DNA of 64,000 nt from Thiomicrospira sp. XS5 (lineage in GTDB: Bacteria > Pseudomonadota > Gammaproteobacteria > Thiomicrospirales > Thiomicrospiraceae), in assembly GCF_001507555.1 (NCBI RefSeq), contig NZ_LQBO01000001.1, positions 496,001 through 560,000 on the forward strand, written 5' to 3'. Below the pieces are notes generated by a model. It did not search any database. It had not been told where the DNA came from and worked only from the letters and a program-made list of their open reading frames with translations. Each line of letters opens with the position of its first letter. Within the stretch, counting starts at the first letter, position 1. Below, piece after piece: positions 1-64,000 of the stretch. The position numbers were made by a program, and so were the translations under genes.

Positions 1-1701
1 ACAGGAGACGTTTCCGACAACTACAGTGGTGGAGATGGTGTGATCACCATTGACAGTATTGAGGTTTATGGAACGACTTATACGGCCTCAAACTTCCCAT
101 CAGAAGGGGTGGATTTAGATGGTCAAGGCACTTTGCAATTCAACTTCACTACCGGTGAGTATAGCTACAGTGCAGCATCAAATGAATTTACGTCTGATGT
201 ATCGAAAGCCTTTAGTGTCACAGTGTCGGATGCAGATGGTGATGAAGCGTCGTTTGATGTCAATATAAATATCGAGGTGCAATCGTCAGAATCCTCTACT
301 ACAGAAGGTACTGTAGTGGATGGTATTGTTGATGGTTTAGGTTACGCCACTTCATCTGGTTTGACTGGCGTGACATCTGAATCAGGTGCCTTCAGTTATC
401 GTGAAGGGGATACAATCACCTTTATGGTGGGTGATGTGGTAATCGGTACTGCCGATGCTGCGGATCTAACGTCTGACCAAGTCTTCTTGCAAGATCTGGC
501 CGATGTGTCTCGTTCTGACTTGAACAACGAATATGTTGAAAACATGGCAGTCTTCCTGCAGTCATTGGATGCGGATGGAAATGCTGACAACGGTATTACT
601 ATTAAGCCAGCAGTATTTGCACAATTTGAAGGTGTTTCGCTAGACTTGAAAACAGCTTCTGAAGCTGAAGTAAAAGCCGTTATCGAAGAAGCCGGTCATC
701 ATTATGTGAATGAAGAAGAGGCCATGGCGCATGTACAAAGAATGCTGCAACAATACGGTGGTCAAACCGAGTTTGATGCGCATGTCGATGACTCCATTCA
801 AACCGCAACGCTGGCGCATGAAGTGTTGCAGAGTGACGGAATGCGTTTCGAAACCAGCTCCGGTTTGAGCGGCGAACTGGTGGATGGTGTCTTTGAATAC
901 GATCAGGGCGATACCATTAACCTCTATGTCGGCGAGACCCTAATGGCCAGCTTCAGCAGTGATGTGATCGATGCCAATGGCGTGATTACTTTCAGTGACG
1001 CTGGCTTTACGGTCACTGCTGACGAGCTCAGCGCTCTGCTGGCGCCGGAAGCTGCTGAACAGGAGGTTTCGATTGACGAGCGTGCCGACCAAGCCGAGGC
1101 GGATCTGAGTGTGGCGACTGTGGCCTCAACGGACGAACAGCCAGGCCTGGCCGAAACGGATATGGTTGAGGACTCCGTTGAAACCTCAGCGAATGCAGAG
1201 GGCACTGAGGCCGATGCTGGTTCAGCGACTGAAGATATGGCGGATGATGCCGTCTCCGAAGAACAACCAGGCCTGGCTGAAACCGATACTGAGACAGATG
1301 AGGTGGAAACGACGGCAGACGGCGGAACGGATATGGACGATGAAGCCATCGATGATTCGATTCTGTATGGATTTGATAGTGATGAAGCGGACACTTTGAT
1401 TGCTGATAGCCTTACGGATCAAGATAATGTTTATGAGCCAGCTTCTGGAAATAGCAATGAAACATTGGATTTGAGTGAGGTTATTAGTGAAGAACCTAAA
1501 GACTCAGATGCACTGAATGATTATTTGAGTATGATTGAAAAGGATGAAGTTTCTGACGGAAGCGAGGATTCCAAACCTGAGTCCGACCAGGCAGTTATTG
1601 AGAATACTCCAGTGCCAGTTGAGTTAGATACTCAGCTCCAGACAGCGGATGGGTTGGTTTCACAAATTGACGATAGCAATATAGATTATCAAAACGATTG
1701 A
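1..1701 (+). CDS. C-terminal part of a large secreted repeat (adhesin-like) protein, 5' truncated by window edge
   Basis: The frame is open from base 1, so the true start lies upstream; 566 residues are visible. The first ~90 residues look like a bacterial Ig/VCBS-type repeat of type I-secreted giant adhesins (FNFTTGEYSYSA followed by FSVTVSDADGDEASFDV). Two further modules carry the pattern 'SSGLxG...GxFxYxxGDTI..xVG' (about residues 108-205 and 292-345), a pattern I associate with surface lipoproteins and adhesins. The last ~200 residues are strongly acidic, low-complexity and rich in Asp, Glu, Ser and Thr, with a duplicated QPGLAET segment. No haemolysin-type nonapeptide repeats are visible in this part. 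A role in surface attachment or biofilm is inferred from architecture only. It is followed by a terminator and then by the pseudokinase gene. Confidence 0.7.
   Translation, partial: TGDVSDNYSGGDGVITIDSIEVYGTTYTASNFPSEGVDLDGQGTLQFNFTTGEYSYSAASNEFTSDVSKAFSVTVSDADGDEASFDVNINIEVQSSESSTTEGTVVDGIVDGLGYATSSGLTGVTSESGAFSYREGDTITFMVGDVVIGTADAADLTSDQVFLQDLADVSRSDLNNEYVENMAVFLQSLDADGNADNGITIKPAVFAQFEGVSLDLKTASEAEVKAVIEEAGHHYVNEEEAMAHVQRMLQQYGGQTEFDAHVDDSIQTATLAHEVLQSDGMRFETSSGLSGELVDGVFEYDQGDTINLYVGETLMASFSSDVIDANGVITFSDAGFTVTADELSALLAPEAAEQEVSIDERADQAEADLSVATVASTDEQPGLAETDMVEDSVETSANAEGTEADAGSATEDMADDAVSEEQPGLAETDTETDEVETTADGGTDMDDEAIDDSILYGFDSDEADTLIADSLTDQDNVYEPASGNSNETLDLSEVISEEPKDSDALNDYLSMIEKDEVSDGSEDSKPESDQAVIENTPVPVELDTQLQTADGLVSQIDDSNIDYQND
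1141..1150. repeat. CCAGGCCTGG palindrome copy
   Basis: Exact copy in the acidic tail of the adhesin-like gene, read as Pro-Gly-Leu within QPGLAE. Confidence 0.95.
1267..1276. repeat. CCAGGCCTGG palindrome copy
   Basis: Second exact copy in the same tail, 126 bp after the first and again within QPGLAET; the flanking codons are similar, which suggests a local duplication. Confidence 0.95.
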
Positions 1702-1718
1702 TGACGATTGTTTTATTT

Positions 1719-1746
1719 AAAAAAGGTACCAAAAGGTGCCTTTTTT
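1719..1746 (+). terminator. Rho-independent terminator behind the adhesin-like gene
   Basis: A-tract, arm GGTACC (1725-1730), loop AAAA, arm GGTGCC (1735-1740, one G-T pair), then six T. It lies 18 bp behind the stop codon. Confidence 0.75.
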
Positions 1747-1845
1747 ATTCCGTGCTCAAGAACTCGGGAAGTTGATAAAAGTTTAATTTACCCTTCTTTT
1801 TTTTGATAATATGATTTTTCATAAAACTGCGTAGGTTTGCTCGAT

Positions 1846-3219
1846 ATGTCTCAGACCCGGTCTGTCAAAAATCCGATTTATATTCAGGATGATTTATCGG
1901 ATATTAAATTGATTTGTGAAGAAGGTTCTTTGTCGGTTTTTTCGGCCAAACAAGTATCGGATGGCAAGGCCGGCAAGCAGACAGTGCGGGTTCTGACGGA
2001 TATCCACAACCATTACGCATTGAAGCGCGAAAAAGACCTGCTGCATTATCTCAATAAGTTTTCAGACGATTTTCCCAAGTTTAATGAAATCCGTAAAGAA
2101 GGTTTCAGTTACCTGAAATTTTTCGATTTCGTCGGTAAAAAAAGCTTAAAAGACGTTGTGAAGAAAAAAGGCGTTTTGTCTTCGGGAGAGGCCAAAACAC
2201 TGCTGGAACACATGGTGTCCGCATTGGATAAAGTGCATGGGGTTGGGTTTGTACATACGCGCATTCGCCCAGAGAATATCATTGCAGGCAAAAAGCATTA
2301 TTACCTGGTGGATTGGAGCGGCACCATACCGGCGCTGCCGTCATTTGAAACCGAAGTCTTACTGGGGGACCAGAAGTATTGCCCACCGGAACGCCTAAAC
2401 GGTGAATACGAAGCCTCTGGGGATATTTATCTCTTAGGCTGTGTCTTATATTTCGCGTTAACCGGCAAGCATATTTACCGTCTGAACAAAGTTGAGCACT
2501 CATTTGATCAGCTCTATGCCCACGCATTTCATACGCCGAGAAAACTGAATGTATTACCGGTTTTCTGGCGACAATTAATTGTATGGATGACGCAAAAATC
2601 GCCCAAAGATCGACCAGGCCTGGCCGATTTGCAGCAATGGTTAAAAGATGAAAGTGTGCCGAAAGAAATTCGTCAACAGAAACAGGAAACCGTTAAAGGC
2701 TTTCCGGAAGACAGTTTGACTGTATTGGCCGACTCACATTATCTCTATGCTTTGTTCAAAAAAGCGACGTTACACGATGCTTCCGGCGACGTCGAATCGG
2801 CCTTTAACCTCTATGAAACCTGCGCTTTCCGTGGCTATACCCGAGCCGAAAATAATCTCGGCCTGATGTATGAAAAAGGGAAGGTGGTGCGTCAGTCCTA
2901 CATCAAAGCCATGAATATGTTTTATCAGGCCTATGAAAAGGGCAATCCTTACGGCGCTTACAATCTGGGTTATATCTTTGAAAAAGGTTGGGGCGTTGAT
3001 GTGAATCTTTCAAAAGCCTACCAGCTTTATAAGTACGCCGCTATGCGCGGCCATCTCGCGGCGCAAAACCGGTTGGGTGAATGCTATTTGGACGGTAAAG
3101 GGGTGGAAGTCGATGTGGTTCAGGCTCGTTTCTGGCTCGGGATGGCCGCGCACTACGGCAATGAAATGGCGTCCCAAAACATCCGTCGATTGCTGACCGA
3201 AACCCGCCGCGCTGTTTGA
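1846..3219 (+). CDS. Protein kinase-like (probable pseudokinase) with C-terminal Sel1 repeats
   Basis: The first ~260 residues have the Hanks-kinase layout: an ALKR lysine near residue 60, a catalytic-loop equivalent HTRIRPENI near 137, VDWSG where DFG is expected, a CPPER equivalent of the APE motif and a conserved C-lobe (GDIYLLGCVLYFALTG). The proton-acceptor Asp of HRD is replaced (HTR), while the metal-binding Asn and the Asp of DFG remain, so catalysis is doubtful. After residue ~310, three to four Sel1/TPR-like repeats follow (NLGLMYEKG, NLGYIFEKGWGV, RLGECYLDGKGV), typical protein-interaction modules. I chose the ATG at 1846 over a TTG at 1837 because GTAGG lies about 10 bp before it. 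No transmembrane segment is seen. Its partner is unknown; the repeat protein upstream is a candidate by position only. Confidence 0.75.
   Translation: MSQTRSVKNPIYIQDDLSDIKLICEEGSLSVFSAKQVSDGKAGKQTVRVLTDIHNHYALKREKDLLHYLNKFSDDFPKFNEIRKEGFSYLKFFDFVGKKSLKDVVKKKGVLSSGEAKTLLEHMVSALDKVHGVGFVHTRIRPENIIAGKKHYYLVDWSGTIPALPSFETEVLLGDQKYCPPERLNGEYEASGDIYLLGCVLYFALTGKHIYRLNKVEHSFDQLYAHAFHTPRKLNVLPVFWRQLIVWMTQKSPKDRPGLADLQQWLKDESVPKEIRQQKQETVKGFPEDSLTVLADSHYLYALFKKATLHDASGDVESAFNLYETCAFRGYTRAENNLGLMYEKGKVVRQSYIKAMNMFYQAYEKGNPYGAYNLGYIFEKGWGVDVNLSKAYQLYKYAAMRGHLAAQNRLGECYLDGKGVEVDVVQARFWLGMAAHYGNEMASQNIRRLLTETRRAV
2614..2623. repeat. CCAGGCCTGG palindrome copy
   Basis: In the kinase-like gene, read as Arg-Pro-Gly-Leu-Ala at the end of the C-lobe, where kinases often have RPT or RPS. 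Confidence 0.95.
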
Positions 3220-3234
3220 CGGCGTTGCGTTTTT

Positions 3235-3693
3235 TCAAAGGCCGGTGTCGGATGCTGCCTTCGGCTTGTCACCGGCTTTGAATAATGCATTGTTTTCTTG
3301 CAAATCTGCGGTCAGACGTTTCAACCATTGGTTTAACACCGGCATCTTTTGATGACTGATTTCGAGGATTTCCACCAAACTGAACGTCGATAAAGGGAAG
3401 CCAGCGCTCATACAGGCGACTTTAATCAAAAATAACCGCTCTTCTTGACGAAATTCCGGGTTCGGAATGAAGTAGGTACACTTGGCCAACAAAGTCGCCT
3501 TGAGTATCGGTTCCCAGTAGCTGGATGGAACTTTTTTACGCTGCAGCAGTTCTTTATCCGGTTCATTGGCTTGTAAGGCTTCCAGCAGTTCGCCTAACGA
3601 ATAGGTGCCCATAAAGTCCAGCGCGATGTCACGCGCATGGGGCGGCAGTTCTTGCAGCAGGGCTTGTTCAAATTCGTTTTCGATTAAAGGCAT
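3235..3693 (-). CDS. Conserved-looking hypothetical protein, 152 aa
   Basis: Soluble, predicted mostly helical, Leu- and Glu-rich (for example ELLEALQANEPDKELLQRKK). No signal peptide, transmembrane segment or catalytic motif is visible and I do not recognise the family. It converges on the kinase-like gene with a 15 bp gap and is divergent from apt with about 127 bp between the starts, so it may share a regulatory interval with apt. It is accepted as a real gene because it fills an otherwise empty interval and has neighbour-like codon use. Confidence 0.6.
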   Translation of the reverse strand: MPLIENEFEQALLQELPPHARDIALDFMGTYSLGELLEALQANEPDKELLQRKKVPSSYWEPILKATLLAKCTYFIPNPEFRQEERLFLIKVACMSAGFPLSTFSLVEILEISHQKMPVLNQWLKRLTADLQENNALFKAGDKPKAASDTGL

Positions 3694-3820
3694 GGAAAAA
3701 GTCTTGTATAATGCAAAAAGTTCAAATCAATAACCTTATTTTACCAATTCAAAACTCGGTAAGATAATTTTAAGTGAAGCCGAATAAACCGAAAACCAAC
3801 GCATTAAAAGACAGATTCTT

Positions 3821-4339
3821 ATGAGCCAGCATCCTCTTGCACAATATTTAGACGCCGTGCCCGATTTCCCGAAACCAGGCATTCTCTTTCAGGATATCTC
3901 ACCGTTATTGAAAACCCACTTCAAAGAAACCATCGACGCCATGTCCGGTTTGTTTACGGAGGAAGAGTGGGCAGACGTCGACTATTTGGTCGGCATTGAA
4001 TCTCGCGGGTTTATTTTTGCCTCCGCGCTGGCCTACAAGCACAACAAAGGCTTTATTAAAGTGCGTAAACCCGGCAAGTTGCCGAATGTACACTGCTCGA
4101 TGGAGTATGGCTTGGAATACGGTTCCGACAAGCTGGAAATGCAGAAAGGCGATGGTAAAAAAGTATTTGTGTTTGATGATTTGGTGGCGACCGGCGGTTC
4201 CTTGCAAGCTTCAATGAAATTGTGCGAGAAAGTCGGTTATGAGGTAATGGGCATTGGTTGTTTGGTGGATTTGAAAGCCCTGAACAGCTTCGAATACAAC
4301 GGTATGAAAGCCCGTTCATTGATTCAGTTTGACGACTGA
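3821..4339 (+). CDS. apt: Adenine phosphoribosyltransferase
   Basis: Purine salvage enzyme: adenine plus PRPP gives AMP and pyrophosphate, in the cytosol. The PRPP-binding loop is seen as VFVFDDLVATGGS (about residues 109-121), with the N-terminal PDFPKPGILFQDISPLL and the ESRGFIFASALAYK segment characteristic of Apt. At 172 residues it has the usual length. The ATG at 3821 matches the family start. It is monocistronic and shares the terminator at 4371-4397 with the converging argH. Confidence 0.96.
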   Translation: MSQHPLAQYLDAVPDFPKPGILFQDISPLLKTHFKETIDAMSGLFTEEEWADVDYLVGIESRGFIFASALAYKHNKGFIKVRKPGKLPNVHCSMEYGLEYGSDKLEMQKGDGKKVFVFDDLVATGGSLQASMKLCEKVGYEVMGIGCLVDLKALNSFEYNGMKARSLIQFDD

Positions 4340-4370
4340 CGTTCCTCTATTTCAAGCCATTCTAAATATG

Positions 4371-4397
4371 AAAAACGCCCAGGCCTGGGCGTTTTTT
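4371..4397. terminator. Bidirectional terminator built on the CCAGGCCTGG palindrome
   Basis: 4371-4396 is a perfect palindrome: AAAAACGCCCAGG and its complement, centred at 4383/4384, with T-tracts in both directions. It serves the converging apt and argH. The iterated 10-mer sits at 4379-4388, exactly in the middle. Confidence 0.9.
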
Positions 4398-4439
4398 GTA
4401 TGGGTCGAAAAGGCGTGAAAGCCTCTGTGGGTGGGCGCG

Positions 4440-5828
4440 TTAGAGTTCGGATTTGGCGCGTGCAATCGCCGCCTTAACCTGTTCGGGTGCCGTGCCGCCC
4501 AGGTGGTTTCGAGCCGACACCGACCCTTCCAGCGTCAAGACCTCAAAGACATCATCCGTGATGCTGCCGTGGAAGCTTTGCAAGGTTTCCAGTGACATTT
4601 CCGATAAATCCTGCCCGTTTTGTAAACCATGCGCCACGGCTAGGCCGACCACTTCGTGCGCGTCGCGGAACGGTAATCCTTTATTGACCAGGTAATCCGC
4701 TAAATCGGTGGCGGTGGAGAAGCCGCGCTTGGCCGCGTCATAGGTCACATCACGATTGACGATAATGGCCGGCACCATGTCGGCAAAGGCCCGCAAGCTG
4801 CCGCGTACGGTATCGACGGTGTCAAACAAAGGTTCCTTGTCTTCCTGGTTGTCTTTGTTGTAGGCCAGCGGCTGGGATTTCATCAGCGTCAGCAAGCTGA
4901 TCAGATGACCGTAAACGCGGCCGGTTTTGCCGCGCACCAACTCCGGCACATCCGGGTTTTTCTTTTGCGGCATGATCGACGAGCCGGTACAGAAACGATC
5001 CGGCAAATCGATGAAATTGAATTGCGCAGACGACCACAGCACCAACTCTTCCGAAAAACGTGACAAATGCATCAGGAAGGTGGCGGCAAAGGCCGTGAAT
5101 TCGATGGCGAAATCGCGGTCGGAGACGCCGTCCAAGGAGTTTTGCGAAATACGGTCGAAGCCCAGCAACTCGGCGGTCACCTCCCGCTCAATCGGGTAGG
5201 TGGTGCCGGCCAGTGCGGCGGAGCCCAACGGTAGGGTGTTGACGCGTTTGCGGCAGTCTTCCAAACGTTCGACGTCACGTTTAATCATTTCAAACCAGGC
5301 CATCATATGGTGACCGAAAGTGACCGGCTGGGCGGTTTGCAAGTGGGTAAAGCCCGGCATAATGGTGTCGGCTTCTTTTTCTGCCAGAGACAGGATGCCG
5401 TGTTGTAAACGCGTCATTTCCGGCAGAATGGCATCAATCTCGTCTCGAAGGTACAGACGGATATCGGTGGCAACCTGATCGTTACGTGAACGGCCGGTGT
5501 GCAATTTCTTACCGGTGATGCCGATCAGGTCGGTCAAACGCGCTTCGATATTCATGTGAATGTCTTCTTGCTTGATCGACCACTCCATTTTGCCGCTTTC
5601 GATGTCGGCCTGAACCTGACCGAGGCCTTCGATAATGTCTTCCCGTTCCTGTTCGGTCAGCAGGCCGACTTTGCATAACATGGTGGCATGAGCAATCGAC
5701 CCTTGGATGTCCTGACGGTACATGCGTTTGTCGAATTGAATCGAGGCGGTGAACTCTTCGACAAAAGCGTCGGTGGCTTCACTGAAACGGGCACTGGACA
5801 GTTTTTCTTGGTTGTGTTGATTGCTCAT
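4440..5828 (-). CDS. argH: Argininosuccinate lyase
   Basis: Last step of arginine synthesis: argininosuccinate is cleaved to arginine and fumarate. It belongs to the fumarase/aspartase superfamily; the signature [12 protein letters not shown] carries the catalytic Ser, and HTGRSRNDQ and [19 protein letters not shown]-type segments are present. The length of 462 aa is normal. It stands alone on the minus strand; no other arg gene lies in the window. Confidence 0.97.
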
Positions 5829-6036
5829 AGTCTTTTCTTTGCGATATGCGTTTTAAGGGTTTAAATCTCTGAATGTATTTGGCGCCTATTATAAAGATTT
5901 CTGAGCGCGCTTGCGGCACTCAATTTGCCTCACGACGGTTGCCGTCTTTCGTGGTGTGGACGCGCCCGCCGATTTTGCGCGTTGTCGGCGGCTTGGCAGG
6001 CGGTGTCGAAAGCGGAGGTTGTGTTCGCTGGGTGCC

Positions 6037-6567
6037 CTATTGCCCGGGCATGGCATCCAGGCGCAGCGGATTGCCCATTTTTTGATAGGCCTGATTCAGG
6101 TGTTTATGAATCAAGGTGGTGTAGAGTTCGATATTGGCAATGCCGACGATGTTGTCCGCCACTTTTTCGCCGTTTCCGTCGATGAAAATCACCGTTGGCG
6201 TCAGGTCGGCTTTGTAGCGGCGTGCCAATTCATCTTTGCGAATCGGTTGGCCGTTCACGTCGGGAATTGGTTGGTGTTCGTCAATGCTCAAATAGCGCAT
6301 GAACATCACCTTGCCGTCGTAATCGCCGCCCAAGGCCATAGGGTCGAGCACTTCTTCGCGGAGGATGTGGCAGAATTCACACCATTCGGCCCCGACGGTC
6401 AGCATGATCGGCAGATTGCGCTCCCGCGCTTCAGCGGCCAGCGCTTGCAGGTTGGTCAGTTCTTTCAGCTTCGAGTTTTCGGCGTAACCGGAGGCATTGG
6501 CCGCCTTATCGCAGCCGACCAGAAACAGAATGGCCGTCAGCGCTGTGGCCAGTAATTTCAAATTCAA
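6037..6567 (-). CDS. Thioredoxin-fold lipoprotein
   Basis: The N-terminus is a lipoprotein signal (hydrophobic stretch then LVGC at about residues 16-19), so the protein is probably anchored on the periplasmic side. The mature part has a thioredoxin-like fold of the Thioredoxin_7/SoxW type: [15 protein letters not shown] with a CxxC redox centre and a cis-proline strand [10 protein letters not shown]. The likely role is periplasmic thiol reduction or isomerisation; the substrate is unknown. The start codon is TTG at 6567 (the frame reads TTG AAT TTG AAA), supported by AAGGAG seven bases before it. Divergent from hemC. Confidence 0.82.
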
Positions 6568-6747
6568 ATCCGTTCTCCTTCCTCGCCAAGGCCAGGCATT
6601 TACTCAGACCTCCATTTTATCGAAAAAACGGCCGTCATTTTGAGTAAAATGGGGAACAATCATGCACAAACACCGACTGTTTTCAGGGAAATTAATCGAC
6701 TGAAAAACGTGTGTGCGACCATTCATATTCAATTTTCGGAAGGATCC

Positions 6748-7677
6748 ATGAAGAAAACCCTCAGAATCGCAACGCGAAAAAGCCCGCTGGCCATGTGGCA
6801 GGCCGAATTTGTCAAAGCCGAACTTGAAAAGGCGCATCCCGGATTGACCGTGGAATTGCTGCCGATGTCGACCAAAGGCGACAAGATTCTTGACGTGCCG
6901 TTGGCGAAAATTGGCGGTAAAGGGCTGTTCACCAAGGAGCTGGAAGATCGCATGATCGCGGGGGAAGCGGACATCGCCGTGCATTCGATGAAAGACGTGC
7001 CGATGGAATTGCCGGAAGGGTTTGCACTGGGCGCCATTCTGGAGCGTCACGAACCGACCGATGCTTTTGTGTCCAATCATTATGAATGTTTTGACGATTT
7101 ACCGCAGGGCGCGGTTTTGGGAACCTCCAGTCTGCGCCGTAAAGCGCAGTTGATGGCCGCTCGTCCCGATTTGGTGGTCAAGGATTTGCGCGGCAATGTC
7201 GGCACGCGTCTGGGCAAGTTGGACGCCGGTGAATACGATGCCATCGTTTTGGCCACTTCCGGTTTGAAACGTTTGAAACTGGACGAGCGTATCCGCCATG
7301 AGCTGCAACCGGAAACCTGTTTGCCGGCCGTGTCGCAAGGCACCTTGGGCATTGAATATTTTGAAAAAGAGGACGATGTTTTAGCCTTGATTCAAGTGCT
7401 GAATCATCGTGACACCGAAATCCGCACCCGTGCGGAACGCGCCATGAACCACCGTTTGGAAGGCGGGTGTCAGGTGCCGATCGGCGTGTACGCCGAGTTG
7501 AAAGGCGACGATATTTATTTACGTGGTTTGGTCGGCGCGTTGGACGGTTCCGAAATCATTCGAGCCGAAGCCACCGGGCCGCAAACCGACGCGGAAAGCT
7601 TAGGCATTGGTGTCGCGGAAGACTTGCTCGAGCAGGGTGCCGGCGCCATCTTAAAAGAAGTGTATGACCAAGCTTGA
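6748..7677 (+). CDS. hemC: Porphobilinogen deaminase (hydroxymethylbilane synthase)
   Basis: Polymerises four porphobilinogen units to hydroxymethylbilane. The start ATG at 6748 follows GGAAGG and gives the typical N-terminus [18 protein letters not shown]; the longer open frame upstream is not typical. The dipyrromethane cofactor Cys lies in [10 protein letters not shown] near residue 245, and active-site motifs such as [11 protein letters not shown] and [10 protein letters not shown] are present. The length of 309 aa is normal. It is the first gene of hemC-hemD-hemX-hemY and overlaps hemD by 14 bp. Confidence 0.97.
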
Positions 7678-8464
7678 TGGGCTGACGTTACTCAATACCC
7701 GACCGGAACATCAGGCCGCGCACTTGACGCGTTTGGCCGAGAGCGTTGGGGCGACGGTACTGACGTGCCCAAGCATCGAAATTGAAACGTTATCTCTGCC
7801 CGCCGAGGCCGTTACACGTTTCCAGCGGTTTGATAAAATTGTGTTTGTCAGCCGCAATGCCGTCGCGGTTTTAAACGATTTATTTCAAGCGGTTGGTCAG
7901 GCGTCGCCGCCGTTTGGCGAATCGGCGCAGTGTTTCGCCATCGGTCAGGCCACACAGCAGGCGTTGCAGGCACAGGGTTGGCCATTGGCCGCTCTGGACA
8001 TCGACCGGTTTGTCAGTGAGGATTTGCTGGCGACCGAAGCGTTGCAAGATTTGCAGGGCCAACGGTGTCTTATCGTGAAAGGCGAAGGCGGCCGCCCGAC
8101 CTTGAAGGCCGGTTTGGAGAACGCCGGAGCGGATGTTGAAGAATGGTTGATTTATCGTCGTCGTCCGGCGGCATTGTGTGCCCAGGCCTGGTCAATATTT
8201 CAATCGGCCGCGCACCCGGTGGTGCTGGCCAGCAGTTTGCAGGCCTGGTCGAATTTAGTGGCGATGGTCACGGAAACCGATTCTCGGGAAACGCATCCGA
8301 AAAACGCTCAGGCCTGGTTGTTTTTACAAGATATTATTGTGTTCAGTGAGCGCATTGAAAACGCGATTCGTGAACAGGGTTGGCGGGGTCGAATTTTTGT
8401 GGTGCCCCAACAAAGTGATGACGGCGTACTGAGCGCGCTGAAACAGATCTCAATGCAGAGTTAA
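7664..8464 (+). CDS. hemD: Uroporphyrinogen-III synthase
   Basis: Cyclises hydroxymethylbilane with inversion of ring D. The family diverges strongly in sequence; the call rests on position between hemC and hemX, length (266 aa) and fold signatures: [18 protein letters not shown] at the N-terminus, [10 protein letters not shown], and the [12 protein letters not shown] segment. It starts inside the 3' end of hemC, so translation is probably coupled. Three iterated-palindrome copies or near copies cluster in its second half (8182, 8240, 8309), all read as Gln-Ala-Trp. Confidence 0.92.
8182..8191. repeat. CCAGGCCTGG palindrome copy
   Basis: In hemD, read as Ala-Gln-Ala-Trp-Ser. Near copies CAGGCCTGG follow at 8240-8248 (LQAWS) and 8309-8317 (AQAWL). 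Confidence 0.95.
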
Positions 8465-8492
8465 TGCGGCAAAGCCGTAAAAGGATACGATT

Positions 8493-9878
8493 ATGGTAGC
8501 TTCTGAAGAACCGATTACCCCAAAAGCCGATCAGCGCGTGCTTGACGGGGAAGTGGTGAAGGGTGGTCACGCCAAATCCGAACAGAAAAATCGCCAAACC
8601 TCGTCCGATGACGACAAGCCATTAAAAGCCAAACGTGACTGGTCCGGCTGGTGGCCGCAAACCTTCATGCAGAAAATGGCGTTATTACTCGTGCTGCTGT
8701 TGGTTGGCCTCATCACCTATCTGGCGATGAAAACCAATCAGCAGGACTGGCAGATTGAAAAAATCAATCAATTGCAAAGCGAAGTCGGCCAGTTGAAAAC
8801 CGAAACCAAAACCCTCAAAAGCAGTCAGAACGAATTGAAAGAGGCGTTGACCGCGAAACTGGCCTCACCGGAAAATCAACCGGCCATCAGTCAAGCGGAT
8901 GTCGACGCGGTGAAAACCGAATTGGAAACCTTTAAGACCAATGTGCAGGACAAGTTGTCCGAGGTAACCGAGCAGTTAAAAGGCATGTCGCAGCAGGCTG
9001 GTGAGGCCTCCCAAAAACTGGGCGAGGCCGTTAAACCGTCACCGGAATTACAGGCGAAGGCGGAAGCGCTCGGCGATGAAATGAAAAACCAATTGCAGCA
9101 AATGGGGCAGCAGTTGTCCGAACTGTTCGATTTCAAACAAGAACTGCAAGAACGCAACGAATGGCAAAAACAACAGGATTCCAAATTGGAATCGGCGACG
9201 GAAGGTGCCGTTTCGGTAGAGCCTTTGTCGGCAAAACAGATCCAACAGTGGGCCTTGGAAATCAATACGCAGTGGTTATTGACCGGTAATGCCGCGCAGA
9301 CCCGTCAGCACTTGCTGGCCTTGGAAAAGGCTGTTGGCGCGAGTGCCATGGCCGGCAAAAACGATTTCATTCGCCGTATTGGTCAGGATTTGGCACGGAT
9401 TGAAGCCCAGCCGAATCCATCGGCTACGGATGTGGCGCCGGTGCTTGAGACGCTTCGCAATCAAATTCAAAACCTGCCGCCAGCGAAAAAGGTTTCACAT
9501 GAAACCTCCTCCGACACCTCCAGCCAAGCAACGGTGCCTTCAGAAGACACAACGGATTCGTCTTGGCAGAAGTTGCAGACCAAATTGGAAGCCTTGTTTT
9601 CGGTGCGCAAGCGTGAGTCGGCGGAGCAGCTGACGCAAGTGGAAAGCTTGATGCTGCACGATGTGTTGGTTCAGCGTGGACTCTTGTTGGTGGATCGTTT
9701 GCAATGGGCATTGGATTCAGAATCAAAACCGCTCCTGGATAAGGCTCAACAGTCGCTTAACGATTTTATGGCCGCACATTTCCCGGAACAGGCAGACGCC
9801 GTCAAAGCCACCTTAGCGCCCCTACAACAGGTGACTTTTACACCGAGACAGCCGCTGGATATTGCGGAAGGGGTCTAA
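8493..9878 (+). CDS. hemX: HemX-like inner-membrane protein
   Basis: A 461-residue protein of the HemX family, long annotated as a uroporphyrin-III C-methyltransferase, though it has no methyltransferase motifs. A charged cytoplasmic N-terminus is followed by one transmembrane helix (about residues 66-86, MALLLVLLLVGLITYLAM) and a coiled coil (INQLQSEVGQLKTETKTLKSS and beyond to ~residue 230). The remainder is a helical periplasmic domain. GGAT lies before the ATG. Together with HemY it is thought to organise or regulate haem synthesis at the membrane; that role is family knowledge, not shown here. Confidence 0.88.
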   Translation: MVASEEPITPKADQRVLDGEVVKGGHAKSEQKNRQTSSDDDKPLKAKRDWSGWWPQTFMQKMALLLVLLLVGLITYLAMKTNQQDWQIEKINQLQSEVGQLKTETKTLKSSQNELKEALTAKLASPENQPAISQADVDAVKTELETFKTNVQDKLSEVTEQLKGMSQQAGEASQKLGEAVKPSPELQAKAEALGDEMKNQLQQMGQQLSELFDFKQELQERNEWQKQQDSKLESATEGAVSVEPLSAKQIQQWALEINTQWLLTGNAAQTRQHLLALEKAVGASAMAGKNDFIRRIGQDLARIEAQPNPSATDVAPVLETLRNQIQNLPPAKKVSHETSSDTSSQATVPSEDTTDSSWQKLQTKLEALFSVRKRESAEQLTQVESLMLHDVLVQRGLLLVDRLQWALDSESKPLLDKAQQSLNDFMAAHFPEQADAVKATLAPLQQVTFTPRQPLDIAEGV

Positions 9879-9881
9879 GGT

Positions 9882-11060
9882 ATGATTTCTCGGATTCTGA
9901 AATGGTCAATTTTTCTGGTCATTGCCACCGGCTTGACCGCCTTGGCGCTGAACGATAACGGCCAAGTGTCGATGGTGTGGCACGACTGGGTCATCGAAAC
10001 CAGTCTGACATTCGCTTTGGCGGCGGCGGTCATCGGGTTCGGTGCTTTGTATCTTCTGATGCGTTTGGTCATCAATCTGTGGCATTTTCCGGCCTATTGG
10101 CGTAATCGCCGTCAATTGAAGCGTTACAGTAAAGCCGAAAGCTCCATGGCGAAAGGGATGATTGCCTTGGAGTACGGCGATTGGCAGTTGGCGGAAAAAC
10201 AGTTGGTTAAAATGGCCAAGCATTCCGATTCCGGGCTGGTGCATTATCTGACCGCCGCGAAAATGGCGCATAACCAGCAGGCATTCAGTCGTCGCGACCA
10301 ATATCTGGCCGAAGCGCGGCAACGTTTTCCAAGCGATAGTGTGACCATCGGCTTGGTGGAAGCGCGTTTGTTAATGGATTCGGAGCCGGATGTGTCGCTG
10401 GTGATTTTGAACGAATTGCATCAACAAAGCCCTAAAAACAAGACCATACTGGCGGAATACGCGCATTTGTTGGTGAAGCAGCAATATTGGGCGCGCCTGG
10501 AAGACATTCTGGGCGAGGTGAAAAAATTCAAAGCACTGGATAAGGCAGAAATTCAAGCGTTGGAGGTGCAGTTGCTGGCCGGTAAAGTCGCGCGTGCCGA
10601 AAATCCGGAAGCTTTGGAACAACTCTGGCAATCGCTTTCCGGACGTCAGCAATTGAAACCGGCGATTTTGGCGGAATTTGTGGAGCAGCGAATGGGCTGG
10701 GGCAAAGAGCAAGGCCTAGCCGAACTCATCGCTAAAAGTGTATCCAAACAATGGGATGATCGCTTGGCGTACCAATATGGCCGCATTGAATTGGGTCCGG
10801 CCTACGAGCGCCTGAAAAAAGCCGAAAAATGGTTGTCGAACCAGCCGGATAATCCGGTTTTGTTACTGACGTTAGGGCGGTTGGCTTGCATGAGCCAGTT
10901 GTGGGGTCAGGCACGTCATTACTTTCAAGAAAGCTTGAAATTACAGCCGGAACTGGAAACCTTCCATGCCTTGGCGAAATGCTACGAATCGGAAGGGCTG
11001 GAGGCGCAAGCGGCGTTGACCTATAAAGAAGCCATCCTGCAATTGGAGAAGAAAGCCTAA
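9882..11060 (+). CDS. hemY: HemY-like TPR membrane protein
   Basis: 392 residues with two N-terminal transmembrane helices (about 5-22 and 42-64) followed by a helical TPR-like region, the layout of proteobacterial HemY (unrelated to the Bacillus protoporphyrinogen oxidase of the same name). It begins 3 bp after the hemX stop and closes the hemCDXY operon. Its stop codon directly abuts the last codon of the converging gene (11060/11061), leaving no intergenic space for a terminator. Confidence 0.9.
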   Translation: MISRILKWSIFLVIATGLTALALNDNGQVSMVWHDWVIETSLTFALAAAVIGFGALYLLMRLVINLWHFPAYWRNRRQLKRYSKAESSMAKGMIALEYGDWQLAEKQLVKMAKHSDSGLVHYLTAAKMAHNQQAFSRRDQYLAEARQRFPSDSVTIGLVEARLLMDSEPDVSLVILNELHQQSPKNKTILAEYAHLLVKQQYWARLEDILGEVKKFKALDKAEIQALEVQLLAGKVARAENPEALEQLWQSLSGRQQLKPAILAEFVEQRMGWGKEQGLAELIAKSVSKQWDDRLAYQYGRIELGPAYERLKKAEKWLSNQPDNPVLLLTLGRLACMSQLWGQARHYFQESLKLQPELETFHALAKCYESEGLEAQAALTYKEAILQLEKKA

Positions 11061-12362
11061 TCAGTCGGTGTTCTCGGTTTTAGGCGTTTCGGGCTGTGCC
11101 GTCTCTTTGGTCTCACTTTTATACGCTTGGTGCATTCGTTCAATGGCCAGCGCGGTCAATTCCTTAATATTTTGCGTGTCGTAACGGTAGGTCGCGTAGC
11201 CGATTTGAACATCGAATTGATAGCGGGGGGATTCCGCGTCTTCGGCTTCGGTTTTTCCGGCAAAACGTTTCCGTAATACTTGTGACATAACCGGTACTTC
11301 CTGTTCGGTCATTTCCGGCAAAATAATCAAAAACAAGCGTTCGCCGATACGAAACGGCAGGTCGATATTACGGGTGTACTCGTTGATGGTGTCGGCAAAC
11401 AACTGCACCGAATCAACGGTACTGGTCGCCTGTTCATCTTGGGAGGGGGAGGCTTTCAACAGTTTGATGACCAGAATCGAAAATGGCCGGTGATAACGGT
11501 CAGACCGGTAAACTTCGAACTGTAAAGCCTCTTTAAAACGATCCTGATGGAAAAAACCGGTCTGATGTTCTGTCACCATTAAGGCGTCCAATTTGACGTA
11601 AATGGACTTCAGCGTTTGAATATTTTCGGTAATTAACTGGTCGATTAAATCAATTTCAGCAATCTCTTGCTCTTTACGTTCCCAAAGAATCTCGTCGTCT
11701 TCCAAACGAATATGGTGCATACGCTCTGTCAGGTTTCGAAGCGGTTTGATAAAGTCTTTTTCCAGTGCGCGGGTCATCATCACGACCCCGATAATGAAAA
11801 AGCTCAGCATAAACAGAATAAAAAACGCCCATAAGGTTCCGAACGTCAGTAAGGGGTTGGTTAGGGGAAGGTCAAATAACAGCGTCCCGAGATAGCTTCC
11901 CTGCTTGGCTAAGATGTTGCAAGTGTTGCAACCGGGACGAAAATAAATGGGGAGGCCGCCGCTGACTTCGGCCGATAGGATATTCAATTGGTGACTGAGT
12001 CGATTGGCTTGTTTGGCTGTTTTGAGATATTCCTGCTGTTTTTCAGATAAGAGAACGGTTTCGGGATTGATTTTTTGGGCTGGAATGAACGTGAAACGGT
12101 TTTGCAGGTTTTTAGCCTGTATTTGGGCTAAAATGATGTCGGCTTGAGCGGTTGGATTGTCGGCAGCGGGCAAATCAGAGAAGGTTTGTTGTAGCCGATC
12201 CGGTAAGTTCGTAACGGTTTTATGGTAAACGACGGCGATAAACGTCCCACTGACCAATGTGGTGACGGTCAGGGATGCCAATAAAGCGAATATTGAAACC
12301 CACATGAATTTTTTGAATGCAAAAATTCGAAAACTCACAGGGTGCGTCTTGCGTTGACTCAT
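11061..12362 (-). CDS. Membrane signalling protein with degenerate GGDEF domain
   Basis: Two transmembrane helices (about residues 18-42 and 181-203) enclose a ~140-residue periplasmic domain containing RPGCNTCNILAK, a CxxC pair without the His of a haem-c motif. A HAMP-like stretch (KPLRNLTERMHHIRLEDD) and a short coil follow. The C-terminal domain has diguanylate-cyclase features (TGFFHQDRFKEAL, RSDRYHRPFSILVI) but the GGDEF signature is replaced by RIGERLFLIILPE, so cyclase activity is unlikely. It may bind c-di-GMP or act as a scaffold. It ends with no gap against hemY. Confidence 0.75.
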   Translation of the reverse strand: MSQRKTHPVSFRIFAFKKFMWVSIFALLASLTVTTLVSGTFIAVVYHKTVTNLPDRLQQTFSDLPAADNPTAQADIILAQIQAKNLQNRFTFIPAQKINPETVLLSEKQQEYLKTAKQANRLSHQLNILSAEVSGGLPIYFRPGCNTCNILAKQGSYLGTLLFDLPLTNPLLTFGTLWAFFILFMLSFFIIGVVMMTRALEKDFIKPLRNLTERMHHIRLEDDEILWERKEQEIAEIDLIDQLITENIQTLKSIYVKLDALMVTEHQTGFFHQDRFKEALQFEVYRSDRYHRPFSILVIKLLKASPSQDEQATSTVDSVQLFADTINEYTRNIDLPFRIGERLFLIILPEMTEQEVPVMSQVLRKRFAGKTEAEDAESPRYQFDVQIGYATYRYDTQNIKELTALAIERMHQAYKSETKETAQPETPKTENTD

Positions 12363-12496
12363 GAGGCCATTTCCTTCATGTTTGATGTTTCTATCCTACG
12401 CTCTTATATGGGAGCACTCAAGATGTATAATTGGTTTATTAAGTCATAGCGCGCAAAGGCGTGCTGACACTCAAATTTGGCAAACAGAGCAGAGTA

Positions 12497-14815
12497 ATGG
12501 ATATGTTTTACGGCTATGCCCGGCTTTTTGTGGCGATTTTCATGGGGGCGGCCCTCGCGTCGGTCGTGCAGGCGGAGACTGTTCCGACAACCGAATTAAA
12601 GTCGTTGGTTGATTATGCCGATGTCAAACCGATTTTGGAAAAACGCTGTATTGTGTGCCATGGTTGTTACGACGCGCCTTGTCAGCTTAAATTGTCTTCT
12701 TATACGGGCACGGCCCGAGGTGCCAGCAAACAAAAAGTGTATGACGGCGAGCGCTTTTCTGCCGCGCCGCCCACCCGCTTGTTTATGGACGCGCAAACCA
12801 TTGAAGAATGGCGGGAGAAAGGTTTTTACTCGCTCATCACCGAGCAGAATGACGGCGAACCGTCCGTGCTCTATCGGATGTTGATGCTGAAAGAAGATCA
12901 CCCGCAACCGGTGAACGGTCGCTTGCCCAGTAATTATACGCTGGGGCTAAATCGTAAAGACGTCTGCCCGAAAGCCGATGAATTCGACGAATTTGCCATG
13001 AAACACCCTAACTGGGGCATGCCGTATGCCATGCCGAATTTGCCCAGAGACGAATACCTGACGTTACTGAACTGGGCGAAAGAAGGGGCGGCGGGCCATT
13101 TGGAGGATTTGGATGCGGTGACCTTATCGGAACAGGCCGCGTTTTACGAAAAATACCTTAATATTGATACCTTCAAACACCGTTTGATGGCGCGTTATGT
13201 CTATGAACACTTGTTTCTGGCACACATCCATTTTGCCGATAACTCCCCGCGTACTTTTTACCAGCTGGTACGGTCTAAAACTCCGCCGGGCCAGCCGATT
13301 GAGGTGATTCATACTACGCGGCCTTATGATGATCCGGGTGTGGATCGAGTGTATTACCGTTTGCGTGCGGTGAAATCGAGCATTGTCGATAAAGATCATT
13401 TGGTGTATTACGCCGATGCCAATACGTATAAAAAGTACCAGGCCTGGTTTATTTTCCCGGATTATCAAGTGATGAAACTGCCCGGTTACGACCCGAAAAC
13501 CTCAGCCAACCCGTTTAAAACGTTTGCGGCGATGCCGGCTTCCGGGCGATATCGTTTCCTGCTGGATCAAGCACAATTTATCATTGAAGGTTTTATTAAA
13601 GGACCGGTTTGTCGTGGCCAGGTCGCGCTGAACGTCATTGAAGAACAGTTTTGGGTGATGTTTTTCGACCCGGATGAAGATGTGGTCAGTAATGACACCG
13701 CTTTTTTAGCACAGCAGGCCAGTAATCTGGCCTTGCCGTCCGCCGAAGGGGTGGAAACCTTCCGGATGTTGGCCACCGCCACCACCTATCAGAACAAACA
13801 ACGTCTGTATCTGGACGCCAAACAAAAATTGCTGCACTCCAAAAAAGAACGCCAAGTGCGTCATGGGTTTGGGCGCATTTGGGACGGAGACCGCCATAAT
13901 CGTAACGCGGTATTAACGGTGTTTCGAAATCAGGATTCCGCCACGGTGCTTAAAGGGTTGCATGGTAAGATTCCGAAAACCGCTTGGGTGATTGATTACC
14001 CGTTGCTGGAACGTATCCAGTATTTGCTGGTGTCCGGTTTTGATGTCTACGGCAATGTCGGCCATCAGCTTAACACCCGACTTTACATGGACTTTTTGCG
14101 CATGGAAGGCGAGAACAATTTCCTCAGTTTTCTGCCAATTGATGCGCGGGAAAATTTGCGCCATTATTGGTATCGTAAAACCTCGGACGAAATGGTGCGC
14201 AGTGAGATTCCGTCGACGAAAACCACCATTCACTACCTGACGGATCATCCTAAAAAAGAATTTTTCCATCGATTGGTGCAACTGGAAGAGTTTCGAGATG
14301 TGCTTAACTCCGACCCGATTAACCGCCCACATTTACCGTTTAAAGACGGGGACCCGGATGCCCGTATCCAAAAATTCCTGCAACAACTGGCCGATTTGAA
14401 CGGTAAAAAAGTAGAAGGCTGGCCGGAAGTTTCTTTCTTGCGGGTGACGCGTTTTAACGATGAGGAGTCCTGGTACACGCTGTTTTTGAACCGTGGTTAT
14501 TACAATGTGACGTCATTGTTGTTTGATCAATACAATCGTGCGCCGAAAGAAAATACCGTTACGGTGGTCAAAGGATTGCAGACCAGCTACCCGGGGATGT
14601 TTTTCGAGGTGGATGAACAAGACGTCAATGTGTTCTTGGCGCTGGCCTCCCGCGTGAAAAATAAATCTGAGCTTCAGCGTTGGGTGAAGGCTTATGGCGT
14701 GCGTCGAACCGATCCGGCGTTCTGGGATTTTTCCGATGATTTGTTATTTTATCAGCAGAAAGTGGAACCGGTGACCTGGGGTATTTTCGATTTGAATCGT
14801 TATTTGAATGACTGA
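12497..14815 (+). CDS. cti: Fatty acid cis/trans isomerase (cytochrome c type)
   Basis: Periplasmic haem protein that converts cis- to trans-unsaturated membrane fatty acids under solvent, heat or osmotic stress. A signal peptide (MDMFYGYARLFVAIFMGAAL, cleaved near VQAE) precedes CIVCHGC, the CxxCH haem-attachment site about 35 residues into the mature protein. The remaining ~700 residues match the family in length (772 aa) and in motifs such as LPRDEYLTLLNWAKEGA. I prefer the ATG at 12497 to the GTG at 12461 because it starts the signal peptide directly. It is divergent from the GGDEF-like gene (about 130 bp). Confidence 0.93.
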   Translation: MDMFYGYARLFVAIFMGAALASVVQAETVPTTELKSLVDYADVKPILEKRCIVCHGCYDAPCQLKLSSYTGTARGASKQKVYDGERFSAAPPTRLFMDAQTIEEWREKGFYSLITEQNDGEPSVLYRMLMLKEDHPQPVNGRLPSNYTLGLNRKDVCPKADEFDEFAMKHPNWGMPYAMPNLPRDEYLTLLNWAKEGAAGHLEDLDAVTLSEQAAFYEKYLNIDTFKHRLMARYVYEHLFLAHIHFADNSPRTFYQLVRSKTPPGQPIEVIHTTRPYDDPGVDRVYYRLRAVKSSIVDKDHLVYYADANTYKKYQAWFIFPDYQVMKLPGYDPKTSANPFKTFAAMPASGRYRFLLDQAQFIIEGFIKGPVCRGQVALNVIEEQFWVMFFDPDEDVVSNDTAFLAQQASNLALPSAEGVETFRMLATATTYQNKQRLYLDAKQKLLHSKKERQVRHGFGRIWDGDRHNRNAVLTVFRNQDSATVLKGLHGKIPKTAWVIDYPLLERIQYLLVSGFDVYGNVGHQLNTRLYMDFLRMEGENNFLSFLPIDARENLRHYWYRKTSDEMVRSEIPSTKTTIHYLTDHPKKEFFHRLVQLEEFRDVLNSDPINRPHLPFKDGDPDARIQKFLQQLADLNGKKVEGWPEVSFLRVTRFNDEESWYTLFLNRGYYNVTSLLFDQYNRAPKENTVTVVKGLQTSYPGMFFEVDEQDVNVFLALASRVKNKSELQRWVKAYGVRRTDPAFWDFSDDLLFYQQKVEPVTWGIFDLNRYLND
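13438..13447. repeat. CCAGGCCTGG palindrome copy
   Basis: In cti, read as Tyr-Gln-Ala-Trp-Phe. Confidence 0.95.
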
Positions 14816-14900
14816 TCGATAAAAAATGTATTTTGGGCTCAAGTTCTCGTTCAGTTGGCCGATAACGTATTTGAACTCATCTATTTTGAAGGGGGCTTGA

Positions 14901-15110
14901 ATGGAAATTTCAGCCAACGCCGCTGTGAATGCGGCGATGCAACAGCAACAAGCTTACACTCAGCAAGAAGTGCAGGTGTCGATGTTGAAAAAAGCAATGG
15001 ACGTGCAAACTCAAGGTGCCTTGTCTTTGATTGAAGCCTTGCCTGCTCCGACACCTTCCACCCAAGGGCTACCAGCGAATCTCGGTAACAATATCAATGT
15101 CACCGCCTGA
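14901..15110 (+). CDS. YjfB-like small protein (putative motility protein family)
   Basis: 69 residues, starting MEISANAAVNAAMQQQQ and containing a QVSMLKKAMDVQTQGALSLI core, which is the pattern of the YjfB/putative motility protein family. GAAGGGGG lies seven bases before the ATG, a good ribosome-binding site. There is no signal peptide. Function is not established for the family. It is followed by the terminator repeat at 15136-15181. Confidence 0.7.
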   Translation: MEISANAAVNAAMQQQQAYTQQEVQVSMLKKAMDVQTQGALSLIEALPAPTPSTQGLPANLGNNINVTA

Positions 15111-15135
15111 TTTCAGTAACGGAGTCGCTTAAACA

Positions 15136-15181
15136 AAAAAACCGCCACACCCTAAAGGGTATAAAGGCTTGGCGGTTTTTT
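15136..15181. terminator. Dispersed terminator repeat, copy 1 (bidirectional)
   Basis: Arms 15136-15147 (A-tract plus CCGCCA) and 15170-15181 (TGGCGG plus T-tract) enclose a 22-nt interior with its own small inverted repeat (CCCTAAAGGG). It lies between converging genes. 44 of 46 positions match 27110-27155. Confidence 0.88.
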
Positions 15182-15206
15182 ATTTTCGGGCATTTAAAAA
15201 GGTCCG

Positions 15207-16163
15207 TCAGTCAATCGGGAAAATGTAGTTCATCCAAGAGGCCATGCGTAACAGCACTTTCCGGATAATGGACAAATCCTCGAATTTATTCGAGTAAACC
15301 GCCGCTTGGGCGTAAGAGCCACCAGGCAACTGATCGCGGTATTCTGCAAACGCCGGGTCGGTGATTTTCAGTTTGACCGGCACCATGCCGCTCATGCGGT
15401 TGTTATCCGTCAATAAAACCCCGTTGGGCTGCATCTGGCCTTCCGCCATATAGGGTTGGACGCCAGAGACTTCAGCCTTAAAGACACGACCGGGAATGGC
15501 ATCAAACGCCACTTCGGCCTCGAAGCCGGGCTTCACGCGCATCAGGTTGTTTTGTCGGAACCAGCCGACAAACATATCCTGTTGCTGAGTAATGAACACC
15601 ATCACCGGTCGCAGTGGAATGGGCACCGCAATCATGCCCGGTTTTAGGAAAAGCTGTGTCACGGAACCATCGGTCGGCGCGCGGACGACGGTCTGGTCCA
15701 AATCAAACTCCGCTTTGTGCAGCTCCGCCTGTAAGGCATCCACTCGTGATTGGGTCTGGTCGACGTCCCGTTGGCGGCCCAAATTTTTGCGCATCATTTC
15801 CTCATAGCGCCCCAGGTTCTTTTTCGCTTCCTTCAGCTTGGCCGTGAGTTCGTCCACTTTATCCTGGAAGGGTTTCGGGTCGATTTTAAACAGCACATCC
15901 CCGGCTTTGAGCGGCGTGTTCGGCTCGACCGGCACGTCAATGACACGGCCTTTTACGGTCGGCGAGATGGGCGTAGCGTAAAAATATTCCCGAGCCTGGC
16001 TGGAATAGGGATGGCTGTAGTTCATAACACCGTAAATGCCACCCAGCAAAAAGGCACCTCCCAGCGCGGCGGTCGGCACCGTCCATTTGTTGACGGGCAC
16101 TCTGAACAGCTTGAAGAGTACGATGCAAATCGCGGTATAGGTCAGGATGAGTAACATATCCAT
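15207..16163 (-). CDS. HlyD-family membrane fusion protein (YiaV-like)
   Basis: Periplasmic adaptor protein: two hydrophobic segments near the N-terminus (about residues 3-20 and 29-47), then a biotinyl-lipoyl half motif (GRVIDVPVEPNTPLKAGDVLFKIDP), an alpha-helical hairpin (KVDELTAKLKEAKKNLGRYEE and beyond), the second lipoyl half (VRAPTDGSVTQLFLKPGM) and a beta-barrel. The start overlaps the stop of the DUF3302 gene by one base (TGATG), so the two are translationally coupled. This is the E. coli yiaW-yiaV arrangement. No transporter gene is adjacent; the partner pump or channel is unknown. Confidence 0.86.
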   Translation of the reverse strand: MDMLLILTYTAICIVLFKLFRVPVNKWTVPTAALGGAFLLGGIYGVMNYSHPYSSQAREYFYATPISPTVKGRVIDVPVEPNTPLKAGDVLFKIDPKPFQDKVDELTAKLKEAKKNLGRYEEMMRKNLGRQRDVDQTQSRVDALQAELHKAEFDLDQTVVRAPTDGSVTQLFLKPGMIAVPIPLRPVMVFITQQQDMFVGWFRQNNLMRVKPGFEAEVAFDAIPGRVFKAEVSGVQPYMAEGQMQPNGVLLTDNNRMSGMVPVKLKITDPAFAEYRDQLPGGSYAQAAVYSNKFEDLSIIRKVLLRMASWMNYIFPID

Positions 16164-16528
16164 CAGTCTTGACCTCCGTTGGCCGTGTCGCCTTTCAGGC
16201 TGCGTACTTCATTTTGCAAGGCGCTGAGTTCGGATTGCAGTTGCGCTAGGCTAATGGCTTCGTTCGGATCGGAAGCGGGAGTGTTGGACTGAAAGCCCCA
16301 GCCACGTTCTTCGCGGTAAGTCATGGCCCAAATCCATAAAAACGGCCAGAGAACATGCAGCATGAACAGGCTCACCCAGCCGGCGGCTTCGATGGCATCC
16401 TGATGCGGGTGATTGCGTTTTTTTGCGATTTTATAGGGGATGTCGTGAATGGCGATGATGCCGTAAAAAAGTACGACGACCACGAAAAACAGCAGAAACA
16501 GTGAAAAATAATTTAAAAACTCGTGCAT
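16163..16528 (-). CDS. DUF3302 inner-membrane protein (YiaW-like)
   Basis: 121 residues with two transmembrane helices (about 7-27 and 49-67), a conserved-looking loop IHDIPYKIAKKRNHPHQDAIE and a cytoplasmic coiled-coil tail (LAQLQSELSALQNEVRSLKG). First gene of a two-gene operon with the HlyD protein. E. coli YiaW and YiaV form the same pair; their function is still poorly defined. Confidence 0.83.
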   Translation of the reverse strand: MHEFLNYFSLFLLFFVVVVLFYGIIAIHDIPYKIAKKRNHPHQDAIEAAGWVSLFMLHVLWPFLWIWAMTYREERGWGFQSNTPASDPNEAISLAQLQSELSALQNEVRSLKGDTANGGQD

Positions 16529-16672
16529 GGGGTATCCGAAGTGCTTATTTAAAAACGATTACGATTTGTGCTTATTTTATACGAAACCGAAAGGCTGAAA
16601 AGAAACTTATTATTGAGTTGTTGAGCCGCAGGCATTGAGGTGACATGCGGCTGAGCGGTCGACTGTATGCAT

Positions 16673-17812
<1,140 letters not shown>

Positions 17813-17825
17813 GATGCCATCCTCA

Positions 17826-19922
17826 TTAGTCGTTGGCTTGTGCCTGAATCGCGGTAATGGCGACGGTGTTGACGATGTCGGCTACCTTGCATCCGCGGCT
17901 TAAATCGTTGACCGGTTTGCGTAATCCTTGCAGTACCGGGCCGATGGCAATGGCACCGGAAGCACGTTGCACGGCTTTATAAGTGTTGTTGCCGGTGTTG
18001 AGGTCGGGGAAGATGAACACCGTGGCTTGTCCGGCCACGTCGCTGTCGGGCATTTTCTGCCGAGCGACGGTTGGGTCAATGGCGGCGTCGTATTGCAAAG
18101 GCCCTTCCAGCAGCAGGTCTGGCCGTTTTTGGTGTGCCAGTTGGGCAGCCTGTCGAACCTTTTCGACCTCGGAACCGTGGCCGGATTCCCCGGTGGAATA
18201 GGATAACAGCGCCACTTTCGGGTCGATGCCGAAATGCCGTGCGGTTTCGGCCGAGCTGATGGCGATTTCCGCCAGTTGCTCGGCTGTCGGGTTTTGGTTG
18301 ACGGCGCAGTCACCGTAGACCAGCACACGGGTGTCGAAACACATGAAAAATACGCTGGAGACCAGCGAGGTGTCCGGCTGGGTTTTGATGATTTGCAGGG
18401 CGGGGCGCACCGTGTCCGCCGTGGTATGGGTGGCGCCGGAGACCATGCCGTCGGCATAGCCGAGATGCACCATCATGGTGGCGAAATAACTGACATGAGA
18501 CAGAGAGTCGCGGGCGAGGTCCAGCGTCATGCCTTTGTGTTGACGCATTTCAAAAAACGTTTGAATGAATTCTTCCTGCCACGGGCTGGTTTCCGGGTCG
18601 ATGATTTGCGCGCCGTCCAAGTTCAAACCGAGTAAATTGGCTTGATAGAGCACTTCGTCCGGATGGCCGAGCAGAATCGGGTTAACGACCTTGCGCTGTA
18701 ACAGCACGTCGCAGGCGCGCAGAATGCGTTCGTCCGACGCTTCGGGTAACACGATGGTTTTGAGGCGCTGACGCGCTGTTTCGAACAGGCGGTATTCGAA
18801 CATGATGGGAGTGGTGATGTCGCGGCTGTGGTCGCTGGCGCGTTGCAGGATGCGTTCCATCAGACCGTCGCGGTCGACATGACGGTCGAACAACCCGAGC
18901 GCTAAATGGGTTTTGCGGCTGTTGTTGGCGTTGAGTTTGGCGCGTACGCGGCCGACGTCCATCGCCGACGGATAGGTGTCGGTCTGAACGGAGATAATGG
19001 GCAGGTCACGTCCTTCGAAATTGATGATTAGGTCCTGAATCACCGGCTTGGGCACCAGTCCGCCGGTGAGCAGGATGCCGGCGATATTGGGCATGTTGCG
19101 CGCAAACAGGCTCATGACGGACGCGATGAGAATGTCGCTGCGATCGCCGGGCACCACAATCAAATCACCTTCATTGACGCGCGGCAGATAGTTCTCGATG
19201 GTCATGGCCGCGACGATGGGCGCTTTTACCAAGCGGTTCCAGCCTTGTTTTTTTGGCGTCAGAAATTCGCCGTGTAGGGTGTCGGCGACTTCTTTGATGG
19301 TCGGGGTGTTGAGGTCGTCCAGTTCCGGCAGGTAAAACACCGGCAGGCCTGGGTGTTTTCGGAAGTCTTCACTGTCGTCGTGTAAAGCCGGTGCCATGCG
19401 GTTGACGAAAAACGCAAACGGGTCATGGTCGGCACTGGCGTGCAACTCCATCTCGATTTCGGTTTCGATCTCGGAGCGGGTTTTGTCCTGTCCGTTCAGC
19501 ACCGGCACGTAAGGGCTGTTGAAGTGTTTCGCCAGCGCCAGGTTGATGTCGAACTCGATGCCGCTGGCGTGGCGGGTCATTTCCATGCCGTGCACCAGCA
19601 CAAAATCGTATTCCTGTTGCAGGGTCTGGTATTGCGCCACCAATTGTTCGAAGAGTTCGTGCTTATGGCCGTCGCTGAGTTTCTGGGTCGCTTCCGCCAA
19701 GGTGAGGCCGGTCATTTGCGCCATCGGAATGTCAAGCTGGAAGAAGTCGTGGATAAAGCGACTGTCCGGGTCGTCGGCATCGGTGACTAGTGGGCGGAAA
19801 AAGGCGATTTTTTCAAACCGCTGTCGCAGCAACGACATCAAACCGAGCGAGACCAGCAAACTGCCGGCGTGGCGTTCACGGGGGGCAATGAAGAGACTGT
19901 TGGGTTCCATCACAGTGACCAT
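17826..19922 (-). CDS. pta: Phosphate acetyltransferase (long form)
   Basis: Acetyl-CoA plus phosphate to acetyl phosphate plus CoA. 698 residues with the long Pta architecture: an N-terminal P-loop-like/BioD-related part, a central DRTGG-type domain (VVPGDRSDILIASVMSLF) and the C-terminal catalytic PTA_PTB domain (VLPEASDERILRA, SGATHTTADTVRPALQIIKT, FPDLNTGNNTYKAVQR). First gene of pta-ackA. It is divergent from hemW, with 63 bp between the starts. A near copy of the palindrome (CAGGCCTGG, 19344-19352) is read as His-Pro-Gly-Leu-Pro. Confidence 0.96.
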   Translation of the reverse strand: MVTVMEPNSLFIAPRERHAGSLLVSLGLMSLLRQRFEKIAFFRPLVTDADDPDSRFIHDFFQLDIPMAQMTGLTLAEATQKLSDGHKHELFEQLVAQYQTLQQEYDFVLVHGMEMTRHASGIEFDINLALAKHFNSPYVPVLNGQDKTRSEIETEIEMELHASADHDPFAFFVNRMAPALHDDSEDFRKHPGLPVFYLPELDDLNTPTIKEVADTLHGEFLTPKKQGWNRLVKAPIVAAMTIENYLPRVNEGDLIVVPGDRSDILIASVMSLFARNMPNIAGILLTGGLVPKPVIQDLIINFEGRDLPIISVQTDTYPSAMDVGRVRAKLNANNSRKTHLALGLFDRHVDRDGLMERILQRASDHSRDITTPIMFEYRLFETARQRLKTIVLPEASDERILRACDVLLQRKVVNPILLGHPDEVLYQANLLGLNLDGAQIIDPETSPWQEEFIQTFFEMRQHKGMTLDLARDSLSHVSYFATMMVHLGYADGMVSGATHTTADTVRPALQIIKTQPDTSLVSSVFFMCFDTRVLVYGDCAVNQNPTAEQLAEIAISSAETARHFGIDPKVALLSYSTGESGHGSEVEKVRQAAQLAHQKRPDLLLEGPLQYDAAIDPTVARQKMPDSDVAGQATVFIFPDLNTGNNTYKAVQRASGAIAIGPVLQGLRKPVNDLSRGCKVADIVNTVAITAIQAQAND

Positions 19923-19985
19923 TTGAATAAGGTGGTTGAATTACATGCAAGCTTAACACTTGCGTATGTAATTTCCATTAAAATA

Positions 19986-21161
19986 ATGGTTTTCCACCGA
20001 CAGGCGCCGATTATTTTGCAGTTTACTCAACCCGTTCCACTCAGTTTGTATGTGCATTACCCTTGGTGCATCCAAAAATGCCCTTATTGCGATTTCAATT
20101 CGCATACGTTGGGCACCGATCAAGAAGCCGATTACCTCGACGCGCTGATTCAACAATTGGAACAGACCTTGCCGATGGTCTGGGGACGACCGATTCAGTC
20201 GATTTTCTTTGGCGGCGGCACGCCGAGCTTGATGTCCGAAGCCGGGCTGGACAGCTTCTTGTCTCGCGCCAGAGCTTTGTTGGGGTTTCAACCGGACATT
20301 GAAATCACCTTGGAAGCGAACCCCGGCACGGTCGATTTTGAAAAATTCGCCGGGTTTCGCCAGGCCGGCGTGAACCGTTTGTCGATGGGCATTCAAAGTT
20401 TTGACGACGAAAAGCTACACGCCCTGGGGCGGATTCACTCGGCCGATGAAGCCTATCGCGCCGTGGAAGCGGCCAAAAGCGCCGGGTTCGACAACTTCAA
20501 TCTCGATTTGATGTTTGCCTTGCCGAATCAAGATCTGAAGCAGGCATTGCACGATGTCGACACCGCCATTGAGCTGCGCCCGCCGCATTTGTCGCATTAT
20601 CAGCTCACACTGGAACCCAGCACCCCGTTTTATAAGCAACCGCCGGAATTACCGGAAGACGACCAGGCCTGGGAGATGCAGCTGGCTTGCCAGCAACGTT
20701 TGGCGGGGGCCGGCTATCATCATTATGAAGTGTCGGCCTATGCGCAAAACGGCCAGGCCTGCCGTCACAACCTGAATTATTGGCAATTCGGTGATTACAT
20801 CGGGCTAGGTGCGGGTGCGCACGGCAAAATCACCGACCCGCCGCAAGGGGTGATTTGGCGTACCCAAATGCCGGCTTCGCCGGGCGGCTATATGAACATG
20901 ATGGCCGAGGGCAAGCGCGGACGGCTGGAAAAGGTGGGCGACAGTGATGCCGTGTTTGAGTTCATGCTCAATGCCATGCGTTTGCAGGCTGGCTTCGAGT
21001 TAAGTTTGTTTACTTTGCGTACCGGCCTGCCATTGCATACAATTGAGCCCATCTTGCAGGATTTGGCGGATAAAGGCTGGTTGACGCTTGACGGCGAAAC
21101 GGTGCGGCTGACCCGCACCGGCCAAACCTATTTAAACGACGTGTTGCAGGCATTTTTATAA
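19986..21161 (+). CDS. hemW: HemW-like radical SAM protein (haem chaperone, formerly annotated as coproporphyrinogen III oxidase)
   Basis: Radical SAM protein: LSLYVHYPWCIQKCPYCDFN carries the CxxxCxxC cluster motif, followed by FFGGGTPSLMS and an EANPGT segment. The C-terminal HemW domain is present (NYWQFGDYIGLGAGAHGK). HemW proteins bind haem and are thought to deliver it; they usually lack the extra N-terminal region of HemN. The start is uncertain: ATG 19986 has no clear Shine-Dalgarno sequence, and a TTG about 27 bp further on (starting LQFTQP) is possible. A copy of the palindrome at 20663 and a one-base variant at 20753 lie within it. Confidence 0.92.
   Translation: MVFHRQAPIILQFTQPVPLSLYVHYPWCIQKCPYCDFNSHTLGTDQEADYLDALIQQLEQTLPMVWGRPIQSIFFGGGTPSLMSEAGLDSFLSRARALLGFQPDIEITLEANPGTVDFEKFAGFRQAGVNRLSMGIQSFDDEKLHALGRIHSADEAYRAVEAAKSAGFDNFNLDLMFALPNQDLKQALHDVDTAIELRPPHLSHYQLTLEPSTPFYKQPPELPEDDQAWEMQLACQQRLAGAGYHHYEVSAYAQNGQACRHNLNYWQFGDYIGLGAGAHGKITDPPQGVIWRTQMPASPGGYMNMMAEGKRGRLEKVGDSDAVFEFMLNAMRLQAGFELSLFTLRTGLPLHTIEPILQDLADKGWLTLDGETVRLTRTGQTYLNDVLQAFL
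20663..20672. repeat. CCAGGCCTGG palindrome copy
   Basis: In hemW, read as Asp-Gln-Ala-Trp-Glu. Ninety bases on, 20753-20762 is a one-base variant (final G to C) read as Gly-Gln-Ala-Cys. Confidence 0.95.
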
Positions 21162-21194
21162 CGCCGCCCAGGTTGTAACGGAAAAGGAAAAATT

Positions 21195-23462
21195 ATGGAC
21201 TCCAAAAAAGACCCATTACCGCATGCCACCCCGGAAGATGCCGCCGGGATTGAAGAGGCGTTAAATCCGGAAAAACGGGTGTATTCCGACGACCATGTGT
21301 GCCCCATCAAAGAAGCGCGCATGGCGAAAAAGCGCCGTCCGCCTGCGCATCCGGTCGTGAAATGGACCAGTCGTTTGGTCATGGGCTTGGCGGTGATTCC
21401 CATTATTGTGGTATTGGCCTTCATCGGTGCCATTACCTTTATGGATTTCAACCAGTACAAAACCACCATTGAAAGTGAGTTCCAGGCGCGCACCGGTTAT
21501 CCGTTGAACATCGAAGGCGAGCTGGATGTCTCGGTCTGGCCGTTTGCGTTGGAAGCCAGCCAGGTGGCGATGCAGGATAAAACCGATCCGGAGCGCCCAG
21601 ACCTGGCGAAAATCGACAGTATTCAAGTGGAGTTCTCTTTGTGGGATTTGTTTGTGAATCGCAAGCTGGATCTTCTCGGGGTGGAGTTGGAAGGCGCGCA
21701 TCTGTACCTCGAAACCGACAAGAACGGGCGCAGCAACTGGCACGGCATGCCGATGCTGTCGCATTTCCTGCCGGAACCGAAAGCGACCTTTCGAACCGTC
21801 GCTTATCAACCGGTGGTAAACAGTGCGGAAAGCCGCCAGGGCAATCCGCCGAGTTTCCGCTGGCGGTTGAACAGTTTCGTGTCGCAAAACGCCGTGCTGG
21901 AATGGCGTAATGAAGAAAACGGTCATACCTTCCTGCTGGACGATTTTGATCTGATGGCGTTCGATATCGCGCCGGACGAACCGTTCAAATTGCTGACCAA
22001 TTTTGCCTATCAAACCAATATGGTCAAAAGCCGTTTTCACGTTAATTTGTCGACCGAATTGACGGTAAATGAAGCCTTGAAGCAATGGCAATTGGCGGAT
22101 TGGAACGGCAATATCCGTATGATTCTGCCGAAAGAAACAAAAGTGCCGGAAGTGCGGGTGGAAACCACCGGCAAGACGTTTAAGCTGGACATGGAGCAGA
22201 AAACGTTCCACGTGGAGCAGGCGAAACTGGGCTCGCTGAAAACCCAAATCGAAACCTCTTTGCAAGGCCAGTATGGTGCGCACCCACAAACTCAAGGTGA
22301 GGTGAAGGCCGAGCACATTCGTTTGCGCAAATGGTTCCGCCATTCCGGCATCGAGTACCCGCATTTCGTCAACCGTAAGGTCTTGAGAGATGTGTCGGCG
22401 GCGTTCCGTTGGAAGCAGACGGCGCGTCAGTTGAATATCGACGATTTGGAAATGTTGGTGGACGGTGCTAAAATCGCCGGTCACATTCAACGCCGAGAGC
22501 AGGCCGGGCGACCGGATCAATACCGTTTCGACATTGCGGTATCCGAATTGGACATGGATCAATACGAAGCCTATGTGAATCCGCCGCCGAGAAAACGTCG
22601 GTCTAAAGACGCGGCGGCTGAGTCTAAGGCCGCGGCACCGGCTCAAGCCGCCTCGGGCAAAAAGCCGGAAACCTATCTGCCGATTGCCTTGCCGGTGAAT
22701 ACTTTGAAAGAGCTGGATGCCGAAGGGCATTTAACCATCGGGCAGCTCAAGGCTTGGCAGATGGTGTTCACCCACTTCGATTTGACCTTGGCGGCGAAGG
22801 ACGGCCAGTTGAAACTGGCGCCGTTAAACGCCGATTTGTACCAAGGCAAGCTGCGTTCCGAGCTGGCTGTGGACGTCACTGGCAAAACTCCGGCATATGA
22901 CTGGAAGGGCACCATGGACGGCATTCAGCTGAAACCCTTCCTGGCCGACGGTTGGCAGTACCACCAGTTGGACGGCGCTTACAGTGGCGGCTTTGATTTG
23001 CAGACGCGCGGCGTCAACAGTTACTTGCTGCGCCAGAATATGAACGGGCGCATCACGGCTAAGGTGAGCGACGGGGCCTTTGTGGGCATGGATTTGAACA
23101 AGTTATTGGCCGGGCAGAAAACTCAGCCGCAGGATGCCACGCAGTTCAGTCGATTGAGCCTGACGGGGAATATTCAGAAAGGCATTCTGAAAACCAAGGA
23201 CTTCAAGGTGAAAAGCCAGCGTTTTTTCGCCACGGGGCAGGGATCGTTGGAATTGACCTCGACCTTGCTCGACAGCACTTTGTACACGGTGTACCAGAAT
23301 CCGCCGAAGTCGTTACGATCCTTGAAGGGCATGAAAGTGCCGGTCTATTTGAAAGGGCCGCTGGATCAATTGAAATGGTCGGTGGACATGAAAGCCTTGC
23401 TGAACAATCCGGATAACCAGCAGAAGTTGCTGCAAGGTTTGCAGCAGTTGTTTCAATCCTGA
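21195..23462 (+). CDS. AsmA-family protein
   Basis: 755 residues. A cytoplasmic N-terminus of ~60 residues, one transmembrane helix (about 62-84, LVMGLAVIPIIVVLAFIGAI) and a long periplasmic region with AsmA signatures at both ends: GYPLNIEGELDVSVWPFALEA near residue 105, and NGRITAKVSDGAFVGMDLNKLL with LTGNIQKGILKTKDFKV near the C-terminus. AsmA proteins belong to the bridge-like lipid-transfer proteins of the envelope. An Ala/Lys-rich linker (KDAAAESKAAAPAQAASGKK) separates the halves. GGAAAAGG lies before the ATG. It shares the terminator at 23477-23504 with trmB. Confidence 0.9.
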   Translation: MDSKKDPLPHATPEDAAGIEEALNPEKRVYSDDHVCPIKEARMAKKRRPPAHPVVKWTSRLVMGLAVIPIIVVLAFIGAITFMDFNQYKTTIESEFQARTGYPLNIEGELDVSVWPFALEASQVAMQDKTDPERPDLAKIDSIQVEFSLWDLFVNRKLDLLGVELEGAHLYLETDKNGRSNWHGMPMLSHFLPEPKATFRTVAYQPVVNSAESRQGNPPSFRWRLNSFVSQNAVLEWRNEENGHTFLLDDFDLMAFDIAPDEPFKLLTNFAYQTNMVKSRFHVNLSTELTVNEALKQWQLADWNGNIRMILPKETKVPEVRVETTGKTFKLDMEQKTFHVEQAKLGSLKTQIETSLQGQYGAHPQTQGEVKAEHIRLRKWFRHSGIEYPHFVNRKVLRDVSAAFRWKQTARQLNIDDLEMLVDGAKIAGHIQRREQAGRPDQYRFDIAVSELDMDQYEAYVNPPPRKRRSKDAAAESKAAAPAQAASGKKPETYLPIALPVNTLKELDAEGHLTIGQLKAWQMVFTHFDLTLAAKDGQLKLAPLNADLYQGKLRSELAVDVTGKTPAYDWKGTMDGIQLKPFLADGWQYHQLDGAYSGGFDLQTRGVNSYLLRQNMNGRITAKVSDGAFVGMDLNKLLAGQKTQPQDATQFSRLSLTGNIQKGILKTKDFKVKSQRFFATGQGSLELTSTLLDSTLYTVYQNPPKSLRSLKGMKVPVYLKGPLDQLKWSVDMKALLNNPDNQQKLLQGLQQLFQS

Positions 23463-23476
23463 TTCGTTGTATTGAT

Positions 23477-23504
23477 AAAAAGCCACCAGGCCTGGTGGTT
23501 TTTG
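23477..23504. terminator. Bidirectional terminator built on the CCAGGCCTGG palindrome
   Basis: Perfect 16-bp palindrome CCACCAGGCCTGGTGG (23483-23498) flanked by an A-tract on the left and a T-tract on the right, between the converging asmA-like and trmB genes. The 10-mer is at 23486-23495. Confidence 0.9.
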
Positions 23505-23544
23505 AGGGTTACGAGTGTTCGTGCCCAATGGGCACCTGTTTGAA

Positions 23545-24288
23545 TTAACCCTTACGTTCGAAAATCAAATCCCATACGCCGTGACCGAGTTTATGACCGC
23601 GTTGCTCGAATTTGGTCAAAGGGCGATAATCGGGACGCGGCGTGAACTGGCCTTCACCGGCGGTGTTGCTGTAATCCGGCGCTGCACTCATCACCTCCAT
23701 CATTTGCTCGGCATAATCCTCCCAGTCGGTCGCCATGTGGAAATGGCCGCCGGGTTTGAGGTGTTGGGCAATGGTCTGCGCAAATTCCGCCTGCAGGATA
23801 CGGCGTTTTTTGTGTTTTTTCTTGTGCCAAGGGTCGGGGAAAAACAGATACACCGCTGACAGACTGTCTTTGGGTATCTGTTTGTTCAACACTTCGACGG
23901 CATCGTCGTTGAAAACACGCACATTGGTGAGGCCCTTTTCCTGAACCAGTTTCAACAAGGCGCCGACGCCTGGGCGGTGCACTTCGATACCGATGTAATT
24001 GTTTTCCGGGTGCGCTTCCGCCATGGCCGCCAGACTGGTGCCCATGCCGAAACCGATTTCGACAATGGTGGGCGCATCGCGCCCGAACAGCTCGGTGAGA
24101 TCCAAGAGTGTATCTTCCAGTTCCAGTCCATAGCTTGGCCACATGGCGTCGAGCGCGTTTTGTTGTGCCTTGGAAAGGCGTCCTTGGCGCAAAACAAAGC
24201 TTTTGATACGACGTTTTTCAGCTGGGATGTCCGCCGGCATTTCCGACGACGGTTGGGTTTGGGCGGTTTCGGTTGTTTTTTCGGTCAT
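23545..24288 (-). CDS. trmB: tRNA (guanine-N7)-methyltransferase
   Basis: SAM-dependent enzyme that makes m7G46 in tRNA. SAM motif [18 protein letters not shown], the acidic partner [10 protein letters not shown] and the family hallmark [17 protein letters not shown] are all present. 247 aa, the usual length with a variable N-terminal ~50 residues (Gln/Thr/Glu-rich). It is divergent from mutY and converges on the AsmA gene. Confidence 0.96.
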
Positions 24289-24361
24289 GGGGTTTAGTAC
24301 AATAGGTGTTTAAATTTTTGACTTATTATAACGGAAAAGCGAATTGGATAAACGACAGGCA

Positions 24362-25420
24362 ATGACCGAACCTTCTTTTTCACAGGCCTTGCTGGATTGG
24401 TTCGATGTTTCGGGCCGCCACGATTTGCCTTGGCAACAGAATAAAACCCCTTATCGGGTCTGGGTGTCGGAAATCATGCTGCAACAAACCCAGGTGCAGA
24501 CGGTTATTCCGTATTACGAGCGATTTATGACGTCTTTCCCGACGGTCGAAGCCTTGGCTCAATCTACGGAAGAAGCGGTGTTGGCGCATTGGTCCGGGCT
24601 CGGGTATTACGCCCGGGGGCGCAATTTGCTGAAAGCGGCGAAAGTGGTGGTGGATGAATTGGATGGCATTTTTCCGTCGGATTTGGAAGGCATGATGGCC
24701 TTGCCGGGCATTGGTCGCTCCACAGCGGGCGCGATTCTGTCGATTGCTTGTGGGCAGCGGCATCCGATTTTGGACGGTAATGTCAAACGGGTGCTGTGCC
24801 GTTACGATGCGGTGGAAAGCTGGTCGGGTGGAAAACAGACCGAAGCCAAACTTTGGCTGCGGGCCGAGGCACTGACACCGGAGACGCGATTCGAAGATTA
24901 CACCCAGGCGATTATGGATTTGGGGGCGACCTTATGCACCCGCAGCAAGCCGAAGTGTGATGTGTGTCCGGTCAACGAAAACTGCCAGGCCTGGCAGCAA
25001 GGCCGCGTCACCGAGTTTCCATATTCCAAGCCGAAAACCAAAAAGCCGACGCGAGAGGTGGCGATGTTGCTGTTGCGGAAGCCGTCCGGTGATATTTGGT
25101 TGGAAAAACGCCCTGCAAACGGCATTTGGGGCGGGCTTTGGAGTCTGCCGGAGTCGCCGGAACCAGCGGTGCAAAACCTGATAAAAAACAAGGTTGAAAC
25201 CGCCTGTGAGGGCGCAGGGGATTTGGTAGAATGGCCCCTTCTGAAACACACTTTCAGTCATTATCACCTGATGATTCAACCGATTTTGGTGGACCGGGTG
25301 CGCTCGACCGATCTGGAGGGCGAATGGCTGCCGGTGGCGGAGGCCTTGACGCGAGGCGTACCGGCACCGATTCGAAAACTCATCAAACAACTGGAGAGTC
25401 ACAATGGCGAGAATGGTTAA
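24362..25420 (+). CDS. mutY: A/G-specific adenine DNA glycosylase
   Basis: Removes A mispaired with 8-oxoG. HhH-GPD fold with HDLPWQQNKTPYRVWVSEIM near the start, the VxxLPGIGxxTA-like hairpin (MALPGIGRSTAGAI), a catalytic Asp region LDGNVKRVLCR and the 4Fe-4S ligands Cys-X6-Cys-X2-Cys-X5-Cys (CTRSKPKCDVCPVNENC). The C-terminal ~120 residues are the NUDIX-like 8-oxoG recognition domain. The ATG at 24362 gives the family N-terminus; the TTG at 24344 is less likely. It overlaps yggX by 17 bp, the usual gammaproteobacterial pair. Confidence 0.96.
   Translation: MTEPSFSQALLDWFDVSGRHDLPWQQNKTPYRVWVSEIMLQQTQVQTVIPYYERFMTSFPTVEALAQSTEEAVLAHWSGLGYYARGRNLLKAAKVVVDELDGIFPSDLEGMMALPGIGRSTAGAILSIACGQRHPILDGNVKRVLCRYDAVESWSGGKQTEAKLWLRAEALTPETRFEDYTQAIMDLGATLCTRSKPKCDVCPVNENCQAWQQGRVTEFPYSKPKTKKPTREVAMLLLRKPSGDIWLEKRPANGIWGGLWSLPESPEPAVQNLIKNKVETACEGAGDLVEWPLLKHTFSHYHLMIQPILVDRVRSTDLEGEWLPVAEALTRGVPAPIRKLIKQLESHNGENG
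24985..24994. repeat. CCAGGCCTGG palindrome copy
   Basis: In mutY directly behind the last cluster cysteine, read as Cys-Gln-Ala-Trp-Gln; the Cys codon TGC supplies the base preceding CAG. Confidence 0.95.
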
Positions 25421-25676
25421 CTGTGTCAAAATGGGCGAAGAAATGGAAGGCTTGGACTTCCCACCTTTTCCGGGCGAATTGGGACAAAAGGTGTTTGACA
25501 ATGTGTCTAAAGAGGCCTGGAAACAATGGTTGGCGCAACAGACGATTCTGATCAACGAATATCGTTTGTCCAGCTTGGACCCGAAAGCGCAAAACTTTTT
25601 GAAAGACGAGATGCAGAAATTCCTGTTCGGTGGTGAAGACATCGACATGCCGGACGAGTTCAACGCCGTCGATTAA
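25404..25676 (+). CDS. yggX: Fe(2+)-trafficking / oxidative damage protection protein YggX
   Basis: 90 residues; MARMVNCVKMGEEMEGLDFPPFPG at the N-terminus carries the conserved Cys and the EGLDxPPxPG motif, and WKQWLAQQTILINEYRL follows. YggX protects iron-sulfur clusters from oxidation; it lies directly downstream of the iron-sulfur enzyme MutY and overlaps it. Confidence 0.96.
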   Translation: MARMVNCVKMGEEMEGLDFPPFPGELGQKVFDNVSKEAWKQWLAQQTILINEYRLSSLDPKAQNFLKDEMQKFLFGGEDIDMPDEFNAVD

Positions 25677-25882
25677 CGGGGCCCTCACTTTTGGCACTGA
25701 TGTAGAAGTCCATGCAGTTTATGCGATGGCGGTTTTTTCGGTATTATCGGAGAAACTTATCATGGGGATAGAGACGATTGATTCGGTCGGAAATCCGCCT
25801 GTGCTAAAATGAAAGTGGGTGCCGAAAAAGGCCGAGATGGCTTGCCCGGCACCGGTTTTCAGCGATTAAAATAGAGATAATC

Positions 25883-27085
25883 ATGTCGCAATTAGTGGAT
25901 ATCTACATCGGCCGTCAGCCGATTTTCGACGCGTCTGTGCGCGTTCATGCCTATGAGCTACTGTTCCGTTCCGGTTCCGAAGACAACCATGCCCGCATTC
26001 TCGGTGGCGACCATGCCACGGCTCAGGTGATGATGAACCTGTTCGGCGACATGGGGTTTCAGGAAGTGGTCGGCCGTCATAAAGCCTTTATCAATTTCAC
26101 CGAAGGGTTGTTGCTGAGTGAGAACAAGCCTTTTTTCCCGCCGAAGCAAATCGCCATCGAAGTGCTGGAAAACGTCCATGTAACGCCTAAGATCATCGAG
26201 GCCTTGAACGCTTTGCGTGCGACAGGGTATGAGGTGGCGCTGGACGATTACATCTTCAATCCGAAATTGGCCGAACTGGAAGCCTGTGCAGATATCATCA
26301 AGGTCGATATCCTGCAAGTCGGCCCCAAGAAAATGCTGGAACACGTGGGTCGCCTGAAGGAAAAAGGCATTCGTTTGTTGGCCGAAAAGGTCGAAACCCG
26401 TGAGCAATTCGAATTCTGTCAAAAAATCGGTTTCGATTATTTTCAGGGTTATTTCTTTTCCAAGCCAAAGATTCTGCAAGGACGCAGTCTGCCGTCCAAT
26501 AAGCTGTCGATGATGAAATTGCTGGCCAATGTCTATGATCCGGATATTGATATGGCAATCCTCAGCAACATCATTCGTCAGGATGTGGCACTGAGTCAGA
26601 AGTTGTTACGCTTTGTGGCGACGGCGGGGGGCAACCATAAGATTACGTCGATTCACGATGCGGTGTTGCGTTTCGGCCTGAAGCGATTGCAAAGCTGGTC
26701 GAGCATGATGGTGCTGTCGGGGGTGGATGATAAGCCGCGTGAGTTGTTCCACACGTCTTTGATTCGCGCCAAGTTCTGCGAACTGGTCGGTGAGCAGGTG
26801 GGGGATTTTTCCAAGGACAGCTATTTTACCGTGGGGCTTTTCTCGACACTGGATGCGGTGATGGACGCGTCTCTGGAAGAGTTGCTGGCGCAATTGAACT
26901 TCGACCCGAAAATCAAACAGGCACTGGTGGCCTCTCACGGTTCTCTAGGCGTCGCATTGGCGGCAGTCAAGGGGATGGAGCAGGGCCGAACCGATTTCGA
27001 GCTTCCTGAAGGGCTGACGCCGTCGGAGCTGTCGAAATTGTATCTGGAAGCGATGGAATTCGCCAATAAGGTCGATTTGGGTTAA
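25883..27085 (+). CDS. EAL-like/HDOD signalling protein (CdgJ/YuxH type)
   Basis: 400 residues. The N-terminal half is an EAL-like domain without the catalytic set: YELLFRS replaces EAL, and LDDYIFNP stands where active enzymes have DDFGTG. LAEKVETREQFEFCQKIGFDYFQGYFF is the conserved end of the fold. The C-terminal half is an HDOD domain (SNIIRQDVALSQKLLRFV, then VLRFGLKRLQSW). Such proteins regulate motility and biofilm by binding rather than cleaving c-di-GMP. The 206 bp upstream hold no gene that I can support. Confidence 0.85.
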   Translation: MSQLVDIYIGRQPIFDASVRVHAYELLFRSGSEDNHARILGGDHATAQVMMNLFGDMGFQEVVGRHKAFINFTEGLLLSENKPFFPPKQIAIEVLENVHVTPKIIEALNALRATGYEVALDDYIFNPKLAELEACADIIKVDILQVGPKKMLEHVGRLKEKGIRLLAEKVETREQFEFCQKIGFDYFQGYFFSKPKILQGRSLPSNKLSMMKLLANVYDPDIDMAILSNIIRQDVALSQKLLRFVATAGGNHKITSIHDAVLRFGLKRLQSWSSMMVLSGVDDKPRELFHTSLIRAKFCELVGEQVGDFSKDSYFTVGLFSTLDAVMDASLEELLAQLNFDPKIKQALVASHGSLGVALAAVKGMEQGRTDFELPEGLTPSELSKLYLEAMEFANKVDLG

Positions 27086-27109
27086 ATTGGTTGTGATCGT
27101 TTGAATCAT

Positions 27110-27155
27110 AAAAAACCGCCACACCCTAAAGAGTATAAAGGCCTGGCGGTTTTTT
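27110..27155. terminator. Dispersed terminator repeat, copy 2 (bidirectional)
   Basis: Same architecture and length as 15136-15181, differing at 27132 and 27143. The second change creates AGGCCTGG, eight bases of the iterated palindrome. It lies between the converging EAL-HDOD and ABM genes. Confidence 0.88.
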
Positions 27156-27159
27156 GTTT

Positions 27160-27507
27160 TTACAGAACCGGTGCGTCGTAGTCCTCGGGTTCATCGGAAT
27201 AAACGCAGACGTTCCAATCGGCTGCCAGGCCATCGTCGGCCTGACAGTAGGTTTCAAAAAAATCCACGATTTCACGACGCTGACAATGCGCTTCGAAACT
27301 GGGCATGTCTCGCCAGATTTCGTTAAACGCGATTGGCATGCTTTTCCCATCGGCAAACGGGCTTTGAATTTGACGGGTGACACGGTATTGAAGGCAGCCG
27401 TCTTCACGTAAAGTATTCGGCTCCAGTGCCTGGAGCACTTTGAACAGCGCGGATTCTTTTCCGGGTTTCGGTTGGAATTGCGCGATGCAATAAACGCGTT
27501 GAGACAT
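27160..27507 (-). CDS. Antibiotic biosynthesis monooxygenase (ABM)-domain protein
   Basis: 115 residues with a ferredoxin-like ABM fold: an N-terminal strand (RVYCIAQFQPKPGKESALFKVLQAL), the CLQYRVTRQ strand with Cys, then FNEIWRDMPSFEAHCQRREIVDFF. Relatives are quinol monooxygenases or haem-degrading enzymes, but most members are uncharacterised. AGGAG lies before the ATG. It is the gene 5' of no other; its stop is 5 bp from the terminator repeat. It is followed upstream by hemE on the same strand (35 bp). Confidence 0.75.
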   Translation of the reverse strand: MSQRVYCIAQFQPKPGKESALFKVLQALEPNTLREDGCLQYRVTRQIQSPFADGKSMPIAFNEIWRDMPSFEAHCQRREIVDFFETYCQADDGLAADWNVCVYSDEPEDYDAPVL

Positions 27508-27542
27508 GTTTTCTCCTGTCTGTCTTCACCCCTAGGCGATGT

Positions 27543-28607
27543 TTACCCGTGGTATTTTGGACTTAATTCAGTAACCGCTTTAATGAAGGCGCCGGCGTGT
27601 TCTGGATTGACTTCCGGGTGGATGCCGTGGCCCAGGTTGAAGATATGGCCCGTACCATGACCGTATTTTTCCAAAATGGTCGCCACTTCTTCACGAATTC
27701 GTGCCGGAGAGGCGTAAAGGATGCTTGGGTCCATATTGCCTTGCAACGCAACCTTGTCGCCGACACGGGCGCGAGCGTCGTCGATGTCGGTGGTCCAATC
27801 CAGGCCTAGAGCATCACAACCGGTTTCGGCCATTTTCTCCAGCCATTGCCCGCCGCCTTTGGTGAATAGGATAACCGGCACTTTGCGACCGTCGTTTTCA
27901 CGTTTCAAACCGTCGACGATTTTCGCCATATAGCGCAGCGAGAACTCCTGATAGTCGCGTGGCGTCAGAACACCGCCCCAGGTGTCGAAAATCTGCACCG
28001 CTTGGGCGCCCGCTTCGATTTGTGCATTCAAATAAGCGATGACGGAGTCTGCCAACACATCCAGAATGTGATGCAAGGTGGCCGGTTCGTCGTACATCAT
28101 CGCTTTGATTTTGGAATAGGTTTTACTGGAGCCGCCTTCGACCATGTAAGTGGCCAGCGTCCAAGGGCTGCCGGAGAAGCCAATGAGCGGCACGCGACCA
28201 TCCAAGGCTTTGCGGATGGTGCTGACCGCATCCATGACGTAGCCCAGGTCGGATCCCATATCCGGCACAAACAGCTTTTTCGCGTCCGACAAGGAACGCA
28301 CCGGCTTATCGAAAATTGGCCCTTCGCCGGTGGCAAAACGCAATTCCAACCCCATGGCATCCGGAATGGTAAGGATGTCGGAGAAGAGGATGGCGGCATC
28401 CAGCGGGAAACGTTCCAATGGCTGCAAGGTTACTTCACAGGCCAGTTCCTTGTTACGGCATAAGTCCATAAAGGAACCGGCCTCCTTGCGGGTTTCGCGA
28501 TATTCTGGCAGATAACGACCGGCTTGACGCATCATCCATACGGGGGTGCGATCCACGGGTTCTTTTAAAAGTGCGCGTAAAAAACGGTCGTTTTGTAGTT
28601 CCGCCAT
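27543..28607 (-). CDS. hemE: Uroporphyrinogen decarboxylase
   Basis: Decarboxylates uroporphyrinogen III to coproporphyrinogen III, the next step after HemD. Signatures: [18 protein letters not shown] near residue 20 and [17 protein letters not shown] near 145. 354 aa is normal. AAGGAT lies before the ATG. The ABM gene follows 35 bp downstream and may be cotranscribed. Confidence 0.97.
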
Positions 28608-28777
28608 CGGAAATCCTTTTTTATGTCATTTGAATCGAAAGAGCTATTTTAACGGCGAGACGCCCAAATGTCACAAAAAAACCGGTTTTCAATCCGTTTA
28701 GGAATCAAAGCCTTAGCGAAAGGGTTGAAAAAGGGCTAAGACTGACAGGGAGAGCGCTCGAAAGTGCCGAGTCGGGG

Positions 28778-29611
28778 TTATTCGTTAACCGGGTTCAGGC
28801 GGTTGATGGCAAAGGGGGAGCGTACCTTGACGAACATGGAACCACCGTACAGGAATCCGAACCCGCGGGCTTCGATGGTTTTACCTTCCAGAGTTTTCAG
28901 TTTGCCGTAATCGAAACGCTCCCAGTCGGCTTTGCGGATGCGGATGCCGGTGGTGTTCATATTGAGGATGTAATTGTTGGAGCTTTTGTCGACCTTGACG
29001 ATTTTACCTTTGAAGATGTGATAGCCCTCGTCTTCGGTGTTGATTTCAGAAGAGGGGGCAATCGGATAGTGCAGGTCTGGTCGTTTTTCCGCCAAACTCC
29101 ACAGTGCAATCTTCGCTTCCCGAGCGGTTTTTTCCGCCTGGTAATAGCATTTTTGGTGTTTCATGTTAGGCGGTTCCGATTTCGCCAATACCAGGCCGCT
29201 TTCCAGCATCAGTTTTTGCAGATTGACGATGCGGCCATCTTGCTTGATGTATAGGTGGGCGTAATTACGGTAGAAATCGTCGATTTTCAGCTCATCGTAT
29301 TCCACACCGACTTGCAAATCGTGGTTGGCCAGAAGTTTGTTGAGTTGGGTTTGCGATTCTTTCGCGAACGGCTGGCCACGGGTATAGAACTTTTGTTTTT
29401 TCTGAATTTGCGGCGCTTCGATGCCGATGAGTCGGAATTCATTGTTTTGAATGATGACGGTATCGCCGCTCAGGGCAAAGCTGGCCTTGACCCAGGTGTC
29501 GATTTTCTGAGGGGCGCAGTCGTCGGCCTGAGACGCAGAAGCGATGGGCAACAGGCAGATCGGTAGCCATTTAGCACAGGATTTCAAAGCGGCAATCGAT
29601 AATTTCATCAT
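28778..29611 (-). CDS. Exported staphylococcal-nuclease-like (SNase) protein
   Basis: A signal peptide (about residues 1-28, ending ASASQADD) is followed by an SNase OB-fold: GDTVIIQNNEFRLIGIEAPQ contains the first active-site Arg, FAKESQTQLNKLL the Glu helix, and DDFYRNYAHLYI the equivalent of the second Arg segment. The ~90-residue C-terminal extension has an extra OB-like region (IFKGKIVKVDKSSNNYILNM) as in thermonuclease-family proteins of proteobacteria. It probably degrades nucleic acid in the periplasm or outside. Two adjacent ATG codons are possible starts. Confidence 0.8.
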   Translation of the reverse strand: MMKLSIAALKSCAKWLPICLLPIASASQADDCAPQKIDTWVKASFALSGDTVIIQNNEFRLIGIEAPQIQKKQKFYTRGQPFAKESQTQLNKLLANHDLQVGVEYDELKIDDFYRNYAHLYIKQDGRIVNLQKLMLESGLVLAKSEPPNMKHQKCYYQAEKTAREAKIALWSLAEKRPDLHYPIAPSSEINTEDEGYHIFKGKIVKVDKSSNNYILNMNTTGIRIRKADWERFDYGKLKTLEGKTIEARGFGFLYGGSMFVKVRSPFAINRLNPVNE

Positions 29612-29712
29612 AGGAGTCGTTGTCTTGGGTTGAACGGGATGAGAAAGATTGTAGCAAAGGCCAAGCCAAGAGCGTGAAGAAAATCGAAGGGAGATGAGGG
29701 AATCGTAGAAAT

Positions 29713-29741
29713 AAAAAAGGCCGTTTGAAACGGCCTTTTTC
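29713..29741 (-). terminator. Rho-independent terminator of rpmE2
   Basis: GGCCGTTT / AAACGGCC hairpin (29719-29735) with A and T tracts on both sides. It lies 41 bp behind the rpmE2 stop codon. Confidence 0.85.
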
Positions 29742-29781
29742 AGGATATTTTGTTTTGCAACAAAATAACAGTGTGAAGTGC

Positions 29782-30033
29782 TTACTTGCGCATACCGTAT
29801 TTTTGACGGAATTTTTCAACACGTCCTTCCGTATCGACCAGTGATTGCTTACCAGTGAAGAAAGGATGTGAAGCACTAGAAACTTCGATACGAACTAGTG
29901 GGTATTCTTTGCCGTCTAAAGTAATGGTGTCGCCAGAAGTCTTTTCAATCGTAGAACGAGTTAAAAAGGTTTCACCAGTCGAGATGTCCTGGAAAACCAC
30001 TTCATTGTATTCTGGATGAATGCCTGCTTGCAT
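29782..30033 (-). CDS. rpmE2: 50S ribosomal protein L31, type B (zinc-free)
   Basis: 83 residues, starting [16 protein letters not shown] and containing [12 protein letters not shown] and [14 protein letters not shown]. It has no CxxC pairs, so it is the zinc-independent paralogue that in many bacteria replaces L31 under zinc limitation. It sits downstream of rho on the same strand, where the ordinary rpmE often lies. Confidence 0.95.
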
Positions 30034-30288
30034 GATGACGGTCCATTTTATTTATGCAGTGCTCAATTTGTCTCTCTTGTTTGGCCGATTCATTGTCTTT
30101 GGCGTGAAACCAAAACAAATTGTCAGGGCACAGACAAAGCTGATACACCACTATGTTTAAAAAAAGAAAGCGAAATTATAGAACTAAAAAACAAAATTGC
30201 AAGGAAAAACCGCATTTAATGGATGAAATACTTGCAATTTTTTGGATTTTTGTTCGAAGTGCTCTCCTAGGAGTCGGTATGAAGCGGC

Positions 30289-31548
30289 TTAGCGCTTCAT
30301 GGCCGTAAAGAGTTCTTGGTTGGTCTTGGTGACCTTCATTTGGTCAATCAACGTCTCAATGGCATCCACTTCGTTGTTGAGGCCTTGCAAGAAACGACGC
30401 AAAATCCAAATGTTCTGATATTCTTCCGGCGTGGTGAGCAACTCTTCTTTACGCGTACCGGACTTCTCGATGTTGATGGCCGGGAAGGTGCGTTTTTCGG
30501 CGATGCTGCGTGATAGATGCAGTTCCATGTTACCGGTGCCTTTGAACTCTTCGAAGATGACTTCGTCCATTTTCGAACCGGTGTCCACCAAGGCCGTGGC
30601 GATGATAGTCAGGGAGCCGCCTTCTTCGATATTACGTGCGGCACCGAAGAAACGTTTCGGGCGGTGCAACGCGTTGGCGTCCACACCCCCGGTCAGAATC
30701 TTGCCGGAAGATGGCACTACGGTGTTGTAAGCCCGCGCCAAACGAGTGATGGAATCCAGTAAGATGACCACGTCGGTTTTGTGCTCAACCAAACGCTTGG
30801 CTTTTTCAATGACCATTTCCGCGACTTGAACGTGGCGGGTGGCCGGTTCGTCAAAGGTGGAGGAAATGACTTCGCCCTTAACGGTGCGTTGCATTTCAGT
30901 CACCTCTTCCGGACGTTCGTCGATCAACAGCACGATCAAATAGGCTTCCGGGTGGTTTTCGGCGATGGATTGAGCGATTTGCTGCAAAATCACGGTTTTA
31001 CCGGATTTTGGTGGCGCCACAATCAAACCACGCTGCCCTTTACCAAATGGTGCGGCAATGTCGATAATACGTGTTGTGATATCTTCCGTGCTGCCGTTGC
31101 CCAATTCCATTTTCAAACGCTCTTGGGCGTGTAATGGGGTCAGGTTTTCGAAGGCGATTTTCTTACGGGCGACATCCGGATCCTCGAAGTTGATTTTTTC
31201 AACTTTCAACAAGGCAAAATAGCGCTCACCGTCTTTTGGCGGACGAATTTTGCCTTGAATGGTATCCCCTTTACGTAGACCGAAGCGACGAATCTGGCTC
31301 GGCGAGACGTAAAGATCGTCCGGGCCGGCCAAGTAAGAGCCGTCGCCGGAGCGTAAGAAGCCGAAACCATCCGGTAGAATTTCAAGCACCCCTTCACCGT
31401 AAATGTCTTCACCGCTTTTGGCGTGCGCTTTCAGAATGGCGAAAATGATGTCTTGTTTTTTCAGACGGGCCAGGTTTTCCAGGCCTTTTTCCGCGGCGAT
31501 GTCCAGCAAAGCGGCCGCAGACATTTTTTTAAGATCGTTTAAGTTCAT
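30289..31548 (-). CDS. rho: Transcription termination factor Rho
   Basis: RecA-like hexameric RNA helicase. Order: N-terminal helical part ([20 protein letters not shown]), RNA-binding cold-shock-like domain with GFGFLRS and [16 protein letters not shown], Walker A region [18 protein letters not shown], Walker [17 protein letters not shown] and the R-loop/Q-loop region. 419 aa is normal. An 8-bp perfect hairpin (arms 30279-30286 and 30293-30300) encloses its own stop codon. The order trxA-rho-rpmE is a common gammaproteobacterial arrangement. Confidence 0.98.
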
Positions 31549-31632
31549 ATGGTTATAACTGTCTTTGAGTAAGGTTGAACGGGGTAGTTGGAAGTTTAAA
31601 TGTTTGGGAGATGATCGGGTGATTGTGAATCT

Positions 31633-31660
31633 AAACCGCCCATTGACGTCGGGCGGTTTT
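31633..31660 (-). terminator. Probable terminator between trxA and rho
   Basis: Arms AAACCGCCC (31633-31641) and GGGCGGTTT (31651-31659) around a 9-nt loop. In the minus direction the T-run is only three bases, so termination may be partial. Confidence 0.55.
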
Positions 31661-31680
31661 GAACGGGAAGTCCGTGAGGA

Positions 31681-32007
31681 TTATAGGTTACCGTCTAAGA
31701 ATGCACACAATTGAGACTTAGAAAGCGCGCCGACTTGCGTGGCGTCCACTTCACCGTTTTTGAATAGAACCAATGTCGGAATACCGCGCACGCCATATTT
31801 TGGCGGCGTCGCTGGGTTTTCGTCGATGTTCAATTTAGCGACTTTGATTTTCCCTGCGTATTCACCGGCAACCTCGTCCAAAATTGGCGCGATCATTTTA
31901 CAAGGACCACACCATTCGGCCCAGAAGTCCACCAAAACAGGAACGTCGGACTGTAGTACTTCACTGTCAAAGTTTGCATCAGAGGTTGCAATCATGTTGT
32001 CACTCAT
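31681..32007 (-). CDS. trxA: Thioredoxin 1
   Basis: 108 residues with the active site WAEWCGPCK near residue 32-40 and the cis-proline loop [13 protein letters not shown]. It closely follows the E. coli TrxA pattern, including [10 protein letters not shown] and the C-terminal GALSKSQL. An unusual third Cys sits in LCAFLD near the C-terminus. AAGGAG lies before the ATG. It is the upstream gene of trxA-rho. Confidence 0.97.
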
Positions 32008-32372
32008 TAGGTAACTCCTTACGTTTTAAGTATCTCGATTTTGATGCTTACACGCATCCCCAGTTGGTTGTGGAGAAAGTCGTATGGGAAGCAATCAGGG
32101 TCGAGATAAGAATTATCATCCGATTCTTTATTTGGGTTTTCCGTTGCGGCGGAACCCGTTTATGTATGCGTCGGATGAAGATTGAATTTTTGAAATTTGG
32201 ATAATTATTACATTGTTTCCATTTTCAATGCAAGCAAAATCTGAAATGTTTTTCATTTGGCGATTGGCGGGGGTGAATAAAAGATGCTGAAAGCGCCAAA
32301 ATCCCTTAGGATATGCGCATTACCTATCCCTTTTCACGATTGACACGATTTTGGTTTTCGATTTTAGTTTTT
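32008..32372. other. Non-coding divergent interval between trxA and uvrD
   Basis: 365 bp without a supportable gene. Short open frames run through it but have no ribosome-binding site. It must hold the trxA and uvrD promoters; TTGACA at 32340-32345 with TTTAGT at 32363-32368 is a weak candidate but lies too close to the uvrD ATG. I see no hairpin or repeat of note. Confidence 0.6.
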
Positions 32373-34589
32373 ATGGATATTTCACATATATTAAATGATT
32401 TAAATGACGCCCAGCGAGAAGCGGTGACGGTGGACGACCGTCATGCGTTGATTCTTGCCGGTGCCGGCAGTGGCAAAACCCGGGTGCTGGTGCATCGCAT
32501 TGCCTGGTTGACGGAGGTGATGGGGTTTTCGGCGTATAACATTCTGGCCGTGACCTTCACCAATAAAGCCGCCAGCGAAATGCGCGGCCGGGTGGAGGCG
32601 TTGATCGGCAATCAGTCGCAAGGCATTACCATGGGCACCTTCCACGGCATTGCTTACCGCTTGTTGCGCACCCATTATCAGGAAGCCGGTCTGCCGCAAG
32701 CCTTTCAGATTCTCGATGCCGATGACCAGAAACGTGTGATCAAGCGGTTACTAAAAGCCTTGGAACTGGACGAAGCGCAATGGCCGCATAAGCAGGTGCA
32801 GGCGTTTATCAACGGTGAAAAAGAAGAAGGTCGCCGTCCGCATCACATTGACGCCGGACACAATCCGTATGTGCGCAAGATGGTGCAGATTTATCAAGCC
32901 TACGAAGAACAGTGCAAGCGGGCAGGCCTGGTGGATTTTGCCGAATTATTGCTGCGCGCCCACGAATTGTGGCTGAAGAATCCGCAAGTGTTGGCGCATT
33001 ACCAAAATCGTTACCGTCATATTCTGGTGGACGAATTTCAAGACACCAATACCTTGCAATACGCCTGGTTGCGGGTGTTGGCGGGCGCCACGGGCAAATT
33101 GTTTATTGTCGGGGATGACGACCAATCCATTTACGGTTGGCGTGGGGCGAAAATCGAGAACATCCGCCGTTTCGACGAGGATTTTTCCGATGTGAAAACC
33201 GTTCGCCTGGAGCAGAACTACCGTTCCACTAATGTGATTTTGAAAGCCGCCAATGCGTTGATTGCGCACAACCAGGACCGGATGGGGAAAAACCTTTGGA
33301 GTGCCGGCGAAGACGGCGAGCCGATTCAAATTTACGAAGCCTTCAACGAGCAGGATGAAGCGCGCTATATCTGTAATCAGATTGAAGCCTGGTGCGAACA
33401 AGGCGGCAGCCGTTCGGAAATTGCGGTGTTGTACCGTTCCAACGCCCAGTCGCGCGTCATGGAGCAGGCGCTGTTGCAGGCGCAGATTCCGTATCGGGTG
33501 TATGGCGGTTTGCGGTTTTACGATCGTGCCGAAATCAAGGATGTGTTGGCTTATCTGCGCCTGTTGATCAGTCGCGAAGACGATGCCGCCTTCGAACGGG
33601 TGTATAACCATCCGCCGCGCGGCATCGGCAATAAAACCGCCGACCAAATCCGCGAAGTGGCACGAATGGAGGAAATTTCGCTCTGGCAAGCGGCCAATCA
33701 GTTGGTGGAAGCCGGTTTAACGGCGCGTGCCAAAACCTCGGTGAATGGCTTTTTGTCGCTCATTGAGTCGCTGGATCAAAGCACCGAAGGGCAGGCGTTG
33801 CAGGACCAGGTCATGCAGGTGGTGTCGCGCTCCGGCTTGCAATTGCATTTTGAAAAAGACACATCGGAGCAAGGGCAAAGCCGTTTGGAAAACATCGACG
33901 AATTGATCAACGCTGTCAGTCAATTCAAGCCGATGCGCACAAACGAAAGTGTGGCTGATTTGCCGAGCGATGCCTTCGATGAACCGAATTTCGATAACCC
34001 TCTGGCGGAGTTTTTGGCGCAGGCAGCGTTGGAAGCCGGTGAACAACAGGCGGACCATTGGGAATCGTCGGTGCAGTTGATGACGCTGCATGCCGCCAAA
34101 GGCCTGGAATTTCCGTTAGTGTTTATGATTGGTTTGGAAGAAGGCTTGTTCCCGTCTCAACAATCGCAGGAAGATCCGTATCGATTGGAAGAAGAGCGTC
34201 GCCTGGCCTATGTCGGCATTACACGGGCGGAAAAACAGTTGATGATCTCCTACGCGAACCGTCGCCGGATGCATGGTTCGGAGTTTTATCCATTACCATC
34301 GCGCTTTTTAAAAGAGATCCCCGAAGACTGTGTGCAGCATGTGCGTTTAAAAGGATCGGCTCAGGCGACCACGGCGTCTTCTTATGGCGGTGGTTTTGGT
34401 TCAGGCGCGTCCGCTACTTTGAACGAAAGCGGCTATCAAGCCGGTGAACGGGTGTTTCATCAGAAGTTCGGGGAGGGCATGGTGTTGGCGACCGAGGGGG
34501 CCGGTGACCATGCGCGCATTCAGGTGAATTTCAATCATGCCGGTACCAAGTGGCTGGTGGCGGCCTTTGCCAAACTGGAGAAATTGTGA
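32373..34589 (+). CDS. uvrD: DNA helicase II (UvrD)
   Basis: Superfamily 1A 3'-5' helicase for nucleotide excision and mismatch repair. Motifs in order: Q-motif LNDAQREAV, Walker A AGAGSGKT, TFTNKAASEMRGR, DEFQDTN (motif II), DDDQSIYGWRGA, RLEQNYRS, VQLMTLHAAKGLEFP and VGITRAEKQL. The C-terminal ~50 residues form the UvrD/PcrA Tudor-like domain (GERVFHQKFGEGMVL). The ATG at 32373 gives 738 aa and the family N-terminus MDISHILNDLNDAQREA; the longer frame upstream is not typical. The stop overlaps the start of the ABC ATPase. Confidence 0.95.
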   Translation: MDISHILNDLNDAQREAVTVDDRHALILAGAGSGKTRVLVHRIAWLTEVMGFSAYNILAVTFTNKAASEMRGRVEALIGNQSQGITMGTFHGIAYRLLRTHYQEAGLPQAFQILDADDQKRVIKRLLKALELDEAQWPHKQVQAFINGEKEEGRRPHHIDAGHNPYVRKMVQIYQAYEEQCKRAGLVDFAELLLRAHELWLKNPQVLAHYQNRYRHILVDEFQDTNTLQYAWLRVLAGATGKLFIVGDDDQSIYGWRGAKIENIRRFDEDFSDVKTVRLEQNYRSTNVILKAANALIAHNQDRMGKNLWSAGEDGEPIQIYEAFNEQDEARYICNQIEAWCEQGGSRSEIAVLYRSNAQSRVMEQALLQAQIPYRVYGGLRFYDRAEIKDVLAYLRLLISREDDAAFERVYNHPPRGIGNKTADQIREVARMEEISLWQAANQLVEAGLTARAKTSVNGFLSLIESLDQSTEGQALQDQVMQVVSRSGLQLHFEKDTSEQGQSRLENIDELINAVSQFKPMRTNESVADLPSDAFDEPNFDNPLAEFLAQAALEAGEQQADHWESSVQLMTLHAAKGLEFPLVFMIGLEEGLFPSQQSQEDPYRLEEERRLAYVGITRAEKQLMISYANRRRMHGSEFYPLPSRFLKEIPEDCVQHVRLKGSAQATTASSYGGGFGSGASATLNESGYQAGERVFHQKFGEGMVLATEGAGDHARIQVNFNHAGTKWLVAAFAKLEKL

Positions 34590-35197
34590 TGTTCCGCGTC
34601 GAGGAATTGGGCATTTCGTCCTTGTTGGCGCCGGTATCGTTTGCTTTGGCCGAACAAGAAATTTTAATGGTGTCCGGCGTGTCCGGTTCCGGTAAGTCGC
34701 TTTTGTTGCGCGCGTTGGCCGACTTGGAGGCGCATTCCGGCCAGGCCTGGTTGAATTTGGAAGAGCAGGCGGCCTTTCCCTCGCCGGTGTGGCGGCGTCG
34801 GGTGATGTGGTTTCCGGCGGAAACGGCCTGGTGGGAAGATGCGGTTTTGGCGCATTATCCGCCAGCGGCCATTGAAAATGACCAGGCCTGGTTATTATCC
34901 GGTTTGTCGGCTTTGGGGCTGTCAAAATCGATTCTGAAGCAGCCGGTGGCAGCGTTGTCGAGTGGCGAAAAACAACGGTTGGCGTTGTTGCGTGGGCTGG
35001 CGTTCCGGCCGAAAGTCTTGTTGTTGGATGAGGTGACGGCCAATCTGGATCCGAATACGACCTTGGCGGTCGAAGCATTGGTACAGGCGTATTTGGCGGA
35101 AGTCGGTGGTTGCGCCGTTTGGGTGTCGCACGATCCGGCGCAGTCGGAAAGGCTGGCTTCCCGGCAATTGACGCTGTCAAAAATTTCGGCTTCGTAA
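34589..35197 (+). CDS. Orphan ABC transporter ATP-binding protein (FetA/YbbL-like)
   Basis: 202 residues with Walker A GVSGSGKS, signature LSSGEKQRLALLRGL, Walker B VLLLDEVTANLD and the H-loop WVSHD. Short length and motif pattern resemble FetA (YbbL), the ATPase of an iron exporter, but no FetB-like permease is adjacent. The ATG at 34589 overlaps the uvrD stop (TGATG). Two exact palindrome copies lie 140 bp apart in this small gene. Confidence 0.8.
   Translation: MFRVEELGISSLLAPVSFALAEQEILMVSGVSGSGKSLLLRALADLEAHSGQAWLNLEEQAAFPSPVWRRRVMWFPAETAWWEDAVLAHYPPAAIENDQAWLLSGLSALGLSKSILKQPVAALSSGEKQRLALLRGLAFRPKVLLLDEVTANLDPNTTLAVEALVQAYLAEVGGCAVWVSHDPAQSERLASRQLTLSKISAS
34741..34750. repeat. CCAGGCCTGG palindrome copy
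   Basis: In the ABC ATPase, read as Gly-Gln-Ala-Trp-Leu. Confidence 0.95.
34882..34891. repeat. CCAGGCCTGG palindrome copy
   Basis: In the ABC ATPase, read as Asp-Gln-Ala-Trp-Leu. Confidence 0.95.
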
Positions 35198-35287
35198 TTT
35201 CGTTTTGGAAGCGCGCCAGAGCCTTGCTGAACGCTGCCTTTAAAACGCGACTTTGAAACCGGTCAATGGCCGAAAAGCGCCAGCGGT

Positions 35288-35617
35288 TTATTTGTCGAAG
35301 TATTTATCCAGTTCTTCGTACAGGATTTCCATATACATTAGTTTCGGTCCGCCACCCATGACGACCGCCATCATCGCGGCTTCCAGCATTTCTTCTTTGG
35401 TGGCGTTGGCCTCAACACAATCTTTAGCGTGGACGGCGATGCACCAGGCGCATTGGAACGCAATGGCCAGCGATAGCAGAATTAAATGCTTGCTTTTGGC
35501 ATCCATTGCCCCGTCTTTTTCGGCGATCTTAATGAAAGCACTGAACTCTTTCAGTTGGTCCGGCATATCCTCCATTAGACGCCCCATCAGTTGTCCGGTT
35601 TCCTGTAATCTTTCCAT
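35288..35617 (-). CDS. Carboxymuconolactone decarboxylase / AhpD-like protein
   Basis: 109 residues, all-helical AhpD-like fold. The redox motif is CAWCIAVHAKDC, that is CxxC followed by the conserved His, as in AhpD peroxidase-reductase components rather than in true lactone decarboxylases. A role in thiol-dependent peroxide or disulfide chemistry is likely; the partner is unknown. GGAGAG lies before the ATG. It is a single gene between the ABC ATPase (converging) and mnmC (divergent). Confidence 0.82.
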   Translation of the reverse strand: MERLQETGQLMGRLMEDMPDQLKEFSAFIKIAEKDGAMDAKSKHLILLSLAIAFQCAWCIAVHAKDCVEANATKEEMLEAAMMAVVMGGGPKLMYMEILYEELDKYFDK

Positions 35618-35795
35618 GGTGTTCTCTCCTCATGTATTGACAAGCAGTTTTACTTAGGCAGACAAATTTATCTTACCGCAAAAGATTTTCAGTGTGTTTC
35701 GGTTTTATGAAAAAACTGAAACAACGCATTGATTAAAAAGTGATTCATGTGAATGGATCGGGCGCACAGCCGTGCTTTTGGTTTAAAATACCCGT

Positions 35796-37787
35796 ATGAC
35801 CGATGACACAAAAATAATGACCTCAGCCAACATTGAATGGACACCGGAACAGGTGCCCAAAGCCGTGGATTTTGACGACATCTACTATTCGCTTCGCAGT
35901 GGCCTGGTTGAAGCCGATTATGTGTTCGTGCAGCAAAACCGACTCCCGGAGCGTTTTGCCGCCTTGCCGCCAAAGACGGTGTTTACCGTGGCGGAAACCG
36001 GTTTTGGCACTGGGTTGAATTTTTTGCAGACATTACGTTCCTGGTTTGAAAATGCACCGAAAAGTTCTGAATTGCGTTTTATTTCATTTGAAAAGTTTCC
36101 ACTGAGTGTCGAAGATTTAAAAAAAGCGCATTCTGCTTTTGATGAATTAGGGACGCTGTCGCAAGCGTTGCGTGATGCTTACCCGCTTCGCTTGCCCGGC
36201 TGGCATGAAGTGCTGTTATTTGACGGGAAAGTTCGGTTAATTGTTTGGTTTGGCGATGTTTTGCAGGGATTGGCTGAGTTTGACTGTTTGGTGGATGCTT
36301 GGTTTTTGGATGGCTTTACGCCGAGTAAAAACCCGGATATGTGGCAACCGAATGTATACACCAATATGGCGCGTTTAAGCCATGCCGAAACCACGTTTGC
36401 CACTTTTACCGTCGCGGGCGAGGTGCGCCGTGGCTTGCAAAAAGCCGGCTTTGAGGTGGAAAAGGCCCCCGGTTTTGAATTTAAGCGTGAAATGTGTCAT
36501 GGCCGTTTGGCCCAGGTACGAAGCTTTGCGTCGAAGGCGCCTTGGTTTAGGATGCCAGACTCGATTGTTGCGTCCGAGCGGCGGGCGATCGTGGTAGGGG
36601 CTGGGTTGGCCGGGGCGACGGTGGCGCGCCAGTTGGCACAGCAAGGTTGGTCGGTGCAAGTGGTGGAGGCGGCTGCGCAACCTGCCCAGCAGGCGTCCGG
36701 TAATTTGGCCGGTGCCATTCATCCGTTGGTGACGGCGGATTGGAATCTGCGCAGTCAGTTTTATTTGCGAGGGTTCGAAACCACCTTGAAGTGGTTAGAA
36801 CCCTGGCTGGCGGCGCATGAAATTGTGGGCGAACTCAACGGGTTGATGCAATTAGCGGTGACCGACACCATTGATACACGTTTGCGAGAAAGCTTGAAGC
36901 GCGTTGGGTTGCCGCCGGAGTTTGCGGTCTGGTGCAATGCCGAACAAGCGGGAGAGCATATTGGACAAGCGACGCCGTTTGAGGGGATGTTTTTCCCGCA
37001 AGGGGGGTGGGTGCGCCCGTCGACCGTGGTGGAGCAATGTTTGGCACACGATGCGATTGAATTGCGTTTGAGCGAGACGGTGGTGGATTTCACGCAAAAC
37101 GGCCAGGCCTGGTCGGTTTTAACGGATAAAGCGCAATTGGAAGCGGACGTCCTAGTGGTGGCCACCGGTGCTTTGGACGAGCGCTTGAATCGAAAATTGG
37201 GCTTGCCGGTTCGTCGGGTGAAAGGGCAGGTGACGCATTTGTCGGCGAGCGAGTTTCAGACACCCTTGCATTGTACCGTGACGCATCGCGGTTATACGGT
37301 TAATGGCGCGTTTGGCGGTGATGCGCCCTATACGGCCGTCACCGGCGCGACTTTTGAAGGGGCTGATTCGAGTGTCGAGTTATCCGAAACCGCTCAGGCC
37401 GACAATCGTGCCATGGTGACCGAAGCCTTGCCGGATTGGTTGGCTGGAGAGACAGGTTTGCACGGTAACATCGGGTTTCGTCCGGCCGTCGCCGACCACC
37501 TGCCGTTGGTGGGCGCGGTGCCGAATCCGGAATGGATGCGGCAAGCCTATTTAACTGAGCCGCGAACGAAGGCATTGCATACGTATTCACCGCAACGTTA
37601 CCAAACGGGGTTGTTTGTCAGTAACGGCCATGGTGCCCGTGGGCTGATGTCGGTCTTTCTCAGCGCGGAAATCATTGGGCGGATGGTGTCTGGTGAGATG
37701 GCCGTGATGTCGAAAAACCTTTACCATGCCGTCCATCCTTCGCGCTTTGATATTCGAAGCTGGCGCAGTGGCAAAAAGTCATACTAA
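35796..37787 (+). CDS. mnmC: Bifunctional tRNA 5-methylaminomethyl-2-thiouridine biosynthesis protein MnmC
   Basis: 663 residues, two fused enzymes acting on the wobble uridine of tRNA. The N-terminal ~235 residues are the SAM-dependent methyltransferase MnmC2 (VAETGFGTGLNFL, then CLVDAWFLDGFTPSKNPDMW). From ~265 the FAD-dependent oxidase MnmC1 begins with the dinucleotide fold AIVVGAGLAGATVARQLAQQG and ends with the GFRPAVADHLPLVG and SNGHGARGLMS signatures. The full length and order are typical. Confidence 0.96.
   Translation: MTDDTKIMTSANIEWTPEQVPKAVDFDDIYYSLRSGLVEADYVFVQQNRLPERFAALPPKTVFTVAETGFGTGLNFLQTLRSWFENAPKSSELRFISFEKFPLSVEDLKKAHSAFDELGTLSQALRDAYPLRLPGWHEVLLFDGKVRLIVWFGDVLQGLAEFDCLVDAWFLDGFTPSKNPDMWQPNVYTNMARLSHAETTFATFTVAGEVRRGLQKAGFEVEKAPGFEFKREMCHGRLAQVRSFASKAPWFRMPDSIVASERRAIVVGAGLAGATVARQLAQQGWSVQVVEAAAQPAQQASGNLAGAIHPLVTADWNLRSQFYLRGFETTLKWLEPWLAAHEIVGELNGLMQLAVTDTIDTRLRESLKRVGLPPEFAVWCNAEQAGEHIGQATPFEGMFFPQGGWVRPSTVVEQCLAHDAIELRLSETVVDFTQNGQAWSVLTDKAQLEADVLVVATGALDERLNRKLGLPVRRVKGQVTHLSASEFQTPLHCTVTHRGYTVNGAFGGDAPYTAVTGATFEGADSSVELSETAQADNRAMVTEALPDWLAGETGLHGNIGFRPAVADHLPLVGAVPNPEWMRQAYLTEPRTKALHTYSPQRYQTGLFVSNGHGARGLMSVFLSAEIIGRMVSGEMAVMSKNLYHAVHPSRFDIRSWRSGKKSY
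37103..37112. repeat. CCAGGCCTGG palindrome copy
   Basis: In the oxidase half of mnmC, read as Gly-Gln-Ala-Trp-Ser. Confidence 0.95.
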
Positions 37788-37878
37788 TTGACTTCTATCT
37801 CTACGTTAAATCGAGTATTATGATGACCGTCAGTTGCATAAAAAATAATGTTAATAATTAAAAACAAGTGGTTCTAAA

Positions 37879-38928
37879 ATGAAAAAAGTACTTTTTACCG
37901 TAATTTTGTCAGTGTGGGGTTTGTCCGGTTGTACGCAATCGATGGTGAATGAAAAGGACGCGACGATGAAAAAGGTCGCGCCATCGTGGATTGTGTCGAC
38001 TCAAGATGAAGACAGTAATTATTTATACGCCAAAGGTCAGGCGCCTTTGGCCGAAGGTCAGGATCAAGCGGTTGAGCAGGCCAAAGTCAGTGCGAAGCAA
38101 AACCTGGCGGCTTTGGTGAAGGGTCGCATGGAAACCATGCCTTCTGCGAAGCAAATCGCCGTGAACGACGAAACGCCGTTTGAGAGCAAGTTGCGCCAAG
38201 CCATTCGCGCGGAAGTGAAAGATTACCAAGTCACGGTACCCGATGCGGATACCGTGTATGTCGACAAGGAAGCCGGTACCGTATTTGCCTTGGCTAAAAT
38301 TCCAAAGGCCGCCATTGATGAAGCCATGATGGAGCGTTTGCAGGCCCTAGATACTCAATTGACGGATTATTTGCATGTGAGCAGTAAAGGATCCAAATTG
38401 AACCAGCTACTGTCGGTTTTGCCAGCCATGCCGACGATTGAAGCACGTGCGGGCTTGAAAGCGCATTTAGAAAATTTTAAAGGTGAGCCAATTTCCTTGC
38501 CGCACGACCAGCTGGCCGAATTGCTACAGAAGCGTATGAACACTTTGGTGGATCAAATCGTCATCAATCTGGATGCCAGTACTCAGGAAACGGCGGCTTT
38601 TGAAACCGCTTTCCGTAAAGCATTGGTATCGGAGGGCTTCAATATGACGGCGAGAAAGCCGGATTTGACCTTCAAATACTTCATCGAAGCGAACGAGTCG
38701 AAAGAAGAAACCTTGTACAAAGTTAGTCTGATCGGCGATTTAGAAATGATCAATGACCTGGGAGTCACCGTGGCGACAGTGAGCAACGAATATCAGGGTA
38801 TGAATGAAATGAAACCGGAAGCGACCGGTGCGGCTTTGATGGCATTTGCCGACGACGCGACCGATACCATCGTCAAGACATCGGTAGACTATATGAATAA
38901 GGTCAATCAACTGAATTACAAACGTTAA
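37879..38928 (+). CDS. LPP20-type lipoprotein
   Basis: 349 residues with a lipobox LSGC at ~15-18 after MKKVLFTVILSVWG. The next ~110 residues fit the LPP20 lipoprotein pattern (PSWIVSTQDEDSNYLYAKGQA, then AVEQAKVSAKQNLAALV), where an exported domain starts with 'W..PP' and an Ala/Lys-rich helix. The rest, predicted alpha/beta, is not recognised. It begins a four-gene plus-strand run with a 65-aa membrane peptide, a YfaZ-like protein and an MBL protein. Its function is unknown. Confidence 0.72.
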   Translation: MKKVLFTVILSVWGLSGCTQSMVNEKDATMKKVAPSWIVSTQDEDSNYLYAKGQAPLAEGQDQAVEQAKVSAKQNLAALVKGRMETMPSAKQIAVNDETPFESKLRQAIRAEVKDYQVTVPDADTVYVDKEAGTVFALAKIPKAAIDEAMMERLQALDTQLTDYLHVSSKGSKLNQLLSVLPAMPTIEARAGLKAHLENFKGEPISLPHDQLAELLQKRMNTLVDQIVINLDASTQETAAFETAFRKALVSEGFNMTARKPDLTFKYFIEANESKEETLYKVSLIGDLEMINDLGVTVATVSNEYQGMNEMKPEATGAALMAFADDATDTIVKTSVDYMNKVNQLNYKR

Positions 38929-38940
38929 GGGTGTGATGAC

Positions 38941-39138
38941 ATGAAAAAACTGTTGCTGGTGTTGCTGGTAGTCGTTTTTGCGGTTTTCGCCGTGATGTTC
39001 GATTGGTTCGGCGCACGTGACATGGCAACGAATGGTGTTGAGGTTGCAAAAAATGCAGTTTCCAGTCTTCAGGAGGCTGGTGATACCTTGTCGCATACAA
39101 TTGAAAAGTTTGACAAACAAATAATGGAGAAGAATTAA
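38941..39138 (+). CDS. Small single-pass membrane protein, 65 aa
   Basis: One hydrophobic segment at residues 3-21 (LLLVLLVVVFAVFAVMFDW) then an amphipathic helical tail. Positive residues (KK) at the N-terminus suggest an anchor or an uncleaved signal. It starts 12 bp behind the lipoprotein and overlaps the next start by one base (TAATG), which supports cotranslation. No family recognised. Confidence 0.68.
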   Translation: MKKLLLVLLVVVFAVFAVMFDWFGARDMATNGVEVAKNAVSSLQEAGDTLSHTIEKFDKQIMEKN

Positions 39139-39731
39139 TGCCATCTTGGTGGAAAAATGGAAAAAAACTTTTATTGGTGGTTTTGTTAAGTATTTCCTAT
39201 GCCTCTTATGGCGCCGTAAGTGGGTATGCAGGGCTTGATTTGTCTGTTTCGGATGATGCTGCTAAATTTGGAGTTTACTCCCTTAAGGAGACACCTAGTG
39301 ACATCACGAATTTAGGTTTGGATTTGTTTTTTAATACTCAAAGCGATTATTTTGTAGATGTTTTTGGCAGTATTTCTAGAAAAGGACTGTTAGGAAATCG
39401 AAATTTAGAATTAGGGTTAAAAGGCAAGCTTTTTTATTTAGATCAAGATAGTAATAGCAAAATGGGATATGGCTTAATGCTTGGGGTCTTAGGGCGTTAT
39501 TGGTTGCCGACCCCGATGCCTTCTGCTATTTATGCTGATTATCTCTATGCGCCAGAGGTTATTGTGTTTGGTGATGCAAAAAATGCTTATGATTGGACCA
39601 TTCGAGGAGAGCTTCAGGTCACTCAAAATATTATGGCTTATCTAGGAGTAAGACAGCTTCAAGCAGAGTTTTCATCCACTTCACATGAATTTGATGGAAA
39701 TGCCCATGTTGGAGTAAAAATTGCTTTTTAA
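39138..39731 (+). CDS. YfaZ-like outer membrane protein
   Basis: 197 residues with a signal peptide (KKLLLVVLLSISYASYG, cleavage near YGA). The mature part is made of alternating beta-strands ending in a typical aromatic C-terminus (HVGVKIAF), as in outer-membrane beta-barrels; the YfaZ match rests on LGLDLFFN, GLMLGVLGRYWLP and VFGDAKNAYDWTIRGEL. The gene is clearly AT-richer than the lipoprotein gene before it and opens the AT-rich segment. Confidence 0.7.
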   Translation: MPSWWKNGKKLLLVVLLSISYASYGAVSGYAGLDLSVSDDAAKFGVYSLKETPSDITNLGLDLFFNTQSDYFVDVFGSISRKGLLGNRNLELGLKGKLFYLDQDSNSKMGYGLMLGVLGRYWLPTPMPSAIYADYLYAPEVIVFGDAKNAYDWTIRGELQVTQNIMAYLGVRQLQAEFSSTSHEFDGNAHVGVKIAF

Positions 39732-39814
39732 TTATTTTTAATACCTTATTTTGAAGGTACGTAGATGTACTTCTATTTTCACTTATTTAGTATTAAGTTT
39801 AGAGTAATTTTTAT

Positions 39815-40597
39815 ATGAAGTTACGGGTTCTCGGTTGTAATGGCGGAATTGCTCCTGGGCATGGTACCTCTGCTTTTTTAATTAATGACTCTCTGTTAAT
39901 TGACTCGGGAACAGGAGTTGAAAGTTTAAGTCCATTAGAAATGTCTAAGGTGAAAAATGTCTTACTAACACATAGTCATTTGGATCATATTTCGCATTTA
40001 CCATTTTTATTGAATAATATTATCAACTCCTTTGATGAACCTGTTCAGGTTTATGGAATTTTGCCAACCATTGAAGCATTAAAGGAGCATATTTTTAATG
40101 ATATTATTTGGCCCAATTTTTTGAAGATCCCTACAGATGAAAGGCCTTGCGTTGTTTTAAATACTGTTGATTATAATGATGTTTTAGACCTTGACGGTTT
40201 TAAAGTTCGGTTGGTGCCTGTCCAACATTCTATTCCTTCCACGGGATTTATTGTTTCTTCAAAGAACACTTCAATAGGTTTTACAGGGGACTGCTATCAA
40301 AATGATATTTTTTGGTTAACGCTCAATGGGCTGGCACCAGTTAATATGCTAATTGTTGACAATCAATATGCTGAATCAGAAAAAAATATTAGTACTTTAG
40401 CCCAGCATTACTACCCGGCTTTATTAAGAAAAGACTTGTTAAAGTTGAATTATAAACCACCTCTTTTTTTAACCAATGTCCCTCCTGTCGATAATCATGC
40501 GATTGTTTATGAAATAGAAAATGAGCTTAACGATTGGAACCCAACCATACTAAAGACAAATGATTTTTTTGTATTAAAAGAAACGGAAGAAAGCTAA
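39815..40597 (+). CDS. Metallo-beta-lactamase-fold hydrolase, class II cyclic-nucleotide phosphodiesterase-like
   Basis: 260 residues. The metal-binding motif is LLTHSHLDHISHL (HxHxDH), with further ligands at VPVQHSIPSTGF and the GFTGDCYQND segment. The pattern of GIAPGHGTSAFLIND followed by DSGTGVESL resembles cpdP/class II 3',5'-cyclic nucleotide phosphodiesterases. A role in cAMP turnover is inference. It starts 84 bp behind yfaZ and ends 4 bp before the hybrid kinase, so an operon with it is probable. About 30-35% GC, well below its neighbours. Confidence 0.75.
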   Translation: MKLRVLGCNGGIAPGHGTSAFLINDSLLIDSGTGVESLSPLEMSKVKNVLLTHSHLDHISHLPFLLNNIINSFDEPVQVYGILPTIEALKEHIFNDIIWPNFLKIPTDERPCVVLNTVDYNDVLDLDGFKVRLVPVQHSIPSTGFIVSSKNTSIGFTGDCYQNDIFWLTLNGLAPVNMLIVDNQYAESEKNISTLAQHYYPALLRKDLLKLNYKPPLFLTNVPPVDNHAIVYEIENELNDWNPTILKTNDFFVLKETEES

Positions 40598-40601
40598 ATT
40601 T

Positions 40602-43415
40602 TTGAAAAATATAATTAATGCTGGATTAGAAAAAGGCTATATTTTTATAATAATTACATCGCTTTTATTGGGCGGTATAGCTGTTGTTTTTTTACAAAAT
40701 TATCAAGAAAGTCAACAGGTCAGTCAAGAAATCGCGTTGGAAGATGCTCGGAATTTTTCCATTTCTGTGGTTGAATTCCGAAACTATTATGCGAAAAAAA
40801 TTCTACCGTCTCTGGTGAAACGCGGTGTGCCGATCATGCATGATTTCGAAAATCATCCGGACGGCGCCGCGCCTTTGCCGGCCACCTTTGCCAAGGATTT
40901 TGGGCGTTATTTATCCTCGGATGACGATGGTTATAAGGTCAAGCTTTACAGTAATCAGCCATTTTCCTGGAGCGAGCACCCCAAACATTTGGATGCATTT
41001 GAAGCCGATGCCATGGCCTATTTACGTCAGCACCCTGACCAATCGTATTGGAAGATTGTGCATCAGGATGGTCGTAAAGTGTTGCGTTATGCCCGCGCGG
41101 ATGTCTTAAAAGCCAGCTGTGTTGAATGTCACAATACTTACCCAGGCACCCCGAAAACCGATTGGAAAGCCGGCGATGTGCGTGGAGTTTTGGAGGTACA
41201 GCGTCCGCTGAATTACGGGGTGGCCGATGAAAAGCACGCTTGGCGTTCTTTCCTGTTTATGGTCGGTTTGGCGCTGATTACCCTGTTCCTGCTGGCGGTG
41301 ATGATGCGTCGTTTGAAACTGTCTTTGCGTGAGTCTCGTCAGCTGCTGGAAGAGCAATCCGCTGCCAACGAACAGCTGAATACCGAAGCCGGTCATCGGC
41401 GGCAGTTGACCGAAGAACTGGTCATGAGCCAGAACAAAACCCGTGCGGTCATGAATTCCGTGACGGATGTGATTATCGTCATTGATGCCAAGGGCATTGT
41501 CATTGAGGTCAATCGCGCGATTGAGAAGATGTTCGGCTATTCAGTGGATGAAATTCTGGGGCAGAATATCAGCATTTTGATGCCGAATCCATATCGTGAT
41601 GCGCATGATGGCTATCTGGCCACTTATTTAAAAACACGCCAGAAAAACGTTATTGGGCGCACGCGTCGTGTAGAAGGGATGAAGAAATCCGGTAAATGTT
41701 TTCCGGTTGATCTTTCGGTCAGTGAGGTGCAACTGAACGATACCATTGTCTTCACCGGCGTGATTCGAGACATCACCGAGCAGGTTGCGATGGAAGAAAC
41801 CATGGCGCAGGCACGGGATCAGGCTATCCAGTCCGCGCAACTGAAGTCGGAATTCCTGGCCAATATGAGTCACGAAATTCGAACCCCGATGAATGGGGTG
41901 ATGGGGATGACGAGTTTGTTGCTGGATACCCCTTTGTCGAGGGAACAGCGTGCTTTAGCCGAAACCGTGTCGTCCAGTGCGTCCGACCTGCTGCAGATTA
42001 TCAATGACATTCTTGATTTCTCGAAAATAGAAGCCGGTAAATTGAAAATTCATGCCGAACCGTGCCCGTTATTGCCGACTATTGAGGGCGCGATGAATGT
42101 GGTGGCGGATTTGGCCTTCGCCAAAGGGTTGCGGTTCGATTATTTCGTGGATCCGGATTTGCCGGAGCAACTGTTGCTGGACAATGTTCGGGTTCGGCAG
42201 ATATTGGTGAACCTGTTGGGGAATGCGATTAAGTTTACCGAGTCCGGCTATGTGGTTTTGAGGGTCTATTCTAAAACCGAGAAAAATCGACGCGAAGTGG
42301 TCTTCGAAGTGGAAGACACCGGTATCGGGATTGCGGAAGAGGCACAAGCAAAGCTGTTCAATGCTTTTTCACAAGTGGATGGCTCGACCACGCGCCTGCA
42401 TGGTGGAACCGGTTTGGGGCTGGCCATTTCTCAGCAATTGGTCAGCCTAATGGGCGGGCGTATCCGCTTGCGCAGCCGGATAGGGGACGGCTCGCACTTC
42501 TTTTTCTGTTTGCCGTTACAGCCGGTGAATGGCGAAGCCTGTCTGGAGAGGTTCAGCCATCCGATGAAAGGCATTTTCTTTTCCGAAGCCGACCGGGTGA
42601 CGGATTTGATTGTGCAGCAGATGGCCGACTTGAATTTTTCGCTGGCAGCGTTTAATGATTTTGATGCCTTTTATGGGGCCGTCCAACAAGCGGATTTCGA
42701 AACCCTAATTGGTGTGGACTTATCGACTCTGGAAAGCGCTTTTACCGAGCCGGAAGAGCGATTGAAAAAAATGCAGCGCTTGCTGGATACCGGGCGCCGG
42801 ATTATATGGAATGTCACTCGCCAACAGCGCCAGAACTCAGCGTACCACCCGTATCTGGAAAATGACCAGGCTTATTGTTTGATGAAGCCGGTGAAGATTT
42901 CGTTTTTGCATCGTAATGCTCATCTGATTGAATCGGGTGAGCTGGATAAGGTGGAAAGAGAAATTTATCACGCCATTGAACCTTTGGAAGACAGTGACGA
43001 ACCGGCCAAGGTGGGTGCAACCGACGAACATCGTATTTTATTGGTGGAAGATAACGCCGTGAATCAGAAGCTGGCGTTGGCTTTGTTGGCAAAAATGGGC
43101 TATGAAGCCGATTTGGCCGCCAATGGGCAAGAGGCACTGGACAGATTGCAGTCGGCTTCTTATGATTTAATCTTAATGGATTGTCAGATGCCGATTAAAG
43201 ACGGTTATCAAGCCACTCAAGAAATCCGTCAGCTTGAAGAGGCCTCCGGGCAGCATATCCCAATTATCGCCATGACGGCGAATGCGATGAAAGGCGATGA
43301 CGAAAAATGTTACGCCGTCGGCATGGACGATTATATGACCAAGCCGATTAATCCGAAGCAATTGGCGGAAAAAGTAGCGTTTTATTTACAGCAACAGGAC
43401 ACATCGCAGACTTAA
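40602..43415 (+). CDS. Hybrid sensor histidine kinase with haem-c-type Tll0287-like input domain
   Basis: 937 residues. Order: transmembrane helix (~13-30); periplasmic Tll0287-like domain (about 45-205) with the haem-attachment motif ASCVECHNTYP near 170-180; second transmembrane helix (~213-235); coiled region; PAS domain (~280-390); HisKA with FLANMSHEIRTPMNG (phospho-His); HATPase_c with NLLGNAIKFTESG, DTGIGI and GTGLGLAIS; a degenerate receiver-like region; C-terminal receiver LLVEDNAVNQKL...LILMDCQMPIKDGY with the phospho-Asp. It likely senses redox, NO or a haem ligand in the periplasm. The output partner is not encoded next to it. The start is a TTG at 40602, the only start I can find in the frame, with GGAAG 12 bp upstream. 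The first ~180 bp are AT-rich, the rest is not. Confidence 0.85.
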   Translation: MKNIINAGLEKGYIFIIITSLLLGGIAVVFLQNYQESQQVSQEIALEDARNFSISVVEFRNYYAKKILPSLVKRGVPIMHDFENHPDGAAPLPATFAKDFGRYLSSDDDGYKVKLYSNQPFSWSEHPKHLDAFEADAMAYLRQHPDQSYWKIVHQDGRKVLRYARADVLKASCVECHNTYPGTPKTDWKAGDVRGVLEVQRPLNYGVADEKHAWRSFLFMVGLALITLFLLAVMMRRLKLSLRESRQLLEEQSAANEQLNTEAGHRRQLTEELVMSQNKTRAVMNSVTDVIIVIDAKGIVIEVNRAIEKMFGYSVDEILGQNISILMPNPYRDAHDGYLATYLKTRQKNVIGRTRRVEGMKKSGKCFPVDLSVSEVQLNDTIVFTGVIRDITEQVAMEETMAQARDQAIQSAQLKSEFLANMSHEIRTPMNGVMGMTSLLLDTPLSREQRALAETVSSSASDLLQIINDILDFSKIEAGKLKIHAEPCPLLPTIEGAMNVVADLAFAKGLRFDYFVDPDLPEQLLLDNVRVRQILVNLLGNAIKFTESGYVVLRVYSKTEKNRREVVFEVEDTGIGIAEEAQAKLFNAFSQVDGSTTRLHGGTGLGLAISQQLVSLMGGRIRLRSRIGDGSHFFFCLPLQPVNGEACLERFSHPMKGIFFSEADRVTDLIVQQMADLNFSLAAFNDFDAFYGAVQQADFETLIGVDLSTLESAFTEPEERLKKMQRLLDTGRRIIWNVTRQQRQNSAYHPYLENDQAYCLMKPVKISFLHRNAHLIESGELDKVEREIYHAIEPLEDSDEPAKVGATDEHRILLVEDNAVNQKLALALLAKMGYEADLAANGQEALDRLQSASYDLILMDCQMPIKDGYQATQEIRQLEEASGQHIPIIAMTANAMKGDDEKCYAVGMDDYMTKPINPKQLAEKVAFYLQQQDTSQT

Positions 43416-43441
43416 ACGATAAACCAGTAGGTAGAAGGAAC

Positions 43442-44206
43442 ATGGAATCACACGACGCAACACAAAAGAAAATCGGACTCTTGATTATTGGGGACGAGGT
43501 GTTGTCTGGTAAGCGTCAGGACAAACACTTGGTGCAAGCCAACAGCTTGTTGCGTCCGAGAGGCCTGGCCATTTCCTGGGTGCGGATTCTGGGGGACGAA
43601 CCGCGATTTCTCACCGAAACGCTAAAAGAAACCTTTGCCAGTGGCGATATCGTGTTCTCGTTCGGTGGGATCGGTGCCACACCGGACGATCGGACCCGTC
43701 AGTCGGCGGCGAAAGCGCTGAATGTACCGATTGAGCGCCACCCTGAAGCCGTGAAAGAAATTGAAGCCCAGTTCGGTGAAGAAGCCTATCCACAGCGCAT
43801 TCACATGGGCGAATACCCGCAAGGCGCGCGCATTATTCCAAACGCTTATAATCGTGTGCCCGGTTTTTCTGTTGGCGACCATCATTTTATGCCCGGCTTT
43901 CCGATGATGGCGAAACCCATGATGGAATGGGTGTTGAACACCTATTATGCGGAGATGACCTTCGAACCGACAGTCGAAAAAACCATTCGTTTGAAGGATG
44001 GTCAAGAGTCGGAATGGATTACCTTTATGGAAGATTTCGAAGCGCGCTTTCCGAATTTGCGCCTGTTCAGTCTGCCGAGCATTTCGTCCAGCGGGGAGCG
44101 CACCATAGAGCTCGGCGTGGAAGGCTTTGAAGTGCAAGCCGAAGCCGGGTTGCAGGTTTTAATTGCCGAAGCGGAAAAGCGTCAAGCGACGTTTGAAGTC
44201 CTTTGA
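43442..44206 (+). CDS. MoCF/CinA N-terminal-like molybdopterin-binding domain protein
   Basis: 254 residues. The N-terminal ~170 residues are the MoCF_biosynth fold seen in MoaB/MogA and the CinA N-terminus: LLIIGDEVLSGKRQDKH and DIVFSFGGIGATPDDRTRQS. There is no CinA C-terminal deamidase domain. Members of this group are often annotated as competence/damage-inducible protein A, but the real activity is unclear. AGAAGGA lies before the ATG. It overlaps the next gene by four bases (TTGA). Confidence 0.82.
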   Translation: MESHDATQKKIGLLIIGDEVLSGKRQDKHLVQANSLLRPRGLAISWVRILGDEPRFLTETLKETFASGDIVFSFGGIGATPDDRTRQSAAKALNVPIERHPEAVKEIEAQFGEEAYPQRIHMGEYPQGARIIPNAYNRVPGFSVGDHHFMPGFPMMAKPMMEWVLNTYYAEMTFEPTVEKTIRLKDGQESEWITFMEDFEARFPNLRLFSLPSISSSGERTIELGVEGFEVQAEAGLQVLIAEAEKRQATFEVL

Positions 44207-45402
44207 AGTCGCGTGTGACGGATGTGCTGGTGGTGGGCGCCGGCGCGGCCGGTTTAATGTGCGCGGCCACGGCCGGTTATCGTGGCCGTCAGGTTGAGGT
44301 GTTGGACCATGCACCGAAAGCGGCTGCCAAAATTCGTATTTCCGGCGGCGGAAAATGCAACTTTACCAATCTGACCGTTCGTCCGGACCATTATCTGTGC
44401 GGGAATTCGCATTTCGTTAAAAGCGCTCTGGCGCGTTATCAACCGCAGGATTTCATCGACTTGGTCGACCGTCACGGCTTGGCGTATGAAACGCGCGAGT
44501 TGGGCAAACTCTTCTGTCAAAATCGCGCAGGCGACTTAATTCAAATTTTGCGAACCGAGTGTGATTGGGCCGGTGTTGAGTTTCACTTGAATACGCGAGT
44601 TGAACGCGTTGAAGCCTTGGATGAGTCGCATCAGCCATTGCGATTTCGTGTCGTCACGAACCATGAAGTCATCGAGTGTGAATCGCTGGTGGTGGCGACG
44701 GGCGGTTTGTCGTTTCCGAAGTTAAAAGCCAGCGGGTTCGGTTATCATTTGGCGGAACAATTCGGGTTGGCGGTGACCGAAAAACGTCCAGGCCTGGTGC
44801 CTTTGGTGTTTGACGGCAAGCTGCGCGATTTTTGCGCCGCCATGGCCGGAGTATCGCTGGATGTGACCATCCGCAACCAAGACGACACACAATCCTTCTC
44901 GGAGGCCTTATTGTTTACCCATCAAGGCATCAGCGGTCCGGGTGTTTTGCAGATTTCCAATTACTGGCGGCCGGGCGAGGCGATCCGGGTGAACCTGTTG
45001 CCCGGTACGGATGTCGCCGAGGCCTTGTTGCAATTGAAACGTGACAATGCGGGGCTGAAAAAATGGTTAAACGGTTTCTGGCCTAAGAAATTCACCCAGG
45101 CCTGGTTGGAAAAATACCCTTTGCCCGAACCGCTGGCGGAACTGCCTGATGAACGCCTGCGGGAGTATGCCGAACAGCTCACCGCTTGGACGCTTTACCC
45201 GTCGGACACCGCCGGTTACGATAAGGCGGAAGTCACATTAGGCGGCATCGACACGGATGCGATTTCCTCGAAAACGCTGGAAGTCAAAACCACGCCAGGG
45301 CTGTATTTTATCGGTGAGGTGTTGGACGTGACCGGTCAATTAGGCGGGTACAATTTCCAGTGGGCTTGGGCGTCCGGCTTCGCCGCCGGGCAATCGGTTT
45401 GA
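44203..45402 (+). CDS. HI0933/YhiN-family FAD-dependent oxidoreductase
   Basis: 399 residues. N-terminal dinucleotide motif VLVVGAGAAGLMCAATAGYRG, then KIRISGGGKCNFTN and GELGKLFCQ-like segments, and the C-terminal FIGEVLDVTGQLGGYNFQWAWASGFAAG that defines the HI0933 (BaiN/YhiN) family. The substrate in most bacteria is unknown. The start may be TTG 44203, overlapping the previous stop, or GTG 44215 (MTDVLVVGAG). It contains two exact palindrome copies. Confidence 0.88.
   Translation: MKSRVTDVLVVGAGAAGLMCAATAGYRGRQVEVLDHAPKAAAKIRISGGGKCNFTNLTVRPDHYLCGNSHFVKSALARYQPQDFIDLVDRHGLAYETRELGKLFCQNRAGDLIQILRTECDWAGVEFHLNTRVERVEALDESHQPLRFRVVTNHEVIECESLVVATGGLSFPKLKASGFGYHLAEQFGLAVTEKRPGLVPLVFDGKLRDFCAAMAGVSLDVTIRNQDDTQSFSEALLFTHQGISGPGVLQISNYWRPGEAIRVNLLPGTDVAEALLQLKRDNAGLKKWLNGFWPKKFTQAWLEKYPLPEPLAELPDERLREYAEQLTAWTLYPSDTAGYDKAEVTLGGIDTDAISSKTLEVKTTPGLYFIGEVLDVTGQLGGYNFQWAWASGFAAGQSV
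44788..44797. repeat. CCAGGCCTGG palindrome copy
   Basis: In the HI0933-type gene, read as Arg-Pro-Gly-Leu-Val. Confidence 0.95.
45096..45105. repeat. CCAGGCCTGG palindrome copy
   Basis: In the same gene 308 bp further on, read as Thr-Gln-Ala-Trp-Leu: one gene uses both permitted frames. Confidence 0.95.
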
Positions 45403-45471
45403 CCAAGAAAATGGCTCAATGCCGTATAATAGTGTTATTCAAAAATTCAAACGAGAGCGAACAACCGTTTT

Positions 45472-45921
45472 ATGAACCTACTCAATCTACCCGAAGACAC
45501 GCGTGCGCCTTTTTCCAAAACCGTTCAGACGTTGATTCAAAAGCACAAAATTGACCCGAACGAAATTTTTATGAATGTGTTGGAAAGTGAAGAAGCACCG
45601 GAAATGAATTATTGGATGATGAAAGTCTTGATTCAAGAGCATTTCGTGTCGCCGCAACAAGAAGTGGCTAAGGATGCTGAGGGCGAGGCGGTGAAGCCGT
45701 TGCAAGCGGCGTGTTTGCTGAACAATGTCGGTGCGCTGGCCGCGTTGTTGGAAGCCAATGCCTTTCAGGGCGGTGTGACGGATCGTGAATTTCAATTGGC
45801 GGCGCGCATTGCCTCCCGTCAGGAAGATCAAGGCGCGCTGGGCGTGATTATGAAATACGCGCAGGAGGTCGGTCACTTGGAAACCTTTATGCGTGAATTG
45901 CAGAATGCGCCCATTCAGTAA
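45472..45921 (+). CDS. Hypothetical protein, 149 aa
   Basis: A soluble helical protein with no signal peptide. The segment PLQAACLLNNVGALAALLEANAF resembles one ankyrin repeat, but no second one is clear. TATAAT at 45425-45430, 41 bp before the ATG, could be its -10 box, with TTGACC at 45399-45404 rather far (20 bp). I do not recognise the family. Confidence 0.6.
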   Translation: MNLLNLPEDTRAPFSKTVQTLIQKHKIDPNEIFMNVLESEEAPEMNYWMMKVLIQEHFVSPQQEVAKDAEGEAVKPLQAACLLNNVGALAALLEANAFQGGVTDREFQLAARIASRQEDQGALGVIMKYAQEVGHLETFMRELQNAPIQ

Positions 45922-46021
45922 ACCAGTCAATTACGTTTACTCTTTGCTTCGGGGTTCAGAAGTTTTATAGTTATTGGTAACTCCCTAATTGACTATTTAA
46001 TTTAACTTAAGGTGATGCACA

Positions 46022-46681
46022 ATGACGTTACGTTTACCCTTCCTGTTTATTTCCGCCACTTTGATCGCCACCGGTGCGCAGGCGTTTGAAGACATTCCCC
46101 ATCAACAAAACAACGCTTATGTCTGGGATTCTTACGGTAATATCGTCCGTGACCGAGACGGTAATTGCGTGAGAACCATTCACTGGAAAGAAGACACCGT
46201 TCCTTGCGGTGGTAAACCAAAAGCCACAGTGGAAGCGGATGCTCCGGTTCCTAAAAAAGCCGAACCGGTTGCGGAGTCCGCTAAAGCCGCCGAAGAACCG
46301 GTTGTTGAAGAAGTCGTAGCGGCCGTTGCCGTGGTGGAAGTGGCCAAGCCGGCTGACTTTAGCGGCTTTTTCAAAACCGACAGCTTTGAACTGACCGACG
46401 ACGCTAAGTCTAAGCTGGATGATTACGCCGAGTATCTTCAGGCCAATCCGGATACGACCTTGCAAATTCGCGGCTTTACCGACAGCCATGGTTCCGCGGC
46501 CTATAACCAGAAGCTATCGCAAAAACGTGCGGATGCCGTTAAAAACTATCTGGAAAGCAAAGATGTGGATGCCAAGCGGATGGAAGCGATCGGTGAAGGT
46601 GAGAAATATCCGGTAGCGGATAACGCCACAGCCGACGGGCGTGCTAAAAACCGCCGCGTGGAGCTGACGGTCACTGAATAA
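46022..46681 (+). CDS. OmpA-family outer-membrane/peptidoglycan-binding protein
   Basis: 219 residues. A signal peptide (cleavage near AQAFED) is followed by a short N-terminal region with NAYVWDSYGNIVRDRDGNCVR and two Cys that may form a disulfide, an Ala/Glu/Pro-rich linker of ~55 residues and a C-terminal OmpA domain (about 115-217) with LQIRGFTDSHGSAAYNQKLSQ and the Arg pair NRRVEL that binds peptidoglycan. AAGGTG precedes the ATG. There is no N-terminal beta-barrel, so it is probably a periplasmic link protein. Confidence 0.88.
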   Translation: MTLRLPFLFISATLIATGAQAFEDIPHQQNNAYVWDSYGNIVRDRDGNCVRTIHWKEDTVPCGGKPKATVEADAPVPKKAEPVAESAKAAEEPVVEEVVAAVAVVEVAKPADFSGFFKTDSFELTDDAKSKLDDYAEYLQANPDTTLQIRGFTDSHGSAAYNQKLSQKRADAVKNYLESKDVDAKRMEAIGEGEKYPVADNATADGRAKNRRVELTVTE

Positions 46682-46703
46682 TAATAAAATGACCTTCCTT
46701 TTT

Positions 46704-46726
46704 AAGCGGCGCAAGCCGCTTTTTTT
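46704..46726 (+). terminator. Rho-independent terminator behind the OmpA-like gene
   Basis: AAGCGGC / GCCGCTT hairpin with GCAA tetraloop (46704-46721) then T-tract; 22 bp behind the stop codon. Confidence 0.9.
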
Positions 46727-46890
46727 GTGTCTATATAATAGTTTATTGCTATTATGTTGGTTAAAACAATTAATTTTACTTAATTATTGAAGCTGCCTAC
46801 AATAAAAACCGTATTCAAAAGGAATTCATTTTTTAAGCTGTTGTAGTGCGATAAGATAAGAACTGCAATCACTAAACCAAGGAGAAAAAG

Positions 46891-47634
46891 ATGTCTCAAG
46901 CTATGGAAAATCGTGAAGGAAAGACGGTCCCAAGTGTGGTCTGGCCAACGCGTCAGAATAACGAATGGGTAAACATTAACAGTGATGATATTTTCAAAGG
47001 TCGTACGGTTGTCGTCTTCTCGCTTCCGGGTGCCTTTACCCCAACATGTTCTTCAACCCACTTGCCTCGCTACAACGAGCTTGCACCAGTATTCTTCGAA
47101 AATGGTGTCGACGAAATCGTTTGTCTGTCCGTTAACGATACCTTCGTTATGAACGAATGGGCGAAGGACCAGGAGTCTAACAATGTGACCTTGATTCCGG
47201 ACGGGAACGGCGAGTTCACCGAAGGCATGGGCATGTTGGTCGATAAAAACGACCTTGGTTTCGGCAAGCGTTCATGGCGTTATTCCATGTTGGTGAAAGA
47301 CGGTGTCGTTGAGAAAATGTTCATCGAACCGAATGTACCGGGCGACCCATTTGAAGTCTCCGATGCCGATACCATGCTGAACTACATCAACCCGAATGCA
47401 CAAGCGGCGAAAGTGGCGACCATTTTCACCAAGCCGGGCTGTCCTTTCTGTGCCAAAGCGAAAGCGGCCATGGAAGATGCGGGTATCGAGTATGAAGAAA
47501 TCGGTATTTCCAATCATGGTGTCACGTCGCGTACGCTTCGTGCGGTGGCGAATGCGGATACGGTTCCGCAAATCTTCATCGAAGGTGAATACGTCGGTGG
47601 TTCCGACGATCTTGAAACCTATTTGGCCAAATAA
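46891..47634 (+). CDS. Peroxiredoxin-glutaredoxin fusion protein
   Basis: 247 residues. The N-terminal ~165 residues are a Prx5-type peroxiredoxin with the peroxidatic Cys in [16 protein letters not shown]; the C-terminal ~75 residues are a glutaredoxin with CPFC in [13 protein letters not shown] and [18 protein letters not shown]. The fusion reduces peroxides with glutathione as electron donor. The next gene encodes glutathione reductase, which would regenerate it, so the pair forms a complete NADPH-to-peroxide path. AAGGAG lies before the ATG. Confidence 0.94.
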
Positions 47635-47655
47635 ACCAAACAGGCAGATGGATGC

Positions 47656-47683
47656 AAAAAACCACCAGGCCTGGTGGTTTTTT
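47656..47683. terminator. Terminator built on the CCAGGCCTGG palindrome
   Basis: Perfect 28-bp palindrome centred at 47669/47670: A6-CCACCAGG and its complement ending in T6. It lies 21 bp behind the Prx-Grx stop and before gorA, so gorA is likely to have its own promoter or depend on read-through. The 10-mer is at 47665-47674. Confidence 0.9.
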
Positions 47684-47704
47684 GCCTTTTAAGGCCCGGA
47701 AAGC

Positions 47705-47723
47705 CTTATAACAGAATTATAAG
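47705..47723. promoter_or_regulatory. Inverted repeat upstream of gorA (possible operator)
   Basis: CTTATAA (47705-47711), five bases, then TTATAAG (47717-47723): perfect 7-bp arms 60 bp before the gorA ATG. It could be a regulator-binding site; no specific regulator can be named from the sequence. Confidence 0.35.
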
Positions 47724-47782
47724 AATGCCTATTTATGGATTCGAATAGATAGACATTTTTTTCAGGAAGAGGAAAACGCAAG

Positions 47783-49153
47783 ATGCAATATGATTACGAT
47801 TTGATCGCCATCGGTGCCGGCAGCGGCGGCTTGTCCGTCGTGGAGCGCGCCGTCGAGTACGGTAAAAAATGTGCCGTGGTGGAAGCCAAAAAAATGGGCG
47901 GAACCTGTGTGAACATCGGATGTGTGCCTAAGAAAGTGATGTGGTTTGGTGCTCATATTGCAGAAGCGCTCCGTGATGCGCCGGATTTCGGGTTCCACGT
48001 GGAACGCAAAGGGTTCGACTGGGCGGAATTGGTGAAACGTCGTGAAAACTACATTTCCAATATCACCACCTGGTACGGCGGTTACATGAAGGATTTGGGC
48101 ATTGACGTCCTGGAAGGCTGGGGCAGCTTTGTCGATGCGCACACCGTGTCGGTGGACGGAAAACTTGTTACGGCCGAAACCATCGTGATTGCGCCGGGCG
48201 GTACGCCGCTGATTCCGAATGAAACCGAAAACGCCGAATTGGGCATTACGTCGGACGGCTTTTTTGCCCTACAGGAGCAGCCGAAAAAAGTGGCGGTCAT
48301 CGGCAGCGGTTACATCGCCGTGGAAATTGCCGGGGTCTTGCAAGCGTTGGGCACCGACACCACCTTAATCAGCCGTAAGGATTTGGTGTTGCGCGGTTTC
48401 GATGACATGGTGCGCGAAACCTTGACCGATGCCATGATCGAAAGCGGTATTCATAAGGAATACCACTTCAAGGTCAAGAAGTTGATCAAAGCCGACGACG
48501 GGACCTTGATTATCGAATCGGAAGATGGCCAGCACTTGGAAGGCTTTGACGAAGTCATCTGGGCCGTCGGGCGTCAAACCTTGACCGAACCGTTGGCATT
48601 GGACAAGGTAGGTTTGGAAGTCAATGGGCGTGGCTTTATCGACGTCAACGATTATCACCAAACCAATGTGCCGAATATCTACGCCATCGGTGATGTGACC
48701 GGTCAGGCGCAGTTGACGCCGGTCGCCATCCGCGCCGGACGTTATCTGGCGGAACGGTTGTACAACAATCAACCGGAATTGAAAATGGATTTGTCCAAAG
48801 TCCCGACGGTGGTGTTTTCGCATCCGCCGGTCGGAACGATTGGGCTGGCCGAACATGATGCACGCCGTGAATACGGTCACGACAATGTTGAGGTCTATTC
48901 ATCGGTGTTTACACCGATGCGTTATGCCTTTACCGGTCATCAGATCAAAACCGCCTTGAAGTTGGTTTGTGTCGGTGAAGAGCAGAAAGTGGTCGGCATT
49001 CACATCGTCGGTGACGGCGCGGATGAAATGCTGCAAGGATTCGCGGTGGCCGTGCAAATGGGCGCGACCAAAGCGGATTTGGATGCGACCATCGCCATTC
49101 ACCCGAGTTCCTCGGAAGAGTTGGTGACCATGCGTCCAATGATTTTGAAGTAG
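47783..49153 (+). CDS. gorA: Glutathione-disulfide reductase
   Basis: NADPH-dependent flavoprotein disulfide reductase. FAD site [16 protein letters not shown], redox disulfide [16 protein letters not shown] (two Cys four residues apart), NAD(P) site [15 protein letters not shown], second FAD motif [10 protein letters not shown] and the C-terminal dimer-interface motif with the catalytic His ([17 protein letters not shown]). 456 aa. GAAGAGG lies before the ATG. Confidence 0.96.
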
Positions 49154-49306
49154 TTTCCCCTTAAGTTACGTTTTGGGCATGCCTTAGAGCATGCCTTTTT
49201 TCTGCCCGCCTTTCCGGTTCGTTTCCTGAGCCTTGAAATCGCTATTGCGTCTGCCTGCCGGTTTCCGGTAAGCTAAAACGATTCTGTCTATTCTTTGAGG
49301 CCTGTT

Positions 49307-50281
49307 ATGTCGACGTCTTCATCCACCTGGGAAACCCAGTGCCCGGTCATCCAGCACACCACCCATCCGCATGACTTCGGTCAGGGGCAATTGCAGCGGG
49401 CCGAAAAACGTGCTTGGAGCGTCGCCTTTTTGACCTTGGTGGTGATGGTGGCGGAAGTCGTGGCGGGTTTGCTGACCGGGTCCATGGCGCTGTTGGCGGA
49501 CGGCATTCACATGGGTGGGCACGCCATTGCATTGGGTTTGGCCGCCGGGGCCTATTTTTTGGCGCGGCGCTATGCGCAAGACCGGCGATTGAGTTTCGGC
49601 AGCGGCAAAATCAAAGACTTGGCGGCTTACACCAGTGCACTGCTGTTGGGGGTATCGTCGATTTGGCTGGTGGTGGAATCGGTGCATCGACTGTTGGCTC
49701 CAGAACCGCTTTATGCGTTTGAAGCCATGGTGGTTGCGATTATCGGTTTAGTGGTCAATGTGGCATCGATTTTCATGCTGTCCGGCGCGCATGAGCATCA
49801 TCACGACCACGGTCATGAACACCACCATCACCATGAAACCGATAATAATATCAAAGCGGCATTATTTCATGTCATGGCCGATGCGGTCACTTCGGTGGCC
49901 GCCATCGCCGGTTTAGCGGCGGCTTGGTTGTGGGGTTGGCAGTGGTTGGATCCGGCCATTGCGTTGTTGGCGGCGGTGTTGATTGTGCGTTGGTCGTGGG
50001 GCTTGCTGAAAAACACCGGCGCGATTTTATTGGACGCCGAAGCGCCGGCGGAATTACGGGAGCGTATCCGTCAGCGCCTGGAATCCCTGCCGGAAACCAA
50101 AGTGCTGGATCTGCACCTGTGGTCGGTCGGCCAGGGAGCCTGGACACTGGTGGCGTCGGTGGTCAGCCATCAGGATGCTTCCCCCAACCAATACAAAGCG
50201 GCTTTGGCGGATATGGACGGTTTGCATCATCCGATTATCGAAGTGCATCTATGTCATTGCTGTGAAGAAAGCCAGGCCTGA
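49307..50281 (+). CDS. Cation diffusion facilitator, DmeF-like
   Basis: 324 residues, six transmembrane helices, with metal-site motifs ALLADGIHMGGHAIAL (helix II) and HVMADAVTSVAAI (helix V) and a His-rich loop between helices IV and V (HEHHHDHGHEHHHHHE). This is the pattern of DmeF, a Co/Ni exporter group within the CDF family; the ion is inferred from the family. The ATG at 49307 follows GAGG at six bases. The final Cys-His-Cys-Cys tail may bind metal too. A one-base variant of the palindrome (CCAGGCCTGA) overlaps the stop codon. Confidence 0.85.
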   Translation: MSTSSSTWETQCPVIQHTTHPHDFGQGQLQRAEKRAWSVAFLTLVVMVAEVVAGLLTGSMALLADGIHMGGHAIALGLAAGAYFLARRYAQDRRLSFGSGKIKDLAAYTSALLLGVSSIWLVVESVHRLLAPEPLYAFEAMVVAIIGLVVNVASIFMLSGAHEHHHDHGHEHHHHHETDNNIKAALFHVMADAVTSVAAIAGLAAAWLWGWQWLDPAIALLAAVLIVRWSWGLLKNTGAILLDAEAPAELRERIRQRLESLPETKVLDLHLWSVGQGAWTLVASVVSHQDASPNQYKAALADMDGLHHPIIEVHLCHCCEESQA

Positions 50282-50302
50282 CGGTGTCGCACTTGAGTGC
50301 GC

Positions 50303-50635
50303 TTATGACGGCGGAGGTGCGTCCGGTGAAATGCGTCGCAGGGTGCCGAGATTGGTCACCGCCGTATCCGGCCCGGTGAGGGTGTAGTGCATGGTCATGC
50401 CTTTGGCCATGCCTTCCAGGTAAGTGACGAGCACGGTTTTGTCGCGGACTTCATAACGCACCTTTTCCACGATGCCGTTGGCTTCGGTTTCACTGTCCCG
50501 AAAGGTGATGACCATGTCGGCATGGCCGGTCAGTTGCCAGGTGCCCGCCAAGGGGCCGGGGTTGGAGTGAGACGTGCAGGCGATGAGGCTAAAGACGAAT
50601 AAGCTCAGGATCAAACCGATGAAAGTCGTACGCAT
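50303..50635 (-). CDS. Small lipoprotein, 110 aa
   Basis: The start at 50635 is fixed by GGAGG seven bases upstream. A signal peptide with lipobox LIAC (about residues 17-20) and a ~85-residue mature part: GTWQLTGHADMVITFRDSE and VRYEVRDKTVLVTYLEG suggest a lipocalin-like beta fold. Not recognised as a named family. It lies 31 bp downstream of the DsrE-like gene. Confidence 0.65.
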   Translation of the reverse strand: MRTTFIGLILSLFVFSLIACTSHSNPGPLAGTWQLTGHADMVITFRDSETEANGIVEKVRYEVRDKTVLVTYLEGMAKGMTMHYTLTGPDTAVTNLGTLRRISPDAPPPS

Positions 50636-50666
50636 GGGAAAGCCTCCATAAACGGTTGCGGTCATA

Positions 50667-51188
50667 CTAATACACCGGCACCAACGAATAACCTTGCGCT
50701 TGCCAGCCCATTACCGATAGAAACCCGGAGCGCACTGGCACGATGCCCGGGAGCAAGGTATCGTTGTCCACATTGAAATAGGCCGTTGCGGTCGAGCAAG
50801 CTTCCATCTTCACGCCGATGTCTTTCAAACGGGCAATCTGATCGGCAATGCCTTTCAAAGTATCGCCGTATTCCATTTCAATGTTGTCGGCCGGTTCAGT
50901 GGTAATGAACTGCACCGCCGATGAAATAAAGATAATCCGAAGGTGCGGTTTCACCTTCTCTTTTAGCAGATTGTTGTAATTGGATTCAATCCCCTTTAAG
51001 TAAGATAGCATGACACTTGGATTGGCCTTGCGCACATCGTACAGGGTGTAAATCTCGGAAATTCCTTTCAGAGCGGCTTGATTGTTGAGGTTAGCGTCTC
51101 CGGCCTGGGCCGACAGTGAATGAAAACTCAACAAACTCAATACTGAACCGATCAACAATGTTTTAAGGGTTTGGATAGGGGAGGACAT
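50667..51188 (-). CDS. Periplasmic DsrE-like protein
   Basis: 173 residues with a signal peptide (cleavage after LSAQA). The mature part has the DsrE/DsrF sulfurtransferase fold: a region LRIIFISSAVQFITTEPADN, then DTLKGIADQIARLKDIGVKMEACSTA with one Cys in the position of the conserved DsrE cysteine. Members of the group carry persulfide sulfur; an exported version would act on sulfur or thiosulfate in the periplasm. It precedes the small lipoprotein. AGGAG lies before the ATG. Confidence 0.75.
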   Translation of the reverse strand: MSSPIQTLKTLLIGSVLSLLSFHSLSAQAGDANLNNQAALKGISEIYTLYDVRKANPSVMLSYLKGIESNYNNLLKEKVKPHLRIIFISSAVQFITTEPADNIEMEYGDTLKGIADQIARLKDIGVKMEACSTATAYFNVDNDTLLPGIVPVRSGFLSVMGWQAQGYSLVPVY

Positions 51189-51297
51189 GATTTTTCTCCT
51201 ATGAGGTAGGTTATTAACACCGTTTTATTGTAGGCAGGGCCGGCTGGTCATAATGCGAAAGAATCGTGCAATCAGTGTTTGCTAATTCGACTTTCGG

Positions 51298-51307
51298 CCA
51301 GGCCTGG
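51298..51307. repeat. CCAGGCCTGG palindrome copy (non-coding)
   Basis: It directly adjoins the stop codon of the HAD gene (minus strand) with no flanking A/T tract, so here it is not a terminator. Confidence 0.95.
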
Positions 51308-52069
51308 TCAAAATTGTAAATCGGCGATGCTGTCGAGAATGTGGGCGTTTTCGGGTAAGAGAGCTTCATCACTCGGCTTGTACTTTCCGGTGCGCACCAG
51401 GCTGGCTTGCAGCCCAGCGTCAATCGCGCCTTGCACGTCGCCGATGACATCGTCGCCGATCATCAGGCATTCTTCCGGCTGAAACCCGGTGGAGGCCACC
51501 ACCTGTTCGAAAAACGCCCGGTCCGGTTTGCCCATAATAATGGCTTCCACGCCGCTGGCCCATTCCAACGCATGAATGAACACGCCGGCATCGAGTTTAA
51601 AGCCTTCGGCATCCTTGTAATATTTGTTCTTGCCGATGCCGATTAACGGAAAACCGGCTTCCACCAAATTGAAAGCTTGGTTGAGGGTGTGATAATTCAG
51701 CCCGTCTTGCGCATCGCCCAACAGTACGCAATTGGGGTCGGTTTGGTCGATGTCGGTGAATTCGGTTTTCAGATTCGGGTGAATCAGGCAATAAGGTCGC
51801 AGTTGCTGCTGTTGAATGTACGCTTTGGCGGCTCTCGGTGCGGTGAACAATTCCGATGGCGAAAAGTCGAACCCGAGGGTGTGCAGTTGTTGCAGAATCA
51901 TGTCCGATGATTGGCTGGCGGTATTGGTGACGAAACGCAGAGTGTAACCTTGTTTGCGCGCGCGGCGAATGGCGTCAACGGCGCCCGGAATGGCTTGAGT
52001 ACCGATGTACAGCACGCCGCTGAGGTCGAACAGAATGGCTTTGAGTGCGGGCGAAAATCGAGCGGTCAT
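51308..52069 (-). CDS. HAD-IIA phosphatase, LHPP/HDHD2-like
   Basis: 253 residues; GGAGG five bases before the ATG at 52069 sets the start. Motif I reads FDLSGVLY: the second Asp of the usual DxD is Ser, as in the LHPP/HDHD2 branch. Motif II FVTNTAS and motif III/IV IMGKPDRAFF and MIGDDVIGDVQGAIDAG are intact. The branch includes phosphohistidine/phospholysine and pyrophosphate phosphatases; the bacterial substrate is unknown. Confidence 0.85.
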   Translation of the reverse strand: MTARFSPALKAILFDLSGVLYIGTQAIPGAVDAIRRARKQGYTLRFVTNTASQSSDMILQQLHTLGFDFSPSELFTAPRAAKAYIQQQQLRPYCLIHPNLKTEFTDIDQTDPNCVLLGDAQDGLNYHTLNQAFNLVEAGFPLIGIGKNKYYKDAEGFKLDAGVFIHALEWASGVEAIIMGKPDRAFFEQVVASTGFQPEECLMIGDDVIGDVQGAIDAGLQASLVRTGKYKPSDEALLPENAHILDSIADLQF

Positions 52070-52327
52070 AGACACCTCCGGTTGGATGGTTTCTCCAAGT
52101 TTTTATGGTACCAAAGTGTCCACTATAAAAAAGTTTTTTACTGCTATTTCAAAGCATTGTCATGATTTTTTCTTGAAAAAAATGTCATTTTCATTAACCT
52201 GTTAAAATTGTTTCGATTCTTTTTTCATACGATTGTTTACGTAAATTAAGGCATTTCTCAAAGACGAGAGCACCGATAAAGGTATCCATTGGTTGATAAG
52301 CCGTTTTGGCTTTCATAGGAGGCAAGC

Positions 52328-53509
52328 ATGCGTCACTCGACTGTCTTGGCCGACAAGGAAGTTCGTGCTGGTACTTTGGTTTCCGGCCGCTTAGGAAAAG
52401 CGGCGGATTTTCTCGAATCTCAACTGGCGAAAGCCGGTCTCACTGTGAACGGTTCCAACCCTTGGGACCCGCAAATCCATAATGCCCAAACCTACTGGCG
52501 GGTGTTGCGCGACGGGACGCTCGGTGCCGGGGAAAGCTACATGGATCACTGGTGGGACTGTGAGCAACTGGACGAAATGATTACCCGCGCCATGACCGCC
52601 AAGCTGGACGAATCCTTGACCGGGCGCTGGGTGTTTATCAAGCATTGGTTGATGGCGCGTTTGACGAATATGCAATCGGAAAAGCGCGCCTATCAAGTCG
52701 GTGAGCAACATTATGATGTCGGCAATGACCTCTACGAAGCCATGCTGGACCCGACCATGGCCTATTCCTGCGGTTATTGGAAAAATGCCGACAGCCTGCA
52801 CCAAGCCCAAGAAGCCAAGTTGGATTTAATTTGCCAGAAATTGGAGCTGCAACCCAATGAAACGGTGCTCGACATCGGGTGCGGCTGGGGCAGTTTCGCC
52901 GAATTGGCGGCGCGCAAATACGGGGTGCATGTCACCGGTTTGACCATTTCGCGTGAGCAGCAACAGCTGGCCGAACAACGCTGCAAAGACTTGCCAGTGC
53001 AAATCGAACTCAAAGATTACCGTAAAATGGAAGGCACGTTCGACAAGCTGGTGTCCATCGGCATGTTCGAGCACGTCGGGCAGAAGAATTACGATACTTA
53101 CATGCGTACCGCTTACGACCTGATGAAAGAGGACGGGATTTTCGTACTGCACACCATCGGTAGCGATAAGTCGTTTTACGTCACCAATCCGTGGATTCAC
53201 AAATACATTTTCCCGAACGGTTCTATTCCGTCGTTGGCGCAAATCAATCAGGCGGCGGAACCCTATTTTGTGGTGGAAGATGTCCACAATTTCGGGCCGG
53301 ATTACGACCGCACCTTGATGGCGTGGCAACGCAATTTCGACCAGGCCTGGCCGGATTTGCAAGACCGTTACGACAGCCGTTTTTATCGGATGTGGAATTA
53401 TTACCTGAAAATTTCCGCCGGGGCTTTCCGAAGCCGCTCCTTACAACTCTATCAAGTGGTGCTGCGAAAACGTCTGACGCCGTTGGACCCGTACCACAGC
53501 AAACGTTGA
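52328..53509 (+). CDS. cfa: Cyclopropane-fatty-acyl-phospholipid synthase
   Basis: Adds a SAM methylene to cis-unsaturated acyl chains in membrane phospholipids. SAM motif VLDIGCGWGSFAELAARKYG, then LTISREQQ and MFEHVGQKNYDTYM, with the active-site residue pattern of the family. 393 aa is normal. AGGAGGC lies before the ATG. The 250 bp upstream are AT-rich and non-coding. It converges on thiD with a gap of 7 bp. Confidence 0.96.
   Translation: MRHSTVLADKEVRAGTLVSGRLGKAADFLESQLAKAGLTVNGSNPWDPQIHNAQTYWRVLRDGTLGAGESYMDHWWDCEQLDEMITRAMTAKLDESLTGRWVFIKHWLMARLTNMQSEKRAYQVGEQHYDVGNDLYEAMLDPTMAYSCGYWKNADSLHQAQEAKLDLICQKLELQPNETVLDIGCGWGSFAELAARKYGVHVTGLTISREQQQLAEQRCKDLPVQIELKDYRKMEGTFDKLVSIGMFEHVGQKNYDTYMRTAYDLMKEDGIFVLHTIGSDKSFYVTNPWIHKYIFPNGSIPSLAQINQAAEPYFVVEDVHNFGPDYDRTLMAWQRNFDQAWPDLQDRYDSRFYRMWNYYLKISAGAFRSRSLQLYQVVLRKRLTPLDPYHSKR
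53341..53350. repeat. CCAGGCCTGG palindrome copy
   Basis: In cfa, read as Asp-Gln-Ala-Trp-Pro. Confidence 0.95.
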
Positions 53510-53516
53510 AGCCCAA

Positions 53517-54371
53517 TCAGTCTGAAATAGTGCGGGTGGCGCGGATGTCGATTGGTTCCCGGCGCTGTATCGAGCGCTTGTCGTGATAATGGAAACGCAG
53601 GGCCTCCGACTGACTCAACCAATCGGTTAGATGCTGCTTGGCATTGCCGACGGCCTCGTCCAACGTTCGTTCTTGGGCCAGCCCGGTGGCGATGGCGGAT
53701 GAAAACACGCAGCCGGTACCGTGGGTGTGGGTGGTGGACACCCGTGGGCTGGAAAAGCGTTTCGATTCGGCGTTAAGTTCGCGGGTTGGCTGAATCAAAA
53801 TGTCGGTCGCCGTGTCGGCGTCGCCACTGTGGCCGCCTTTGAGGACGGCCGCTTCAACGCCCATCTCATACAGTGCCTTTTCGATTTCAACCAGATCATT
53901 TACCGGCGTTTTTGGAGGTCGATTCAGCAGGTAGTTCAACTCCGGTAAATTGGGGGTGATGACATCGGCCAGTGGAAACAGTTTTTCCACCAAGGTACTG
54001 ACGGCGTCGGCGGCCAACAACGGGTGCCCGCTGGAGCTGACCAGCACCGTATCCAGCACCACGGCACTGGTTGGGTGACGTTGCAACGTCGTGGCGACCA
54101 CGTCAATCAATTCCGCATTGGCGAGCACGCCGATTTTGATGGCGTCAATTTGCACATCCTCGAACAAGGACTGCAATTGGTGGTGTAACGTTTCCGCCGA
54201 TAAGGCTTCCACCTGTTGTACGCCCTGAGAGTTTTGCGCCGTCACCGCGGTAAGGGCACTGAAACCGTAACCGCCCAAAGCGTGGATGGTTTTCAAATCG
54301 GCTTGAATGCCGGCGCCGCCGTAAGGGTCGGAACCGGCGATGGTCAGAACGGTTGCTGTGGTGGGGCGCAT
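53517..54371 (-). CDS. thiD: Hydroxymethylpyrimidine kinase / phosphomethylpyrimidine kinase
   Basis: Phosphorylates HMP to HMP-P and HMP-PP. Ribokinase fold: TIAGSDPYGGAGIQADLKT at the N-terminus, ITPNLPELNYLL, VLKGGHSGD and the anion-hole motif HTHGTGCVFSSAIATGLAQ. I chose the ATG at 54371 (MRPTTATVLTIAGSD); an ATG at 54407 would overlap thiE. 284 aa. Last gene of the thi operon, 13 bp behind thiE. Confidence 0.95.
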   Translation of the reverse strand: MRPTTATVLTIAGSDPYGGAGIQADLKTIHALGGYGFSALTAVTAQNSQGVQQVEALSAETLHHQLQSLFEDVQIDAIKIGVLANAELIDVVATTLQRHPTSAVVLDTVLVSSSGHPLLAADAVSTLVEKLFPLADVITPNLPELNYLLNRPPKTPVNDLVEIEKALYEMGVEAAVLKGGHSGDADTATDILIQPTRELNAESKRFSSPRVSTTHTHGTGCVFSSAIATGLAQERTLDEAVGNAKQHLTDWLSQSEALRFHYHDKRSIQRREPIDIRATRTISD

Positions 54372-54384
54372 AAAGGATTTTTCC

Positions 54385-55059
54385 TCATCGAAAGGGTTTC
54401 TCGTCATTGGGCGTTTTTGACCAGGCCTGGTAGTTTTCGGCAAACCGGGTTTGCAGGGTGTGGAGGTGCTCGGCGCCGTCGGCTTGATGCAATTGTAACC
54501 CTTGAATCATCGCCACGCCATTGGCACCGGCTCGCACCACGGCGCCCAGTTGTTCCAATCCAATGCCGCCGATGGCGACCACCGGCATTGGCAGCGAACG
54601 GCTCCAATGGCTTAGGTTGTCGAGTCCGACCGCCGGGTAGTCGAGTTGTTTGCTTTGGGTGCCGAAAATCGGGCCGATGGCGAGATACGACGGTTGCAAG
54701 GGCAAGGCGTTTTCGATTTCCGACGGATTATGGGTGCTCACGCCAAGCCGTAAACCGGCTTGAAACAGGGCTTGGGCATCGGCGGTGTGCAAATCTTCCT
54801 GGCCGAGATGCACGCCGTAAGCGCCGAGTTCGATGGCGATTTGCCAGTAATCGTTAATGAACAGACGGGCCTTGTGGGTTTTCGCCAAGCGCACGGTGGC
54901 GGCGAGTTCTTGGCGCAACGCCTCGCCCTGTAAATCCTTAATGCGGATTTGCAGGGTAGTGATACCGTTTTGGAACAACAAAGCGGCGTCTTCGGCGCGA
55001 TTGACCAAAGGGTAAAGCCCCAGAGGTTGTTCGGGCGTTTGGCAAGAAGGAAACTGCAT
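54385..55059 (-). CDS. thiE: Thiamine-phosphate synthase
   Basis: Joins HMP-PP and thiazole phosphate to thiamine monophosphate. TIM barrel: LYPLVNRAEDAALLFQNG, QIRIKDLQGEALRQEL, FINDYWQIAIELGAYGVHLGQEDL, RLGVSTHNPSEIENA, YLAIGPIFGT and VVAIGGIGLEQLGAVVRAGANGVAMIQGL. The ATG at 55059 matches the length of the E. coli N-terminus; a GTG at 55080 is an alternative. The stretch just before the ATG contains a variant of the palindrome (GCAGGCCTGG in minus sense), and an exact copy lies at 54421. Confidence 0.95.
   Translation of the reverse strand: MQFPSCQTPEQPLGLYPLVNRAEDAALLFQNGITTLQIRIKDLQGEALRQELAATVRLAKTHKARLFINDYWQIAIELGAYGVHLGQEDLHTADAQALFQAGLRLGVSTHNPSEIENALPLQPSYLAIGPIFGTQSKQLDYPAVGLDNLSHWSRSLPMPVVAIGGIGLEQLGAVVRAGANGVAMIQGLQLHQADGAEHLHTLQTRFAENYQAWSKTPNDEKPFR
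54421..54430. repeat. CCAGGCCTGG palindrome copy
   Basis: Near the end of thiE (minus strand), read as Tyr-Gln-Ala-Trp-Ser. Confidence 0.95.
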
Positions 55060-55091
55060 TTTGACCAGGCCTGCTTTCACTTAGAACGAGA

Positions 55092-55934
55092 CTAGGTCGG
55101 AGAGTTTTCTTGATGCCAGAAAGGCGTGCCGACCACCGGAGTGGACGGTGCGGCCAAATTGCGTTCCGGCATGGTGCCGGCTTGGCGGCCGTAAAAACCG
55201 GCTTCCACCGCCGCTTTAAACGCGCGGGCCATCTTTTCCGGTTGCGGCGACAGCGCCACGGCGGAATTCAGCAAAACGCCGTCGTAACCCATTTCCAGCG
55301 CCTGAACCGCATGGGACGGTTTGCCGATACCGGCATCCACAATCAGGTTCAACTCCGGAAAGCGTTCCCGCAGTATGCCCAGGTTGTAAGGGTTCATCAG
55401 CCCTTTGCCCGAGCCGATGGGCGAGCCCCACGGCATGAGAATTCGGCAGCCGACATCGACCAGTTTTTGCGCCAGCACCAAATCGTCGGTGGTGTAAGGG
55501 AAGACCTCAAAACCGTCCTTGACCAGCGTTTCCGCCGCTTTGACCAGTTCGAAAGGGTCGGGTTGCAGTGTGTATTGGTCGCCGATGACTTCCAGTTTCA
55601 CCCAGTGGGTCTGAAAGACTTCGCGTGCCATTTGCGCGGTGGTAATCGCTTCTTTGGCGGAATGACAACCGGCGGTATTCGGCAGAACCTTGACGTTCAG
55701 GTCTTGAATTCGCTGCCAGAAATCCTGACCGGCCGCATCGCCCGCCGCCTGACGGCGCAGCGAGACCGTGACGATTTCAGAACCGGAAGCGTGCACGGAG
55801 GCTTGCATCGCCTGAGGTGACGAATACAGGGCCGAACCGATCAGCAAGCGGCTGTTCAGGGTTTCGCCGCCGATGTGCCAAGTCATCTCGTTTTGAGTGG
55901 AAGGGGTGTCTATTGAACTTGTTTGTGCCGGCAT
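55092..55934 (-). CDS. thiG: Thiazole synthase
   Basis: Builds the thiazole ring with ThiS thiocarboxylate, DXP and dehydroglycine from Thi[23 protein letters not shown] near the start, [14 protein letters not shown], the Schiff-base Lys region [20 protein letters not shown] and [18 protein letters not shown]. The ATG at 55934 has GGAGG at five bases and removes a long unlikely upstream extension. 280 aa. It begins one base after the thiS stop. Confidence 0.95.
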
Positions 55935-55935
55935 A

Positions 55936-56136
55936 TCAACCTCCTTGCATCGGCGCGACGATTTCAATGCGGTCGCCGTCTTGTAAAGCCGTTTCCCGGT
56001 ATTGACCTCGGGGAACGAAGGTTTCGTTGACCGCCACGGCAAACTGGTTCGGTTGGTAGCCGAGTTGTTCCAGTAACGCTTGCAAATTCGGCAAAGTGTC
56101 GAAAGCCTGCGGTTGATCGTTAATCAAAAGTGTCAT
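55936..56136 (-). CDS. thiS: Sulfur carrier protein ThiS
   Basis: 66 residues of beta-grasp fold ending in APMQGG; the C-terminal Gly-Gly is thiocarboxylated and gives its sulfur to ThiG. It starts [19 protein letters not shown]. One base separates it from thiG. Confidence 0.95.
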
Positions 56137-56175
56137 AGTCGTTTCCTATTCTGTGCGTTTTGGCCGTCGATATCA

Positions 56176-57258
56176 TTAAGCCGTATCGGCGGTGGCAAAA
56201 CCGCTTTCCATCAATGCCTGTTCCACCACCGCGGGCGTCAGGAGATAACCGTGACGATACAGGCCGTTGATTCGAGTGACTTGTGGCTCATGACGAATCG
56301 ACGGTAGGTTATCGTCCAATGCCGGGCGGCAGTTGGTCAGGCTGTTGACGATGCGTGCTTCGCCGAAACCGGGGTGCAAACTGTAGGCCGCCGACAGCAG
56401 TTCTAAACTGGAACGTACCGACATGGGGCTCATGTCCTCGCTTTCGATTTCGGTGGCGCCGATGACGTAACGGTGCGGCGTATCGGCGGACGGGCGCGGT
56501 ACGATGTAAATGCGGTAACGCGGGTGCATCAAACGCACCGGTCGGGTCAGTTTGACATCGGGGGCGTCCAACCAGAAGACTTCGCCGCGTACGCCGCGCA
56601 AGTCGGTGACCTCTTTTTTGGCACCGAGCCCTCGGGTGTCGAAGGCCCAATCGAATGTGAAGGGATTCGAACCGACGTGAATGCATCCGTCTTTCAGGTC
56701 AGTGACTTCGGCGCGGGTGTGCCAAATGACCTCCGGGTGTTCGCGCAGATAGCTTCGGCTTCGATCCATAAAGCGTTGGGCATTGACCTGGCCTTCGCTC
56801 GGCAGGAAAAAGCCACGCGCATGATGGCTTAAATCCGGTTCCAGTTGCTGAAGGGCATTTGGGGCCAGCGCTTGAATCGATTCGGCCGCATCGGGCGATT
56901 TGGCTTTGGCGCGTAGTTGCGCCATAAACCGTTCCAATTCCGCCATGTCCGCCGGGTGAGCGGTGATGACACTACCGGCTTGTTGCAGGGCGTCGGGAAT
57001 GCCGAGTTGCTCCAGCAGGCCTGGCCAAATTTGGATGGAACGCTGTCCGAGATCGAAAATATCCGATTCGGCGGTTTCCAGTTCCGCAAATGGCGCCAAC
57101 ATGCCGGCGGCCACTCGTGCGGCGGCGTTTTCCGATTCATCGGAATCCTTTTCGAACAAGGTCACATGATGCCCTTGCGCCAACAGTTTCAGCGCCAGCA
57201 CCCGGCCGACGAGGCCGGCCCCGGCGATGCCGAGGTGTTGCTTGGTGACGTGTTTCAT
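56176..57258 (-). CDS. thiO: Glycine oxidase
   Basis: FAD-dependent oxidase that turns glycine to iminoglycine for the thiazole ring, the route of bacteria that use ThiO rather than ThiH. FAD motif LGIAGAGLVGRVLALKLLAQG, then RVAAGMLAPFAELE, and the C-terminal RIVNSLTNCRPALDDNLP and GLYRHGYLLTPA. 360 aa. GAGG lies before the ATG. No thiH is seen in the operon. Confidence 0.93.
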   Translation of the reverse strand: MKHVTKQHLGIAGAGLVGRVLALKLLAQGHHVTLFEKDSDESENAAARVAAGMLAPFAELETAESDIFDLGQRSIQIWPGLLEQLGIPDALQQAGSVITAHPADMAELERFMAQLRAKAKSPDAAESIQALAPNALQQLEPDLSHHARGFFLPSEGQVNAQRFMDRSRSYLREHPEVIWHTRAEVTDLKDGCIHVGSNPFTFDWAFDTRGLGAKKEVTDLRGVRGEVFWLDAPDVKLTRPVRLMHPRYRIYIVPRPSADTPHRYVIGATEIESEDMSPMSVRSSLELLSAAYSLHPGFGEARIVNSLTNCRPALDDNLPSIRHEPQVTRINGLYRHGYLLTPAVVEQALMESGFATADTA

Positions 57259-57270
57259 GACGACCTCTGC

Positions 57271-59410
<2,140 letters not shown>

Positions 59411-59524
59411 CTCTTCCCTACGCTGGCTTTAACCAGATCAAGTTCAACGGGCCCGACAGCCGGGAGGGGCGATTTGCCCTTTCCACTCAGTCGTCTCAGC
59501 ACTTAGGTGTGCACCCCGAGAGAT
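59411..59524 (-). ncRNA. TPP riboswitch (THI element)
   Basis: In minus sense the aptamer reads CTCGGGGTGC, then GTGCTGAGA, an optional extra stem rich in G/C, then TTGAACTTGATCTGGTTAA and CCAGCGTAGGGAAG. These are the conserved TPP-binding segments (GGGGUGC, CUGAGA, CCUGAUCUGGUUA with one substitution, CAGCGUAGGGAA). It lies about 250 bp before thiC and would switch the operon off when thiamine pyrophosphate is ample. Confidence 0.93.
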
Positions 59525-59679
59525 TAAGCGCCATTGTATCAGAAGCGCGTGCAAATGCGAGTGAAATTAAAAACTCCATCTTAATCATAAGGTTAAGCTT
59601 TATTGCACAAAGTTGAGGGGTATGGATAATGGAGACAGGTTCGACATGAATTCATCATAAAAAAGTATAAGGAAAGAAC

Positions 59680-60144
59680 GTGGATACGATTATTGCGACC
59701 TCGCTGCATACAGTGGCAGCGGTTTTGTGGGTGGGCGGTATTTTCTTGGCTTATCGGGTGCTGCGGCCGGCGGCGATGGCACTGGAACCGCCGCAGCGGT
59801 TGACGTTGTGGGCCGAGGTGTTTGGCCGTTTTTTCCCATGGGTATGGGGTTTCATCGTCTTGCTCGTGATTTCCGGTTACTGGGATTGGATGACGCGCTT
59901 CGGTGATTTGACCGCCGTGCCGTTGTACTTGCATGCCATGCAGTGGGTGGGTTGGCTGATGATCGGTTTGTTCGCCTGGTTGTACTTCGGCCCCTTCAAA
60001 ACCTTTCGAAACCATGTAAAGGCGGGGCAGTTTGCCGAAGCCGGACAGGTGATGAACGCTAAAATGCGTCCCGTGATTGCCATCAACCTGGCGTTGGGCG
60101 TATTGGAGGCGGTGATTGGCGCTTCCGGGCCTTATTGGGGATAA
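59680..60144 (+). CDS. CopD-family integral membrane protein
   Basis: 154 residues with four transmembrane helices (about 7-27, 48-68, 84-104, 128-148). His near the start of helix 1 (SLHTVAAVLWVGG) and the mid-membrane HAMQWVGW fit the CopD-like fold, whose members may bind copper or haem b. GTG start at 59680 with AAGGAAAG before it. Divergent from the thi operon. Confidence 0.8.
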   Translation: MDTIIATSLHTVAAVLWVGGIFLAYRVLRPAAMALEPPQRLTLWAEVFGRFFPWVWGFIVLLVISGYWDWMTRFGDLTAVPLYLHAMQWVGWLMIGLFAWLYFGPFKTFRNHVKAGQFAEAGQVMNAKMRPVIAINLALGVLEAVIGASGPYWG

Positions 60145-60158
60145 GGGCGTGTTTAACG

Positions 60159-60186
60159 AAAAATACCCAGGCCTGGGTATTTTTTA
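60159..60186. terminator. Terminator built on the CCAGGCCTGG palindrome
   Basis: 60159-60184 is a perfect palindrome, AAAAATACCCAGG and its complement, with T-tract continuing to 60185. It lies 15 bp behind the CopD-like gene. The 10-mer is at 60167-60176. Confidence 0.9.
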
Positions 60187-60259
60187 ATATCGTTATGATT
60201 TTATTGGCACTTTGTAATACGCCTGATAACCGGATAAAAATTTTCTTAAAACAAGCGAT

Positions 60260-60287
60260 TTGAAAAGGCTTGAAAACCCGTTATAGT
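60260..60287 (+). promoter_or_regulatory. Sigma-70-like promoter before the gamma-carbonic anhydrase-like gene
   Basis: TTGAAA (60260-60265), 16 bp, TATAGT (60282-60287): five of six matches in each box. The expected start site is about 39 bp before the ATG at 60333. Confidence 0.5.
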
Positions 60288-60332
60288 GTTACTCAGTTGA
60301 GATTAATTACGTAGTTTGGAGTCGAAAGATTT

Positions 60333-60875
60333 ATGTCGATTCGTCGTTATTTAAAGCATGCCCCGAATATTGATGAAACCGCTTGGGTGGACCCGTCTGC
60401 GGTGGTGATTGGTCAGTGCACTTTGGCCGAAGATGTGGGTATCTGGCCGAATGCCACCTTGCGCGGTGACGTGAATGCCATTGAAATCGGACCGCGCAGT
60501 AATATTCAAGACGGTACCGTTTGCCACACCACACACGATTCGCCCATCACTAAAGGGTCGCGTTGCATTGTCGGTGCCGATGTGACGGTGGGGCATAATG
60601 CGGTCTTGCATGGCTGTATCATCGAGGACGAATGTTTGATTGGCATGGGCGCGGTGGTGCTGGACAATGCCGTGGTGCAAAAGCACGTGCTGGTGGGGGC
60701 CAACAGTTTGGTGCCGGCCGGCAAGGTGCTGGAATCCGGCCATTTGTATGTCGGGTCGCCGGTGAAAAAACTGCGGCCGTTGACCGATGACGAAAAAGCG
60801 TTTTTCAAATACTCCGCCGAACATTATGTGAAGTTGAAAAACGACTTCCAACAGGCGGGCTGCGACGAACTCTGA
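60333..60875 (+). CDS. Gamma-carbonic anhydrase-like hexapeptide-repeat protein (YrdA/PaaY type)
   Basis: 180 residues folding as a left-handed beta helix. Metal-ligand histidines appear in VCHTTHDSP and VTVGHNAVLHGC, the three-His pattern of the gamma-CA family; the first part has NIDETAWVDPSAVVIGQC and DVNAIEIGPRSNIQDG. Whether it has carbonic anhydrase activity is unknown, as many YrdA-like proteins show none. It precedes the GGDEF-EAL gene by three bases. Confidence 0.88.
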   Translation: MSIRRYLKHAPNIDETAWVDPSAVVIGQCTLAEDVGIWPNATLRGDVNAIEIGPRSNIQDGTVCHTTHDSPITKGSRCIVGADVTVGHNAVLHGCIIEDECLIGMGAVVLDNAVVQKHVLVGANSLVPAGKVLESGHLYVGSPVKKLRPLTDDEKAFFKYSAEHYVKLKNDFQQAGCDEL

Positions 60876-60878
60876 ATC

Positions 60879-62795
60879 ATGAATGCATCCCTGAATGGTA
60901 AATTAGGTCACCCGAATGCTTGGCGGGCTGACCTTGGCATCTATTTCCGCTATATTGTCATGGGTTGGCTGGTGGTCATTCTGCTGGCCGCCATTCAGCT
61001 GGATTTCCTCTATGAAGCCCCGTTTCACCCACGTTTTTTAATCATTCCCAGTTTAGTGGGCATGGTGGCCGGTTTTTTCATTGCCCGTCAGAAAATTCTC
61101 AGCGACGAAGTGCGCGCGAAAAACATGACATTTGCGGCCTTGGTGGAAATGGCTGAAGAAGCGGCCTACCTTCAAAACCTGGATCGCAGTTACCGTTACA
61201 TTTCATCCGCCATTACCGATATGACCGGTTATGACGTCAAAACCTTTTACCAAACCCCGAATCTGTTTGCCGACCTGGTTTATGAAGAGGACTTCCCGAA
61301 ATGGTTGTCTTATGAAAAATCGGTCGCGGCGGGTCGAACGCCGGATGCGATTGAAGTGCGTTTGACCACCAAACATAAAGGACTGATTTGGGTGCGGCAT
61401 GTCACTCGGCCGATTTTCGATGGTAAAAAAATCATCGGTTACAGTTCGACCAATGCCGAAATCACCGATCAGGTCAATCAAGCGAATGCCATGAAAGAAT
61501 TGGCGTTGAAAGACCCTTTGACCGGGTTGCCGAACCGCCGTCACCTGAGTTCGGAGGCCGACCGTTTATTGAAACAAGACTCGGACTTCTGTCTGGTGAT
61601 GATGGATCTGGACCGTTTTAAAACCATCAATGATTCATTGGGGCATTCGGTTGGCGACTTGATGCTGAAAAAAGTGCGCGACCGTTTAGAGCTCATTGCC
61701 CCTTACGGCTCGGTTATTTCGCGTTTCGGGGGCGACGAGTTTGTGGTGATCTTACCGGATGTCACCGACGAGGCCAAAGTCGAAGGGTTGATCGAAAGTT
61801 TCTTGAGCGCGGTGGAAAGGCCGATGAAGTTGAACGGTCTGAACCTGCATGTGTCGGCGTCGTTTGGCTGGGTGTTTGCGCCGGAAGACGGCCGGGATGT
61901 CGAGACCTTGATTCGTTATGCCGATGCCGCCATGCACATGGCGAAACAGAAACAAGGGGTTTCCTGTTTACGTTACGCCGGGCATGTGGACGACCATCAC
62001 CAACGTTTGTTGCTTCTGGAAAATCGGTTGCGTAAAGCGGTGGAAGAACGCCGCATCAAACCGTTTTATCAGCCGTTATTTTGTGCCCGAACCGGCCAGC
62101 TGATGGGCGTGGAGTGCTTGGCACGCTGGCGCGATGAGGAGTTGGGTTGGGTTTCGCCGGACGAGTTCATTCCGTTAGCGGAAACGGCGAACCTGATCGG
62201 CAAACTCGGCGATTCCATTTTGGAGCATGCCATTATCATCGCGAAGACCTTGCATGAAAGTTGCGCTCAAAAGGATGTGTACTTTTCGGTGAATGCGTCG
62301 CCGTATCAGCTCTCGGAAATCGGTTTCGTTGACAATATGAAAGCGTTGCTGGAACGCCATCAACTGCCAGCGAGATTGTTGAAGATTGAAGTGACCGAGT
62401 CGTTGTTTATCGGTGGAAACCTGCAAGCCATTAATGTGTTGACCGAACTACGCAACCTGGGAATTGGTGTCGCGCTGGACGATTTCGGCACCGGCTATTC
62501 GGCGTTTGCGGTGTTAAAAGAAGGTTGCATCGACATGCTGAAAGTCGATAAATCTTTTGTGCAGAACATTGCTGAAAACGAGCAGGAAAAGGCGCTGATT
62601 GCTGAAATCATCCAAATGGCGCATATTATGAATTTGCAAGTGGTGGCCGAAGGGGTCGAAACCGACGCCCAGAAGGCGATCTTGACGGAAGCCGAGTGCG
62701 ACATCCTGCAAGGTTATTTATTGGCCAAGCCGATGTCGGAAGCGGATTTCTGCCCGTATATGAATTGCAATGGGCTGGAAAAAGAGCGCGATTAA
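60879..62795 (+). CDS. PAS-GGDEF-EAL protein (c-di-GMP turnover)
   Basis: 638 residues: two N-terminal transmembrane helices (~20-42 and 50-67), a PAS domain (~85-200), GGDEF (~205-370; RFGGDEFVVILPD intact, with no RxxD inhibitory site seen) and EAL (~385-635). The EAL signature is ECLARW (Ala to Cys), but the other catalytic residues are present: the Glu of VTESLF, the Asp pair of LDDFGTGYS, the Lys of KVDKSF and the Glu of VAEGVET. So both synthesis and breakdown are possible, and one may be allosteric. It is downstream of the gamma-CA-like gene and probably cotranscribed. Confidence 0.9.
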   Translation: MNASLNGKLGHPNAWRADLGIYFRYIVMGWLVVILLAAIQLDFLYEAPFHPRFLIIPSLVGMVAGFFIARQKILSDEVRAKNMTFAALVEMAEEAAYLQNLDRSYRYISSAITDMTGYDVKTFYQTPNLFADLVYEEDFPKWLSYEKSVAAGRTPDAIEVRLTTKHKGLIWVRHVTRPIFDGKKIIGYSSTNAEITDQVNQANAMKELALKDPLTGLPNRRHLSSEADRLLKQDSDFCLVMMDLDRFKTINDSLGHSVGDLMLKKVRDRLELIAPYGSVISRFGGDEFVVILPDVTDEAKVEGLIESFLSAVERPMKLNGLNLHVSASFGWVFAPEDGRDVETLIRYADAAMHMAKQKQGVSCLRYAGHVDDHHQRLLLLENRLRKAVEERRIKPFYQPLFCARTGQLMGVECLARWRDEELGWVSPDEFIPLAETANLIGKLGDSILEHAIIIAKTLHESCAQKDVYFSVNASPYQLSEIGFVDNMKALLERHQLPARLLKIEVTESLFIGGNLQAINVLTELRNLGIGVALDDFGTGYSAFAVLKEGCIDMLKVDKSFVQNIAENEQEKALIAEIIQMAHIMNLQVVAEGVETDAQKAILTEAECDILQGYLLAKPMSEADFCPYMNCNGLEKERD

Positions 62796-62805
62796 GCGTT
62801 CATGA

Positions 62806-63645
62806 TTAAGCGCTCATTAAACGTCGCACTTCGTCGATGACGCTCGCGGTTTCCGGGCGGACGCCGCGCCACAGATAAAAGGCTTCGGCCGCCTGGCCGA
62901 CCAGCATCCCCAGTCCGTCTCGTGTCCTGCATTCCGGTTGCAAGCCTTTCGCCCAATCCATAAAGACGGTCGGTTCCGTGCCGTACATCATGTCGTACAC
63001 CAAACTGTCTGCCCCAACGACGTCTCCGCTTACCGGCGGCAACTTGCCTTCCAAACTGGCCGAGGTGCCGTTGATGATGATATCGTAGCCGCCGGGTGGG
63101 CAGGGAATGTCTTCCCAGCCGCTGGCGGTGATCGGAATGTCGGTGTCAAAACGCTGTCCCAGAACTTCGGCGCGTTTGGCGGTGCGATTGGCAATATGCA
63201 CCAGGCCTGGCCGTTTTTCTAGAATGGGTTGCAGTACGCCTTGCACGGCGCCGCCGGCGCCGAGAATCAAAACCTGTTTGCCTTCAAACGGGCAAGCGGC
63301 ATTGATTTCAATGTCCATCACCAGGCCGACGCCGTCGGTGTTGTCGCCGAAGGTTTTACCGTCCTGAAATTGAAAGGTGTTGACCGCATGCGCGACCTGA
63401 GCGCGTTCCGTCAGTTCGTCGGCGTATTCGAAAGCATCCAGTTTATAAGGGACGGTGATATTAATCCCTTTATACCCTTGCGCTTTTAAATCCGCCATGG
63501 CCCACTGGAAGGTGGTGTCTTCGGTGTCGACGCGAATGGCTTCGTACACCAGGTCCTGATGGGTTTGTTCGGCAAACAGCCGGTGAATCAATGGGGATTT
63601 GGAGTGGGCGATGGGGTCGCCCACCACGGCGTAATAATCGGTCAT
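62806..63645 (-). CDS. aroE: Shikimate dehydrogenase
   Basis: NADPH-dependent reduction of 3-dehydroshikimate to shikimate. Shikimate site PIAHSKSPLIHRLFAEQ, catalytic Lys and Asp in NITVPYKLDAFEYAD, NADP motif LGAGGAVQGVL, the NRTAKRAE loop and DNTDGVGLVMDIE. 279 aa. It lies 22 bp downstream of hemB on the same strand. The stop is 10 bp from the converging GGDEF-EAL gene. Confidence 0.96.
   Translation of the reverse strand: MTDYYAVVGDPIAHSKSPLIHRLFAEQTHQDLVYEAIRVDTEDTTFQWAMADLKAQGYKGINITVPYKLDAFEYADELTERAQVAHAVNTFQFQDGKTFGDNTDGVGLVMDIEINAACPFEGKQVLILGAGGAVQGVLQPILEKRPGLVHIANRTAKRAEVLGQRFDTDIPITASGWEDIPCPPGGYDIIINGTSASLEGKLPPVSGDVVGADSLVYDMMYGTEPTVFMDWAKGLQPECRTRDGLGMLVGQAAEAFYLWRGVRPETASVIDEVRRLMSA
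63201..63210. repeat. CCAGGCCTGG palindrome copy
   Basis: In aroE (minus strand), read as Arg-Pro-Gly-Leu-Val. Confidence 0.95.
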
Positions 63646-63667
63646 AAGCGTTGTGTGACTCCGGTGG

Positions 63668-64000
<333 letters not shown>

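Follow-up and report, generated by a model that had tools for sequence, protein, structure and literature searches.

A palindromic, highly iterated sequence with species-specific dialects in Thiomicrospira sp. XS5 and its relatives, probably the core of a DNA uptake sequence

Results

A palindrome in genes and intergenic gaps

The window analyzed here is a 64-kb stretch of the genome of Thiomicrospira sp. XS5 (G000), a member of Thiomicrospiraceae near Hydrogenovibrio. It contains 21 exact copies of the palindrome CCAGGCCTGG, at every start given in the first-pass annotation. Several copies encode Gln-Ala-Trp (QAW): AQAW at 8182..8191 in CDS 7664-8464 (+), whose product resembles uroporphyrinogen-III synthase at a score under the curated cut-off; YQAW at 13438..13447 in a fatty acid cis/trans isomerase gene (12461-14815, +); DQAW at 20663..20672 in a radical-SAM/HemN_C gene (19869-21161, +); CQAW at 24985..24994 in an HhH-GPD and NUDIX gene (24344-25420, +), a place shared with genomes G002 and G009; GQAW at 34741..34750 (shared with G002) and DQAW at 34882..34891 (shared with G005, G006 and G009) in one ABC-ATPase gene (34550-35197, +); GQAW at 37103..37112 in a DAO and Methyltransf_30 gene (35796-37787, +); TQAW at 45096..45105 in an HI0933-like gene (44203-45402, +), shared with G003, G005, G006, G007 and G009; and DQAW at 53341..53350 in a CMAS-family gene (52328-53509, +). 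Others encode Pro-Gly-Leu-Ala (PGLA), at 1141..1150 and 1267..1276 in CDS 40-1701 (+) and at 2614..2623 in CDS 1837-3219 (+), where G001 and G010 have a site of the asymmetric dialect described below at the matching place. PGLV is encoded at 17449..17458 in the acetate kinase gene (16673-17812, -), at 44788..44797 in the HI0933-like gene (a place shared with G003) and at 63201..63210 in the shikimate dehydrogenase gene (62806-63645, -), and TRPG at 54421..54430 in the phosphomethylpyrimidine kinase gene (53517-54443, -).

The remaining copies are intergenic. Terminator-like arrangements surround those at 4379..4388 (GAAAAACGC-core-GCGTTTTTT), 47665..47674 (AAAAAACCA-core-TGGTTTTTT) and 60167..60176 (AAAAATAC-core-GTATTTTTT), and the copy at 23486..23495 forms a terminator-like hairpin; in G001, G004 and G010 the gap corresponding to the last contains two asymmetric sites inverted relative to each other. 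In the gap of the 47665 site, G001 and G010 carry asymmetric sites and G005 a palindromic one. The copy at 51298..51307 adjoins the 3' end of ORF 51308-52075 (-).

Copies matching at 9 of 10 positions, all on the plus strand, were found as GCAGGCCTGG at 8239..8248, 19343..19352, 57015..57024 and 32922..32931, the last within uvrD at a place where G002, G003, G005, G006, G007 and G009 have a site; as TCAGGCCTGG, with A and T tracts, at 8308..8317; as CCAGGCCTGC at 20753..20762 and, in a short gap, at 55065..55074; and as CCAGGCCTGA at 50272..50281. In the gap corresponding to that of 55065, G001 and G010 each have two asymmetric sites. Near copies had been listed before at 8240, 8309, 19344, 32923 and 57016, all of which match at 9 of 10 positions, and at 27140, 34100 and 43561, which are merely one-sided AGGCCTGG; those at 20753, 50272 and 55065 are additional.

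Genome-wide excess and even spread of the palindrome

The whole genome (2,632,826 bases in 23 contigs) contains 677 exact copies of CCAGGCCTGG, and none of the reversed control. Dinucleotide shuffles of the window gave an expectation of 0.02 copies, and Markov models trained on the window gave 0.14 (order 2), 0.4 (order 4), 2.0 (order 5), 10.3 (order 6) and 18.6 (order 7), against 21 observed. A 464-kb sample of the genome contained 118 copies, against expectations of 0.83, 2.0, 14.5, 56.5 and 108.8 at the same orders. Orders 6 and 7, which the first-pass annotation had proposed, absorb the motif, because they were trained on its own 7- and 8-mers. A large genome-wide excess of a short motif is characteristic of uptake sequences.

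Stretches of 20 kb hold 1–10 sites each (variance/mean 0.85, 20 stretches), and across these 20 stretches no regional clustering was found. Spacing of the first 100 sites was slightly more even than random (CV 0.85 versus 0.99), with 5% of simulations at or below the observed value.

An extended symmetric element

It had been claimed that no longer consensus surrounds the 10-mer, but the flanks prove to be conserved and symmetric. CCAGGCCTGG forms the center of a symmetric element of about 26 bp, roughly AAAAW-C-S-A-CCAGG|CCTGG-T-S-G-WTTTT, with A/T tracts at a distance of about one helical turn on either side of the dyad; no shared sequence was found beyond about 14 bp on either side of the core. 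Coding sites retain the A-tracts as intergenic ones do (first gene calling). The outer bases of the two halves are independent (observed 158/70/5, expected 160/66/7). By contrast, the A and T tracts within one site are correlated (r 0.29), so the two flanks do not behave as fully independent half-sites.

A site that is two-fold symmetric, has A/T tracts roughly one turn from its dyad and, over the sampled stretches, is spread slightly more evenly than random would suit a cytoplasmic chromosome-organizing or nucleoid protein, an A-tract-contacting dimer whose specificity has shifted between species. This is the main rival to DNA uptake, and we regard it as unlikely. Systems such as matS, parS, SlmA and Noc rely on some tens of sites, up to about a hundred, that are biased toward particular chromosomal regions, whereas the genome studied here has 677, at 1–10 per 20 kb.

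The palindrome also consists of two CCWGG sites with an AGGCCT center, so that an orphan methyltransferase with CCWGG, GGCC or AGGCCT as its target might keep it frequent, for example through directed mismatch repair, as has been proposed for HIP1; the available text of one source links HIPs to methyltransferases (PMC4390886). This reading, raised in the first-pass annotation, was weakened by our searches for C5 enzymes, whose presence does not follow the motif: G000 and 18 of the 26 motif-rich genomes described below have no C5 methyltransferase match. Moreover, the sub-sites are near expectation outside the element (ratios of 0.90 for CCAGG, 1.21 for AGGCCT and 0.79 for GGCC), and methylation leaves the A-tract flanks and the dialects unexplained, both the asymmetric one and ACCGGCCGGT. 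We therefore consider it very unlikely.

Placement of sites and their mark on proteins

In 610 kb containing 158 sites, 92 lie wholly within genes (second gene calling, looser overlap). In coding frames, 95 copies were counted, against 6.28 expected on redrawing synonymous codons (maximum 12 in 50 trials), a 15-fold excess; that 95 exceeds 92 is likely due to double-counting in overlapping gene calls. Codon or protein preference, which had been named beforehand as an explanation that could undo the claim, thus fails to account for the copies. A transposon relic fares no better: nothing is shared past about 14 bp of the core, and orthologous places recur across species in differing surroundings. 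Chance, codon or protein preference and a transposon relic together deserve next to no weight. A REP or other transposon-derived repeat was likewise rejected, since there is no longer shared repeat and the sites are not confined to intergenic DNA (92 of 158 in genes).

QAW is the most over-represented tripeptide by z score, with 70 occurrences versus 10.4 expected from composition and 16.8 from dipeptides. It is enriched in three protein sets from palindromic-dialect genomes; the sets from asymmetric-dialect genomes, G031 and G018 show no such enrichment.

Site density is 0.75/kb in non-coding DNA versus 0.176/kb in CDS. On the first gene calling, which assigned at least one site (20663) wrongly to intergenic DNA and on which the flank and terminator-placement figures rest, convergent gaps have 2.12 sites/kb versus 0.32 in divergent gaps, 36 of 48 intergenic sites fall in the interval from 20 bp upstream to 60 bp downstream of a stop codon, and TTTT occurs within 20 nt of 42 of 55 non-coding sites. 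Extra perfect arms of at least 4 bp flank 17 of 55 non-coding versus 1 of 69 coding sites. Judged by sequence, the intergenic copies look like terminators. According to one report (PMC13020248), DUS and USS likewise cluster around stop codons and between convergent genes. Presence within genes combined with enrichment in non-coding DNA, often in terminator-like form as judged by placement and T runs, is thus another property of uptake sequences found here.

The bias of intergenic sites toward convergent gaps, stop codons and TTTT would also be expected of a bidirectional intrinsic terminator cassette spread mainly by selection on transcription ends. Such a cassette does not account for the 92 of 158 sites in genes, for the A-tracts that coding sites keep or for the rarity of extra arms among them (1 of 69), and we find it hardly credible. 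A chromosome-organizing protein, for its part, offers no ready reason for enrichment at 3' ends or for a mark on proteins.

Mutually exclusive dialects across the family

Among 58 genomes of the family, the copy number of CCAGGCCTGG is bimodal: 26 genomes have 234–856 copies and 32 have at most 37. Three motif-poor Hydrogenovibrio genomes, G001, G004 and G010, instead carry 376, 314 and 331 copies of the non-palindromic CTRCCAGGYTGGG, which occurs 0 or 1 times in the other 55. CTRCCAGGYTGGG consists of half of the palindromic element and a new half, and this asymmetric dialect has a single A-tract, upstream. Another motif-poor genome, G031 (Thiomicrorhabdus), has 1,025 copies of ACCGGCCGGT, present 0–15 times in the other 57. 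The dialects are mutually exclusive. Family-wide presence with species-specific dialects, as seen across the 58 genomes, is a further hallmark of uptake sequences; asymmetric dialects with one A-tract poorly suit the site of a dimeric chromosome protein. Among cultured isolates of the family, Thiomicrorhabdus sp. Milos-T2 has CCAGGCCTGG five times in 17.5 kb, and Hydrogenovibrio sp. JE_KL2 represents the asymmetric dialect. A word search in 20–78 kb each of the motif-poor G008, G012, G016, G018, G058 and G064 detected no comparable word.

Asymmetric sites are roughly balanced between strands (181/195, 136/178 and 149/182 in G001, G004 and G010). A Chi-type recombination hotspot would also occur in hundreds of copies, and recombination could likewise add copies; we nevertheless hold it to be highly improbable. 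A palindrome is incapable of directionality, and no strong polarity was seen: the first 1.03 Mb of the 2.45-Mb genome of G004 contains 68 of its 136 forward asymmetric sites, and the first 1.08 Mb of the 2.49-Mb genome of G010 contains 68 of 149, both weak indications, counted along the genome sequence rather than from the replication origin.

Dialect change in place

Eleven of 22 mappable coding asymmetric sites lie within 12 bp of a palindromic site of G000. Control pentamers and other words coincided with G000 sites far less often (non-motif CCAGG, 4/163; CAGG, 14/1,380; ATGGC, 2/598). Comparison of 11/22 with 4/163 indicates that dialects changed in place at a considerable share of the mapped sites. 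Of the intergenic asymmetric sites, 14 of 19 were in place versus a null of 14–19%, in a count restricted to stretches that matched the G000 sample. Co-located sites of G001, G004 and G010 partly reflect the same ancestral events, and fall at 7 distinct coding positions in G000. At the place of the 37103 site, for example, the site is palindromic in G003, G005, G006, G007 and G009, and asymmetric at the identical codon in G001, G004 and G010. The Trp codon there is retained even in sequences with no site (G013, L033 and L079), and conserved residues may anchor some of the co-location. For the ACCGGCCGGT dialect of G031, none of 3 mapped sites was in place, and 33 of 36 were unmapped.

ComEC and a candidate receptor pilin

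ComEC was found in 54 of the 58 genomes, including all 26 motif-rich genomes and G001, G004, G010 and G031; it is also present in most motif-poor genomes and therefore does not discriminate. Known or predicted receptor pilins are ComP and, in Pasteurellaceae, ComN/PpdA. No genome (0/58) had a ComP_DUS match over the cut-off. The GspH/FimT family, present in 3 of 58 genomes, all motif-poor, was rejected as a candidate. A search for PilY1 found no match in any genome, and its controls were equally silent. A pseudopilin cluster at G000:C1:830398-832488 was also discarded, because G001, G004, G010 and G026 had no counterpart among the clusters listed; by size and order it resembles the type II secretion set GspG-K, which we presume it to be.

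A pilin designated D is a tentative candidate for the specificity receptor. Among six Hydrogenovibrio genomes its divergence follows dialect, with a between/within ratio of 1.77 versus 0.92–1.28 for five neighboring genes, a comparison that lacks gene B of G004 (no clean frame) and MiaB and PhoH of G026, and whose ratio excludes gene A of G004 (doubtful frame). This correspondence breaks down outside Hydrogenovibrio: the pilin D proteins of G033 and G061, which have a common dialect, are 52% identical, and that of the motif-poor G018 is 54% identical to that of G033. The structural model of pilin D (pLDDT 81) has its best fold matches among type IVb pilins, and these are weak (best E 1.5e-3, none ≤0.001). 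The fold matches carry no information on DNA binding.

Discussion

We conclude that Hydrogenovibrio, Thiomicrorhabdus and their kin probably have a DNA uptake sequence with CCAGGCCTGG as its core, and we infer that DNA uptake is the process that selects it. The parallel with DUS and USS, drawn in the first-pass annotation, best survived the tests of copy number, dialects, terminator positions and in-place conversion, all of them made on sequence alone. Among the literature matches listed, from a body that lacks most subscription journals, none reports such a sequence for Thiomicrospiraceae and none describes uptake by, or transformation of, these bacteria.

The DUS of Neisseriaceae, whose receptor is ComP, is likewise a short signal over-represented family-wide, with species-confined dialects and copies inside genes (PMC3630211), and it lies in terminators (PMC13020248), as the sites here appear to. 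A CTG core is common to the DUS dialects, which are non-palindromic (PMC3630211), whereas the main form here is palindromic. DUS copies are more numerous, with 1,892 in N. meningitidis (PMC7811141) and 5,918 in K. oralis (PMC3630211) compared with 677 here. DUS uptake has been demonstrated, whereas the element here is known from its sequence, and the Thiomicrospiraceae genomes have no ComP_DUS match over the cut-off. A single A-tract lies upstream in the asymmetric dialect, whereas USS has a pair of AT tracts, located to one side of its core. Pasteurellaceae USS resembles the present element in combining a core with A/T tracts, in its hundreds to thousands of copies and in its terminator positions (PMC7811141, PMC12616744); it has two dialects, and dialects occur here as well, but it is non-palindromic (PMC12616744) and its core is unrelated to CCAGGCCTGG. 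The uptake sequences that have been described are not palindromic (PMC1939737, PMC12616744). Cyanobacterial HIP1, GCGATCGC, is a highly iterated palindrome across a clade, tied to orphan methyltransferases and with one sequence in all cases described in the available text (PMC4390886); the element here differs in that it comes in dialects, has A-tract flanks and is not consistently accompanied by a C5 methyltransferase.

If the element is an uptake sequence, a two-fold symmetric surface receptor, or two subunits, could read each CCAGG half-site with its A-tract. The receptor would favor DNA bearing the element, and such DNA would enter the cell and recombine into the chromosome, so that copies would be gained and kept wherever the change is tolerated. 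Non-coding copies would be re-used as terminators, and genic copies would bend protein sequence. A shift in receptor specificity would then lead to in-place rewriting to a new dialect, for example from the palindrome to the one-sided AAAATCTGCCAGGYTGGG.

Strong sequence preference in uptake is described, among tested species, for two families only, mainly mucosal, in the available part of one survey (PMC7811141), and a recent k-mer-based screen of terminators describes uptake signals for the same two (PMC13020248). We see roughly even prospects for a more specific proposal: that sulfur chemolithoautotrophs have a third, independently evolved uptake-sequence family, in which the widespread form is a palindrome read as two half-sites, and that a change in the receptor, perhaps the type IVb-like pilin beside miaB, led in some lineages to recognition of a single half-site joined to a new half and to rewriting of the sites, many of them in place. 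If true, a third family, in free-living sulfur oxidizers, would mean that uptake codes evolve repeatedly, also outside hosts. The palindrome and its one-sided derivative pose a structural question, whether a pilus receptor acts as dimer or monomer. In-place conversion, with mapped codons and an excess of Gln-Ala-Trp in the proteome, makes change of an uptake code directly testable, and related isolates stand on both sides of the dialect switch. The element may, in addition, be of use in transforming chemolithoautotrophs. If this reading is true, the family would hold a natural record of self-recognition DNA codes switching and isolating species.

Copy number and anatomy of the element

In the window, 21 exact copies of the 10-bp palindrome CCAGGCCTGG were present, all at the starts given by the first-pass annotation, against an expectation of 0.02 from dinucleotide shuffles. 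The whole genome of Thiomicrospira sp. XS5 (G000; 2,632,826 bases) had 677 copies, and the reversed control was absent from it. Single-base variants of the core were nearly missing in the window, and its outermost base was relaxed, with CCAGGCCTGC at 6 places. Across 20 stretches of G000, sites numbered 1–10 per 20 kb (variance/mean 0.85), indicating no clustering. The element might alternatively be a methylation target; however, C5 methyltransferases were not found in G000 or in 18 of the 26 motif-rich genomes (234–856 copies), and the sub-sites of the element were near expectation in count in the G000 sample.

The annotation had described no longer consensus around the 10-mer, which proved incorrect: 118 sites in 464 kb of G000 revealed an element longer than 10 bp with symmetric flank information: reading outward from the core, A occupied −1, C or G −2, C or T −3, and A or T both −4 and −5, followed by a predominance of A over −6 and −7 and, at −13/−14, a weak A/T step. 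The A-tract was centered about 10 bp from the dyad, equivalent to one helical turn, and the weak step lay about 18 bp from it. By the first gene calling, the A/T frequency at −5 was 0.93 in coding and 0.98 in non-coding sites, the tract being kept in both. The outer bases were independent, as both, one, or none were present at 158, 70, and 5 of the 233 CAGGCCTG places in 610 kb of G000 (expected, 160, 66, and 7). When a tract was scored as present at three or more of four bases, 128 of these 158 full sites had both A/T tracts; under strict scoring (A left, T right), 61 had both, 56 one, and 41 none, and the left and right tracts of one site were correlated (r 0.29). This anatomy is that of a two-fold site. 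A chromosome-binding dimer that reads the element, the main rival to an uptake sequence, would account for the symmetry, but it leaves the 3′-end preference, the one-sided dialects, and the mark on proteins unexplained.

Distribution among relatives and dialects

The nearest relatives of UvrD in named genomes came from Hydrogenovibrio, Thiomicrorhabdus, and a "Piscirickettsiaceae" MAG (75–80% identity). In 58 genomes of the family Thiomicrospiraceae, a subset of a larger group, copy number of the 10-mer was bimodal: 26 genomes had 234–856 copies and 32 (motif-poor) had 0–37. The motif-rich genomes comprised 7 of 11 in genus g1, to which G000 belongs and which we call Hydrogenovibrio, all 9 of genus g6, which is probably Thiomicrospira, the single g4 genome, and 9 of genus g3, called Thiomicrorhabdus here. 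Among 21 genomes from other families of the class, the top count was 35 (reversed control, 10). In-between counts were seen in G021 (37), G056 (24), G025 (27), and G074 (15), which possibly represent sub-dialects with another outer base or a code being lost; ACAGGCCTGY was favored in G025. Flanks varied among species sharing the same core, e.g., GCACCAGG in G026 and TACCAGG in G033.

In motif-poor genomes, stretches were screened by word count, and other words emerged. The dialect of three Hydrogenovibrio genomes (G001, G004, and G010) is AAAATCTGCCAGGYTGGG, whose left half is laid out like that of the palindromic element, with its A-tract, spacing, and CCAGG, and with the right half replaced by TTGGG or CTGGG and the right A-tract missing. 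Its part CTRCCAGGYTGGG occurred 376, 314, and 331 times in these genomes, respectively, and 0 or 1 times in each of the other 55. A Chi-like site would be another reading, but strong Chi-like polarity was not seen in a weak test of this asymmetric dialect. One Thiomicrorhabdus genome (G031) used ACCGGCCGGT, with 1,025 copies against 0–15 in the other 57. Further repeat words were observed in Thiomicrorhabdus sp. Milos-T2 (stretch L032; AGGCTAAAGC, 11 in 17.5 kb, with GGCTAAAGCC, 9) and in 60 kb of G001 (L072, L092, and L093), where AGGGGTAAGG and GCCTTACCCC, which overlap within a single sequence separate from the asymmetric dialect, each occurred 6 times (expected, 0.03–0.04).

Non-coding and coding sites

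Non-coding sites looked like terminators. By the first gene calling, their density per kb was 2.12 for convergent, 0.68 for tandem, and 0.32 for divergent gaps; 36 of 48 fell in the interval from 20 bp ahead of an upstream stop codon to 60 bp beyond it, and 42 of 55 had TTTT within 20 nt. Intergenic sites in the window start at 4379, 23486, 47665, 51298, and 60167. An ordinary TPP riboswitch (Rfam RF00059, 71.7 bits) was also found there at 59398–59528 (minus strand), upstream of thiC (57271–59250, minus strand).

By revised gene calling over 610 kb of G000, 92 of 158 sites fell wholly within genes, a density of 0.176/kb versus 0.75/kb outside. Codon preference, raised earlier as an explanation, does not suffice, because coding frames held 95 copies versus a mean of 6.28 (maximum 12, 50 trials) with synonymous codons redrawn. 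Coding sites were read as Gln-Ala-Trp (49), Pro-Gly-Leu (31), or Arg-Pro-Gly (12). In the G000 sample, QAW occurred 70 times (expected, 10.4 from composition and 16.8 from dipeptides), the highest z among all tripeptides with at least 10 occurrences; PGL occurred 84 times (51.3 and 58.7) and RPG 34 times (23.6 and 24.1). QAW was likewise enriched in palindromic-dialect sets (G066 plus G033, 16 vs 1.9 expected; G009, 6 vs 0.8), and was not raised in the asymmetric set (8 vs 7.5), in G031 (0 vs 1.1), or in motif-poor G018 (1 vs 1.2).

In-place replacement of dialects

The positions of sites argue that the dialects replace one another in place. Site 37103, reading Gln-Ala-Trp in the gene at 35796–37787, is palindromic in G000, G003, G005, G006, G007, and G009, and in G001, G004, and G010 the corresponding codon has CCAACCTGGCAGATTTT or CCAGCCTGGCAGATTTT. 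The Trp codon, conserved even without the site (G013, L033, and L079), may help to anchor it. G002 (L073), whose UvrD is 99% identical to that of G000, has CCGGGCCTGG there instead, and more distant relatives do have the site, indicating that single sites turn over. At 23486, G000 and G009 have one palindromic hairpin, and its counterpart in G001, G004, and G010 is two asymmetric sites arranged as an inverted pair.

At least 17 of the 87 asymmetric sites in stretches of these three genomes lay on stretches that nothing in the G000 sample matched; the remaining 70 divided into 29 unmapped, 22 gene-mapped, and 19 gap-mapped sites. Half of the gene-mapped sites (11 of 22, representing seven distinct G000 positions, as the three genomes are related) were no more than 12 bp from a site in G000, compared with 4/163 for non-motif CCAGG, 14/1,380 for CAGG, and 2/598 for ATGGC in the same genomes, and about 0.6% for random positions. 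Fourteen of the 19 gap-mapped sites, with paired sites scored twice, had a G000 site in the same gap (null, 14–19%). Same-dialect mapped coding sites were common with G000 in 6 of 8 cases for G009 and 8 of 8 for G007 and G003. No in-place match was found for three mapped ACCGGCCGGT sites (G031 vs G033/G061), so this dialect is tied to the rest by plan and number only.

Uptake machinery and a candidate receptor

ComEC was encoded in 54 of the 58 genomes, including all 26 motif-rich genomes and G001, G004, G010, and G031; as most motif-poor genomes also have it, it is required by the uptake reading and not diagnostic. ComP_DUS, the known DUS receptor family, had no match over the cut-off in the 58 genomes. 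Large minor pilins (B and C) and a pilin of about 190 residues (D), our tentative receptor, were common to all 12 genomes searched for prepilin signals. Pilin D adjoins a miaB-like gene (UPF0004, Radical_SAM, and TRAM in G000) and a gene named phoH by likeness only, and is located apart in G026; its predicted fold has weak likeness to type IVb pilins. Within Hydrogenovibrio, pilin D identity was 59–64% among three palindromic species and 39–44% between palindromic and asymmetric ones, versus 83–90% and 83–89% for MiaB. In six Hydrogenovibrio genomes, the between/within distance ratio was 1.77 for D, 0.92 for MiaB, 1.26 for PhoH, and 1.28, 1.27, and 1.09 for the neighboring genes A, B, and C; divergence of D by dialect was not seen outside this genus.

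The pilin cluster by the miaB-like gene (L118–L130) also holds a response regulator (Fis-type HTH) and a histidine kinase in G000; genes of similar size occupy that position in G009, G025, G031, G033, G061, and G018, and none was seen there in G001, G004, G010, or G007. Pilin C varied in length: in some species it ends in a long tail rich in repeats, and in G000, G001, G004, and G010 it is short (264–271 aa). A GspH-family pilin occurred in 3 of 58 genomes (G012, G018, and G071), all motif-poor.

Relation to known uptake sequences

Excerpts of published work describe strong uptake preference in two families, Neisseriaceae and Pasteurellaceae (PMC7811141), eight Neisseriaceae dialects that share a CTG core (PMC3630211), and, in a terminator survey, uptake signals in both families (PMC13020248). 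No report of such a sequence for Thiomicrospiraceae was among the literature matches listed. The uptake sequences covered by the excerpts of PMC1939737 and, for USS, PMC12616744 are not palindromes, unlike the G000 element. In its sequence behavior, the element resembles an uptake sequence, and it is a putative member of that kind.
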